Shown: piece after piece, positions 1 through 40,726 of the stretch | Position numbering within the stretch: position 1 is the first letter of the stretch | Layout of the letters: every line of letters begins with the position of its first letter | Assembly: GCA_945897335.1 (NCBI GenBank) | Contig: CAMDFP010000008.1 | Span: forward strand, 1-40,726 | Source: Asaia bogorensis | GTDB taxonomy: Bacteria > Pseudomonadota > Alphaproteobacteria > SHVZ01 | Direction of reading: 5' to 3' | Length of the DNA stretch: 40,726 nucleotides | Position numbers and translations under genes: made by a program | Notes under the pieces: generated by a model | The model's database searches: none | Seen by the model: the letters and a program-made list of their open reading frames with translations, nothing else | Told to the model about the DNA's origin: nothing

Positions 1-1219
1 CCGGGCTCTCGAGCAGGACCTCGCCGCCTCGCTCGCAGATGAGCGGCACATAGCGCGCGAACTGGATCGTGTCGCCCGCCCCCTGCTCCGCATGCAAGAG
101 CAGGCGGCGTCCGGCGAACGACGTGCCGTCCCACAAGGGCTGCGGGAAACTGCGCCTGACGCCGGCGAAAGCCCTCACCTGCCAGCGCTGCTCGTAGCCT
201 TCGAGCCCGCCGGCCATGTCACCCTTGAGCAGGAGCGCCATGCCGCGGTTGAACATCGCGTCCGGCCAACCCGGCACCTGCTTCAGGCAGGCGTCATAGG
301 CGGAGATCGCGTCATCGATCCGGCCCCATGACATGAGCGCCGCCGCCATATTGTTGCGGGCGTTGAAATGCTCCGGCGCCAGCGCGAGCGCGGACCGGTA
401 GCGCCGGCAGGCAGCGGCATGGGCCTCGACGCGGCTGTCCAGGTTCGCAAGGTTGTAGTGCGCATCGGCGAGATCCGGCGCGACGACGAGCGCGCGGCGA
501 TAGGAGGCAACCGCATCCTCCGGACGCTTCAGGTCACCCAGCACGTTCCCGCGCGTATTGAGCGCTTCGGGGAAGCCGGGCGAACGGCGTAGCACCTCGT
601 CCACTTCGGACAAGGCCGCCACCGGATCGCCGGAGAGTGCGAGCAGCATGGCGAGGTCGTGCCGGATAGGGGCGTCGTCGGGTCGCAATGCGAGGGCCGC
701 GCGCGCGGCAGCCGCCGCTTCGGCGAAGCGCTCGCCGAGCCTAAGCGCGGTCATCAGCCTGAGATGCGCATCGCCGATTGCCGCATCGAGCCTGATCACG
801 CGCCTGAACGCATCCGCGGCGCGTGCGTGATCGCTCGTGCGTTCTGCGGCAAGGCCGAGAAAATACGCGGGCTGCCAGAGTCCGGGCGAAAGGCGCGCGG
901 CTTCCGACAGCGGCTTCAGCGCTTCGGTCGGCCGGCCGAGATCGAGGAGGGCGTTGCCGAGATTCATCAGGACGTCCGTGCGCGGAACCAGGCGCGCCGA
1001 TGCCTGGACGAGCACGTCATGCGCTTCGGCGGGTCGCGCCTGCCGCAGCAGCGTCACGCCGAGAAGATGCTGGAGTTCGGGATCGTCGCCGAGGTGCGCG
1101 AGCGAACGACGGAGATCGGCCTCGGCTTCGGCAGGACGCCCCGCCTCCACCAGCTTGGCGGCCCTGGACCACGCGGCGGCGACCTGCTCAGGACTCGGAG
1201 CCACGCTTCTCCCGGTCAT
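1..1219 (-). CDS. TPR protein with GT9-like glycosyltransferase domain (3' end cut by window edge)
   Basis: About 406 codons are visible from ATG at 1219 and the reading frame is still open at base 1. Residues about 10-330 are back-to-back TPR helices, with recurring NLGNAL, AHYNLANL and LALAPEHFNARNN patterns. They are followed by the linker EGYEQRW typical of TPR-GT9 proteins. The first glycosyltransferase motif, EQGAGD, is at residues 378-383, followed by TIQFARYVPL. The missing part should hold the GLVWAGNP and DTAxAHLAGA motifs. The start overlaps the stop of the upstream gene as ATGA (1216-1219), so the two are probably translationally coupled in the same minus-strand operon. The family is generally annotated as a TPR-containing glycosyltransferase of the heptosyltransferase fold. 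Donor and acceptor are not known. Confidence 0.85.
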   Translation of the reverse strand, partial: MTGRSVAPSPEQVAAAWSRAAKLVEAGRPAEAEADLRRSLAHLGDDPELQHLLGVTLLRQARPAEAHDVLVQASARLVPRTDVLMNLGNALLDLGRPTEALKPLSEAARLSPGLWQPAYFLGLAAERTSDHARAADAFRRVIRLDAAIGDAHLRLMTALRLGERFAEAAAAARAALALRPDDAPIRHDLAMLLALSGDPVAALSEVDEVLRRSPGFPEALNTRGNVLGDLKRPEDAVASYRRALVVAPDLADAHYNLANLDSRVEAHAAACRRYRSALALAPEHFNARNNMAAALMSWGRIDDAISAYDACLKQVPGWPDAMFNRGMALLLKGDMAGGLEGYEQRWQVRAFAGVRRSFPQPLWDGTSFAGRRLLLHAEQGAGDTIQFARYVPLICERGGEVLLESP

Positions 1220-2802
1220 CCGATCCAAGCCTCAGCCATTGTGGTCACCCGCTCCGCGACGTCGCGCCAGTCGCCCGGCCGACGCTGTCTGATCAGCCGC
1301 GCGGTCGGATACCATGGGCTATCCGGGCGGTCCAACATCCAGCGCCAGTCGGCGCCGCGCTTCAGCAGGACCCACACCGGCCGGCCGAGCGCGCCGGCAA
1401 GATGGGCGACGGCCGTGCAGGTCGTGATCACCAGATCGAGATGGGTAAGGACGGCGGCAGTCGTCGCGAGGTCGTCCAGCCGCGGCCCGAGGTCGACGAT
1501 GCGGTCGCGGCCGGCGAAGTTCGTCAGCTGGTCGCGGCCATGGTCGCGCTGGAGACCGTAGAACGTCGCGCCCGGAAGAGCGACCAGGGGGGCCAGGGCG
1601 GCGATCGGTATCGAGCGATGCGGTTCATCGACCTGGCGGGGATTGCCTTGCCAGACGAGGCCGATACGCCGGCCGGATCCGGCGACGAGCGGCGCCGTCG
1701 ACGCCATCAACGCGGCATCGGCGACGAGATAGGGACCGTTGTCAGGTATGGTCTCGACCGTCGTCCGGAAGAGACGCGGCAGGCTCATCAGCGGCGCCTG
1801 GAAATCTGCATCGACCACCTCTCCGGGACTGATAAGTCGCGGTGCGCCGGAAAGGCTCCCGAGAAGCCGGACCAGGGGCGCCGGACATTCGATGACGACG
1901 GACGCACCAAGACCAGCCAGCAGCGGCACGTACCGCGCCATCTGCAGCACGTCGCCCAGTCCTTGCTCCGGGTAGAGCAGGATCCGGCGTCCGTTCAGTG
2001 ACTCGCCATTCCATTCCGGGCGCTCCGCCCGTCGCGCCTCGGCCTCCGGCCGGCGCCAGCGCCATTCGTAGAGCGCGAAGCCGCGCGGATAGTCGCCTTG
2101 GACCAGGTGCCAGGTGGCCAGGTTGTTGTTGAGAGCGACGTCGTTCGGATCGAGCGTCCGCGCCCGATGCAGCCAAGGCCCTGCGGCAACGACGTCGTCT
2201 TCCGCCATGGCGGCCACACCTGCACCGACGAGCGACGCCAGGATCTGGGGCGAGAGCGCGAGAGACCGCCGAAAGCACCGATACGCCGCCGCCGGACGAC
2301 CGGAGCGAAGCGCCGCGTTTCCGGCGACGGCCAAGGCTTCCGCGGCCCCGGAGGCGCGAAGAGCCAGCCGCTCGGCCTCGGCATAGGCTCCGTCTCTGAA
2401 CCGGAGATCGGCCAGGTTCGACAGCGCGGTCTCGGCGTCCGGGAACACGGCGATCGCCGAGCGAAAGGCACGCCGGGCCTCGCCCGGCCGGGACATCCGG
2501 TCCTGCAGCACGCCGTAGTCGTTCCAGGTCGGCCAGTCCGTCTCATGGGCGATCAACGCGCGCCGGAAAGCCCGCGCCGCGAGTTCGATCGCTCCGGCGG
2601 ACAAATAGGCCCGGCCGAGCACATGCAGAGGCTGAAAGAGCTCGGGCGCACGCGGTCGGAGGGCCGCCGCCGCGGCCAGCCAGAGGGCCGCCGGGTCGCC
2701 GTTGCCGGCGGCCAGCGACAGGCCCGCGTATTGAAGCGCGCCATGAGCGTCACCCGGCTCCGTGGCGAGATGCCTGCGCCAGGTGATGGCTGGCGCGGTC
2801 AC
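1216..2802 (-). CDS. TPR-containing GT9-like glycosyltransferase
   Basis: This is a 528-residue protein starting at GTG 2802, which overlaps the upstream stop as GTGA. TPR repeats fill residues about 20-245. The YEWRWRRPEAE linker leads into the C-terminal heptosyltransferase-like fold: EQGLGD at 279-284, APLMSLP at 336-342, GLVWQGNP at 381-388, DWRWML at 485-490 and PWYPT at 496-500. The motif that is normally VDTAVAHLAGALG reads TCTAVAHLAGALG (461-473), so the conserved Asp is Cys. In sibling genes this Asp is kept, so activity may be altered. The protein is probably cytoplasmic because it has no signal peptide or membrane segment. It is the middle gene of a three-gene operon running leftwards. 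The substrate is unknown. Confidence 0.88.
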   Translation of the reverse strand: MTAPAITWRRHLATEPGDAHGALQYAGLSLAAGNGDPAALWLAAAAALRPRAPELFQPLHVLGRAYLSAGAIELAARAFRRALIAHETDWPTWNDYGVLQDRMSRPGEARRAFRSAIAVFPDAETALSNLADLRFRDGAYAEAERLALRASGAAEALAVAGNAALRSGRPAAAYRCFRRSLALSPQILASLVGAGVAAMAEDDVVAAGPWLHRARTLDPNDVALNNNLATWHLVQGDYPRGFALYEWRWRRPEAEARRAERPEWNGESLNGRRILLYPEQGLGDVLQMARYVPLLAGLGASVVIECPAPLVRLLGSLSGAPRLISPGEVVDADFQAPLMSLPRLFRTTVETIPDNGPYLVADAALMASTAPLVAGSGRRIGLVWQGNPRQVDEPHRSIPIAALAPLVALPGATFYGLQRDHGRDQLTNFAGRDRIVDLGPRLDDLATTAAVLTHLDLVITTCTAVAHLAGALGRPVWVLLKRGADWRWMLDRPDSPWYPTARLIRQRRPGDWRDVAERVTTMAEAWIG

Positions 2803-4871
2803 GCCGAGGAGGCCGCAGCGGCGAGGTCGCGGGCGATGCGCGCGATCACCGGCGGCCAGCGGCGATCCTCGGCCTGCCGGTAGAGCCGCATCGTCGGATA
2901 CCAGGGCGTGTCCTCGCGCCCGAGAAGCCAGCGCCAGTCCGGAACATAGGTCGGCAGCATCCAGACCGGCTTGCCGAGAGCGCCGGCAAGATGCGCCACC
3001 GCGGTATCGACCGCGATCACCAGGTCGAGCTGGTCGATCAGTGCGGCGGTATCGGCAAAGTCGCGAACGAGCGGCGCCAGATCCTGGATGCGATCCTGAA
3101 GACCGAGGCGCCCGACATCCGCCGCGCGCGGACCGATCTGCAGGCTGTAGGCCGAAATGTGGCCCACATCGAGGAGCGGCGCGAACTCCGCCAGCGTCGC
3201 CGATCGCTTGTGGAACTTCTCGATCCTGGGATTGCCTGCCCAGACCAGACCGACCTTGAAGCGGGTCGGTGCTGGCGGCAGACGGGGTCCGTCCGCGGGC
3301 GGAGCGAGATACGGGATCGGGGCGTAGGCTCCCGCAGGCGTCGTGCCGAAGATCGGCGGAAGCTGCATCAGCGCCGCCTGAAGGTCGACCTGGCCCGGCG
3401 AGGCCCCGAGGTCGATCAGCTCAATGTCCGGCGACAAGGTCGAGAACAGGCGCCGTAGCTGCGGATAGCATTCGAGGACCACCCGGCCCCCGTTCTCGAC
3501 CACGGCCCGTGCATAGCGGGCGAAATGAATCATGTCGCCGAAGCCCTGCTCGCCGAGCAGGACGATCCGCCGGCCGGCGAGCGGCTCTCCCTGCCACCAT
3601 GGTGCGTGGATGGGGATCGGCGACTCGAGGTCGCGCCAGCGCCATTCATAGCGGAGGAAGCCCGTCGTCCAGTCTCCCGCCATCAGGCGCGTGATCGCAT
3701 CGTTCCAGCGAGGAGTCGAATAGCCGGGGTCGAGATCTGTCGCGCGGCCGTAGCGACGCAGCGCATCGCCGAGCTCCAGACGCTGTCGGCCCGCATTGCC
3801 GAGATTGTAGTGAGCGACCGCATCGCCGGGATTCAGAGTCACGGCCATCCGATAAAGCCGGCTCGCCTCCCCGACATCGCCATCCTGGAGCAGCACCGTC
3901 GCAAGATTGCTCAAGATCTTGGGATCTTCGGGCGCTTGCCGAAGTGCCTTGCCGAGTATTGCGGCGGCGGAACCGCGCTCATCCAGCTCGTCCAGCGCAT
4001 TGCCGAGATTGATCATCGCATCGAGGCGGCCGGGCGCGCAGGCCAGCGTCCGCCGTAACCGGCCGATCGCGAGTGGCCAGTCCTCGGCGGCTCGGCCCGC
4101 CTCGGCCAGCGCGAACCAGGAGGTGTCGTCCGAGGGGTTGAGTGCGAGTGCCTTAAGAAGAACCCTCGCCGAGATCGGGCTGGGCCGCAGCGCGGTCAGG
4201 GCGAGACCCAGCCCCTGCCAGCCATAGGCGTTGCGCGCATCGAGGGCGAGGGAGCGGGCATAGCTGATTGCAGCCCCTTCCGCTCGCCCGCCTCGTCGCC
4301 GCAAATCGGCGATCAGGAAATGGGCGCGAGGATGATCCGGTGCCGCCGCCGCCGCCCGTTTAAGCAGAACTTCGGCATCGGCACCCCGGCGCAGGAGCAA
4401 GGTCGCCAGATCGACCGAAGCATCCGCCGAGAGCGGATCGGCAGCTATGAGTTGGGCAAGCTCGGCTTCCGCCTCGCCGTGGCGGCGTTGCTGGGCCAAT
4501 GCCTGGGCGAGCGCACGGCGGCCCGCAGCGAAGCTCGGGCTGAGTCCGAGCGCGTCGCGAAACAGCGTCTCCGCGGCCGGAGGATCACCGAGGTCGAGGC
4601 TGAGATTGCCGAGCGCGAAGGCGATCTCGGGTGCATGCGGAACCATCGAGCGGGCGCGCCGGAGAAGGCGTTCCGCCACATCGAAACGGCCGGCGCCATG
4701 AGCCAGCACGCCAGAGACATAGAGCGTCTCCGGATAAGCCGGCACGAGAACGAGGGCCTGCTGCAGGCGAGTCCAGGCGGCGGCCGGACGGCCCTCGCGC
4801 ATCAGCGCCTGGGCATCGTCGAAGGCGCGCTCGGCCGCCTGAAGGGCGTGACCACCCTCTGTCATCGGCAT
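2799..4871 (-). CDS. TPR-containing GT9-like glycosyltransferase, long TPR array
   Basis: This is a 690-residue protein if ATG 4871 is used. An in-frame ATG at 4865 is nearly as good. The open frame continues upstream to 5042, but that extension is Arg-rich and would run into parA, so I reject it. Residues about 10-400 are TPR units (roughly ten or more), the longest array among the GT9-type genes here. The catalytic-like domain shows LRYEWRWRD at about 406, GEQGFGD at 440-446, GLVWAGNP at 541-548, an intact DTAVAHLAGALGKPVW at 622-637, PDWRWLL at 644-650 and PWYPT at 656-660. It heads the leftward operon and is divergent from parA across 143 bp. The family fold is clear; the sugar and the acceptor are not. 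Confidence 0.88.
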   Translation of the reverse strand: MPMTEGGHALQAAERAFDDAQALMREGRPAAAWTRLQQALVLVPAYPETLYVSGVLAHGAGRFDVAERLLRRARSMVPHAPEIAFALGNLSLDLGDPPAAETLFRDALGLSPSFAAGRRALAQALAQQRRHGEAEAELAQLIAADPLSADASVDLATLLLRRGADAEVLLKRAAAAAPDHPRAHFLIADLRRRGGRAEGAAISYARSLALDARNAYGWQGLGLALTALRPSPISARVLLKALALNPSDDTSWFALAEAGRAAEDWPLAIGRLRRTLACAPGRLDAMINLGNALDELDERGSAAAILGKALRQAPEDPKILSNLATVLLQDGDVGEASRLYRMAVTLNPGDAVAHYNLGNAGRQRLELGDALRRYGRATDLDPGYSTPRWNDAITRLMAGDWTTGFLRYEWRWRDLESPIPIHAPWWQGEPLAGRRIVLLGEQGFGDMIHFARYARAVVENGGRVVLECYPQLRRLFSTLSPDIELIDLGASPGQVDLQAALMQLPPIFGTTPAGAYAPIPYLAPPADGPRLPPAPTRFKVGLVWAGNPRIEKFHKRSATLAEFAPLLDVGHISAYSLQIGPRAADVGRLGLQDRIQDLAPLVRDFADTAALIDQLDLVIAVDTAVAHLAGALGKPVWMLPTYVPDWRWLLGREDTPWYPTMRLYRQAEDRRWPPVIARIARDLAAAASSA

Positions 4872-5014
4872 TGGCTCACGGGCGCGCGTTCTAGCGGCGC
4901 CGGCGGGTGAAGTCCATCGCTCGGGGGCATCGTTATTTAAGGATAAATGGAAAGCCGCATTGTTTTCACCCCCTGCTCCTGGTAGCTTCCGGTCGCGCAA
5001 TCCACGAGGTCTCG
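4872..5014. promoter_or_regulatory. Divergent intergenic region upstream of parA, candidate centromere/promoter
   Basis: This 143-bp gap separates the leftward TPR-GT operon from parA. It contains an AT-rich island at 4933-4948, unusual in this G+C-rich sequence, with the inverted repeat ATTTA (4935-4939) and TAAAT (4944-4948) around AGGA. In ParF/ParG-type partition systems the centromere and operator usually lie just upstream of the ATPase gene, so this is the expected place for parS. I see no convincing array of direct repeats, and I cannot assign -35/-10 boxes with confidence. Confidence 0.35.
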
Positions 5015-5668
5015 ATGGCGCTTCTCGTCGGCGTCGTTTCACAAAAGGGTGGGGTCGGCAAGAGCACAGTCGCGCGCATGGTTGCGCGCGAATATGCGCA
5101 GGCGGGATGGCGGGTGAAGATCGCCGACCTCGATATCGCCCAGGGAACGAGCTTCAACTGGCAGGCGCGCCGGCTGCAGAACAAGGTGACACCGGACGTG
5201 CCGGTCGAGCGCTTCGGCACCCTGGCACTCGCGCTCAAGATCGCTTCCCACTACGACCTCCTGGTTCTCGACGGGCCGCCGCATGCGACCGAGGGGACCC
5301 TGGCGATCGCCAACGCGGCCCAGCTCACAATATTGCCGACCGGACTCGCGCTCGACGATCTCGAACCGCAGGTGCTGCTGGCTCACGAGCTGACACGGCG
5401 CGGGGTCTCTCCGTCACGCCTTGCCTTCGTACTGGTCCGGGTCGGCGACAGCGACGTCGAACTGAACGACGCCCATGCCTATCTGACTCGCGCCGGCTAC
5501 TCGGTCCTGCCTGGATATCTTCCCGAGAAGGTCGGGTATCGGCGGGCCAGCGACGAAGGCCGGGCGGCAACCGAGACTCGCTTCCCCTCGCTCAACCAGC
5601 GCGCCGACGAGCTTGCCCAGGCGGTCGTCGACCGCCTGTCCACCATCACCCGAGAAGAGGCCGCCTGA
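5015..5668 (+). CDS. parA: ParA/ParF-type partition ATPase
   Basis: This 217-residue ATPase starts at ATG 5015, preceded by a GAGG-like site about six bases upstream. The open frame extends 36 codons further 5', but MALLVGVVSQ is the canonical ParA beginning. The deviant Walker A, KGGVGKST, is at residues 11-18, the A' region ADLDIAQGTS at 37-46, and Walker B ends in LLVLDGPP with Asp86. The protein lacks the N-terminal HTH of type Ia ParA. Its length fits the short type Ib (ParF, about 206 residues). It is followed immediately by a ribbon-helix-helix gene, the expected partner order. The likely role is ATP-driven plasmid segregation. An alternative is a ParA-like positioning protein for the glycosylation machinery encoded downstream. 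Confidence 0.9.
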   Translation: MALLVGVVSQKGGVGKSTVARMVAREYAQAGWRVKIADLDIAQGTSFNWQARRLQNKVTPDVPVERFGTLALALKIASHYDLLVLDGPPHATEGTLAIANAAQLTILPTGLALDDLEPQVLLAHELTRRGVSPSRLAFVLVRVGDSDVELNDAHAYLTRAGYSVLPGYLPEKVGYRRASDEGRAATETRFPSLNQRADELAQAVVDRLSTITREEAA

Positions 5669-5895
5669 TGGCCACCGTCCCTCCCCCCGTCCGCCGCGGC
5701 AAAGGCGAGCCGCCTCCCCAGGGGGCTGCGCTCGACAACCTCGTCCGCGGCGAGTCGGTGCGCCTGAAGCCGCTCAACTTCAAGGTCCCGGCCGACTTCC
5801 ATCGGGAGTTCAAGACGTTTGCCGCGATGAACGGCATGTCGATGCTGACCGTCCTGGTCGAGAGTTTTCGGCTCTACAGAGAGCACAAGGGCTAA
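5668..5895 (+). CDS. Small ribbon-helix-helix partner of ParA (ParG-like)
   Basis: This is a 75-residue protein whose ATG (5668-5670) overlaps the parA stop as TGATG. The N-terminal 35 residues are basic, Pro-rich and probably flexible. The C-terminal half (PLNFKVPADFHREFKTFAA, then MNGMSMLTVLVESFRLYREH) has the beta-strand plus two-helix pattern of ribbon-helix-helix DNA-binding proteins. Size, order and architecture match ParG of type Ib partition loci, where the RHH domain binds the centromere and represses the operon and the flexible tail stimulates the ATPase. That role is inferred here. It is missed if one calls only the longest reading frame, because a longer overlapping frame begins at 4960. 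Confidence 0.82.
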   Translation: MATVPPPVRRGKGEPPPQGAALDNLVRGESVRLKPLNFKVPADFHREFKTFAAMNGMSMLTVLVESFRLYREHKG

Positions 5896-5903
5896 CGGCC
5901 GTC

Positions 5904-6476
5904 ATGGCCGCCGCGGCCGCCGACTTTCCTCTGATGTCTCTGTACGCCGACGTCTTCACTGCCGAGGATTGCGCACGGATCATCGGGGCAGGCGAGAAGC
6001 TGGCACCGTCGATCGGCAAGGTGAACGATCCCAACGCGAAGGATGGCGTGCGGCCGGTGCGCGATGCCGCCGTCAGGGACCTTCCGCCCGACAATGAGTT
6101 CGGCTGGATCTATGAGCGCCTGCTCCACTATGCGGGCCGGCTCAACCAGCAGTCGCTGGGATTCGAGATCGAGCAGACGGAGACCCTGCAGCTCCTCTCT
6201 TACGGGCCGGGCCAGCACTACGACTGGCACGTCGACATCGGCACGCATGATCTCGCGCTCCGCAAGCTCAGCCTGGTCGCCCTTCTCAGCGACCCCGCAG
6301 ATTACGACGGCGGAGAGCTCGAGCTCTTCTTCAGCGACCAGCCGTCGATGATCGACCGACGGCGCGGCGGGCTCGTGGTCTTCCCCTCATTCGTGCTCCA
6401 TCGCGTCCGCTCGATCGGGCATGGCCGCCGCTACTCGCTTGCACTGTGGCTGAGGGGCGCGCAGCGGTTTCGCTGA
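5904..6476 (+). CDS. 2-oxoglutarate/Fe(II)-dependent oxygenase, prolyl-hydroxylase-like
   Basis: This is a 190-residue protein that begins 8 bp after the RHH gene. It shows the double-stranded beta-helix signature: iron ligands H109-V-D111 within GQHYDWHVDIG, a distal His166 in FPSFVLHRV, and Arg176 ten residues on, suited to bind 2-oxoglutarate. The segment YDGGELELFF (134-143) is typical of the PiuC/PKHD-type hydroxylase group. These enzymes hydroxylate proteins or small molecules using oxygen and 2-oxoglutarate. The position in one transcription unit with TPR glycosyltransferases suggests a protein substrate, perhaps making hydroxylated acceptor residues, but nothing in the sequence proves this. 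No signal peptide, so cytoplasmic. Confidence 0.85.
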   Translation: MAAAAADFPLMSLYADVFTAEDCARIIGAGEKLAPSIGKVNDPNAKDGVRPVRDAAVRDLPPDNEFGWIYERLLHYAGRLNQQSLGFEIEQTETLQLLSYGPGQHYDWHVDIGTHDLALRKLSLVALLSDPADYDGGELELFFSDQPSMIDRRRGGLVVFPSFVLHRVRSIGHGRRYSLALWLRGAQRFR

Positions 6477-6522
6477 CTGCGGACAGTCGACAAGAGGCTC
6501 GCCTCCGTTCTAGACCGGGCCG

Positions 6523-8517
6523 ATGGCAATCGACCTGTCCACGGCCGCCGGCCTACTCGAACGCCGATCCCTGTCGGAGGCGCGCGCTCTCGGCCTCTCG
6601 GCGCTTGCCGAAGCGCCGAGACGAGTCGACGCCCTGCGGCTGCTGGCGGCGATAAGCGAGGCCGATGGTCGGCTGGACGAAGCCGATCGCTATCTCGGCG
6701 ACGCAGCCGAGGTGGTTCCCGGAGACGCCGGTGTGGTCGACGAGCTGATCCGCGTGAGCCATCTCCGGGGCGACCTCCGGCGCCTCGGCCGCGCCCTTCT
6801 CCTGCGCCTGAACATCACGCCGGACGTCCCGGCGCTGTGGAACGATCTCGGCGCCGCCCTGGAGCACCTTGATGATCCAGCGCAGGCCATCGCCTGCTAC
6901 CATCGGGCGGTCTCGATCGACCCGGCATATGCGCAAGGCCTGCAGAACGGCGCGGCGCTGACTTATCGACTGGGTCGCTTCAAGGATGCATGGCAGCTTG
7001 CCTGCCGCGCGATCGCCATCAGCGCGGACGCCGGGCAAACGCTCGTCGTGGCCGGCCATGCACGCCAGCAGCTCGGCGACGGAACCGCCGCCGCGCGTGA
7101 CTATCGCCGGGCGCTCGCGCTGGAGCCGAGCCATGTCCCGGCATGGGAGGGCCTGGCAGCGGCCCTAAGGCAGATTGCTGCGAATGAAGTGACCCTCCGG
7201 CATATCCGGCGGACGGTTGCATTGTCTCCCACAAGTCCCGCCGCCCTCGGTAATCTCTGCGAAGCCCTTCGAACGACCAACGAAACGGTGCGCGCCATTG
7301 GCTTCGGCCGCCGGGCTCTGGCGCTGGCACCATCGCTGGCCGCCGCGGTCCGGTCACTGTCTCTCGCGCTCGGTGACCTCGCCGAGGACGGCTCCGCGAC
7401 GACCTGGGCAAGCCGTGCACTGGAAGTCGCGCCCGGCGACGGCGAGCTGATGATCAATCTCGGCATCGCCCTGAAGGCTCAGGCTCGTTTTCGAGAGGCG
7501 CAGCATCAACTTCGTGCCGGGCTCGCACGACGTCCGCATGACTCGAACGGTCATTTAGCCTTGTCGACAGCGCTGCTCGCCGCAGGCGGAATCCGCGAAG
7601 GTTTTGCCGAATACGAGTGGCGGCACCCGGAGGGTTTCTACGGTTCGCTGCCTGCACCGCGCTGGGACGGGCGGCCGATCCTCGACGGCAGTCTGGTAGT
7701 CCGTGGCGAACAGGGCGTCGGCGACGAGATCATGTTCATTCAATTCGTCCGACGGCTCGAGGGAAGGGTCAGCAGGATCGTGTTCGAGTGCGACCCGCGG
7801 CTGGTGTCGATCTTCGGGCGCTCCTTTCCCGATATCGAGTTCGTCGGTCGGACCGTGCCACCTGCTCCGAGGCTAAGGGCGCCGGATATTCGGGCACAGA
7901 TCGCGCTTCTGAGCCTGCCTCATGTGCTCGACTTCGATATCGCGGATCTCCACTCGCGGGGCCCCTTCCTGAGTCCCGATCCAATCCGGCACGCGTCGAT
8001 GTCTCGTCGTATGGATGGTCTCGGCGGCAGTCTCCGGGTCGGCATCGCCTGGCGGAGCCAGCGGCGGACGCCGGTATCCTTGCGGGTGCATACCGACCTC
8101 GTCGAGTGGGCGCCGATCCTGTCGGTGCCTGGTGTCACTTTCGTAAATCTTCAGTACGGCGACGCCAGAGCCGAGCTCGAGGAGGCCCGTCGTCGGTTCG
8201 GCGCTCACATCGAAGCTTTCGACGATCTCGACCTGTTCACGGATCTGGAGGGGGTCCTGGCGCTTGGGCCACACCTCGATCTGGTGATCTCGACCGCGAC
8301 CAGCGCCTATGTGCTTCCGGCTGCGGCCGGCATCGAGACCTGGCATCTTCTCTCCGAGCTCGGTTATCTCGGTTTCGGTGCGGATCGCTACGTCGTCTGT
8401 CCGGTCTCCAGAGGATATGTGCGGACGGCGAACGAAGGTTGGAAGCGAGTGATCGCCGAGGCGGCAAACGACCTGAGCCGGCTAAGCCTCGATCCGCGAG
8501 CCAAGCGTCACAGATGA
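6523..8517 (+). CDS. TPR-containing GT9-like glycosyltransferase with degenerate C-terminal motif
   Basis: This is a 664-residue protein. TPR repeats run from residue 10 to about 355 (e.g. ALWNDLGAALEHLDDPAQAIACYHRAVSIDP split over two helices). They are followed by FAEYEWRHPEGF and GEQGVGDE at 395-402, then SLPHVLDF near 464. The second half diverges from its relatives. GLVWAGNP is replaced by GIAWRSQR (507-514), and the usual DTAxAHLAGALGxPVW reads STATSAYVLPAAAGIETW (590-607). The DWRWG/SWYP stretch is absent and replaced by LGYLGFGADRYVV. It may be a pseudoenzyme, a scaffold, or a transferase with a different donor. Its stop overlaps the next start as ATGA, coupling it to the GT41 gene. 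No strong Shine-Dalgarno is seen at 6523. Confidence 0.85.
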   Translation: MAIDLSTAAGLLERRSLSEARALGLSALAEAPRRVDALRLLAAISEADGRLDEADRYLGDAAEVVPGDAGVVDELIRVSHLRGDLRRLGRALLLRLNITPDVPALWNDLGAALEHLDDPAQAIACYHRAVSIDPAYAQGLQNGAALTYRLGRFKDAWQLACRAIAISADAGQTLVVAGHARQQLGDGTAAARDYRRALALEPSHVPAWEGLAAALRQIAANEVTLRHIRRTVALSPTSPAALGNLCEALRTTNETVRAIGFGRRALALAPSLAAAVRSLSLALGDLAEDGSATTWASRALEVAPGDGELMINLGIALKAQARFREAQHQLRAGLARRPHDSNGHLALSTALLAAGGIREGFAEYEWRHPEGFYGSLPAPRWDGRPILDGSLVVRGEQGVGDEIMFIQFVRRLEGRVSRIVFECDPRLVSIFGRSFPDIEFVGRTVPPAPRLRAPDIRAQIALLSLPHVLDFDIADLHSRGPFLSPDPIRHASMSRRMDGLGGSLRVGIAWRSQRRTPVSLRVHTDLVEWAPILSVPGVTFVNLQYGDARAELEEARRRFGAHIEAFDDLDLFTDLEGVLALGPHLDLVISTATSAYVLPAAAGIETWHLLSELGYLGFGADRYVVCPVSRGYVRTANEGWKRVIAEAANDLSRLSLDPRAKRHR

Positions 8518-10415
8518 AGGCGAAGACGGCCTCCGGTCCGATGACGGGTCCGAGTGCGGACCCCGATCGTCTCAATGCGGACGGGTTGGCCCTTGCCGCG
8601 TCCGGTAACGTCGTCTCCGCGCGGCGCTGCTATCGTCAGGCGCTGGCCCTGGCACCGGCTTCGGTCACGGCATCGGGGAACCTGGCGAATTCCGAAGGCG
8701 AGGAAGGGGCGCTGGAAGTCGCCGGCCGCCGGTATCAGCGCGCTCTGGCGGTGGCGCCGAAGCTCCCGGCCCTGCATCTGATGCTGGGAACCACGCAGCT
8801 TCGCCTGGGCCAGGATCGGCTAGGCCGGCGCACGCTGGAACGCGCGATCGACCTCAATCCCGGCTACCCGAAGGCCCATGCCAATCTTGGCCTTCACGCC
8901 CTCGGGCAGCGGCAGCTGCAGGAGGCGGCGGGCCACTTTCGCCAGGCGCTTCGTGGCGATCCTGCTTACGCGTCGGCGCTTGCCGGCCTCGCCCGTTCCG
9001 TCGGCGAGCTGGGCCGGTCACGGGAAGCGCGCGCGGTCGCCCGCAAGGCCATGGCGATCGCTCCCGGATCGGTAGAGTCGCTCCTGGCGGCGGCGGAGGT
9101 GGCCTTCCTCGCCGGCGACCACGGTGCGGCGAAGGCATGCTTCCAGCGCATCCCGGCAGCCGGCGCCAAGAGCGATGCGCTGAAGGGCTTGATGCTCTAC
9201 CTGCATTACGACCCTGAGGGGAGCAGCGAGGAACTCTATCGTGCCCACCGCCGATGGGCAGGTTTGCAGATCCCGGCTACGTGCCGGGAGCCTTCGAACG
9301 ATCCGTCACCGGACCGGCGGCTCAGGATCGGATACCTCTCGGCCGATCTCTTCGATCATCCCGTCGGCCGTAACGTGGTCGGGTTGATCGAGAACCACGA
9401 TCCCCGCTCGATCGAGGTCTTCCTCTATGCGGCGCGATCGGAAGACGATCCGGTCGGTCGACGCCTCCGCAAGGCGGCCGGCTGCTGGCGCTCCATTGCC
9501 GGCTGGCAGGACCAGGCTGTCGCCGATCTCATTCGCGCCGACCGCATCGACATCCTGGTCGTGCTCGCCGGCCATACCTTCGCCAACCGCATCGGCGTGG
9601 CGGCGCAGCGGGCGGCGCCCGTGCAGGTCAGCATGCACGACCTCACCACCAGCGGACTGGATACGGTGGACTGGTTCCTGAGCGACGAGGCGCTGAATCC
9701 GGTGGGAGGAGACGAGCGTTTCAGCGAGCAGGTCATGCGCCTTCCCTGTTTCTATCTTCACATGCCGATCGAGGCCGCCCCCCCTGCCCTGCCCGGCAAT
9801 CCCGCCGTGGTCTTCGGTTCCTGCAACAATCCGGCGAAACTGAACAACCGCGTCGTTAGGGTATGGGCTCGCATCCTGGACCGGTGTCCGGGCTCCGGGC
9901 TTCGCCTGAAGTACCGCGACTCGTTCGCCGACCAGGATCTCACCCGGGACATCGTGCAGCGGTTCGAGGCCAACGGGATCTCGGCGGACCGGCTGGCGTT
10001 CGACGGCCGGCGGTCCTCCCGTCGCTCCCATCTCGCCTTCGTCGGCGGTCTCGACATCGCCCTCGATCCATTTCCCTTCAACGGCTCGACGACGACCTAC
10101 GAGGCTCTTTGGATGGGCGTGCCGGTGGTGACGCTGCTCGGCAAACGGTTCGTCGGGCGAGTCGGGTCGGCGATGCTGGCTCGCGTCGGGCTCGACGACC
10201 TGATCGGCGCCGACGAGGATGCCTATGTCGAGGCGGCCGTGGCACTGGCACAGAACCCCGAACGCCGGGCACGGCTGCGCACCGGGCTCCGGCCGCTGCT
10301 TCTCGCCTCCCCCCTCCTGGAGGCGCCGGCCTATGCCCGCACGGTCGAAACGGCCTATCGCCGCATGTGGATGAATTGGGCCGGCGGCCGCGGCCGGACC
10401 CTGCCTCAGGAATGA
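8514..10415 (+). CDS. TPR + SPINDLY-type O-linked GlcNAc transferase-like protein (GT41)
   Basis: This is a 633-residue protein starting at ATG 8514, overlapping the previous stop as ATGA. The open frame upstream to 7617 is a shadow of the preceding gene. TPR units occupy residues about 18-240. The GT41 catalytic region starts at RIGYLSADL and carries His282 (DHPVGRN), Lys442 (CNNPAKLN) and Asp518 (ALDPFPFNG), followed by TYEALWMGVPV. These correspond to His498, Lys842 and Asp925 of human OGT, which bind the UDP-sugar. It belongs to the subtype with MHDLTTSGL in place of WxGYxxTxG. It is the last gene of the parA-headed run and is closely related to 34234-35985. Donor and acceptor unknown; probably cytoplasmic. 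Confidence 0.92.
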   Translation: MKAKTASGPMTGPSADPDRLNADGLALAASGNVVSARRCYRQALALAPASVTASGNLANSEGEEGALEVAGRRYQRALAVAPKLPALHLMLGTTQLRLGQDRLGRRTLERAIDLNPGYPKAHANLGLHALGQRQLQEAAGHFRQALRGDPAYASALAGLARSVGELGRSREARAVARKAMAIAPGSVESLLAAAEVAFLAGDHGAAKACFQRIPAAGAKSDALKGLMLYLHYDPEGSSEELYRAHRRWAGLQIPATCREPSNDPSPDRRLRIGYLSADLFDHPVGRNVVGLIENHDPRSIEVFLYAARSEDDPVGRRLRKAAGCWRSIAGWQDQAVADLIRADRIDILVVLAGHTFANRIGVAAQRAAPVQVSMHDLTTSGLDTVDWFLSDEALNPVGGDERFSEQVMRLPCFYLHMPIEAAPPALPGNPAVVFGSCNNPAKLNNRVVRVWARILDRCPGSGLRLKYRDSFADQDLTRDIVQRFEANGISADRLAFDGRRSSRRSHLAFVGGLDIALDPFPFNGSTTTYEALWMGVPVVTLLGKRFVGRVGSAMLARVGLDDLIGADEDAYVEAAVALAQNPERRARLRTGLRPLLLASPLLEAPAYARTVETAYRRMWMNWAGGRGRTLPQE

Positions 10416-10466
10416 TTCACCGCCGTCGGGGTTATCCCTCACCATTGCGGATCAGCTTTTACATAA

Positions 10467-10490
10467 TTCGTCTAAGAAAGATAAGACGAA
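10467..10490. promoter_or_regulatory. Inverted repeat TTCGTCT-N10-AGACGAA, candidate operator
   Basis: A perfect 7-bp inverted repeat (10467-10473 and 10484-10490) sits in an AT-rich stretch between the GT41 stop at 10415 and the small secreted protein at 10622. It lacks a G+C-rich stem and T-tract, so an operator is likelier than a terminator. Confidence 0.35.
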
Positions 10491-10621
10491 AGGACGTAAG
10501 CAATATATCTCTATGGCGGGAGACAGCCTGAGATGGCCGCGCCCTTGCCCCCGCGAGTCGACGTGGAAGAGGAAGACCACATTGGCTATAAGCGCGTCTC
10601 CCCGACATCGAGGAACAGACC

Positions 10622-11179
10622 ATGCTGATTGCCCCCGTGTGGACCACACTTAGTCGGAGCTTCATCCGGTCGGCCGTTCTCGCGCTGATCCTCGGGTTCG
10701 ACTTGGCTGGGCCGGTGCACGCCGAAGAGCCGATGACGGTGGCCGAGGTCGTCGCGGAACTTGAAGACCTCACCTCGAAGATAACCCCGTTCACGGTCAG
10801 GCACGACGCGGCGACGAAGACGCTCACCTTTCGCGAAGTCGTCGAGAGCTCGAACGCGGCTCTGCAGGGACGCGTCGGCGAGCTTCATGCCCGGCTCGAC
10901 CGCATGGACTCGAAGCGTCTGCACTACCAGGCGGGGCACCCCATCCTGACTTTGAAGATCCAGGGGAAGTCATTGGCGGGGACGGTTTCGCTGTTTTGCC
11001 TACCGAACACCAAGTGCATCAGCCGGGGCTTTAACGACTCAGGTGCTCCGGCGAAGATCGCCGAATCAGACGAGGAGTCGTTCGCTCTCGATGTCTTCGA
11101 CGGCACGACCACGAACAACCAGCTCCAGCGCTTCGCCAATCTCATCACTCATCTCATCATCGTCTCCCAGCCGAAGTGA
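10622..11179 (+). CDS. Secreted small protein of unknown function
   Basis: This is a 185-residue protein with ATG 10622 preceded by GAGGA about seven bases upstream. The N-terminus has a classical Sec signal: a basic start, a hydrophobic stretch (SAVLALILGFDLAG) and a VHA|EE cleavage site near residue 35. The mature part has a helical segment with VAEVVAELEDL and a later FCLPNTKCIS pair of Cys (about 121 and 126) that could form a disulphide in the periplasm. I do not recognise the family. It stands alone between the partition/GT run and a repeat-rich intergenic region. It could be a partner or substrate of the glycosylation genes, but there is no direct evidence. Confidence 0.7.
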   Translation: MLIAPVWTTLSRSFIRSAVLALILGFDLAGPVHAEEPMTVAEVVAELEDLTSKITPFTVRHDAATKTLTFREVVESSNAALQGRVGELHARLDRMDSKRLHYQAGHPILTLKIQGKSLAGTVSLFCLPNTKCISRGFNDSGAPAKIAESDEESFALDVFDGTTTNNQLQRFANLITHLIIVSQPK

Positions 11180-11773
11180 CGACGACGGGCCGCCCCTAGC
11201 GATTTATCGGTTTCCTGATTTAACGAAATCACTTCTTGGCGCTCGAACTTGACATGCGCCGGTGGCCGCTGCCTCTGGCCCATGTCCTTCAAGGCTTCGT
11301 CCTTGAACGAAATAGCTGTTTAACGAAATCAGGGGATAGGCCCGCCTCGAACGGGCCGGTTGCCGCAGGGTGGAGAGTCTCGGCGGTAAAGTTATAACGA
11401 ATAGGTCGTATCGTCATCCGTTCCTCCCGCGCGCCATGCCGGTCCGCCGATGCAAAGAACGCATTAACGCAATCGTTAGTGCCAGTCGGTTCAGGCCGTT
11501 CATCAGGGACGGCTCCCGGGCGAAGCAAGCACGACCACAGAGCCCCACACACCCGCTTATTGGCGTCAGTTATCAGGGGACGATGGCGTCCGATAACGGA
11601 AGCGGCAGACTAGCGTTCTAGAAATCCGTCTATCGTTATTGCATGATTACGTTATCGATATTTCAATGGCTTAGCGGACAGCCGACGCTCCGAGCCGCAA
11701 ATTGAACGTACCTGGCTGGGCCGACACCGAACCGTTAGTGAACCTAACTCCCGTATAAGTTTATTATCAGGCC
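11180..11773. other. 594-bp AT-richer intergenic region with repeated TTAACG motifs
   Basis: I see no credible gene in this stretch; the short open frames in it have no start context or family features. It is visibly richer in A+T than its surroundings. It holds at least four copies of a TTAACGnAATC motif in both orientations, some as inverted repeats, and lies directly upstream of an HTH-protein gene. It could be a regulatory region or an accessory replication or partition site. Confidence 0.55.
11219..11654. repeat. Dispersed iteron-like motif TTTAACGAAATCA
   Basis: TTTAACGAAATCA occurs exactly at 11219-11231 and 11319-11331, 100 bp apart. Close variants are TTGAACGAAATAG (11303-11315), TTAACGCAATCG (11464-11475) and, on the minus strand, TAACGTAATCA (11644-11654). 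The first copy is part of the perfect inverted repeat TGATTT-AACG-AAATCA (11216-11231), and the one at 11465-11478 forms TAACG-caat-CGTTA. The pentamer TAACG/CGTTA occurs at several more places up to 11734. Its repeated, partly symmetrical form fits binding sites for a DNA-binding protein, possibly the product of the adjacent HTH gene. Confidence 0.55.
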
Positions 11774-12790
11774 ATGGAGCCGGACGCCCGCACTGCCCTC
11801 TTCGCACTCGGCCGACTTTACCAAGCCTATGCTGAAAGCCCGGTTGCCGAGGCCTGGGCCGCCCGCTCCCGGATCGAAGGCACCGTCCGCATCCTCCAGG
11901 GAGACGGCTTTGGTGTCGATCGCGAACGGGTGCTTCGGCTTTCTCATGACCTTCCTGTCGAGGGAAGGATCGACAGCGCGAACGACGCACAAGTCCTCCA
12001 GGTCATCAGCCTCCTCAGGGTCGGGCCGGAGGCTTCGGAGGGGGCGCTGGCTTACGGGGTCACCGAGACCGAGGCCCGACTCCTGATCGGCGCGGAGGGG
12101 GCGGATCCGGGACTTCTCCTGCTAAACCTGCGGCGATGGCTGGTGGCGGGCGGTCGGCCGGCTGTCGGCCACATCGCCTTCGTGCGCTGCCTTGCGGCGA
12201 CCGGGCTGACCCCAGGCCCCTTTGCTGTGCTGGCTCCATCACCAGGCGCCTCTCGCATGAGCGAGTCGGCATGGCTCCACAGTAGCCTGATGCGTCTGAC
12301 CGATGCCGCCGACGGTGCGCGTCGTGATCTGGGGGCCCTGGCGCTCGCAGTTGCCGAGTGGCGACAACGCCTGGGGCATCGCCGCCGCAACTCGCGGATG
12401 GAAGTTCTCATCCAGGAGGTGGCGTCGACCCTCGTAACGACCCCAGCCTCGATCTCCCGGCGCCTCGGTCTCAGCCTCCGAGGCGCGTCAGTGATGCTTG
12501 AGGAACTGGCCGACCTGGGCATCGTGGTCGAGATCACCGGACGCAAGAGCTGGAAGACCTTCGTGCCGAGCGACCTCGTCATCTCGACGCCTCGCCGAAG
12601 CGAACGGCAAACCGAGACTCGGCGGATCGCTGTTCTAAGTCCTTCCCGGGATCTCGGTCCGCTGCTCGCAGACACGGACTCCGCCATAGAAAGGGCGCAG
12701 GCGGCGATGGCACGCCTAAAGGCCAGCCGGGACGCCTTGACTGCGCGCGACAGCGAAACTCCCGACGACGAGGACCCTGCCGGCAATTAA
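11774..12790 (+). CDS. HTH DNA-binding protein, DUF1612-like
   Basis: This is a 338-residue protein starting at ATG 11774. The N-terminal region (LYQAYAESPVAEAWAARSRIEG) and the C-terminal winged-helix-like segment (VASTLVTTPASISRRLGLSL, then RGASVMLEELADLGIVVEITGR, about 216-256) resemble plasmid proteins of rhizobia that combine DUF1612 with an HTH domain. That assignment is from memory of the family pattern and is moderate. The tail is charged and probably disordered. The repeat-bearing region just upstream suggests it binds there and regulates itself. Its stop codon overlaps that of the convergent membrane-protein gene. It could be a plasmid-maintenance or transcription regulator; the target is unknown. 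Confidence 0.6.
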   Translation: MEPDARTALFALGRLYQAYAESPVAEAWAARSRIEGTVRILQGDGFGVDRERVLRLSHDLPVEGRIDSANDAQVLQVISLLRVGPEASEGALAYGVTETEARLLIGAEGADPGLLLLNLRRWLVAGGRPAVGHIAFVRCLAATGLTPGPFAVLAPSPGASRMSESAWLHSSLMRLTDAADGARRDLGALALAVAEWRQRLGHRRRNSRMEVLIQEVASTLVTTPASISRRLGLSLRGASVMLEELADLGIVVEITGRKSWKTFVPSDLVISTPRRSERQTETRRIAVLSPSRDLGPLLADTDSAIERAQAAMARLKASRDALTARDSETPDDEDPAGN

Positions 12791-13239
12791 CCGTTTAGAC
12801 GGTCGTGGGCACTCTTCCAGCTATCCTTCGGCGCCACCCAGGTCTCTTCGTCGCCGTTCCTCGAAATCCGGACGGTGATGCCGCCGAAGCGCCAGACCTT
12901 CTCCCAGGCCTCGCCATCGGAGGTCAGCTGGCCGAGAATCTTGCCCATCGCCTGGCGCTCGAGGAACCTCTTGCCGATGATCCAGTAGAGGATGCTGGCA
13001 ACGCCGACGACCTCCAGGACCGTGATCCACCCGGCGCCGAAACCCCAGCGCACGGCAACGGCGAGGACGGCGGCCATGCCTATATAGAGATAAGCGATGC
13101 GTCCCTTGAGCGCCTCGTAGGGCAGGGGGCAACTCGGGTGGGTCACGCGATTGAAATCGATCTCCACCTTGGCCCGGCCGTCGGCTCGGGCGCGGTTGAG
13201 CTGCTCCAGGAACCGGTCCACTTCCGTATTGCCCGTCAT
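12787..13239 (-). CDS. Small inner-membrane protein of unknown function
   Basis: This is a 150-residue protein if ATG 13239 is used. ATG 13242 and a longer frame to 13266 are alternatives; I prefer the inner ATG because an AGGTGG sequence lies just upstream. The middle shows two closely spaced membrane helices: AYLYIGMAAVLAVAVRWGF, then ITVLEVVGVASILYWIIG. The soluble ends are N-terminal acidic/basic and C-terminal (EAWEKVWRFGGITVRIS). The architecture is cytoplasmic N-terminus, hairpin, cytoplasmic C-terminus. I do not recognise the family. It converges with the HTH gene and diverges from secB across about 160 bp. Confidence 0.6.
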   Translation of the reverse strand: MTGNTEVDRFLEQLNRARADGRAKVEIDFNRVTHPSCPLPYEALKGRIAYLYIGMAAVLAVAVRWGFGAGWITVLEVVGVASILYWIIGKRFLERQAMGKILGQLTSDGEAWEKVWRFGGITVRISRNGDEETWVAPKDSWKSAHDRLNG

Positions 13240-13398
13240 CATCCACCTACTGCGTGCGGCTTCCACGAAACCATCGCGAATGCCCGAAAAACGCCCCCTT
13301 ACAGCAGCCGCCGAACCTCGGCAACCTGCGGCTCCACATCACTGGCTCCGGCAGGGGTTCTATGGTACCCCGGCGGCGCGCCGCAATAGGAGATCTGA

Positions 13399-13851
13399 AT
13401 GACTGGCAACCCTGCTCCCGGGACCGTGGAACTGATCGCGCACTACGTGCGTGACCTCTCGTTCGAGCACCCGAACGCGCCATACTCGCTGATGACGCCG
13501 CAGGATGCCGTTCCCGTCGTTGATGTGCAGGTCAGCTTTCGGCAGATCGAGGCGCACATCTTCGAGTCCTTCATCACCATCACCGCATCCGCCAAGGCCG
13601 GCGACGTCCCCGTGGCAGTCATCGAGCTGTCCTATGCCGGCACCTATCGCTTGCCGGACACTTCGGCTGAGGACCGGGAGAGGTTCCTGCTGGTCGACGC
13701 TCCTCGCGATCTCTTTCCCTTCGCCCGCGCGCTCATCGGCCTGGTGACGCAATGCGCCGGTATCCCGCCGCTGCTGATCACCGCACCTGACTTCCGGGAG
13801 AGCTATCGCATATCGAGCCAGCAGAATTTGATAAAGCAGGCGGCCGGCTGA
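13399..13851 (+). CDS. secB: SecB-family protein-export chaperone
   Basis: This is a 150-residue protein with ATG 13399 and a strong AGGAG site at 13388-13392. It shows SecB landmarks. YVRDLSFEHPNAP (16-28) matches YTKDVSFEAPNAP of E. coli. The following alternating beta strands are intact, and DLFPFARALIGLVTQCAGIPPL corresponds to the SecB helix after the beta sheet (LFPFAR 105-110). APDFRESY matches the C-terminal part. The acidic zinc-binding SecA tail region of E. coli is not seen; the end is QQNLIKQAAG. SecB tetramers hold unfolded preproteins for SecA. A second, plasmid-borne copy 28 bp upstream of a GT41 gene suggests a dedicated export client, which is inference. Confidence 0.82.
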   Translation: MTGNPAPGTVELIAHYVRDLSFEHPNAPYSLMTPQDAVPVVDVQVSFRQIEAHIFESFITITASAKAGDVPVAVIELSYAGTYRLPDTSAEDRERFLLVDAPRDLFPFARALIGLVTQCAGIPPLLITAPDFRESYRISSQQNLIKQAAG

Positions 13852-13879
13852 TCACTCGCGATCGGAGGATGGCGGCCGT

Positions 13880-15775
13880 ATGCTTTCCGGCCCGCCGCCA
13901 TCTGCCGAGGCGCTGACCGCGCACGCCATCGAGCGGGCGTCGGTCGGGGACATTCGCGCGACCGTCGCTGCCCTCCGCGCCGCCGCCACGGTGGAGCCGG
14001 CTTGGCCGATGACGGCCATCCGCATGGCCGAAATCGAGCTGCAGACGAGGGGAGGGGAGGCGGCGCGACGCTGGCTCGCGCGCAGCGACAGCCTCGACCC
14101 TCTCTCGACCGTGACGCCGATCGTCCGCCAGCGCGTCCTCGTCGCCGAAGCGCGCCAGGCCCTGCGGGTGGGCGATGCGGACATGGCGGCAATCCGGCTG
14201 CGCCAGGCGCTTTCCCTCGAGTCCGCCGATGGCAATGCGCTTCTCGACCTCGCGGTCCATGCCGCCGAGCCTGCTGTCGCCACGATCTTGTTGAAGCGTT
14301 CGCTCGCGACTCGCCGCTGGGCCGGCCCTTTGGTCAATCTCGGCAACATCGAGAAGGCCGCCAACCGGCTGACCAGCGCAGTGGGACGCTACCGCCAGGC
14401 CATCGCCGAAGAACCCGTCCACGCGATCGCCTGGAACAATCTGGCGACGGCCTATCGCGACGCCGCTTTGCTGCCCGTTGCACTCACTGCCTATCGGCGG
14501 GCGCTTGCGGCCGATCCGTCAGCCGCCGCAACCGAGTCGAACCTGCTGCAGGCGCTCCAGTTCGACCCGTCCATCGACGATCTCAAGCTCGCCGCCGCGC
14601 ATCGCCGCTGGGGAACCCGGCATGCCGCCCAGCTGCCGATGAGCCTGCAAGCCTTCGCCAACCGGCCCGATCCCGACCGGCGGCTCTCCGTCGGCTACGT
14701 CTCGGCCGATCTCGGCCGCCATCCAGTCGGCTACCTCCTTCTTCCCGTCATCGAAGCCTTTGACCGCGGCCAGGCAGTGACCACTTGTTACGCGACACGC
14801 GATCTGGCCGACGACCTCACCGGTTCGTTGCGGGGCGCATGCGATGCCTGGGTCGACGCGCGCGCGCTCGACGACGAAGCGCTTGCGGAACGCATCCGTA
14901 CCGACGGCATCGACATCCTGGTCGATCTCTCCGGTCACACCGCCCATCACCGTCTGCTTGCATTCGCCCGCCGGCCGGCGCCGGTGCAGGCGACCTGGCT
15001 CGGCTATTTCGATACGTGCGGCCTGGAGGCCATCGACTATCTGATCACCGATGCGTGGGAGGTCCCCCGCGACCTCCGACAGCGGTTCATCGAAGAGGTC
15101 GTGACACTTCCTGCCGGACGTTTCGCCTATCGGCCGCCTGCCTATGCGCCGGAGCCGGCGGGTCCCCCCAGCCTCGCGACGGGCCGGATCACCTTCGGCA
15201 GCTTCAACAATCTCGGCAAGGTAACGGATGGAGTCATCGCGCTCTGGTCGCGAATCCTGGCCGCCGTCGAAGGCTCGCGCCTTCTTCTCAAGTGGCCGTC
15301 CCTGGCGGACCCGGGCGTCGCCGCTTCGATCACGAGACGGTTTTCGGATCATGGGATTCCAAGGGAGCGGCTGTCGCTTCGCGGCGGTTCGCCTCACGGC
15401 CTCATGCTTGCCGAGTACGGCGACATCGACATCGCGCTCGACCCGTTTCCCTTCTCCGGCTGCCTGACGACCTTGGAGGCGCTGTGGATGGGTGTGCCTT
15501 TGATCACGCTCCAGGGATCCAGGCCGGTGGCGCGTCAGTCGGCGGCTATCCTGGCTCGTCTGGGCCTGGACGATCTCGTCGCCGGCACGGAGGAAGACTA
15601 TGTTCGCAAGGCATGCTCGCTCTCGGCAGGCACCGAGCGGCGATCGGACCTTCGGAAAGGCCTTCGCGGCCGCATGTCCTCATCCACGCTTCTCGACGGT
15701 CACGCCGTCGCGGCCTCCCTCCAGACCGCCTATCGCCGGATGTGGCATCGCTGGTGCCAGGAACAGCCTCGGTAG
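13880..15775 (+). CDS. TPR + SPINDLY-type O-linked GlcNAc transferase-like protein (GT41)
   Basis: This is a 631-residue protein with ATG 13880 and GGAGG at 13864-13868. It lies 28 bp after secB and is probably cotranscribed with it. TPR-like helices fill residues about 8-240, with clear units at LVNLGNIEKAANRLTSAV and AWNNLATAYRDAALLPVAL. The GT41 catalytic region has RLSVGYVSADL, His281 (GRHPVGY), the LSGHTAHHR loop, the acceptor-side WLGYFDTCGL motif, Lys447 (FNNLGKV) and Asp521 (ALDPFPFSG), then LTTLEALWMGVPL. This is the canonical WxGY subtype, shared with 17963 and 35982. All nucleotide-sugar residues are retained. It faces the opposite-strand GT41 at 15784, with only 8 bp between the stops. 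Confidence 0.92.
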   Translation: MLSGPPPSAEALTAHAIERASVGDIRATVAALRAAATVEPAWPMTAIRMAEIELQTRGGEAARRWLARSDSLDPLSTVTPIVRQRVLVAEARQALRVGDADMAAIRLRQALSLESADGNALLDLAVHAAEPAVATILLKRSLATRRWAGPLVNLGNIEKAANRLTSAVGRYRQAIAEEPVHAIAWNNLATAYRDAALLPVALTAYRRALAADPSAAATESNLLQALQFDPSIDDLKLAAAHRRWGTRHAAQLPMSLQAFANRPDPDRRLSVGYVSADLGRHPVGYLLLPVIEAFDRGQAVTTCYATRDLADDLTGSLRGACDAWVDARALDDEALAERIRTDGIDILVDLSGHTAHHRLLAFARRPAPVQATWLGYFDTCGLEAIDYLITDAWEVPRDLRQRFIEEVVTLPAGRFAYRPPAYAPEPAGPPSLATGRITFGSFNNLGKVTDGVIALWSRILAAVEGSRLLLKWPSLADPGVAASITRRFSDHGIPRERLSLRGGSPHGLMLAEYGDIDIALDPFPFSGCLTTLEALWMGVPLITLQGSRPVARQSAAILARLGLDDLVAGTEEDYVRKACSLSAGTERRSDLRKGLRGRMSSSTLLDGHAVAASLQTAYRRMWHRWCQEQPR

Positions 15776-15783
15776 TCGATACG

Positions 15784-17979
15784 CTAGCGGCTCTGGCCAG
15801 TGCGCTCGTTCCACATCTCGACATAGACGCCTTCCAGCTCGCGAGTATGGCTTGCGGCATCGAACAGGATCGACTGGCGAAGATGGTCTCGCATCCCGCG
15901 CCGGAGCTTCGCCAGCCCCTCGATGTCCGCCGCGAGCGCCGCCGCGACTTCCACGTATACGTCTTCAGAGCAGGCAACCCACTCCGGGAACCCGGCCCGC
16001 GTCAGGAACGTCAGGCCGATGCGGTGCACGAGGCTCGAGCCGGCCAGGGAAACGACGGGTACACCCATCCACAAGGTCTCGACGGTGCTCATGCCGCCAT
16101 TGAACGGGAACGGATCGAGCGCAATGTCGACCTGGGCTATCGTCGAGAGGTTGGCGAAATCACCGTCGACGCGGCCGACCAAGTCAATCCTCCCGGCCTG
16201 GATCCCGTGCTGCTGGAAGACGGCGAGGATACGCGCGCGCGCGAATGCCGCGGACAGCCCATACCCCTTTATGAGAATGCGTGAACGTGGCACGCGATGA
16301 AGCACCCGCGCCCAGACCGCGATCGCGGCATCGGACGCTTTCGCCAGGTTGTTGAAGACACCGAAGGTGATAAAGGACCGCCGCTCCGCCGGGAGACTGT
16401 CCACGGGCGGCGCCTCGGGCGGCGCATAGCACAGATAGCCTGTCTGGAGGCGGTAGAGCCGCTCCTCCCGATCGAGGTAGGGCGCGCCGACGGGCTCTAG
16501 CCACGGGTCGGTGATCCGACCATCGATGGTCGGCAGTCCCGTGGTCGAGACATGGTTCATGTAGGCGACCTGGACGGGGGCGATGCGGCGCGCGAACAGT
16601 GCCCTTTGAGAAGCGATATAGCCCGTCAGATTGACGAGCACGTCCACGCCGTCGCTGGCGATCGCCGCAGCCTGCGCGGGGAGAGGAAGGTGACCGATAG
16701 GGCGCCACTGATCGCATCGGCCGCGGACCTCGTCTGTCGAGGCGTCGCCCCGCGTCATCTGGGCGTAGCCGAAGATCTCGAAGCGCGAGCGGTCATGGTT
16801 GTCGAGCATTGGCAGCAGGTGGAGCAGGGAGGCGTGCTTGACGAACTCGTGGGACACGTAACCGATGCGGAGGCGACCGGTAGAGGCGCGCGGTTGAACC
16901 GAGCGCGGCGCGCGCCGCGCTTCCGGAAAGGCCCTCTCGGCCCAACGCCGGTTTTCCTTCGTCGGCATCTGCAGATCGGTGTGAGCCAGGAAGGCAATAG
17001 CGAAAAGACGATTTCCTTCCATCTCGCTCGCCGGGCCTTCAATCGAACTCGCCCGTCGATAGCGGGTGACGGCGTCTCCAGGAAAACCGCAGGAGAGGAG
17101 CAACGATCCCAGATGGGAATGGCCGAGCGAGGACTCCGGCGCCATCGCGAGCGTTCGGCGGAAGTAGCGTCCGGCGTCGTCGAGTGCGCCGAGACGCTCG
17201 CTCGTCATGCCGAGCCTGACCAGCGCTGCCGCCGGGTCGCCGTAGGTCATGAGCGCCCGCGTCGCCTGCGAGCGTGCAGACTCCACATCGCCGGTTGAGA
17301 CCTGGTGATCCGACAAAGCAAGATGCGTGATCGCATCCTGAGGGCCTATTGCAGTCGCCCTGCGGGCCCATCGGTGAGCGGCACCGATGTTGCCGCTACC
17401 GTTTATCGAGGCCGCAAGGGCCGCAAGAGCCGGAACATAGGTCGCGTCACACCAGACCGACCTGAGAAGCCTTGTCACTCGGAGCGTCGCCGCCGACTCC
17501 AGAATGCCGCAGTTGAAGAGCGGTTGGCCGGAGGAGGGCAGGAGGGCGATCGACCGCCGATATGCGACACCGGCTTCGGCCTGTCGTCCGAGAGCGGCAA
17601 GCGCATTGCCGAGATTGTTGAGGACGGCATTGTCGTCGCGCGCCACAGCCAACGACCGTCGGAGACAGATTGTCGCCGCGGCGTGGTGTCCCGCCTGGGC
17701 CAGTGCCAGTCCGAGGTAGCCGAGAACGGTCGGCTGATCGGACACGGCCGCCAGGACCCGGCGATAACCTCGCGACGCTTGCTCTGGCTGCCCGGCCTGG
17801 TGCAGCGTCACCGAAGCACTGAATTCCGTATTCAGGTTGAAGTCGGCCAATGTCCAGTGATCCAGCGCGGCCCTGTCGGCGGGCGCACCATGCGAAGAGG
17901 CTGAAAGCTCTGTCAATGTTTCCGTACGGCACAGAGGCGACCGAGACACGGGCGCCGGCGTAATGTCGTCGCCAGCCAT
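15784..17979 (-). CDS. TPR + SPINDLY-type O-linked GlcNAc transferase-like protein (GT41), divergent
   Basis: This is 731 residues from ATG 17979; the frame extends to 18033. The start is uncertain because it overlaps the divergent gene starting at 17963. A TTG near residue 22 could also serve. The first 40 residues look unstructured, TPR units cover about 55-345, and the catalytic region starts at RLRIGYVSHEF. It retains His382 (KHASLLH), Lys547 (FNNLAKA) and Asp622 (ALDPFPFNG), then STVETLWMGVPV. Loops differ from the other copies: LTGYIASQR in place of LSGHTAxxR, and YMNHVSTTGL at the acceptor-side motif. It is the most divergent GT41 here, and the only one on the minus strand. Confidence 0.88.
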   Translation of the reverse strand: MAGDDITPAPVSRSPLCRTETLTELSASSHGAPADRAALDHWTLADFNLNTEFSASVTLHQAGQPEQASRGYRRVLAAVSDQPTVLGYLGLALAQAGHHAAATICLRRSLAVARDDNAVLNNLGNALAALGRQAEAGVAYRRSIALLPSSGQPLFNCGILESAATLRVTRLLRSVWCDATYVPALAALAASINGSGNIGAAHRWARRATAIGPQDAITHLALSDHQVSTGDVESARSQATRALMTYGDPAAALVRLGMTSERLGALDDAGRYFRRTLAMAPESSLGHSHLGSLLLSCGFPGDAVTRYRRASSIEGPASEMEGNRLFAIAFLAHTDLQMPTKENRRWAERAFPEARRAPRSVQPRASTGRLRIGYVSHEFVKHASLLHLLPMLDNHDRSRFEIFGYAQMTRGDASTDEVRGRCDQWRPIGHLPLPAQAAAIASDGVDVLVNLTGYIASQRALFARRIAPVQVAYMNHVSTTGLPTIDGRITDPWLEPVGAPYLDREERLYRLQTGYLCYAPPEAPPVDSLPAERRSFITFGVFNNLAKASDAAIAVWARVLHRVPRSRILIKGYGLSAAFARARILAVFQQHGIQAGRIDLVGRVDGDFANLSTIAQVDIALDPFPFNGGMSTVETLWMGVPVVSLAGSSLVHRIGLTFLTRAGFPEWVACSEDVYVEVAAALAADIEGLAKLRRGMRDHLRQSILFDAASHTRELEGVYVEMWNERTGQSR

Positions 17980-19903
17980 CGATCTGGCTCGAGGCCAGGC
18001 GGCCCTCCAGGCGGGTCGCGCCCACGAAGCCATTGCGATCTTCGCCGGTGCCGCTACGCGCTATCCGGCCGATGCCGATGTCCATGCATGGCTGGGCGAG
18101 GCGCAGCACGCTCTCGGTCGGTTCGACCAGGCGATTTCGGCCTATCGAACGGCACTTCGCCTTCAGACGGGGCCGCTGCTCAATGGCCGCCTGGGCATCG
18201 TTCTCTGCCAGGTCGGCCGGCTGCAGGAGGCGGCGGTCGCCTTCGAAGCGGCGCTGGCACTCGATGCTTCGTTCCTGGATGCCCGCCTCAATCTCGGCAT
18301 GACTCGCTTTCAGCTCGGCGAGCACGGCGCCGGCCGGCGCCTCATTCATCAGGCGCTGGCATTGAAGCCCGACCACGCCGAGTCCTGGCAGATCCGGGCC
18401 TCCGTCGCCCATGCGCTGACCGAGGACGAAGTCACCGAGACGGCGACGAGACGCGCGCTCTGGATGCTGCCCGGCTCCAGTACCGCACTGGCGCTTCGGG
18501 CACTCGTACTTCGCCGGCTCGGCAAGCCCGCCGAAACCCTCAGCCTGGCCAGGCGTGCGGTCGCCCTCGATCCGCGGCAGGCGGGGATGCTGGTGATCGT
18601 CGGCGTGGCGCTTCGCGACGTCGGCAAGGCAGAGGCGGGGGCCGTCCTCTTCAGGCGCGCGCTCGCCGTCGATCCCGGTAACCAGGAGGCCCGCGCCGCC
18701 CTCGTCATGTGCCTCAACTACGTCGCGAGCGCGACGCCGGCCGACTTGCTCGCCGAGGCGAGGAAGTCGGAACGGTGGCTCACGCCCGCAACCCGCACGG
18801 TGCCGCGGACGGCCGTCCGGAGCGACGGGGCGCTCCGCGTCGGCCTGGTATCGGGCGATCTCAAGCGTCATGCCGTCGGATACTTCCTCGCCGGGTTGGT
18901 GCCTCTTCTCGACCGGCGGCGGGTCGAACTGCAGTGCTTCACCATGTCCCATGCGGCGGACGACCTGACTGCCGTGATCAGGGCGGCGTCTTCGAAGTGG
19001 CATGACCTGACCGCAACCGGCGACGACGCCGCGGCCGAACTGATCGTGCGCGAAGGCATCGACATCCTCGTCGACATGTCCGGCTATACGGGAGGCGGCC
19101 GTCTTGCCGTCTTTGCCCGCAAGCCGGCGCCGGTCCAGGCAGCCTGGATCGGCTATTTCGGCACCACGGGCCTGTCGACGATCGACTGGCTGATCGCCGA
19201 CCGCCATCTGGTGCCGCCTGACGATGAACAGTGGTTCAGCGAGCGCGTCTTCCGGCTTCCCGACAGCTACGTCTGCTACCAGCCGCCGGCAGGCGCACCC
19301 GACGTCGCGCCGCCACCGTCGGATGCCGAAGGCGTGATCACGTTCGGCAGCTGCAACGCGCTGGCGAAAGTCACGGAGGCGACCGTCGCGCTCTGGGCGC
19401 GGATCCTGAGGGAGGTTCCCTCGTCCCGGCTTCTTCTGAAGACCGGCGCCTTCGACGCCGCCTCGGTGAGAGACGGTATCCGCCAGGCATTCGCACGTCA
19501 CGGCGTCGCGGCCGACCGGCTCCTGCTCGAAGGCTGGAGCGCCTACGGCGACTTCCTCAAGACTTATGCTCGTATCGACGTGGCGCTCGACCCGTTTCCG
19601 TTCTGCGGCGGCCTCACCACGGTCGAGACCCTCTGGATGGGCGTGCCGCTGGTCAGCCTCGCCGCCGATCGCTTCGCCGGCCGCCAGTCCTTGAGCTATC
19701 TGTCCACTATCGGACATCCGGAGCTTTGTGCGCACAGTGAAGATGGTTATGTCGCCATCGCCGTCGGCCTCGGCCGCGACGCCGAGGCGAGGCGGCGGCT
19801 CCGCCGACGCCTTCGGGCCGACATGGCCTCGTCGCCGCTGCTCGACGGCGAGCGCTTCGCCCGCAATCTCGAAGACGCTTTCGAGCGGATGGCCGGGCGC
19901 TGA
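17963..19903 (+). CDS. TPR + SPINDLY-type O-linked GlcNAc transferase-like protein (GT41)
   Basis: This is a 646-residue protein from ATG 17963; no obvious Shine-Dalgarno is seen and the start overlaps the divergent gene by 17 bp. TPR repeats begin almost at once (AALQAGRAHEAIAIFAGAA) and continue to about residue 255. The GT41 region holds RVGLVSGDL, His303 (KRHAVGY), MSGYTGGGR, WIGYFGTTGL, Lys469 (CNALAKV) and Asp543 (ALDPFPFCG), then LTTVETLWMGVPL. One notable change is CNALAKV where most copies have NN before the Lys-bearing turn. The stop lies inside a strong palindrome shared with the convergent neuB-type gene. Substrates are not predictable from sequence. Confidence 0.91.
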   Translation: MSSPAIDLARGQAALQAGRAHEAIAIFAGAATRYPADADVHAWLGEAQHALGRFDQAISAYRTALRLQTGPLLNGRLGIVLCQVGRLQEAAVAFEAALALDASFLDARLNLGMTRFQLGEHGAGRRLIHQALALKPDHAESWQIRASVAHALTEDEVTETATRRALWMLPGSSTALALRALVLRRLGKPAETLSLARRAVALDPRQAGMLVIVGVALRDVGKAEAGAVLFRRALAVDPGNQEARAALVMCLNYVASATPADLLAEARKSERWLTPATRTVPRTAVRSDGALRVGLVSGDLKRHAVGYFLAGLVPLLDRRRVELQCFTMSHAADDLTAVIRAASSKWHDLTATGDDAAAELIVREGIDILVDMSGYTGGGRLAVFARKPAPVQAAWIGYFGTTGLSTIDWLIADRHLVPPDDEQWFSERVFRLPDSYVCYQPPAGAPDVAPPPSDAEGVITFGSCNALAKVTEATVALWARILREVPSSRLLLKTGAFDAASVRDGIRQAFARHGVAADRLLLEGWSAYGDFLKTYARIDVALDPFPFCGGLTTVETLWMGVPLVSLAADRFAGRQSLSYLSTIGHPELCAHSEDGYVAIAVGLGRDAEARRRLRRRLRADMASSPLLDGERFARNLEDAFERMAGR

Positions 19904-19919
19904 CCGGCGCCGGTTCAGC
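19899..19919. terminator. Palindrome between convergent stops, candidate bidirectional terminator
   Basis: A 12-bp perfect palindrome ACCGGCGCCGGT is flanked by GCTG and CAGC arms with one bulged base, giving a stem that spans the TGA of the GT41 gene (19901-19903) and the stop of the neuB-type gene (19915-19917). Both genes would end in the same hairpin. There is no T-tract on either strand, so intrinsic termination is unproven. Confidence 0.4.
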
Positions 19920-20961
19920 CCAGCACGTCGAAGGTGATGAGGGTGCCCCTGGCAAGGCCGACCCGCAGGCGACGGCCGATGACGAGATCCGTCAGCGCCG
20001 GTGAGAGACCGCTGCCCGGGCGCTTCGCCGCGACCGAGTCGTGATCGAGCAGGGTTCCTGCCGGCAGGTCCCGAGCCGCGACCAGGCTCTTCCGCGCGAC
20101 CAGGCCGACCTCCGGCTCGCCCGGGGCGGGTCGCTTGCGGCCATCGCCGAGCGCCGCCTCCGCCGAACGGATGTCCCGGACGAGCGATGCGAGTTCAGCC
20201 GGCTCCAGCGAGGCCCGGTGATCGGGGCCGGTGCGCTTGCGATCGAGCGTGTAGTGCTTCTCCAGCACGGTGGCGCCGAGGGTGGCGGCGGCGACGGCGA
20301 CCGCGGTTCCAAGCGTATGGTCCGAGTATCCCACCGGCACCCGATAGGCGCGGGCCAGGGTGTCCATCGCCCGGAGATTGGCCGTGGCCGCTTCGGCGGG
20401 GTACTGGCTGGTGCAGTGGAGCAGGGCGAAGGGTGCCGCTTCGGCCTCGATCACCCGCACCGCGGCGTCGACCTCGCCCAGGGTGCTGTTGCCGGTCGAG
20501 ACGATCATCGGCCGTTTGTGCCGCGCCATCTGGCGGAGGAACGGCAGGTTGATGATCTCCTGCGAGGGCGACTTGAACGCCAGGACCCCGAGCGCGGCGA
20601 GGAAATCGAGACTCGGCGGATCGAACGGAGTCGAGAGGAAGACCATGCCGCGTTGCTCGCAATGCGCCTTGAGCCGCGCATGGGCATCGCGCGGCAGTTC
20701 AAGCTTCTTCAACATGGCGTGCTGGCTCTCGGCACCGCCGGTGGTTTCGATCTGGTAGGCGGCCTTCGGCGCGTCGGTCGTGATCAGGGCGTCGGTCTCG
20801 AAGGTCTGGAACTTGACCGCATCGGCGCCCGCATCGGCGGCCACATCGACGAGCCTATGCGCGACCTCGACGTCTCCGTCATGGTTCACGCCCGCTTCGG
20901 CGATGACGAAGCATGGCTGTTTCTCGCCGACGACCCGCTCTCCGATACGAAAGGTGCTCAT
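19915..20961 (-). CDS. neuB: Sialic/legionaminic acid synthase (NeuB family)
   Basis: This is a 348-residue protein from ATG 20961, with GAGGA just upstream. The open frame continuing to 21606 is a shadow of the divergent gene. NeuB enzymes condense phosphoenolpyruvate with an N-acyl-mannosamine-type sugar to make a nonulosonic acid. Motifs: AEAGVNHDGD (21-30), AVKFQTF (48-54), SDHT with His215 and EKHYTLD with His236, the metal ligand positions of Neisseria NeuB, GPDHRASLEP (245-254), and a C-terminal SAF/antifreeze-like domain (about 285-348) with KRPGSG and Arg314. Sialate and legionaminate synthases cannot be told apart here. No epimerase (neuC) or CMP-sugar synthetase (neuA) is nearby, so it must rely on genes elsewhere. 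Confidence 0.92.
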   Translation of the reverse strand: MSTFRIGERVVGEKQPCFVIAEAGVNHDGDVEVAHRLVDVAADAGADAVKFQTFETDALITTDAPKAAYQIETTGGAESQHAMLKKLELPRDAHARLKAHCEQRGMVFLSTPFDPPSLDFLAALGVLAFKSPSQEIINLPFLRQMARHKRPMIVSTGNSTLGEVDAAVRVIEAEAAPFALLHCTSQYPAEAATANLRAMDTLARAYRVPVGYSDHTLGTAVAVAAATLGATVLEKHYTLDRKRTGPDHRASLEPAELASLVRDIRSAEAALGDGRKRPAPGEPEVGLVARKSLVAARDLPAGTLLDHDSVAAKRPGSGLSPALTDLVIGRRLRVGLARGTLITFDVLG

Positions 20962-21096
20962 GGTGTCCTCAATGGAAGTCGGCGCGCCGGCGGCCGGATC
21001 GGAAGAAGATGCCACACAAGGATATCCGGGGTCGCCCCGCCCGCGGAGAGGCGCCGCCTTGCGTCCCCTCGTCGTCGCGATTAAACCAGCGCCCGC

Positions 21097-23085
21097 ATGA
21101 CGAACGACAGTCTCCGCGGCGCCGCGGCGGTTCCCGATATCGACTCGATCGTCGTCGCCTTGCAGCGCGGGGCGGTCGCCGAAGCCGCTCGTTCGATCCG
21201 CGGCCTTCTGGCGGCCGATCCCCCCAACTGGCTCGCCTGGCATCTCGCCGGCCTCGTCTCCACCGCCGACGGGCCGCCGCCCCTGGCTCCCTTCCTCCGT
21301 TCGGTCGGCCTTGCGCCCGATCGGGGAGAACTCTGGGCCAGCCTTGCTGCGGCACTGGAGAACCGCCAGGAGCGCGGCCCCGCGGTCCGAGCCGCACGGC
21401 GCGCCCTGGTCCTTTCCCCGGCGATCCCCGAAGCGATGATCAACTTCGGCGTCACCTTGAAGGAGGTCGGCGACCTGCCGGCCGCCGGTGCCTGGCTCGA
21501 CCGGGCCGGTGTTCTCGCCTCGGGCAATCCAATCGTCCTCAACAACCGGGCCTTGGTCCATCTGGCGCTGGGTCAGCTCGAACCCGCCGCCGCCGCCTTG
21601 CGCCACGCCGTCACCGCGGCACCCACCTATGCAGATGCCCTGCTCAACCTCGCCATCGTCGAACGGCGCTCGAGCCGGCCTTCGGTAGCCCTGGCCGCGA
21701 TTATCGTCGCGCTCGCTCTCTCTCCGCGTGATTCAGCCGCGCTCGCCGAGCTCGGCACGATCCTCGTCACTCTCGGCGATGCGCCGGGCGGGACGGCCTG
21801 GCTCAGGCGAGCGCTCGCCGCCGATCCGGTCAACACAGCTGCGATGGCGAGCTACCTCGGAGCCCTGTCCTATCTCCCCGAGGTTCCCGAGTCCGAGCGT
21901 CGCGCCGCCTACGGCCATGCCGCACGCCAGGCGAGGTCGTCCGCGGAGGTCGCGCCACGCCCGCTGACCACCACGGCCCGGGGCCCCGGCTACAGGCTCA
22001 CGGTGGCCTACGTGTCGGCGAAGTGGCATTCCCACCCGATGACGCAGCAGCTCGCGAGCCTGCTCGCTCATCACGATCGAAGTCGCGTTCGGACCATTGC
22101 CTATGCCGATCCGGGACATCGCGACGCCATGACCGGGCAAATGCGCTCGCTGGTCGAAGAGTGGAGGGAGACCGGGGGGCGGCCCGATCGCGATGTTGCC
22201 GAGATGATCCGTGCCGACGGCGTCGATGTGGTGGTGTTCCTGGCTCTCCACGAGGACGGTTCGCGGCGCTCCCTGCCATGTCTGCGTGCGGCGCCCGTTC
22301 AGGTCAGCCTGCACGACATTGCGACCAGCGGCCTCGAAGAAATCGATGCCTGGATCACCGATCCTGTCCTGCATCCGGCCGGCAGCAGCGAGTGGTTCGC
22401 AGAACCGCTCGTCCGCGTGCCGTCGCTCTTCCTGTTTTCCGCGCTGGATGACGGCGCGTCGCCTCCGATGCCGGGACCTGCGTCGAGAACGATCGCCTTC
22501 GCCTCATTCAACAATCCCGCCAAGCTGTCGACAGCGACCTTGGCCGCCTGGGCCGACATACTCCGCCGCACGCCCGGAGCCACCCTGACCCTCAAGTATC
22601 AGAGCCTCTTCGGCGATCCCGCGGTGGCGGGTCGCGTATGTGCGGTCATGGCGAGTCACGGCATCGCCGCCGACCGCCTTCGGCTCGAAACCGGGGCGTT
22701 GTCCCGATCTGCCCACCACGCTGTCGTCGCGGCTGCGGATATCGTGCTGGACCCGTTCCCCTACAACGGCAATACGGCGACGATCGAAGCCTTGTGGATG
22801 GGCACGCCGGTGGTGAGCCTCGCGGGGACACGGTTCCTCGGCCGTATGGGCGCCGACATCCTGGCGCGAGCGGGGCTCGGCGATCTGGTTGCCCAGTCAG
22901 CGGAGGACTACGTCCGGATCGCTGTCGCTCTCGCCGGAGATCCCTCGCGCCGACAGACGCTACGTTCAACTCTGCGAAATGATGTGAGGCAGTCGACCCT
23001 GTTCGATGGTCCTGGCTACGCCCGCAGCATCGAGGCGGCCTATGTCGATCTTGCGCGTCGCGTCGACGTGCTTCCCCCGGCATGA
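21097..23085 (+). CDS. TPR + SPINDLY-type O-linked GlcNAc transferase-like protein (GT41)
   Basis: This is a 662-residue protein from ATG 21097, divergent from the neuB-type gene across 135 bp. TPR helices cover about 17-270 (e.g. INFGVTLKEVGDLPAAGAW, LNNRALVHLALGQLEPAA). The catalytic part begins RLTVAYVSAKW, unusual because the other copies mostly have S[A/G]DL here. His313 (SHPMTQQ), Lys476 (FNNPAKLS) and Asp552 (VLDPFPYNG) are kept. The loop usually GHTxxNR is LALHEDGSRR, and the acceptor-side motif is LHDIATSGL, placing it in the HD-type subtype with 8514, 23082 and 34234. Its stop overlaps the next start as ATGA. The donor pocket looks intact, while the acceptor side has probably diverged. 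Confidence 0.9.
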   Translation: MTNDSLRGAAAVPDIDSIVVALQRGAVAEAARSIRGLLAADPPNWLAWHLAGLVSTADGPPPLAPFLRSVGLAPDRGELWASLAAALENRQERGPAVRAARRALVLSPAIPEAMINFGVTLKEVGDLPAAGAWLDRAGVLASGNPIVLNNRALVHLALGQLEPAAAALRHAVTAAPTYADALLNLAIVERRSSRPSVALAAIIVALALSPRDSAALAELGTILVTLGDAPGGTAWLRRALAADPVNTAAMASYLGALSYLPEVPESERRAAYGHAARQARSSAEVAPRPLTTTARGPGYRLTVAYVSAKWHSHPMTQQLASLLAHHDRSRVRTIAYADPGHRDAMTGQMRSLVEEWRETGGRPDRDVAEMIRADGVDVVVFLALHEDGSRRSLPCLRAAPVQVSLHDIATSGLEEIDAWITDPVLHPAGSSEWFAEPLVRVPSLFLFSALDDGASPPMPGPASRTIAFASFNNPAKLSTATLAAWADILRRTPGATLTLKYQSLFGDPAVAGRVCAVMASHGIAADRLRLETGALSRSAHHAVVAAADIVLDPFPYNGNTATIEALWMGTPVVSLAGTRFLGRMGADILARAGLGDLVAQSAEDYVRIAVALAGDPSRRQTLRSTLRNDVRQSTLFDGPGYARSIEAAYVDLARRVDVLPPA

Positions 23086-25025
23086 CCGGCACGGCACCGG
23101 TCCTCAGCTTCGAGGAAGCCACGGCGAAGCATCGTGCCGGTGATCTCCACGCGGCACTCCATGCATATGCGCGCCTTCTCTGCGAGCACGTCTCCGAAGG
23201 ATTGCTGCCTCATCTGCTGGGCGTCGTCCTGCACCAGCTCGGGCATGCCCGCGACGCCCAACGATGGCTGGTCCGGGCCGCCGCCATCCTAGGGCCCGAG
23301 CCGACGCTGCAGCACAATCTCGGCGAGGCGGCCTGGGTTGCGGGCGATGCCCGGACAGCCCTCACCGCCTATGGGCGGGCGCTTGCGCGTCAACCCGACC
23401 TGATCGACAGCCGGATCTCGCTGTCGATGGTACTGCGTGAAGTCGGCGCTGCCGCGGCTTCCGATCGGGAGGCGCGGGTCTCGCTGGTTCTTGCTCCGGG
23501 TCATCCCCGCGCGCATCTCGCCTTCGGACTCGCACGAGAGAGCGCTGCCGGGTTCGTGCGCGCCGCGTGCATCGACCCATCATCCTCGGGAGCCTGGACC
23601 AACCTTGGCGCGATGCGGCTCCGGGATGCCGCGCTGGGCGCCGCCGGCCGCGCGTGCCGGCGGGCGCTGGCACTGACGCCGGCGACGGGGGAGGCCTGGG
23701 TCAATTATGGCTCCGTGCAGCTTGGCTTCGGTTGGTCGGCCGCGGCGGTTCGCCTGCAGCGGCGCGGTCTCGCTCTGCGGCCGACGCCGGAGCTGCACAG
23801 CAACATCCTCTTTGCCATGCTCTCAGATCCAGCTTCGAGCGATTTCGACCAGCTCGCGGAGGCGAAGCGATGGGAACGCAATTATGCGTTGCCCCTCGCT
23901 GTGGAGGCGTTCGGCCGCCGGGCAGGTGACGATCCTGAGCGGCGGCTGGTCATCGGCTATGTCTCCGGCGACTTCCGGAAGCACCCGGTGGCGGGCAACG
24001 TCGTCGAGCTGATCGAGCGGCACGACCGCACCCGGTTTGATGTGTACTGCTATGGCGAGCTCGCTCGATCCGACGCCGTCACCGAGCGTTTCAAGATGCG
24101 GGCCGATCGCTGGGTCGAGACCAATGGCAGAAGCGATGCCGATGTCGCCCGGCAGATCCATAACGATCGTGTCGACGTGCTCGTCTTTCTCGGTGGCCAT
24201 ACGGCCGCGAACCGGCTGCTTCTCGCCGCGCGGCGCCCGGCTCCGGTCCAGGTGAGCTTTCACGCACCGTCGACCACGGGCCTCGGCGCGATCGACCATT
24301 GGCTGACCGATGCGCATCTGACGCCGCCGGGCTGGGAGGCCCGCTTCGCCGAGGCGCCCTATCGTCTGCCTGTCTTCTACACGTTCCAGGAGCCTTCCCT
24401 GACCGGTGCAGCGCCACCAGGAGGGGACCGGCACCAGCCGGTGTTTGGATCGTTCAACAATCCCGGAAAGATCAACGACGACGTGCTGACGGCCTGGGCC
24501 CGGATCCTCGTGCGGGTGCCGGGCGCGCGTCTCCGCCTCGGCTATCACCGCTACTTCGAAGATGCCGCCCTCCGCGGAAGAGTACTCGCCGCCATGGGCG
24601 GGGTCGGCGACTGCATCGACTTCCTGCCGAGTGTGGCGGATGGCGCCGGACACTTTGCCCGCCTGGGCGACGTGGATATGATTCTCGACACGTTTCCGTT
24701 CGGCGGGGCGACATCGTCCTTCGAGTCTCTCTGGATGGGTGTGCCGGTCCTCACGCTCGACGGCGACCGCTTCGTCGGGCGGGTCGGAGGCGCGCTCAAC
24801 CGGCTGCTCGGACTCGACGACTTCGTCGCGTCGGATGGCGAGGACTATGTCGAACGCGCCGTGCGCCGTATTTCTGAGCGGGCACGGCTTCGGGCTCTGC
24901 GTTCAGAGCTGCGTGATCGACTGTGCCGTTCGCCTGTGATGGACCATGCCGGCCAGACCCGGGCACTGGAGGATGCCTACCGAGCTATGTGGCGACGCCG
25001 GTGCCTCGCGAGGCGAGGCGCGTGA
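23082..25025 (+). CDS. TPR + SPINDLY-type O-linked GlcNAc transferase-like protein (GT41)
   Basis: This is a 647-residue protein from ATG 23082, coupled to the previous GT41 by ATGA. TPR repeats run from about residue 5 to 250. The GT41 region has RLVIGYVSGDF, His301 (RKHPVAGN), LGGHTAANR, FHAPSTTGL, Lys463 (FNNPGKIN) and Asp536 in ILDTFPFGG, then TSSFESLWMGVPV. The DTFPFGG sequence differs from the DPFPFNG of most copies. The last 41 bp overlap, in the opposite direction, the end of the GT9-like gene at 24985. Together with 21097 it forms a two-gene unit of diverged paralogues. Confidence 0.91.
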   Translation: MTGTAPVLSFEEATAKHRAGDLHAALHAYARLLCEHVSEGLLPHLLGVVLHQLGHARDAQRWLVRAAAILGPEPTLQHNLGEAAWVAGDARTALTAYGRALARQPDLIDSRISLSMVLREVGAAAASDREARVSLVLAPGHPRAHLAFGLARESAAGFVRAACIDPSSSGAWTNLGAMRLRDAALGAAGRACRRALALTPATGEAWVNYGSVQLGFGWSAAAVRLQRRGLALRPTPELHSNILFAMLSDPASSDFDQLAEAKRWERNYALPLAVEAFGRRAGDDPERRLVIGYVSGDFRKHPVAGNVVELIERHDRTRFDVYCYGELARSDAVTERFKMRADRWVETNGRSDADVARQIHNDRVDVLVFLGGHTAANRLLLAARRPAPVQVSFHAPSTTGLGAIDHWLTDAHLTPPGWEARFAEAPYRLPVFYTFQEPSLTGAAPPGGDRHQPVFGSFNNPGKINDDVLTAWARILVRVPGARLRLGYHRYFEDAALRGRVLAAMGGVGDCIDFLPSVADGAGHFARLGDVDMILDTFPFGGATSSFESLWMGVPVLTLDGDRFVGRVGGALNRLLGLDDFVASDGEDYVERAVRRISERARLRALRSELRDRLCRSPVMDHAGQTRALEDAYRAMWRRRCLARRGA

Positions 25026-26229
25026 GATCACGCGCGACGGCGGCGACGATGTCCGGCCAGTCCGATGGAGTCGGGCAGCGATAGAGACGGGCGCCGGGAT
25101 ACCAGGGGCTGGCCCGTCCGTCGGTACCCCAGCGCCACTCCGGCAGGTCGGCGACCAGCACCCAGGTCGGCACCCCGAGCGCGCCGCCGAGATGGGCCGA
25201 CGCCGTGTCGACGGAGATCACCAGGTCGAGCTGCGACATCAGGAAGGCCGTGTCGGCGAAATCGGACTGCGGGACCCCGAGCAGCGGCGGGAGCCCGTTC
25301 TCGGGATCGAGCGACACGAAGCGGACGCCGGCGACGGCCAGCAGCGGTGCCAGCAACGGCGGTGTGAGCGAGCGCCGCCTGTCGAAGGGATGGCTGGGTC
25401 GACCCTTCCAGGTCAGGCCGACCGTGAACAGCGTCGATGGTGCCAGCTCGGGCCCGGTCGGCGGCGGCGTCAGGTAGGGCGGCACCGGAAGCCCGGCCCC
25501 GAGACGGTCCGGCATCGCCGCGGGCAACGCCATCATCGGAATCCACGCATCGAACTGCGCGGGCGACGCCTCGACGGCCACCCCGACGTCGGCGAGCGAG
25601 GCGAAGAGCCGACGCAGTGCCGGAGGCACCACGACCGTTACCTTCGCACCGCTCCGCGCCAAGAGGGGGAGGAAGCGCGCCATCTGGATCATGTCGCCGA
25701 AGCCTTCCTCGCCGACGACGAGGAGGGAGCGGCCGTTCAACGGTTCGCCTCGCCAGAGCGGCAGCGGGACGGCCGGGATGGTTCGAAGATCCACGCCGAG
25801 CGCGGCGGCACCGCTGGCGAGGTTGCCCTCGAGAAGCTCGGCGAAATGAAGCGACCGCCGCGCGGCGACGAAGCCCGGATCGAACGCCAGCGCCCGACGC
25901 GCCCAGCGGGCGGCATCGCCCGCGTTGCGGCGGCAATAGGACCAGTGGGAGGTGAGCTGCAGGAGATCCGCGCGTCCCGGCATCAGGGCGAGGGCTCGGC
26001 GCAGATGTCGCCCGGCGTATCGGTGATCGCCCGTAGCCAGGGCGCCGCTGCCGAGACTTCCGTAGACGTCCGGGTCGTCTGTGAGGATCGATGCGGCCCG
26101 CGAAAGGGCGGACCCGCTTCCGTCGGACAGGCCGATGTCGCGCCAGGACCGCCCGTCGGCCGGAGAGAGGGCGAGAATACGGCGAAGGCCTGGAGCGATG
26201 CCCGCCACGCCGGCGCCGATCTGACTCAT
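24985..26229 (-). CDS. TPR-containing GT9-like glycosyltransferase, short TPR region
   Basis: This is a 414-residue protein from ATG 26229, preceded by a strong GGAGG. The frame extends to 26277 but that ATG has no such site. Only about four TPR-like units (10-145) precede the transferase domain, the shortest in the window. Motifs: GEEGFGDMIQMARFLPL (from 173; Glu in place of the usual Gln), MALPAAMP, GLTWKGRP (271-278), VDTASAHLGGALGVPTW (340-356), EWRWG (364-368) and SPWYPGARLYR. The domain looks complete. It converges on and overlaps the GT41 gene at 23082 by 41 bp. It belongs to a minus-strand group (29187 to 24985) with a 97-residue protein, a Sel1 protein and another TPR-GT9. Confidence 0.87.
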   Translation of the reverse strand: MSQIGAGVAGIAPGLRRILALSPADGRSWRDIGLSDGSGSALSRAASILTDDPDVYGSLGSGALATGDHRYAGRHLRRALALMPGRADLLQLTSHWSYCRRNAGDAARWARRALAFDPGFVAARRSLHFAELLEGNLASGAAALGVDLRTIPAVPLPLWRGEPLNGRSLLVVGEEGFGDMIQMARFLPLLARSGAKVTVVVPPALRRLFASLADVGVAVEASPAQFDAWIPMMALPAAMPDRLGAGLPVPPYLTPPPTGPELAPSTLFTVGLTWKGRPSHPFDRRRSLTPPLLAPLLAVAGVRFVSLDPENGLPPLLGVPQSDFADTAFLMSQLDLVISVDTASAHLGGALGVPTWVLVADLPEWRWGTDGRASPWYPGARLYRCPTPSDWPDIVAAVARDLTRLASRGTGVAT

Positions 26230-26306
26230 CGGCTCCCTCCGCCCGGCACGGTTTCGTTGCCGGCGGCCGCCCGCCATCTCGGCGGGACGGCCGCTGGTTC
26301 AACCGC

Positions 26307-26600
26307 TCAGGTGATGTTGGAGATGTCGACCGGACCGTGGCGGAAGACGATCCACTTCTTGGTATCCGGCCTGAACTCGATCCCGTAAGCGGTCTTGAGG
26401 AAGATCCGGAGCGGGGGATTGCCACCACCCTCGCGCTGAGTGCGCTCGAAATCGATCAGCGGAGACAGGCTGAAGACCTTCGCCCAGGCGAGCGGCGGAT
26501 TGCCGTCCTTGTAGGTCTCCTCGTCGTTGTTCACCTGGTCGCAGAGCTGCCAGGCGTCCTCGACGTCATCCCAAGCGGTCCTGGTCTTGTTTTCCGTCAT
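26307..26600 (-). CDS. Small conserved-looking protein of unknown function
   Basis: This is a 97-residue protein from ATG 26600, preceded by GGAGAGAG. The longer frame to 26633 lacks such a site. It is hydrophilic and probably globular: TRTAWDDVEDAWQLCDQV, then a beta-rich C-terminal half (IFLKTAYGIEFRPDTKKWIVFRHG). There is no signal peptide and no membrane segment. It lies 77 bp upstream of the short TPR-GT9 gene and may be in the same transcription unit. I do not recognise the family. Confidence 0.62.
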   Translation of the reverse strand: MTENKTRTAWDDVEDAWQLCDQVNNDEETYKDGNPPLAWAKVFSLSPLIDFERTQREGGGNPPLRIFLKTAYGIEFRPDTKKWIVFRHGPVDISNIT

Positions 26601-26673
26601 CGCTCTCTCTCCGTTGCACAGTGCCCCCCGCATCTCGGCCTCGACGACGTTCGAAGCCTGATGCGCAAAGCGA

Positions 26674-27384
26674 TCACTTCTCCGTTCCAGAGACAGTCGG
26701 CTGCCACGCTGCCGCTGCCTGTTCAGCCTTCGTTCGCTCTTCGGCCGCGAGCCGCGACCTCAGAATCTCGACATTCCGTTGTGCAGCCTTAAAGCCGGAC
26801 CGGTCGGCGAGCAAGAGCCAAACATAAGCCTGCACCGGATCGGCCGGAACACCCTCGCCGTTGGCGAGGATGACGCCCAGCAGATTCTGCGCTTCCGCGT
26901 CACCGGCCTTGGCCGCAGGCGCCAGCCAGCGGCTCGCCTCGACCGTGTCCTTGGCGACGCCGCGACCCTCGAGCAGCAGGTTTGCCAGCTGGGTCATGGC
27001 GACCACGACGCCCTGGCTCGCCGACTTCCGGTACCAGGCGGCAGCCTTGCCGTAATCGGTCGCTCCGGCATCACCCCGGACATACATGAGGCCGAGGTTG
27101 TACTGAGCGTAGGCTTGGCCCTGCTCTGCCGCCCTGGTGAACAGATCGAATGCCGAGCGGAGATCCTGGGGACCGCCGATGCCGGCAATCTGAAGGCCGC
27201 CGAGAAGCGTCTGGGCGTCTCGATCTCCCGCTTCGGCGAGGGGTTTCAGGATGGGGATGGCGTCCGCGTGCCGGCCCGCAGCCAGTGCCGCTTCAGCGTC
27301 TTTGAGATCGGCGGCCATGGATGGCGGTGCGATGCTGAGGAACGCCAGAAGCGCTGCCGCGCCGAGACGGCGTGAAATAGTCAT
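26674..27384 (-). CDS. Secreted Sel1-like repeat protein
   Basis: This is a 236-residue protein from ATG 27384; a TTG nine bases upstream is possible. A Sec signal (LGAAALLAFLSIAPPSMA|AD) points to the periplasm. The mature protein is a Sel1-like solenoid of about five units, with AxxLLGxLxxxG and AQYNLGLMYVRG, AMTQLANLLLEGRG and AQNLLGVILANGEG as the clearest, followed by a charged C-terminal helix. Sel1 repeats are TPR relatives used for protein-protein contacts in envelope complexes and signalling. It is the only TPR-like protein here with an export signal. Its neighbours are TPR-GT9 genes on the same strand. The specific role is unknown. Confidence 0.82.
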   Translation of the reverse strand: MTISRRLGAAALLAFLSIAPPSMAADLKDAEAALAAGRHADAIPILKPLAEAGDRDAQTLLGGLQIAGIGGPQDLRSAFDLFTRAAEQGQAYAQYNLGLMYVRGDAGATDYGKAAAWYRKSASQGVVVAMTQLANLLLEGRGVAKDTVEASRWLAPAAKAGDAEAQNLLGVILANGEGVPADPVQAYVWLLLADRSGFKAAQRNVEILRSRLAAEERTKAEQAAAAWQPTVSGTEK

Positions 27385-27459
27385 GATCACCAAGAACCTC
27401 GATTTCGACGCGGATCTAGATATCCAGTCGGCCTTGGTGTTTCAAGGTGCGAGGCTGGG

Positions 27460-29187
27460 TTAGGGGCGACCGGCGAGCCTCTCGGCGAGGGCGGTCCGGA
27501 CCTCGCTGATCACCGGTTGCCAGGCGCCTCTCGCCGGTTGCCGGAAGAGCCGCATCGATGAGTACCAGGACGTGGTCGCGCCGGTCATTCCCCAGCGCCA
27601 ATCCGGAACCTGGGCGAGCAGGAGCCACACGGGGAATCCCAGGGCGCCGGCGAGATGGCAGGCGGCCGTGTCGACGGTGATCAGCAGGTCGAGACCGACG
27701 AGAACGCGGGCGGCCTCATACAGATCGGGCTGAAGTCGACTGAGATCGGGCAGCATCGCCTCGAGGCCGAGATCGGCGATGTCGGTCTGGCGCGGTCCGA
27801 CCTGATACGAGAACCAGGTGATGTCAGGCACATCGAACCAGGGTTGCAACTGTTCGAGGGGGATCGACCGGTCCCGGTCACGGGGGTGGCTGGAACTCCC
27901 CGCCCACACCAACCCGATCTTGAGGCGACCGCTGGCCTCGATGCGAGCCGCCTCCGGCCGGCGGAGGTAAGGCGCGGGCGGTGGAGCACCTCGGGTTCTG
28001 CCGAGTACGCGCGGGAGGCTGAGGAGAGGGACGATCAGATCATGGTCCGGGATCGCCGGCTTCGGGCTGATGGCGATGCCGGGAAAGGAGCCGCGCAGCA
28101 ACCGCGCGAGCCGCGGGTTGCAGAGCAGGGTAACGGGCTCGGGCTCGCTGGCGATAAGCGGCAGGTAGCGCACGAATTGCAAGGTGTCGCCGAGACCCTG
28201 CTCTTCATGGACCAGCAGCCGGCGGCCGGCCAGCGGCTCGCCGCTCCATCTCGGTGCCGCGCTCGGCGGCTTCTCGAACCGATCGATGTGCCAGCGCCAT
28301 TCATACTCGCCCCACGCCTCTTCGGTGCGGCCGAGCAGGAACAGCGGGGTCGCGCGATTGAAGTGCGCCTCGGCCAGATCGGGCATGAGGCGGATCGCCT
28401 CGCCGAAGGAACGCTCCGCGTCCGCAAGACGGCCGAGCCCGAGCTCGGCCCTCCCGAGATTGCTCCGAGCCATTACGGAGCCAGGGACAAGAGCGAGGGC
28501 GCGCCGAGCCCAGCGAAGCAGCTCGACCGACGAGGAGGTGCTGTCGATGACCGCCGTCAACTCGACCGCCGCGTCGCCTTGGCCCGGGTCGATCGTCATC
28601 GCGCGCCGAAGCAATCGGCCGCTCTCCTGAAGCGCGCCGCTTGCGGTGACCTGCCGCGCCAGCGCGACCATCGGGCCGGGCGCCGGGCTGCCGGCGACGG
28701 CGCGACGAAGCCAGGTGAGCCCGGCCGCCGGCCGCGCCGCACCGAAAGCCAGCGCCGCTTCGGCAAAGCCCGGCGCCAGCGCCAACGTGCGGCGAAGGGA
28801 ACGGTCGGCTCGTCCCGGTCGGGACCGTGCGAGCTCGATGCAGCCCAGACTGAACCAGGAGTCCGGAGCGTCCGGCGCGGCGGCGACCAGTGCGCGGGCG
28901 ACGGTGAACGCCGTCTCCGGCTCATCCGCCTGCAGGCTGTCGGCGAGGTTGCGCAGGGCGGGTGCCGCCATCGGTTCGAGGACAATCGAGCGGCGGAAGC
29001 CGGCGCGGGCGGCCGGCGTGTCGCCGATGACGGCCAGCGCCAGGCCGCGATTGGCCTGAGCGGGCCAGAAGTCGGGAGCCCGGACGATCAGGCGGTCATA
29101 GAGAGCGAGGGCACCGCCGATGTCGCCCGCGATCTGACGCTGGTCCGCCTCGGCCAGCAGGGCGTTGAGATCGGCTGCCGAAGTCAT
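27460..29187 (-). CDS. TPR-containing GT9-like glycosyltransferase
   Basis: This is a 575-residue protein from ATG 29187; no good Shine-Dalgarno is visible. TPR-like repeats fill 5-290, ending with AWGEYEWRWHIDRFEKP. The transferase fold shows HEEQGLGDTLQFVRYLPL (327-344), VPLLSLPRVLG (386-396), GLVWAGSSSHPRDRDRS (425-441), VDTAACHLAGALGFPVW (505-521), PDWRWG (528-533) and SWYSSMRLFRQ (540-550), all expected for an intact enzyme. It has the strongest overall similarity to the standard pattern and can serve as the reference member. It is the first gene of the minus-strand group that ends at 24985. The region upstream to 29319 is non-coding. Confidence 0.88.
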   Translation of the reverse strand: MTSAADLNALLAEADQRQIAGDIGGALALYDRLIVRAPDFWPAQANRGLALAVIGDTPAARAGFRRSIVLEPMAAPALRNLADSLQADEPETAFTVARALVAAAPDAPDSWFSLGCIELARSRPGRADRSLRRTLALAPGFAEAALAFGAARPAAGLTWLRRAVAGSPAPGPMVALARQVTASGALQESGRLLRRAMTIDPGQGDAAVELTAVIDSTSSSVELLRWARRALALVPGSVMARSNLGRAELGLGRLADAERSFGEAIRLMPDLAEAHFNRATPLFLLGRTEEAWGEYEWRWHIDRFEKPPSAAPRWSGEPLAGRRLLVHEEQGLGDTLQFVRYLPLIASEPEPVTLLCNPRLARLLRGSFPGIAISPKPAIPDHDLIVPLLSLPRVLGRTRGAPPPAPYLRRPEAARIEASGRLKIGLVWAGSSSHPRDRDRSIPLEQLQPWFDVPDITWFSYQVGPRQTDIADLGLEAMLPDLSRLQPDLYEAARVLVGLDLLITVDTAACHLAGALGFPVWLLLAQVPDWRWGMTGATTSWYSSMRLFRQPARGAWQPVISEVRTALAERLAGRP

Positions 29188-29319
29188 TCGCTGCGCCCGG
29201 TTTCAGTCTTGCTGCCCGGAAATCGCCCGGCCGCGGACTCGCTCCCGGCGGCGGTCGCTGTCGTCCATCCGCTCGGCATGGTGATTCGTTACCCCGACGT
29301 TATGCTCCGCCAGGAATAC

Positions 29320-31182
29320 TCACTCTCCAAGCCAGACCTCGATCTCGTGGCGAAGCTTTTCCGAAGGCGTGACCCGTCCGCGTTCGAGCTTGCTGAAATG
29401 ACCCTGGCGGATCCCGAGCCGCTGCGCTGCCTCCTCCTGGGAGAGGCCGAGCATCCGGCGATGGTGACGCACCCGTTCCGCCATCTCTCCCGATGGCGAT
29501 GCATCCACGAGAGACATCGGTTCGGCATCGACGGATCGGATGTAGTAGTCGCGGATCATCTGCGGCGCCTCGATGCCGATCTCGGCATCGAGCCACTGCG
29601 CGCCCCATCCATGGCGATTCAGGCCGTCGAGCGGCTTGCCGACATAGTGCCAGGTGGTGATCACGCCATCCGCCTTCATCGTCGTCAGCGCCTTCTCCAG
29701 GCGGGTCCGCGTCTTGGCCGGATAGCGCTCGTTCAGCGCCTCGCCGACGGCATCCAGCAGGGTGCGGACCGAGAAGCGCTGGGTGAACTGGCCGTTGCGC
29801 GCGTGAGCCTGCCACTGCCAGCTCGTGTAGCGCGTCAGGCGTTTCTCCCATTTGCGCCGGACCGGGTCGTATTGCAGGGCGCGCTGGAACAGGAGCCCGG
29901 TCTGACGGCCGGCGCCGAAGAGGAAGGCGGCGAAGGCCTTGCCCGGCCGGAAGATGAAGCGCTCGACATCGAGATAGCCGTCGAGGCGGACCTGGCCCAT
30001 GCGATCGGTGATGATGAAGGGCCGACTCTGCAGGGTCTTGAGCGTCGAGGAGCGCTGGCGCCGGCCATCGCCGCCGCCCTCGTAGACCCGGACCTCGCCG
30101 ATGTCGATCCAGAGATTCTGGATGTGGGAGAGCGCCTTCAGCATCTCCGCGCGCTGCTCGGGCTCGTAGCCGCCTCGTCGGCCTTGGCCGCCGCGCTTGG
30201 GCTTGAGACCGCGCATGCCCAGGATCTCGTCGACATCCGCGACCGCTGCATCGTCGGGTGCGCGAGCCTGGCTGAGATAGAGGGCGCAGAGCGCATCGAG
30301 GCCGTCGGCATCGAGATCCGAGAGCTCGCTCTGCTGGCGCCACATGGTGGTGACCCAGGCCTGCAGGCGCGATCCCGGCAGCAGCGGCTCGGAGTCCATG
30401 ACCGCGGGCCGAAGCTGCGCGTAGCCGCTGGCGCCGTTGCGCTTGAGCGACGCCGTCGGCCAGGGCGTGCCCTCGACCTTGCGGAAGGTGTTCTTGTAGA
30501 GCGCCTCGCGGATGTCGTGGAAGTGTCCCGAGGCCAGGACGATCATGGTGCCGGGCGGGATCTGCGGCAGCGCCTGCTCGGCTGCCGCCGCTTCGGGCGA
30601 GCGCAGCAGGGCCTCGAGGTAGCCCGCCGGACGGTTCGGCGGGAGCAGGAGCTCGACCAGGGCGCCGGCCGCATCCTCGGCATGGATGGAAACGAGATAA
30701 GCGAGGCGCCGAGCCAGGGTTTCGGTGCTCTCGGCCCGGTCCGCCGCCGCCCAGGCGGACACCGAGACGGCGAGCCAGCGCGCCACCTTGTCGAGAGCCG
30801 CCGGCTCGGCCAGGAAGTTTTCAGCGAGCCGGCAGGCGATGCTGAAACAGGCTTCCTTCGAGATCTTCGACGATGCCTTGGCCGGAAGCGCTTCGCTGAT
30901 CCGCCGGGCAATGACGGCCCCGATCAGCTGGGTCACCGCGTCCCGATCGCTGACAAGGCTGACGCGGATCGCGCCTGCGCGCTGTTCCTGGGTCTGTCCT
31001 TCGAGGTCCGGGTGCCTGATGGTGGCGAGGCTGTGCTCCAGGCGGCTTTCGATCGGGGATCCGAGCCAGCTCGCCCGCACGACGAAGGCCTTGTCGTCTC
31101 CGGGCTGAAGCGGGACCGCGAGTTCCGCGAGCCCCGTGAGTGGCAGGGGCAGCTGGGGAATGGGCTTGCGACGGCTGGGCAT
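29320..31182 (-). CDS. Large plasmid protein with C-terminal XRE-type HTH, candidate replication or copy-control factor
   Basis: This is a 620-residue protein from ATG 31182, with GGAGAGG four bases upstream. Residues 567-620 form a clear XRE/Cro-type helix-turn-helix (MAERVRHHRRMLGLSQEEAA, QRLGIRQGHFSKLERGRVTP). The first 560 residues belong to no family I can name with confidence. They include a basic linker (KPKRGGQGRRGG, about 330-341) and a winged-helix-like region around 470-515 (FSVRTLLDAVGEAL, LEKALTTMKADGVITTWHYV). The gene diverges from repA across the iteron region, so a role in replication, copy control or origin regulation is likely but inferred. The long plus-strand open frame over it is an antisense shadow. 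Confidence 0.7.
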   Translation of the reverse strand: MPSRRKPIPQLPLPLTGLAELAVPLQPGDDKAFVVRASWLGSPIESRLEHSLATIRHPDLEGQTQEQRAGAIRVSLVSDRDAVTQLIGAVIARRISEALPAKASSKISKEACFSIACRLAENFLAEPAALDKVARWLAVSVSAWAAADRAESTETLARRLAYLVSIHAEDAAGALVELLLPPNRPAGYLEALLRSPEAAAAEQALPQIPPGTMIVLASGHFHDIREALYKNTFRKVEGTPWPTASLKRNGASGYAQLRPAVMDSEPLLPGSRLQAWVTTMWRQQSELSDLDADGLDALCALYLSQARAPDDAAVADVDEILGMRGLKPKRGGQGRRGGYEPEQRAEMLKALSHIQNLWIDIGEVRVYEGGGDGRRQRSSTLKTLQSRPFIITDRMGQVRLDGYLDVERFIFRPGKAFAAFLFGAGRQTGLLFQRALQYDPVRRKWEKRLTRYTSWQWQAHARNGQFTQRFSVRTLLDAVGEALNERYPAKTRTRLEKALTTMKADGVITTWHYVGKPLDGLNRHGWGAQWLDAEIGIEAPQMIRDYYIRSVDAEPMSLVDASPSGEMAERVRHHRRMLGLSQEEAAQRLGIRQGHFSKLERGRVTPSEKLRHEIEVWLGE

Positions 31183-31293
31183 GACCTCTCCGATGGCCTG
31201 GAAAGCGTATCGCAGGCCGCGGCGGTATAGCTCAGTTAAGTTTCGTCTGCCGCCACTTTGCCGCCACCCGAGGGCGGAGCGGGGGTTCCCCGG

Positions 31294-31692
31294 CCACGCT
31301 GCATCTGTGATGTGTGACCGCGACGGGATGCATTAAGGTTTGGTTTTTGGGTTGTTGGCGCGGGCTTCGCGTTGCGGGGCATTATATAGTTATATCAAGT
31401 AGATGCTGTTGATTTAGTTACCTTTCGGTGCTGATCTTCGGGCTGTCGGCGTTTCCACGCTGCATCTGTGATGCATGAATATCTTTTGCTCCCTCAGGGA
31501 TGAGGGCGGGGGCGCGGGAGGCCGAGATATCCCGTTTAATCCCCGCTGTATCTGTGAGGGCGGGGGCGGGGGCGGGAGTATCCGCGCTGCATGTGTGAGG
31601 GGGTGGGGGGTGATGCACGCTGCATCTCTGAGGGATGTGCGCTGCATCGGTGATTTAGGGCGGGTGATGCACGCTGCATCGGTGAGGCAAGA
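31294..31692 (+). repeat. Seven RepA iterons, core CGCTGCATCTGTGA
   Basis: Direct copies lie at 31294-31317, 31455-31478, 31541-31564, 31582-31605, 31615-31638, 31637-31660 and 31669-31692. The first two share CCACGCTGCATCTGTGATG exactly. The others vary at the T after GCATC, e.g. GCATCGGTGA in copies 6 and 7 and GCATCTCTGA in copy 5. Start-to-start distances among the last five are 41, 33, 22 and 32 bp, mostly near whole helical turns, so bound proteins would sit on roughly one face. The unequal gaps and non-palindromic spacers rule out a CRISPR array. The adjacent RepA is the obvious binder. Confidence 0.85.
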
Positions 31693-31849
31693 CCTATAGT
31701 AAGACCTCTATCTCCTCTATCGGGGCGGGGGAGGGGGATTAGAGGTTCAGCGTGGGTTAAGGGGGATAGATCGCGCCCGGCTGAGGGCCCGTCGCGCTGT
31801 ATTCCAGGCCGCTGGTCCGATGGCGGGGTTTGCTTGGCCGAAATCGCGC

Positions 31850-31869
31850 CGATCACAGAAGCAGCGTGG
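31850..31869 (-). promoter_or_regulatory. Inverted iteron copy upstream of repA, candidate autoregulatory operator
   Basis: Read on the minus strand this is CCACGCTGCTTCTGTGATC, matching iteron 1 at all but one position over its first 18 bases. It is the only copy in the opposite orientation and the one nearest repA, about 155 bp before the start. In many iteron plasmids an inverted or half iteron pair overlaps the rep promoter and is bound by Rep dimers to repress it. Confidence 0.6.
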
Positions 31870-32023
31870 ACAAGCAAGTTTAGCGGGGACAGGCTCGTGT
31901 GCGCCGGACATCGGCCTTGGAGGGCTCCGGGGCCGCCGATAGTGTCGGTCCGTTCATCCGGCGCCCCGCCGCTTCATCGCTACACCGTCGCCCCTTCACC
32001 CTCCAGTCAGGACGATTTCGAGA

Positions 32024-33031
32024 GTGGCCGAGATACACGAGCAGCTGCTGCTGAGGGGCTTCGAGCGGATGGCGGAGGAGGCGCGCAGGCGCAACGCGTC
32101 GCGCCAGGAGCTGAAGCGCCTCGGCGCCGCGCGCTCGATCATGTCGGCCTACGAGGACGACATCTCGTACCTGCATGCGGGGTTCTGCCTGGCGGGGCTG
32201 CCGCACATGCGGCCCGAGGACGACGAGGCGCGCTGGGTCAGGTCCAACGGCAAGTTCCACTTGATCATCACCCCGGGAGCGGTGGTGACCGAGGGGCGGG
32301 TCAAGGTCGTGGGCGTGCCTTACGGGGCCAAGGCCCGCCTGATCCTGGTCTATCTGATGAGCGAGGGCGTCAAGTCGCGGAACGTGTCTCTCGGCAAGTC
32401 GATGACGGCGTGGATCCGGAGTTTGGGCATGCCGGTGACGGGGGGCCCCAGGGGCTCGATCCGGCACATCCGCGAACAGGCGCTTCGCATCTCGCGCTGC
32501 CAGTTCACCTTCCAGTGGGATGATTTCGAGGCGCAGGAGTCGCTGGTCCAGGACCAGCACCTGGTCGAGGGCGGCCTGCATCTGTGGGCGGTGGAAGAGG
32601 GCGGGATCTTCCCCAAGGAGATCACGCTGACCTCGCAGTTCTACGATCATCTGCGCGACCATGCGGTGCCGCTGGATCCGCGCGCCATCGCCTATCTCAA
32701 GGGTTCGCCCTTGTGCCTGGATGTCTATGTCTGGCTGGCGCATCGGCTGCCGCGCCTGGAGCGCCCGCTGGAGATCCCGTGGGGCGTCCTGATGCAGCAG
32801 TTCGGGGCCGCCTATCGCTCGACCGCGGCCTTCGCCTACCGGATGAAGGCGATCCTGCCGGACGTGCTGGCGGTCTATGACGGGGCCCGGGTCGAGGCCT
32901 CGGGCCGGGGTCTGGCGATCCTGCCCTCGCCGCCGGCGGTGCCGTCGAGCCGGGTCTTCCTCGGGGGATCCAAGGGATCATCGAAGGCGGCGCCGAAGCT
33001 GCGCCTGCTCGCGGGCAAGCGGCGCGCCTGA
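32024..33031 (+). CDS. repA: RepA-family plasmid replication initiator
   Basis: This is a 335-residue protein from GTG 32024; ATG at residue 16 is an alternative because the ribosome-binding site is weak. The pattern is that of plasmid RepA proteins: AGFCLAGLPHMRPEDDEARW, VGVPYGAKARLILVYLMSE, VSLGKSMTAWIRSLGMPVTG, IREQALRISRCQFTFQWDD, then LDPRAIAYLKGSPLCLDVYV and WLAHRLPRLERP. The C-terminus has winged-helix-like sequence and a basic tail. It binds iterons, melts the origin and recruits the host helicase. The seven iterons upstream fit, and the single inverted copy suggests self-repression. The gene stands alone; no repB or repC is present. Confidence 0.9.
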   Translation: MAEIHEQLLLRGFERMAEEARRRNASRQELKRLGAARSIMSAYEDDISYLHAGFCLAGLPHMRPEDDEARWVRSNGKFHLIITPGAVVTEGRVKVVGVPYGAKARLILVYLMSEGVKSRNVSLGKSMTAWIRSLGMPVTGGPRGSIRHIREQALRISRCQFTFQWDDFEAQESLVQDQHLVEGGLHLWAVEEGGIFPKEITLTSQFYDHLRDHAVPLDPRAIAYLKGSPLCLDVYVWLAHRLPRLERPLEIPWGVLMQQFGAAYRSTAAFAYRMKAILPDVLAVYDGARVEASGRGLAILPSPPAVPSSRVFLGGSKGSSKAAPKLRLLAGKRRA

Positions 33032-33032
33032 T

Positions 33033-33060
33033 CTCGATCCCGCTTGGGGTCGGGAGCGAG
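33033..33060 (+). terminator. Stem-loop after repA, possible terminator
   Basis: CTCGATCCCG (33033-33042) pairs with CGGGAGCGAG (33051-33060) apart from one mismatch, with an 8-base loop. It starts 2 bp after the repA stop. No T-tract follows, so it may need Rho or only protect the transcript end. Confidence 0.4.
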
Positions 33061-33074
33061 ACCGCAAGGCTGAT

Positions 33075-33100
33075 GCTTAAAGGACGTCCTTGAGCTAAGC
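33075..33100. promoter_or_regulatory. Nested palindrome upstream of the glycosyltransferase operon, candidate operator
   Basis: A perfect 12-bp palindrome AAGGACGTCCTT (33080-33091) is flanked by GCTTA (33075-33079) and TAAGC (33096-33100). It lies 10 bp before the start at 33110, where a repressor could control the downstream operon. It could also act as the end of the repA transcript. Confidence 0.35.
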
Positions 33101-33109
33101 CCAGGGCCG

Positions 33110-34237
33110 ATGATGCGCATCGCTTTCCTCGATCGGCTGCCCTGGGACTACCGGGTGGACACGCCCTGGCACCGCCCGCTCGGCGGCTCGCAGTCGGCGC
33201 TCTGCTATCTGGCCTCGGCACTCGCGGCCCTCGGCCACGAGGTCCGCCTGGCGACGATGACCCGGAGCCCTGCCCGCATCGACGGCGTCGACTGCGTCAA
33301 TGCCGCAGACGGCGGCCTCGGATTGTTCGAGGGGGCCGAGGTCGCGGTCGTCCTCAACGATCCGGAGCCTGAGATCGCCCGCGGGCTCCGCGCCCGGATC
33401 GGCCCTAAGGGATTGCTCGTGCTCTGGACCCAGCACGACGTCGACCAGCCGGCCATGGCGAGCTACGCCGCGCCCGAGGCCCGGGCCCTCTTCGACCGCG
33501 TCGTCTTCGTCAGCGACTGGCAGCGCCGGGCCTATCGCCGGAGCTTCGGGCCCGGACCCGCCGACATCGTGCTCGGCAATGCGATCTCGCCCTCCGTCGG
33601 CGCGATCTTCGGCGAAGACGAGAGCCTCGCCGCCGCCAAGCCGGGCCCGCCGACGCTGATCTACACCTCGACGCCCTTCCGCGGCCTCGACGTGCTGCTC
33701 GATGCCTTCCCGCTGATCCGCTCCCGGCTGCCGGACGCGCGCCTCGTCGTGCATTCGAGTCTCGGCGTCTATCAGGTCGATGAATCCGAGGACGCCTATC
33801 GTCCGCTCTACGAGCGCTGCCGCGCACTTGCCGGCGTCGACTATCGGGGCGGGGTCGCCCAGCCCCTGCTCGCGGCCGCGCTCAAGGCGGCGCATTGCCT
33901 GGCATACCCCTCGACCTTCCCCGAGACCTTCTGCACCTCGGTGCTGGAGGCGATGGCGGCGGGCTGCCTTGCCGTGGTCGGCGATCTCGGCGCGCTGGCC
34001 GAGACCACGCGGGGCCTGGCCGAGCTGGTGCCCCTTCCATCCGATCCTGCCGATCCGGATCCCGCCGGCTATGCGCATCGCTTCGCCGAGCGCGTCGTCC
34101 GTGCGCTGGCCGATCCCGATCTGGCCCCGCGTCTCGAGCGCCAGCGACGCCTGCTTCGAGAGACCGCCACCTGGCCGGTGAGGGCGCGCTCCTGGAGCCT
34201 CTGGCTCGAGGCGGCGCTCGCCGGCCGCCGCCCGTGA
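33110..34237 (+). CDS. Group-1-type glycosyltransferase (GT4 family)
   Basis: This is a 375-residue GT-B protein from ATG 33110 (a second ATG follows at once). The N-terminal domain has the donor-loop PLGGSQSAL with Gly25-Gly26, and RVVFVSDWQRRAYR in mid-protein. The C-terminal domain opens with LIYTSTPFRGLDVLLDAFP and carries the E-x7-E motif of retaining GT4 enzymes (Glu272 and Glu280 in YPSTFPETFCTSVLEAMAAG). There is no signal peptide, so it is cytoplasmic or membrane-peripheral. It is the only glycosyltransferase here without TPRs. It is first in a five-gene operon and its stop overlaps the next start as GTGA. It may extend a glycan after the first sugar is attached by a GT41 enzyme; that is inference. 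Confidence 0.88.
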   Translation: MMRIAFLDRLPWDYRVDTPWHRPLGGSQSALCYLASALAALGHEVRLATMTRSPARIDGVDCVNAADGGLGLFEGAEVAVVLNDPEPEIARGLRARIGPKGLLVLWTQHDVDQPAMASYAAPEARALFDRVVFVSDWQRRAYRRSFGPGPADIVLGNAISPSVGAIFGEDESLAAAKPGPPTLIYTSTPFRGLDVLLDAFPLIRSRLPDARLVVHSSLGVYQVDESEDAYRPLYERCRALAGVDYRGGVAQPLLAAALKAAHCLAYPSTFPETFCTSVLEAMAAGCLAVVGDLGALAETTRGLAELVPLPSDPADPDPAGYAHRFAERVVRALADPDLAPRLERQRRLLRETATWPVRARSWSLWLEAALAGRRP

Positions 34238-34272
34238 CGATGATGCCCGTGACGATGATGCCGGTGACGATG
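34234..34272 (+). repeat. 15-bp tandem repeat of start codons at a translation start
   Basis: GTGACGATGATGCCC, then GTGACGATGATGCCG, then a partial third copy GTGACGATG begin exactly at the overlapping stop/start. Each unit holds one GTG and two ATG codons in the reading frame (residues V/M-T-M-M-P), so there are eight candidate in-frame starts within 39 bp. Confidence 0.9.
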
Positions 34273-35985
34273 GCATCGACGACGACGGAGATCGTCCTGC
34301 TCTGCCGGCGCGACCTGGCGCTGATGCCGGCACTGGCGCCGGCGCTGGCCGAGCTCGGACGGCTGACCGGGACCGCCGCCTGGCTGGTCCGGGCGCTCGG
34401 CATCGATCCGGCGCTCGTCTCCGCCCTGATCAATCTCGGCGCGTTCAGGTGCGGAGCGGGCGATGCCGGGGGTGCTGCCGTCCCGCTCGCGCGCGCGCTG
34501 GCGCTGGCTCCCGACGAGCCGTCGGCCTGGTTCAACCAGGGAGTCGCCCGCGGCCGTACGCCCGGGGCCGCCGTAGCCTATCGCCGCTCGCTGGCGCTGG
34601 CACCGTCCGCCGACGCCGCCACATATCTCGCCCATGTGCTGCGGGACGGCGATCCGCTGATCGCCGCGATCCCCGTCTACCGCCAGGCGCTGGCGCTGGC
34701 GCCGTCGGATCCCCTCCTCTTCGAGTGCCTCGCCTTCTGCCGGAGCTACGATCCGCAAGCGACGAGCCCGGAGATCTTCAGCCTCAAGCGGCGCTGGGCC
34801 GCCCTGGTGGCGCGCCCGCCCTTGCCGGCGCCGGCCCTGCCGCGCGATCCGGCCGAACCGGATCCCGATCGGCGGCTCCGCGTCGCCTATCTCTCGGCCG
34901 ACCTCTACGACCATCCGGTCGGACGCAACCTGGTCGGCCTGCTCGAGCATCACGACCGGAACGCGGTCGAGGTCTGCCTCTACGATCTCCGCGAAGGCAA
35001 TGATGCGATCGCGCGCCGCCTGAGGGCCGCTGCCTCCCTCCGGCGCGCCGCAGCCGGGCTCGACGACCGGGCTCTGGCCGAGACCATCCGCTCGGACCGC
35101 ATCGACCTCCTGGTCCTGCTCGCCGGCCACACGCCGTTCAACCGGCTGGCTCTTGCGGACTTCCGATCGGCGCCGGTGCAGGTGGCGATGCACGACTTCA
35201 CCACCAGCGGACTTCTCTCGATCGATGCCGTCCTCGGCGATCGGACGCTGATGCCGGAGGGAGGCGAGGAGGGCTTCGTCGAGACGGTGATCCGGCTTCC
35301 CACCTTCTATCTGCACGAGCCGCTGCCCGACGTACCGATCCCGTCGCGTCCCGCGCTCGGGCCCGGCGAGCCGCTGGTGCTCGTCTCCGCCAACAACCCG
35401 GCCAAGCTCAACGACCGCGTCATCGACCTCTGGGGACGCATCCTGCTCGGCCTGCCGCGCGCCCGCCTTCTCCTCAAATATCGCGACCGCTTCGGCGATC
35501 CCCTGGTCCGGCGGCGCTGGCTCGCCCGGCTCGCTCTCTCAAGCGTCGGCGCCGACCGTCTTCTCTTTCATACCGGCGACGATGACCTGGCCTCTCACCT
35601 CGCCGTCGTCGGCGGCGCCGACCTGGCGCTCGATCCCTTTCCCTTCAACGGCTGCACCACCAGCTACGAGGCGCTCTGGATGGGCGTGCCCGTGGTGACG
35701 CTGGTGGGCAAACGCTTCGTCGGGCGGGCAGGGGCGGCGATGGTGCAGCCGCTCGGGCTCTCCGACCTCGCCGTCGCCGACGAGGACGCCTATGTCGCCG
35801 CCGCCCTCGGCCTCGCCGCCGATCCCGCGCGCCGCGCCCGCCTCAGGGCCGAGCTCAGGCCTCGTCTCAGATCCTCGGCGCTGCTGGATGCGGGCGCTCA
35901 CGCGACCTCGGTCGAGGCCGCCTATCGCCGGCTCTGGCGGGACTGGTGCGGGCGGAAAACGAAAGAACGAAATCCCGTTCGATGA
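34234..35985 (+). CDS. TPR + SPINDLY-type O-linked GlcNAc transferase-like protein (GT41), short TPR region
   Basis: This is a 583-residue protein from GTG 34234, which overlaps the GT4 stop as GTGA. The frame extends to 33895 only as a shadow. The first 15 codons are a tandem repeat carrying several in-frame start codons. TPR-like repeats cover about 30-175, shorter than in the other GT41 copies. The catalytic region has RVAYLSADL, His227 (YDHPVGRN), LLAGHTPFNR, MHDFTTSGL, Lys391 (ANNPAKLN) and Asp467 (ALDPFPFNG), then TSYEALWMGVPV. It is very like 8514-10415, with long matching stretches around the His and the HDxTTSG motif. All nucleotide-sugar residues are retained. It is coupled to the next GT41 gene by ATGA. 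Confidence 0.92.
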   Translation: MTMMPVTMMPVTMASTTTEIVLLCRRDLALMPALAPALAELGRLTGTAAWLVRALGIDPALVSALINLGAFRCGAGDAGGAAVPLARALALAPDEPSAWFNQGVARGRTPGAAVAYRRSLALAPSADAATYLAHVLRDGDPLIAAIPVYRQALALAPSDPLLFECLAFCRSYDPQATSPEIFSLKRRWAALVARPPLPAPALPRDPAEPDPDRRLRVAYLSADLYDHPVGRNLVGLLEHHDRNAVEVCLYDLREGNDAIARRLRAAASLRRAAAGLDDRALAETIRSDRIDLLVLLAGHTPFNRLALADFRSAPVQVAMHDFTTSGLLSIDAVLGDRTLMPEGGEEGFVETVIRLPTFYLHEPLPDVPIPSRPALGPGEPLVLVSANNPAKLNDRVIDLWGRILLGLPRARLLLKYRDRFGDPLVRRRWLARLALSSVGADRLLFHTGDDDLASHLAVVGGADLALDPFPFNGCTTSYEALWMGVPVVTLVGKRFVGRAGAAMVQPLGLSDLAVADEDAYVAAALGLAADPARRARLRAELRPRLRSSALLDAGAHATSVEAAYRRLWRDWCGRKTKERNPVR

Positions 35986-38069
35986 CCCAGCCGGACCTCC
36001 TCGCCCACGCCCAGGCTCATCTGGCGGCCGGCCGCCTCGCCGAGGCGGAAGCGGCGTTCCGGCGGATCCTCGAGGTCCCTCCCGACTTAGGGCCGCTCCG
36101 CGGACAGGCGCTCTGGGGCCTCGGCCTCGTCGCCGCCCGCGCCGGCCGTCCCGACCTCGCCTTGGGCCTGCTCGAGGAAGCGGTGCGGATCCTTCCGCGA
36201 GAAGCCGAGATCCATCTCCATCTCGGCCAGGCCCGTCTCGAGGCCGGCGCCTCGGATCCCTCGCGCCCGGATCTTGTTCGCCCGGATCTTGCCCGTCTGG
36301 CTCTTGCCCGGGCGCTGGCGCTGGTGCCGGGCGAGCCGGCCATCCTCGAAGCCCTCGGACGTGCCACTGCCGCCCGCACCGCCATCGCCCGCCTCTGGCA
36401 GGAACGCGCGCTGGCGCTGGCGCCGGAGTTTCTCGCCGCCCGTCTCAATCTCGCCGTCCTTCTCGCCGGCGAGGGCGCTCCCGATCGCGCGCGGCGCGAG
36501 ATCGCATGTGCGCTGGCACTCGCCCCCGAGGCAGCCTCCGCCTGGTTCAATCTCGGCGTCGTCCTCGGGCACACCGAAGAGGCCTGCACCGCCTTCGAAC
36601 GCACGCTGGCCCTCGATCCGGGCGCGCTCGATGCCGCCGTCAACCGCTCGCGCCTGCTTCTGTCCACGCGGCCGAGCCGGGCCGAGCCGGCGCTCCGGCG
36701 CGTCGCGGCGCTTTTCCCTTCGACCCCGATGGCGCTCACCCAGCTCGCGCATCTCGCCCGGGTGTCGGCCCTCGGCGAGCCCGCCGCCCGCCTCTTCGCC
36801 CGCGCGCATGCCGCCGATGCCGCGAACCCGGCGCTCCACAGCAACTGGCTGCAGCAGCTCGCCTACGATCCGGATCTGAAGCCCGAGACCGGTCTCGCCC
36901 GTCATCGCGACTGGGCCCGCCGTCATGCCGCAAAACCACGGCTCGCCGATCCAGATCCCGTTGATCTTGATCCGGCGCGGCGGCTTCGCATCGGCTATGT
37001 CTCGGCCGATCTCGCCCGCCATCCGGTCGGCATCTTCCTCCTGCCGGCGCTCCGCCATCGCGACCCGCGCTCGCAGGAGATCGTCTGCTATTCCGGCACG
37101 CGCCCGCCCGATGCCTGGACCGACCGCCTCCGAGCATCCGCCGATCGCTGGGTCGAGGCGGCCGACCTCGACGACGACGCGCTGGAAGACCGCATCCGCA
37201 CCGACCGCATCGACATCCTGGTCGACCTCTCCGGCCACACCGCCGGCAACCGGCTTCCGGTCTTCGCCCGCCGGCCGGCGCCGCTGCAGGCCGCCTGGAT
37301 CGGCTATCCGGGCTCGACCGGCCTCGAGGAGATCGACGTCGTGATCGCCGATCTGGTGCAAGCGCCGCCCGCGCATGAGCGCTGGTTCGTCGAGCGCATC
37401 GAGCGGCTGGATCCAGGCTACCTCGCCTATGAACCGCCGGACGATGCGCCGGATGTCGCCCCGCTGCCGGCGCTGGCGAGAGGGCACGTCACCTTCGGCA
37501 GCCTCAACAACCCGGCCAAGCTCAATCCGAAGATCCTTCGCCTGTGGGCCGGCGTGCTTGCCGCCGTGCCGGGCGCGCGCCTGCTCCTCGCCTGGCCCGG
37601 CTTCGCCGACCCCAGGGTCGAAGAGCGGCTCCGCGCGCTCGCCGCCGGCTCCGGCATCGCCCCCGATCGCCTCGAGCTCCGCCCCGGCGGCGCGCCCGCC
37701 GCGTTCCTCGCCCGCTACGGCGAGATCGACGTCGCGCTCGATCCCCGGCCCTATTCCGGCGGCCTCACCACGCTGGAGGCGCTGTGGATGGGCGTGCCCG
37801 TCGTCACCTGCCCCGACGAGCGCTTCGCCGGCCGTCACGCCGCGAGCCATCTGACGCAGGCCGGGCTCGCCGACTGGATCGTGCCGGACGAGGCCGCCTA
37901 TGTCGCCCGCGCCGCCGCCGCCGCCGCCGATCTCGATCGTTTGAGCCGGCTTCGCCAGGGCCTGCGCGCGCAGCTCTCGGCCTCCTCGCTTCTGGACGGC
38001 GCCGGCTTCGCCCGCCGGCTCGATGCTCTCTGGCGCCGGATCTGGCGCCGGCGCTCTGCGGGCCTTTGA
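35982..38069 (+). CDS. TPR + SPINDLY-type O-linked GlcNAc transferase-like protein (GT41)
   Basis: This is a 695-residue protein from ATG 35982, coupled to the previous gene by ATGA (the frame to 35946 is a shadow). TPR repeats cover about 1-310, with clear units AAARLNLAVLLAGEGAPDRAR-like and AWFNLGVVLGHTEEACTAF. The catalytic region contains RIGYVSADL, His347 (ARHPVGI), LSGHTAGNR, WIGYPGSTGL, Lys513 (LNNPAKLN) and Asp587 in ALDPRPYSG, then LTTLEALWMGVPV. The WIGYPGSTG motif is close to that of eukaryotic OGT (WLGYPGTSG), so this is the nearest to canonical OGT in the window. Only two bases separate its stop (TGA 38067-38069) from the next start, as TGAGATG. Confidence 0.91.
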   Translation: MTQPDLLAHAQAHLAAGRLAEAEAAFRRILEVPPDLGPLRGQALWGLGLVAARAGRPDLALGLLEEAVRILPREAEIHLHLGQARLEAGASDPSRPDLVRPDLARLALARALALVPGEPAILEALGRATAARTAIARLWQERALALAPEFLAARLNLAVLLAGEGAPDRARREIACALALAPEAASAWFNLGVVLGHTEEACTAFERTLALDPGALDAAVNRSRLLLSTRPSRAEPALRRVAALFPSTPMALTQLAHLARVSALGEPAARLFARAHAADAANPALHSNWLQQLAYDPDLKPETGLARHRDWARRHAAKPRLADPDPVDLDPARRLRIGYVSADLARHPVGIFLLPALRHRDPRSQEIVCYSGTRPPDAWTDRLRASADRWVEAADLDDDALEDRIRTDRIDILVDLSGHTAGNRLPVFARRPAPLQAAWIGYPGSTGLEEIDVVIADLVQAPPAHERWFVERIERLDPGYLAYEPPDDAPDVAPLPALARGHVTFGSLNNPAKLNPKILRLWAGVLAAVPGARLLLAWPGFADPRVEERLRALAAGSGIAPDRLELRPGGAPAAFLARYGEIDVALDPRPYSGGLTTLEALWMGVPVVTCPDERFAGRHAASHLTQAGLADWIVPDEAAYVARAAAAAADLDRLSRLRQGLRAQLSASSLLDGAGFARRLDALWRRIWRRRSAGL

Positions 38070-38070
38070 G

Positions 38071-39447
38071 ATGAGCGCCGATCTCCGCCGCCGTCTCATT
38101 CGGGATCCGCAAGCGGCGGAGGCCTGGCGGTCCCTCGCTTTCGCCTTCGCTGCCGGCAACGAGATCGCGGCCGCGGCCGCGATCTTCTCTCGTCTCGCGG
38201 CTCTTCGTCCCGAAGCGCTCGATCTCTCCAACCTGGCCGAGCTCCGCCGCGCCGCCGGCCTTGGCGCCGCCGCGCGCTCGGCCCGCCGCGCCCTCGCCCT
38301 CGATCCGGCGCTGGCCGCCGCCCACAACAATCGCGGCAACATCGTCCTTAAGGAAGATCGTCCCGCCGAAGGCGAGGCCGCCTTCCGCCGGGCGCTGGCA
38401 CTCCAGCCGGGGTTTCGCGACGCCGCCTACAACCTCGCCGCCGCCCGCAACGACCAGGGCGATCCGCCGGCCGCCATCGCGGTCTACGAACGCGTGCTCG
38501 CAACGGCGCCGGATTTCTTCCAGGCGCAGTGGAACCGGGCGCTGGCGCTTCTCGCCGCCGGCCGCTGGCAGGAGGGCTGGCAGGCGCACGAGATCCGGCG
38601 CGCCCATCCGCTGCTGAAGCCCCGCGACTTCGAGATCCCCGACTGGACCGGCGAGCCGCTCGCCGGGCGCCGCATCCTCGTGGCATCCGAGCAGGGCCAT
38701 GGCGACAGCATCCAGTTCCTGCGCTTCGTGCCGGAGCTCGCGCGCCTGGGCGGCCGCGTCGTCCTCGACCTGCCGGCGCCGCTGCTGCGTCTCGCCCAGG
38801 TGCTCCCCGGCGTCGAGCGGCTGATCGAAAGCGGGACGCCGCCGGGCGAAGTCGATCTCACCGTCCCGCTGATGAGCCTGCCGCTGAGACTTGGGCTCGG
38901 CGAGAGGGCGGCAGCTCCCGTGGCCCCTTATCTCCTCCCGCCTCCTCTGGTCCCGCCGGCGATCATCCGCGACGGCCGGCCGCTGGTGGGGCTGGTCTGG
39001 GCCGGAAACCCGGGGAACAAATCCGATGCCCGGCGCTCGCTCACCCTCGAGCGTCTCGGCCCGGTGCTGGCGCCGGCGGGGCTGCGCTTCGTCTCGCTGC
39101 AGTTCGGGCCCCGCGCCGCCGACATTGCCTCGTCCGGTCTCGAGGGGCGGATCGAGACGCTGGACGATCTCGGCGACTTCGCCACCACCGCCGCCATCGC
39201 CGCGTCTCTCGATCTCGTCGTCACCGTCGACACCGCGATGGCGCATCTCGCCGGCGCCAGCGGCAACGAGGCCTGGGTGCTGCTGGCCCATGCGCCGGAC
39301 TGGCGCTGGGGGATGAGGGGCGAGACCACGTCCTGGTATCCCTCGCTCCGTCTCTTCCGCCAACCCGGCCCCGGCGACTGGAACGGAGTCGTGCACGCCC
39401 TCGTCCGGGCGCTGGCCGAGCGCTTCCCCGGGGCCGCCCGGAGATGA
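38071..39447 (+). CDS. TPR-containing GT9-like glycosyltransferase
   Basis: This is a 458-residue protein from ATG 38071; the frame to 38023 is a shadow of the preceding gene. TPR-like repeats fill about 5-175 (HNNRGNIVLKEDRPAEG, YNLAAARNDQGDPPAA, WNRALALLAAGRW). The linker is degenerate (WQAHEIRRAHP) compared with the usual YEWRW. The transferase fold has SEQGHGDSIQFLRFVP (206-221; His replaces the usual Leu or Phe), VPLMSLP, GLVWAGNP (307-314), VDTAMAHLAGASGNEAW (386-402), PDWRWG and SWYPSLRLFRQ. It is complete. It is coupled by ATGA to the next gene, with which it shares long matching segments, so the two look like tandem duplicates. Confidence 0.9.
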   Translation: MSADLRRRLIRDPQAAEAWRSLAFAFAAGNEIAAAAAIFSRLAALRPEALDLSNLAELRRAAGLGAAARSARRALALDPALAAAHNNRGNIVLKEDRPAEGEAAFRRALALQPGFRDAAYNLAAARNDQGDPPAAIAVYERVLATAPDFFQAQWNRALALLAAGRWQEGWQAHEIRRAHPLLKPRDFEIPDWTGEPLAGRRILVASEQGHGDSIQFLRFVPELARLGGRVVLDLPAPLLRLAQVLPGVERLIESGTPPGEVDLTVPLMSLPLRLGLGERAAAPVAPYLLPPPLVPPAIIRDGRPLVGLVWAGNPGNKSDARRSLTLERLGPVLAPAGLRFVSLQFGPRAADIASSGLEGRIETLDDLGDFATTAAIAASLDLVVTVDTAMAHLAGASGNEAWVLLAHAPDWRWGMRGETTSWYPSLRLFRQPGPGDWNGVVHALVRALAERFPGAARR

Positions 39448-40726
39448 CCCAGCCCGATCGTCTTCACGAAACCCAGCGCCTTCACGAAGAGGGCCAGCGC
39501 CTTCACGAAGAGGGATTGAGCCTTCTCGAGGCGGGCCGGCTCGACGAGGCGCTCGACCGCATCGGCCGCGCCCTCGATCTCGCCTCGATGCGTCCTTTGC
39601 AGCAGACGGCGCTTGTCGTGCTGAAGACGGCCCAGCTGCACAACAGCTTCGGAGCGGTGCTGATCGAGCTCGGTCACGCCGAGGCGGCGGCCGCGTCGTT
39701 CCGGATCGCGCTGGTGCTGGCGCCGGGATTCGCTCCGGCCTGGACCAACCTCGGCAGCGCCGCCGTCTCGGCGTCTGCCCATGGCCGCGCCATCGCGCTC
39801 GCTCCGTTCGCCGCCGATGCCCATGCCAATCTCGGCGCGCTCGAGCAGCGACGGGGACGGAGCGAGGCCGCCCTTCGCCGCTATGCAGCGGCGGTGGCGC
39901 TGGATCCGGCCGATCCCCGCGTCTGGTCCAATCTCGGTTCGGCCCGCTATTGGGCCGGGCGGCTCGACCTGGCAGGACGGGCCTTCGAGCGCGCGCTCGC
40001 CCTCGCTCCCGGTTTCGCCGACGGCCGGTTTCACCGCGGCCTGCTCCGGCTGCTCCTCGGCGACTACGCCGGCGGCTTCGCCGACTACGAAGAACGCCGC
40101 AAGCGCCGCAGCGGCATCGTCCGCCTCCGCCGCGCGATCCCGGGCTGGGCCGGCGAGGATCCGGCGGGGAAGCGCCTGCTCGTCTGGGGCGAGCAGGGCC
40201 TCGGCGACACGATCCACTTCGCCCGCTTCGTCCCTTTGCTCACCGCGCGCGGTGCCGAGGTCACGCTGGCCGCGCCGCGCCGGCTGGTCTCGCTCCTGAG
40301 GACGCTCGGCGACGTCGAGCGGGTCCAGTCGTTCGAGGAGCCGCTGCCGGCGGTCGATCTGCAGGCCCCGCTGATGAGCCTGCCGCATCTGCTCGGCCTC
40401 GGCGCCGCCGCCGCCGCTCCGCTCGCGCCCTATCTGGCTTCGCCGCCGGCGTCGGCCGCATTCGTCACCGACGGCCGGCCGCTGGTCGGTCTCGCCTGGG
40501 CCGGTAGCCCGACCAACGAGTCGGATGCCTGGCGCTCGCTCGCCCTCGAGCGTCTCTCTCCGCTGCTGGCGCTGAAGGGTCTCCGCTTCGTCTCGCTGCA
40601 GTTCGGCGTCAGCGCCGCCGACGTGGCGGCGGCCGGCCTCGAGGGTCGCCTCGAGACGCGGGAGGATCTCGGCGACTTCGCCGACACCGCGGCTGTCGTC
40701 GCCGGCCTCGATCTCGTCGTCACCGT
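39444..40726 (+). CDS. TPR-containing GT9-like glycosyltransferase (3' end cut by window edge)
   Basis: About 427 codons are visible from ATG 39444, which overlaps the previous stop as ATGA. The frame is open to the window end. Unlike its neighbours it starts with a short heptad-like stretch, DRLHETQ, RLHEEGQ, RLHEEGL, made by a 21-bp tandem duplication. TPR units follow (about 25-215), e.g. WTNLGSAAVSASAHGRAIALA and VWSNLGSARYWAGRLDLA. The transferase domain has GEQGLGDTIHFARFVPLL (from 249), APLMSLPHLLGLG, GLAWAGSP and FVSLQFG. The DTAxAHLAGA and DWRWG motifs lie beyond the edge. It looks like a paralogue of 38071-39447. Confidence 0.88.
   Translation, partial: MTQPDRLHETQRLHEEGQRLHEEGLSLLEAGRLDEALDRIGRALDLASMRPLQQTALVVLKTAQLHNSFGAVLIELGHAEAAAASFRIALVLAPGFAPAWTNLGSAAVSASAHGRAIALAPFAADAHANLGALEQRRGRSEAALRRYAAAVALDPADPRVWSNLGSARYWAGRLDLAGRAFERALALAPGFADGRFHRGLLRLLLGDYAGGFADYEERRKRRSGIVRLRRAIPGWAGEDPAGKRLLVWGEQGLGDTIHFARFVPLLTARGAEVTLAAPRRLVSLLRTLGDVERVQSFEEPLPAVDLQAPLMSLPHLLGLGAAAAAPLAPYLASPPASAAFVTDGRPLVGLAWAGSPTNESDAWRSLALERLSPLLALKGLRFVSLQFGVSAADVAAAGLEGRLETREDLGDFADTAAVVAGLDLVVT
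39473..39514 (+). repeat. 21-bp exact tandem duplication in a TPR-GT9 N-terminus
   Basis: The units 39473-39493 and 39494-39514 are identical and encode QRLHEEG twice. A degenerate earlier unit (DRLHETQ) lies just before. The seven-residue period with Leu and charged residues suggests an amphipathic helix or a short coiled coil. Confidence 0.85.

Follow-up and report, generated by a model that had tools for sequence, protein, structure and literature searches.

The draft genome of Asaia bogorensis holds an exceptional number of TPR-containing sugar-transferring enzymes, with 58 GT41 or GT9-like genes in the whole assembly, and sixteen of these are packed into a single contig. This contig, referred to here as the window, is 40,726 nt long and was analysed in its entirety (contig C8 of genome G000, one of 442 contigs and 0.81% of the assembly). 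On the best reading, the window would probably represent a replicon-borne island for cytoplasmic protein O-glycosylation, working like the FlmG and Maf systems and modifying flagellins or other exported proteins. The observations behind this reading are enzyme families, conserved catalytic residues, predicted folds, a NeuB gene, replicon genes, synteny, and purifying selection, whereas the protein nature of the acceptors, their identity and that of the sugars are what we infer. Five genomes of the same genus and one of the same family were used for comparison, giving a set of seven (G000 to G006).

An earlier note on this DNA had counted eight GT41-type and eight GT9-like TPR glycosyltransferases, and both numbers were recovered, the first with PF13844 and the second with an HMM of our own. 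All eight GT41 ORFs pass the PF13844 cut-off of 25, with scores of 88–187 bits. Seven lie on the plus strand, at 8541-10415 (125.1 bits on ORF 7617-10415), 13880-15775 (151 bits), 17963-19903 (187.2 bits), 21097-23085 (126.9 bits), 23082-25025 (127.6 bits), 34243-35985 (88.2 bits on ORF 33895-35985), and 35982-38069 (150.6 bits on ORF 35946-38069). The eighth is on the minus strand at 15784-17850 (131.1 bits on ORF 15784-18033). As had been claimed, every copy retains His, Lys and Asp (H273, K433 and D509 in the first), separated by 160–166 residues from His to Lys and 73–76 from Lys to Asp. From their roles in human OGT, we take these to be catalytic or nucleotide-site residues. The Lys aligns with K341 of Thermobaculum OGT, the residue replaced in the K341M structure (5djs). 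Among the 44 complete GT41 domains of the assembly, the His is present in 41, the Lys in 42 and the Asp in all 44.

Searches of solved structures returned Thermobaculum OGT (2.4e-88), SPINDLY (4.4e-83), human OGT and XcOGT, and more distantly NGT/HMW1C, all of them named as protein O- or N-glycosyltransferases. Thermobaculum OGT (5djs, E 2.4e-88) and SPINDLY are the nearest solved chains of the enzyme at 17963-19903. OGT and SPINDLY likewise join TPRs to a GT41 catalytic domain with these three residues, but the metazoan-type insert is missing here, since the middle of the Pfam model (about 230–365) is unmatched. GT41 homology bears out the proposal that the array encodes enzyme families with cytoplasmic protein-glycosylating members; transfer to protein by these particular copies is suggested by sequence.

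The GT9-like enzymes were detected with an HMM trained on the six C-terminal domains that are complete in the window, which therefore match by construction. Eight window genes match at 77.7 to 473.5 bits, including two cut by the contig ends. Four are on the minus strand between the left edge and ParA or further right, namely the truncated gene at 2-1219, which has TPRs and the start of the domain (77.7 bits, model positions 1–86; seen also in the whole-genome search with profile A1), and those at 1216-2802 (528 aa), 2799-4865 and 24985-26229 (386 bits, and no Pfam match of its own). A fifth minus-strand gene at 27460-29187 encodes 575 aa (447 bits; structural model with pLDDT 87). Plus-strand copies occur at 6523-8517 (664 aa, 392 bits), 38071-39447 (450 bits), and 39516-40724, the last truncated by the contig end (226 bits, model positions 1–242).

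The label “GT9-like” is used because the Pfam GT9 model (PF01075, cut-off 22) accepts two of the eight, at 1216-2802 (22.5 bits) and 2799-4865 (25.5 bits on ORF 2799-5042), with the other six unlisted at E 0.001 or 0.01; the name is owed above all to the fold predicted for one of these two proteins. The catalytic domain of the 2799-4865 protein was folded by itself, because a full-length fold search of a GT9-like protein was swamped by TPR matches. This model (pLDDT 86) gave WaaF, WaaC, a Veillonella GT9 and TibC as top PDB matches, with TM-scores of about 0.5, so that a heptosyltransferase GT-B fold is predicted. TibC is a protein heptosyltransferase; it shares the predicted fold but differs in that the window proteins carry a TPR N-terminus, and identity is about 10–13% over the structural alignment. 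As for sequence similarity to solved GT9 enzymes, profile A1 retrieved no chain at E values up to 1.

Clustering of these genes in the window is not attributable to chance. Random placement predicts 0.38 of the 47 GT41 genes of the assembly in the window, where eight are observed (P about 4e-9), and 0.09 of the 11 GT9-like genes, where again eight are observed (P about 3e-15). The idea that such density is special to the plasmid stands for the GT9-like genes, three of which lie elsewhere, but not for GT41, as 39 genes are spread over 27 other contigs, chromosomal or not. The earlier note had named equal numbers dispersed over the host chromosome as a refutation; such dispersal is seen for GT41 and is not seen for the GT9-like genes. 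A further suggestion, that the array continues past both edges, agrees with the truncated GT9-like genes at either end; nothing can be read beyond them, because the window is the complete contig.

The window looks like an assembled part of a secondary, plasmid-type replicon, judging from RepA, iterons and ParA, and the earlier placement of the array “next to a replicon” was sound. A RepA_C replication initiator (32024-33031, plus strand; PF04796, 119.7 bits) lies behind at least seven iteron-like direct repeats of 24 nt and 67–100% identity (31294-31692, with an inverted copy at 31852-31875), which is the arrangement of a RepA_C iteron plasmid. A ParA-type partition ATPase (4907-5668, plus strand; PF01656, 40.4 bits, above cut-off) is 91–93% identical in G003 and G005. 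The 45-aa ORF behind it (5758-5895, plus strand), without a Pfam match, is a possible ribbon-helix-helix centromere-binding partner, judged by eye from its translation. A backbone-like protein of 620 aa with a C-terminal HTH (29320-31182, minus strand; PF13560/PF01381) is conserved at 93% in G004, 79% in G005 and 58% in G002. It was considered as a second replication protein, and tblastn against plasmids gave 13 records, mostly from Bacillaceae and none covering 80%.

Cargo other than TPR transferases is varied. It includes a 2OG-Fe(II) oxygenase, or hydroxylase (5904-6476, plus strand; PF13640, 58 bits, above cut-off; 60–68% identity in G003 and G005), a SecB-like export chaperone (13399-13851, plus strand; PF02556, 95.6 bits), a Sel1-repeat protein (26674-27318, minus strand; PF08238, 100.9 bits on ORF 26674-27393), and a GT4-type glycosyltransferase without TPRs (33113-34237, plus strand; PF13692/PF00534 on ORF 33110-34237). 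Smaller proteins are one of 185 aa with an N-terminus resembling a signal peptide by eye (10622-11179, plus strand; no Pfam/NCBIfam match; 45–47% in G003 and G005), one of 150 aa with hydrophobic stretches by eye (12787-13239, minus strand; 77% in G004, 50% in G005, 42% in G002), and one of 97 aa (26307-26600, minus strand; 95–100% in sister species) with homologs on Azospirillum plasmids. In total, 37 ORF translations were scanned with Pfam, and the 11 without a family include some that are probably non-coding, for example ORF 20041-21084 (plus strand), antisense to neuB.

A nonulosonate link is provided by a NeuB-family synthase with a SAF domain inside the array (19915-20961, minus strand), which is the sole PF03102 match in the assembly (309.9 bits) and had gone unmentioned in the earlier note. 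It exceeds the cut-off of TIGR03569 (424.6 versus 399.65) and falls below that of the pseudaminate model TIGR03586. NeuB sits at the same position in G004 and G005. Contig C58 of G002, whose RepA and 97-aa protein are 76% and 81% identical to those of the window, carries four GT41 genes and one GT9-like gene together with NeuB, a CTP-transferase/aminotransferase (CMP-sugar synthetase), and the flagellin glycosyltransferase Maf, much as in Maf flagellin nonulosonate systems. All three Maf genes of G002 are on contigs with three or four GT41 genes. The window's own genome differs in having no Maf match, as PF20157 was found in G002 and in none of the other six genomes, which counts against the preferred reading. 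Also against it, what was found of a CMP-nonulosonate pathway in G000 is limited to NeuB and candidate CTP-transferases. NeuB gave no match in three of the seven genomes, including G001 (97% complete) and G006 (95% complete); both have many GT41s, and therefore GT41s in general cannot depend on NeuB.

With respect to acceptors, a search proposed earlier for a flagellin, adhesin or Ser/Thr-rich repeat protein came back empty in the window: it has no flagellin match, adhesin or long Ser/Thr-rich ORF. A scan of a selected set of contigs for long, Ser/Thr-rich, arginine-poor ORFs listed 13, none in the window, and the idea of an acceptor with Ser/Thr-rich repeats close to the arrays was rejected. 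The 13 are flagellins, flagellar hook-type proteins, an exported metalloprotease-like ORF (G000:C7), a few unassigned ORFs, and an ORF of a Niveispirillum plasmid. GT41 arrays do adjoin flagellins on four contigs in four genomes (C124 of the window's own genome, G002:C195, G004:C59, and G005:C42), and G006:C54 has 14 GT41 genes amid flagellar and sugar genes. This adjacency, together with the Maf and NeuB genes of the related replicon in G002, speaks for the preferred explanation and also for a narrower form of it in which the array serves flagellin exclusively, as a detached flagellin-glycosylation island. The narrower form has somewhat less than an even chance, given that the window lacks a flagellin and that G003 (77% complete) has GT41s but no PF00669 match. 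Against the broader reading stand the lack of any such acceptor in the window and the finding that only three of the eight flagellin matches of G000 are on GT41 contigs.

Under that broader reading, of an island for cytoplasmic protein O-glycosylation, each TPR transferase would bind its own acceptor, or acceptor segment, through the TPR superhelix and, while the acceptor is still in the cytoplasm awaiting export, attach to it a single sugar taken from a soluble nucleotide-sugar. A nonulosonic acid (sialic- or legionaminic-like) supplied by the array-encoded NeuB would probably be used by one or more of the enzymes. The acceptors would most likely be exported surface proteins, flagellins first, with others perhaps kept export-competent by the SecB-like chaperone. 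The model is FlmG of Caulobacter crescentus, described in PMC7591256 as a TPR domain plus a GT-B domain, in which the TPR part binds flagellin and NeuB is needed. The likeness extends to domain order (N-terminal TPRs, C-terminal GT-B), a cytoplasmic location, a NeuB-type synthase in the same genome, and several flagellins. The difference is one of number, as one enzyme serves all Caulobacter flagellins whereas 16 occur in this array and 58 in the assembly. FlmG is not claimed to be a GT41, because its GT domain (residues 309–596) is, by length, nearer to the GT9-like group (about 305 aa) than to GT41 (about 390 aa). The portions available of PMC7716537 and PMC3245306 do not mention TPR glycosyltransferases.

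The closest known replicons, related but distant by sequence, appear to be Azospirillum p6-type plasmids (AZO_p6 and pAB510f), whose hosts belong to another family of the class and which also combine TPR-GT41 and TPR-GT9-like enzymes. Among RepA and GT41 sequences on plasmids, the nearest come from Azospirillum and from relatives of Roseomonas, and at the DNA level positions 1-20000 gave a single 141-base match to plasmids. By HMM, AZO_p6 has one GT41 and three GT9-like enzymes among eight annotated TPR proteins tested, and both TPR proteins tested of pAB510f are GT41. These counts are preferred because tblastn places (GT41, three on AZO_p6 and six on pAB510f; GT9-like query, six on AZO_p6) may include TPR-only matches. 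NeuB of AZO_p6 is 57% identical to that of the window, while the two ParA proteins do not match at 1e-5; pAB510f has a RepA with 34% and a homolog of the 97-aa protein with 47% identity, plus pseB. Both plasmids differ in size (262 and 296 kb), in carrying genes for a flippase, for polysaccharides or for type I secretion, and in the wider spacing of their TPR transferase genes.

That these plasmids mix TPR transferases with flippase, polysaccharide and O-antigen genes lends something to the alternative that the transferases build surface polysaccharide or lipopolysaccharide, with the TPRs scaffolding a multi-enzyme assembly line. The predicted lipopolysaccharide heptosyltransferase fold of the GT9-like domain would fit, as does the plain GT4 enzyme adjoining RepA, and the flagellin glycan of Azospirillum brasilense is built like its own O-antigen repeat, according to PMC3958885. 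The alternative is nonetheless unlikely: no flippase, polymerase, ABC exporter or priming transferase occurs among the Pfam-scanned ORFs of the window (an incomplete replicon), the solved GT41 relatives are named as protein O- or N-glycosyltransferases, and flagellins and Maf accompany the arrays within the genus.

A signalling role like that of SPINDLY or OGT, in which a wide range of cytoplasmic proteins would be glycosylated for regulation as opposed to surface decoration, is very unlikely. The kinship of the best-scoring GT41 with Thermobaculum OGT and plant SPINDLY speaks for it, as does the dispersal of most GT41s in functionally mixed surroundings (119 neighboring genes contain 170 Pfam families, a point against the preferred reading), but the association with NeuB, Maf and flagellins suggests exported proteins instead.

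The array is also old. A 31-kb block is collinear in sister species, its divergence mostly exceeds that of the one chromosomal region used for comparison, and dN/dS values of 0.18–0.42 for the transferases compared indicate purifying selection, though some of the block's other genes change as quickly as the transferases, which counts against the preferred reading. With no relaxase, type IV secretion (Pfam/NCBIfam) or transposase family among the ORFs scanned, on a replicon that is itself incomplete, and with the block collinear, diverged and under selection as just described, the description of the system as “mobile” found no support. In the GT41 tree, the common ancestor of the window copies spans 123 of 139 leaves, and six of the eight group first with sister-species orthologs, in matching order; recent tandem duplication was rejected, the copies being scattered over the family tree. 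This history and the purifying selection leave little probability for plain gene-family inflation without much functional division, with arrays as duplication by-products, even though GT41 is inflated in all six comparison genomes (245 of 387 class members searched have no GT41 match).

A bolder form of the glycosylation reading, rather doubtful at present, is that the lineage runs a combinatorial, genome-wide code of cytoplasmic protein glycosylation. About 47 GT41 and 11 GT9-like TPR enzymes would each bring their own TPR reader to an acceptor or site, one conserved secondary replicon would hold most GT9-like genes and the only nonulosonate synthase, and the 2OG-Fe oxygenase would possibly create attachment sites by hydroxylation. 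How specificity is programmed in cytoplasmic O-glycosylation is poorly understood, according to PMC7591256. Here dozens of TPR-GT41s have diverged from one another and have orthologs in several species, two unrelated catalytic families share one TPR chassis, and adjoining flagellins are candidate acceptors. Such a natural set would make it possible to match reader and catalytic domains with their acceptors and sugars, and it offers parts for protein glyco-engineering. Overall, the array resembles, in expanded form, the machinery with which bacteria decorate flagella and other exported proteins.

All ORFs in the window were listed and the likely genes put through Pfam, where PF13844 (Glyco_transf_41) matched eight ORFs at 88–187 bits. 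A different C-terminal domain of ~300 residues is common to six further complete TPR proteins, and an HMM built from these six also detects a pair of genes truncated at the contig ends, which brings the GT9-like total to eight; two of the eight (22.5 and 25.5 bits) pass the Pfam GT9 cut-off of 22 bits. His, Lys and Asp are present in all eight GT41 copies at the spacings reported in the earlier note (His-Lys 160–166, Lys-Asp 73–76 residues), and K469 of GT41 17963–19903 aligns to position 341 of the Thermobaculum OGT 5djs (a K341M mutant). The adjacent replicon is likewise borne out, with a ParA gene (4907–5668) and a RepA_C gene (32024–33031) preceded by at least seven iteron-like 24-base repeats (31294–31692). 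The array is genuine, was described accurately as eight GT41 and eight GT9-like genes, and sits on a plasmid-type replicon.

Three other features lie among the transferases. A SecB-like chaperone gene (13399–13851, plus strand), retained in the sister species G004 and G005, is immediately 5′ of a GT41 gene, which suggests an acceptor exported via Sec. A 2OG-Fe(II) oxygenase gene (5904–6476, plus strand), retained in G003 and G005, sits between ParA and a GT9-like gene; speculatively, it might hydroxylate acceptor residues ahead of glycosylation. Finally, G+C drops to 62% at 10416–13398, against 67% on both sides, and the genes there are poorly conserved (44–50% to G005).

Protein-modifying relatives exist for both catalytic types. 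Among solved chains, the best-scoring GT41 matched Thermobaculum OGT (2.4e-88), SPINDLY (4.4e-83), animal OGT and XcOGT, and distantly the N-glucosyltransferase/HMW1C group. The GT9-like profile found no sequence relative among solved chains at E up to 1; a single predicted model of its catalytic domain (pLDDT 86, pTM 0.88) matches WaaF, WaaC, a Veillonella GT9 and TibC at a TM-score of ~0.5. TibC is a cytoplasmic protein heptosyltransferase acting on an autotransporter.

The draft assembly (5,018,712 bases, 442 contigs, 95.8% complete), of which the window is one entire contig, yields 91 PF13844 matches, mostly two half-domains per gene. These correspond to 47 called GT41 genes on 28 contigs (20 with a single gene, eight with two or more), eight of them in the window; the raw ORF count is 48, one being an 81-aa contig-end fragment. 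GT9-like domains number 11, eight in the window. Under random placement, with the window being 0.81% of the assembly, the chance of such concentrations is ~4e-9 for GT41 and ~3e-15 for GT9-like. Thus GT41 abundance is a feature of the genome as a whole and GT9-like abundance one of this replicon, so that array density as a plasmid trait, as first proposed, is supported for the latter type and not for the former. The five same-genus genomes and one same-family genome carry at least 26 to at least 32 PF13844 matches each, which are lower bounds because only 19 candidates were scored per genome. Across the class, 142 of 387 members of ≥90% completeness have any GT41 match, and loose, unscored counts are highest in the present genome (94), followed by G122 (55), G001 (44) and G057 (40). 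One same-genus MAG, CAMBVS01, is deposited under the label Rhizobium sp. Q54.

A GT41 tree was built from 139 catalytic domains, without characterised reference enzymes and covering part of one contig of G001 and part of the GT41 contigs of G002–G005; in it, the clade descending from the common ancestor of the window's eight copies has 123 leaves. Of the window copies, six pair first with G004/G005 (or G005/G003) orthologs, in matching contig order; GT41 34243–35985 is sister to the 8541–10415 group, and 35982–38069 is without a close partner.

Window positions 1–31 kb are collinear with contig G005:C36, which lacks a counterpart of 24985–26229; G004:C38 is collinear with the right half and G003:C101 has part. 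G004:C38 and G005:C36 both start near the HTH gene at the 31-kb position, presumably owing to the iterons. Transferase identity in the sister species (49–78%) is below that of the backbone genes (ParA 91–93%, HTH protein 79–93%, 97-aa protein 95–100%, NeuB 76–88%). Similarly, dN/dS is 0.18–0.42 for transferases and 0.06–0.19 for ParA, HTH and NeuB; other fast genes encode the SecB-like protein (0.21), the oxygenase (0.34), and ORFs 10622–11179 (0.37) and 11774–12790 (0.40). Of 11 GT41 ortholog pairs, nine have a TPR part more diverged than the catalytic one. Recent transfer of the block between these species is disfavoured, since its synonymous divergence (0.24–1.6 to G004, 0.6–1.4 to G005) mostly exceeds that of convincing ORFs in a single chromosomal region around a kdsB-like gene (~0.26–0.31 and 0.41–0.55). 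Window G+C (68.5%) is inside the range of other contigs (63–70%), and no transfer genes were seen in the window, which holds an incomplete replicon. RepA_C has a single match in the assembly, and the RepA protein was matched in one of six relatives (G002:C58, 76% identical).

The 97-aa protein (26307–26600, minus strand) is 100, 95 and 96% identical in G004, G005 and G003, next to transferases at 55–78%. Homologs are present on 16 Azospirillum plasmids and one Niveispirillum plasmid, and six of 190 genomes of the class (its own among them) encode one; it may be a backbone marker for this kind of plasmid. The 620-aa protein with the C-terminal HTH (29320–31182, minus strand) is 93% identical in G004, and parts of it resemble Bacillaceae plasmid proteins.

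Two GT41 genes flank a NeuB/SAF gene of nonulosonate synthesis (19915–20961, minus strand) that scores 309.9 bits with PF03102 and 424.6 with TIGR03569 (cut-off 399.65), and falls under the cut-off of the pseudaminate model. It is the sole PF03102 match in its assembly; among the seven genomes searched, four have the family and G001, G003 and G006 gave no match. The G002:C58 contig with the related RepA carries four GT41 genes, one GT9-like gene, Maf, NeuB, a carbamoyltransferase, a homolog of the 97-aa protein and a CTP-transferase/aminotransferase fusion. The fusion gene (15782–17671 of stretch L121), of CMP-sugar synthetase type joined to a class-III aminotransferase, adjoins neuB, with maf nearby. 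Maf_flag10_N occurs in one of seven genomes, G002, with all three copies on GT41-bearing contigs.

Flagellin_N gave 38 matches in six of seven genomes, counting hook-associated proteins, and at least 12 are on GT41 contigs: G000:C124 (two), G000:C296 (one), G002:C195 (two), G004:C59 (four) and G005:C42 (three). The window's own assembly, G000, accounts for three of its eight. On G000:C124, ~80 bases separate a GT41 gene from a flagellin gene. In one GT41 of the flagellin cluster on this contig (L020 3427–5346) the conserved His is Asn, as in the orthologs on G002:C195, G004:C59 and G005:C42; shared by all four species, this is a fixed natural active-site change. Two long flagellins cut by contig ends (L127 1–1992 on G000:C179, at least 664 aa; L131 12435–14048 on G000:C110, at least 538 aa) are on contigs without GT41 matches.

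On the 75-kb contig G006:C54, from another genus of the family, 14 GT41 genes lie amid FliF, FliG, FliI-type, FlgD and FlgE genes, together with sigma-54 activator and sugar-nucleotide genes. Its epimerase-epimerase-DegT-transketolase order recurs next to a GT41 gene on G000:C72, a contig of lower G+C (63%) with 6.3 kb free of gene calls (L036 2896–9235). Neighbours of the other GT41 genes in G000 are mixed: among 119 of 156 listed proteins, 170 Pfam families were found, each in at most three members, led by aminotransferases, epimerases, dehydrogenases, SIS proteins, transporters and flagellins. Three GT9-like domains lie outside the window, and ~6 kb from one of these a possible acceptor is encoded, a 1117-aa Ser/Thr-rich, apparently exported M12B-type metalloprotease-like protein (L124 16192–19542, G000:C7).

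The best model for the working of these TPR enzymes is FlmG, the flagellin glycosyltransferase of Caulobacter, an organism that lacks Maf (PMC7591256). Azospirillum p6-type plasmids offer a plasmid precedent for the array. PMC3899980 describes p6 as a typical plasmid with the lowest G+C, one that both A. lipoferum 4B and B510 can apparently do without. On AZO_p6, one of eight tested TPR proteins is TPR-GT41 and three are TPR-GT9-like, and its NeuB is 57% identical to that of the window. pAB510f, which we infer corresponds to p6, has TPR-GT41 in both proteins tested, RepA and 97-aa homologs 34 and 47% identical to the window's, pseB, and a GT41 gene adjoining type I secretion genes. Azospirillum accounts for 36 of 99 (GT41 query) and 47 of 106 (GT9-like query) plasmid records in tblastn. 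Older work on pRhico reportedly dealt with surface composition. No account of a comparable bacterial GT41 expansion was found in the literature searched (titles and abstract openings, mostly outside subscription journals).

The array is most likely a protein-glycosylation island in a lineage whose TPR glycosyltransferases are extremely numerous, and, by analogy, it would function like the known systems that it partly resembles.

Follow-up and report, generated by a model that had tools for sequence, protein, structure and literature searches.

Does the short gap in front of repA in this Asaia bogorensis contig hold a plasmid replication origin, and which of its repeats would the initiator use? 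The stretch of DNA analyzed here (hereafter the window) comprises 40,726 nucleotides of contig C8, from base 1, in a 5.0 Mb assembly. The segment at 31183-32023 is exactly the 841-bp gap between the start of a divergent helix-turn-helix (HTH) gene at 31182 and the GTG start codon of repA at 32024 (Table 1), and the initial annotation had presented it as an iteron origin at which RepA binds and represses its own gene. No terminal overlap was found in the contig; because the contig is not closed, we infer its plasmid status rather than observe it. The 620-aa HTH protein was encoded in four of the six same-genus genomes, with 59-100% identity, and adjoined iteron arrays in three of them.

Iterons and opposite sites upstream of repA

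The 841-bp gap contains eight iterons with ≤2 mismatches, where a Markov model predicts 0.004 (maximum 1 in 1000), and no other iteron cluster (≤1 mismatch) was found elsewhere in the 5.0 Mb assembly. The seven direct iterons of the initial annotation are all present, as is the nearly perfect inverted copy that it placed at 31850-31869, which we located at 31853-31866 with one mismatch. However, this copy had been described as single, and at least two sites face the opposite way. The second, at 31746-31755 (GGTTCAGCGTGGGTTAA), had gone unlisted and gave the highest score of the whole 40.7 kb with a matrix built from six relatives, the window and its close relative L034 being excluded from the construction; we refer to it as the anchor iteron. 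Matrix matches at 31429 and 31648 were dropped for lacking the CAGCG core, as was one near 31795 (minus strand) for its absence from L034. An iteron look-alike with three mismatches (GCCTGCATCTGTGG) lies inside repA at 32574-32587, with the same bases in L034; because these conserved bases are coding, the resemblance is probably due to chance.

Table 1. Features of the repA region and related array segments. Positions are those of the window unless a locus is named.
Feature	Position	Strand	Sequence or basis
Divergent 620-aa protein, C-terminal HTH (XRE-like)	29320..31182	-	Pfam HTH_31; borders the array
Direct iteron 1	31297..31310	+	CGCTGCATCTGTGA; clade core TGCAGCG on - strand; kept in L034
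Candidate DNA-unwinding element	31380..31429		A+T-rich island between iterons 1 and 2
Direct iteron 2	31458..31471	+	CGCTGCATCTGTGA; kept in L034
Direct iteron 3	31544..31557	+	CGCTGTATCTGTGA; kept in L034
Direct iteron 4	31585..31598	+	CGCTGCATGTGTGA; kept in L034
Direct iteron 5	31618..31631	+	CGCTGCATCTCTGA; kept in L034
Direct iteron 6	31640..31653	+	CGCTGCATCGGTGA; kept in L034
Direct iteron 7	31672..31685	+	CGCTGCATCGGTGA; kept in L034
Conserved TATAG element	31690..31720		CCTATAGTAAGACCTCTATCT; kept in L034; paired TATAGG boxes in clade relatives
Anchor iteron, opposite to the seven	31737..31760	+	GATTAGAGGTTCAGCGTGGGTTAA; top window site, 15.7 bits; kept in L034
Inverted copy of the initial annotation	31850..31875	+	GATCACAGAAGCAGCGTGGACAAGC; block nearly identical in L034
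Degenerate iteron-like site	31879..31893	+	TTTAGCGGGGACAGG; identical in L034; weak matrix score, 6.1
Tentative repA promoter	31917..31948	+	TTGGAG N15 GATAGT and small palindrome CCGATAGTGTCGG
repA, 335-aa RepA_C (PF04796) initiator, GTG start	32024..33031	+	Pfam and predicted fold
Second-array segments in G004 and G005	L082 104-773; L101 4494-4956; L083 1-149; L103 4585-4733		

The direct iterons are spaced by 161, 86, 41, 33, 22, and 32 bp, the last four intervals corresponding to 3.9, 3.1, 2.1, and 3.05 helical turns at 10.5 bp per turn. The last five direct sites accordingly showed coherent helical phase (R = 0.81, p ~0.03), and a similar tendency was obtained for the seven sites of L034 (R = 0.79, p = 0.007). 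The spacing near whole helix turns that had been described for the repA side is therefore right, on modest evidence.

In L034, which encodes a RepA 89% identical to that of the window, the order and orientation of all seven direct sites are unchanged, and both opposite sites are present, one of them after a CCTATAG block. The A+T-rich island is conserved too, as is the TATAG block, and the rest of the gap has diverged; likewise, the block GATCACAG..CAGCGTGGACAAGCAAGTTTAGCGGGGACAGG was retained while the DNA on its flanks diverged.

The position of the divergent HTH gene suggests another reading, in which the repeats would be operators of this gene rather than RepA sites: it starts at the array edge and accompanies the array in L034 and in two same-genus genomes (G004 and G005). 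However, iterons of the same kind adjoin repA with no HTH gene beside them in the replicons L012-L015 and in the same-genus genome G002, and the distribution of the iteron agrees with the RepA tree, as described below. We therefore regard the operator reading as very improbable.

The RepA_C initiator and its clade

RepA matched the RepA_C family (PF04796) with an E-value of 2e-34 and a score of 119.7 bits, the cut-off being 26. Because a sequence search returned no solved structural relative, we predicted the fold from 20 sequences (pLDDT 86.4, pTM 0.85). In structure comparison, the model matched best to domains 2-3, and only these, of RctB of Vibrio chromosome 2 (5tbf; Z 13.1), followed by RepE54 (Z ~12; iteron-bound RepE54, Z 12.0), after which Z fell to ~5. 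RepA is thus predicted to adopt the two-winged-helix fold of iteron-binding initiators. RctB is itself an iteron binder, although it differs from RepA in its larger size and in controlling a secondary chromosome. With mini-F oriS/RepE (1rep) and other Rep_3 iteron plasmids, the locus has in common this predicted fold, the inverted sites near the rep gene, and the spacing of direct iterons close to whole helix turns. In contrast, RepE belongs to a different family with a different iteron and has no sequence relation to RepA (~6% identity in the structural alignment).

To place the initiator among its relatives, we constructed a phylogenetic tree of 31 RepA proteins with FastTree, in which 13 proteins including that of the window formed a group with a support of 0.993. 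Its closest plasmid relatives, at ~41-46% identity, come from Roseomonas, Azospirillum, Tistrella, and Kozakia (L012-L015, L036); these replicons belong to the same clade and likewise carry TCAGCG-core iterons upstream of repA and a TATAGG-type box with an anchor iteron. The motif [TG]CAGCG was enriched upstream of repA in 10 of the 13 clade members (p ≤0.003); L049 and L050 carry one-base variants of it, and L051 carries another repeat. In the window, seven such sites precede repA against a null mean of 1.2, a count reached in 0 of 300 shuffles. The motif alone is an imperfect clade marker because enrichment also occurs in a Methylobacterium locus more distant in identity (L045; modest, p = 0.003) and, weakly, in L060 and L061 (p = 0.013 and 0.033).

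Read on the minus strand, the iteron of the window is TCACAGATGCAGCG, and the clade core is TTCAGCG. The same-genus genome G002 has TCACA(A/G)ATTCAGCG, and the core in more distant clade members is TCAGCG; the window and L034 differ from L012-L015 and L036 in that their upstream direct sites read TGCAGCG. The iteron had been called unrecognized, and indeed neither the 841-bp region, searched as DNA against 72,556 plasmids, nor the 18-bp iteron pattern, searched in viral contigs, gave a match. However, comparing its core with those of other RepA plasmids, a check that had been proposed at the outset, identified it as a variant of an iteron common to the clade.

The co-variation of iteron and initiator also bears on whether the repeats could be a parS-like centromere. 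A ParA-type ATPase is indeed encoded in the window, at 4907-5668, with no recognized ParB beside it. However, this gene lies 26 kb from the repeats, no ParB-like partner was recognized, and from relative to relative the iterons change along with RepA. A centromere is thus an extremely improbable explanation, and we retain the RepA sites as our reading of the array.

A candidate melting region and other conserved elements

An easily melted A+T-rich region, as expected of an iteron theta origin, was found inside the array. Calculated from nearest-neighbor energies, the least stable 30- and 50-bp segments of the whole window both start at 31380, in the island between the first two iterons, and the equivalent island is also the least stable stretch in L034, L082, and L101. 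The TATAG box at 31690 ranks as the fifth least stable 30-bp segment, within the lowest 0.1%, and is a candidate for a second melting region or a promoter element. Orientation maps showed that the iterons converge on this box in the window, L034, L015, and L048.

Paired TATAGG boxes, an anchor iteron, and GTGGATAA occurred together within 80 bp in 8 of the 13 clade members only, so that this strict pattern is not strictly clade-defining, and in none of the 21 more distant RepA_C loci. It was absent from L034, L015, L016, L048, and the window; the window has the anchor and a degenerate version of the TATAG box. GTGGATAA resembles a DnaA box when the opposite strand is read and may represent one. 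Beside the anchor it is recognizable in L012-L014, where a DnaA box adjoins the anchor iteron, and in L036, whereas it is degenerate in the window. No consensus DnaA box (≤1 mismatch) was found in the window or L034.

A scan for consensus sigma-70 promoters found none, and for this reason our assignment of TTGGAG N15 GATAGT as the repA promoter is a weak one, although both elements are kept in L034.

A probable RepA-dependent origin and a possible second array

In two same-genus genomes, a further iteron array occurs in inverted orientation. Contig C36 of G004 (34,260 bp) carries two arrays in inverted orientation that are 86% identical over 400 bp. The head array lies beside the HTH gene, and the contig ends where repA would begin; the tail array includes an anchor and precedes a hydrolase-like gene, with no repA. 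The ends of contigs C38 and C67 of G005 share 149 identical array bases in inverted orientation, both contigs ending inside the array. In both genomes, the sequence immediately preceding the second array matches the left end of the window, and the array begins ~675 bp beyond the match to base 1 of the window. We sought a second array in the window's own assembly and did not find one, the contig stopping before the expected place. Contig C88 of G002 carries two iterons (CGCTGAATCTGTGA; L102 2500 and 2675) without repA, ahead of an aminotransferase-like gene, which we regard as a remnant array.

The DNA at 1216-28000 and 33110-39447 is dense in TPR and glycosyltransferase genes (GT41, GT9, and GT4-like), among which a NeuB-type sialic acid synthase is encoded at 19915-21606. 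This gene block resembles a cluster for surface or flagellin glycosylation, which the replicon would carry. A SecB-family protein (PF02556) is encoded inside it at 13399-13851.

We tentatively suggest that the plasmid carries two inverted arrays, separated by ~32 kb and lying on either side of the glycosylation block, of which only one is accompanied by repA, although this arrangement is rather doubtful and the same-genus genomes are many-contig drafts in which chimerism is possible. The second array could be a second origin, a handcuffing partner in cis, or one of the recombination sites of an invertible segment. If it truly exists here, it would bear on the copy control or rearrangement of iteron plasmids.

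An array without repA in G004 would also fit a role in titration, and it is conceivable that the array of the window only titrates RepA as a control or incompatibility locus, the working origin lying elsewhere, for example downstream of repA. In SGI1, whose RepA also belongs to the RepA_C family, iteron binding was demonstrated by EMSA and the requirement of oriV for replication by deletion (PMC7826253, PMC7433901), and this oriV lies downstream of rep (PMC7433901). SGI1 and the IncN2/N3 plasmids resemble the window in having an initiator of the same Pfam family, a cluster of direct repeats beside rep, and an A+T-rich oriV region (PMC7826253, PMC7433901), but differ in the downstream position of oriV and in their repeat, GGGGGHRATTATGCGY, which is unrelated. 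The IncN-type RepA is only about a third identical to that of the window, and the RepA_C loci of the IncN plasmids L044 and L047 have GTACATCCGACCCC-type repeats downstream of repA, unlike the clade. The upstream position is therefore not universal, with repeats downstream of rep in SGI1 and IncN, and this counts against an upstream origin. However, no comparable repeat family was seen downstream of repA in the window, and the array holds the stretch of lowest stability in the window as well as the conserved TATAG box, neither of which a pure titration site would need. We thus consider a purely titrating array unlikely.

The reading we favor, and consider very likely, is that 31290-32023 is a theta-type iteron oriV with the repA control region of an alphaproteobacterial plasmid or chromid, serving RepA-dependent opening and copy control. 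The protein family, the predicted fold, co-conservation, and DNA stability lend good support to the initial proposal of a RepA-binding iteron origin beside repA. RepA would bind the seven direct and at least two opposite sites, all with a CAGCG core and converging on the TATAG box. Once bound, RepA would melt either the island at 31380-31429 or the TATAG box, giving the host replisome a place to load. Given the SGI1 precedent together with the present evidence, RepA binding and opening of the island provide the best account of the locus.

Autorepression, handcuffing, and incompatibility are known from iteron plasmids in general. By analogy, autorepression and incompatibility are plausible here, the opposite sites close to repA (31746, 31853, and 31879) being the likeliest autoregulatory operators, and the iterons may titrate and handcuff RepA and thereby set the copy number.

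Overall, the locus is very probably a real RepA_C iteron origin. It is a sound if rather typical representative of a known plasmid type, and its iteron is clade-specific. In the literature searched, we found no described origin for these alphaproteobacterial RepA plasmids. For this group, which includes the large replicons of Azospirillum and Tistrella, the present analysis defines a specific probable origin and a clade-wide consensus of the iteron, so that host-vector construction and incompatibility tests become possible. In addition, the pair formed by the window and L034 suggests how an initiator and its iteron change together.
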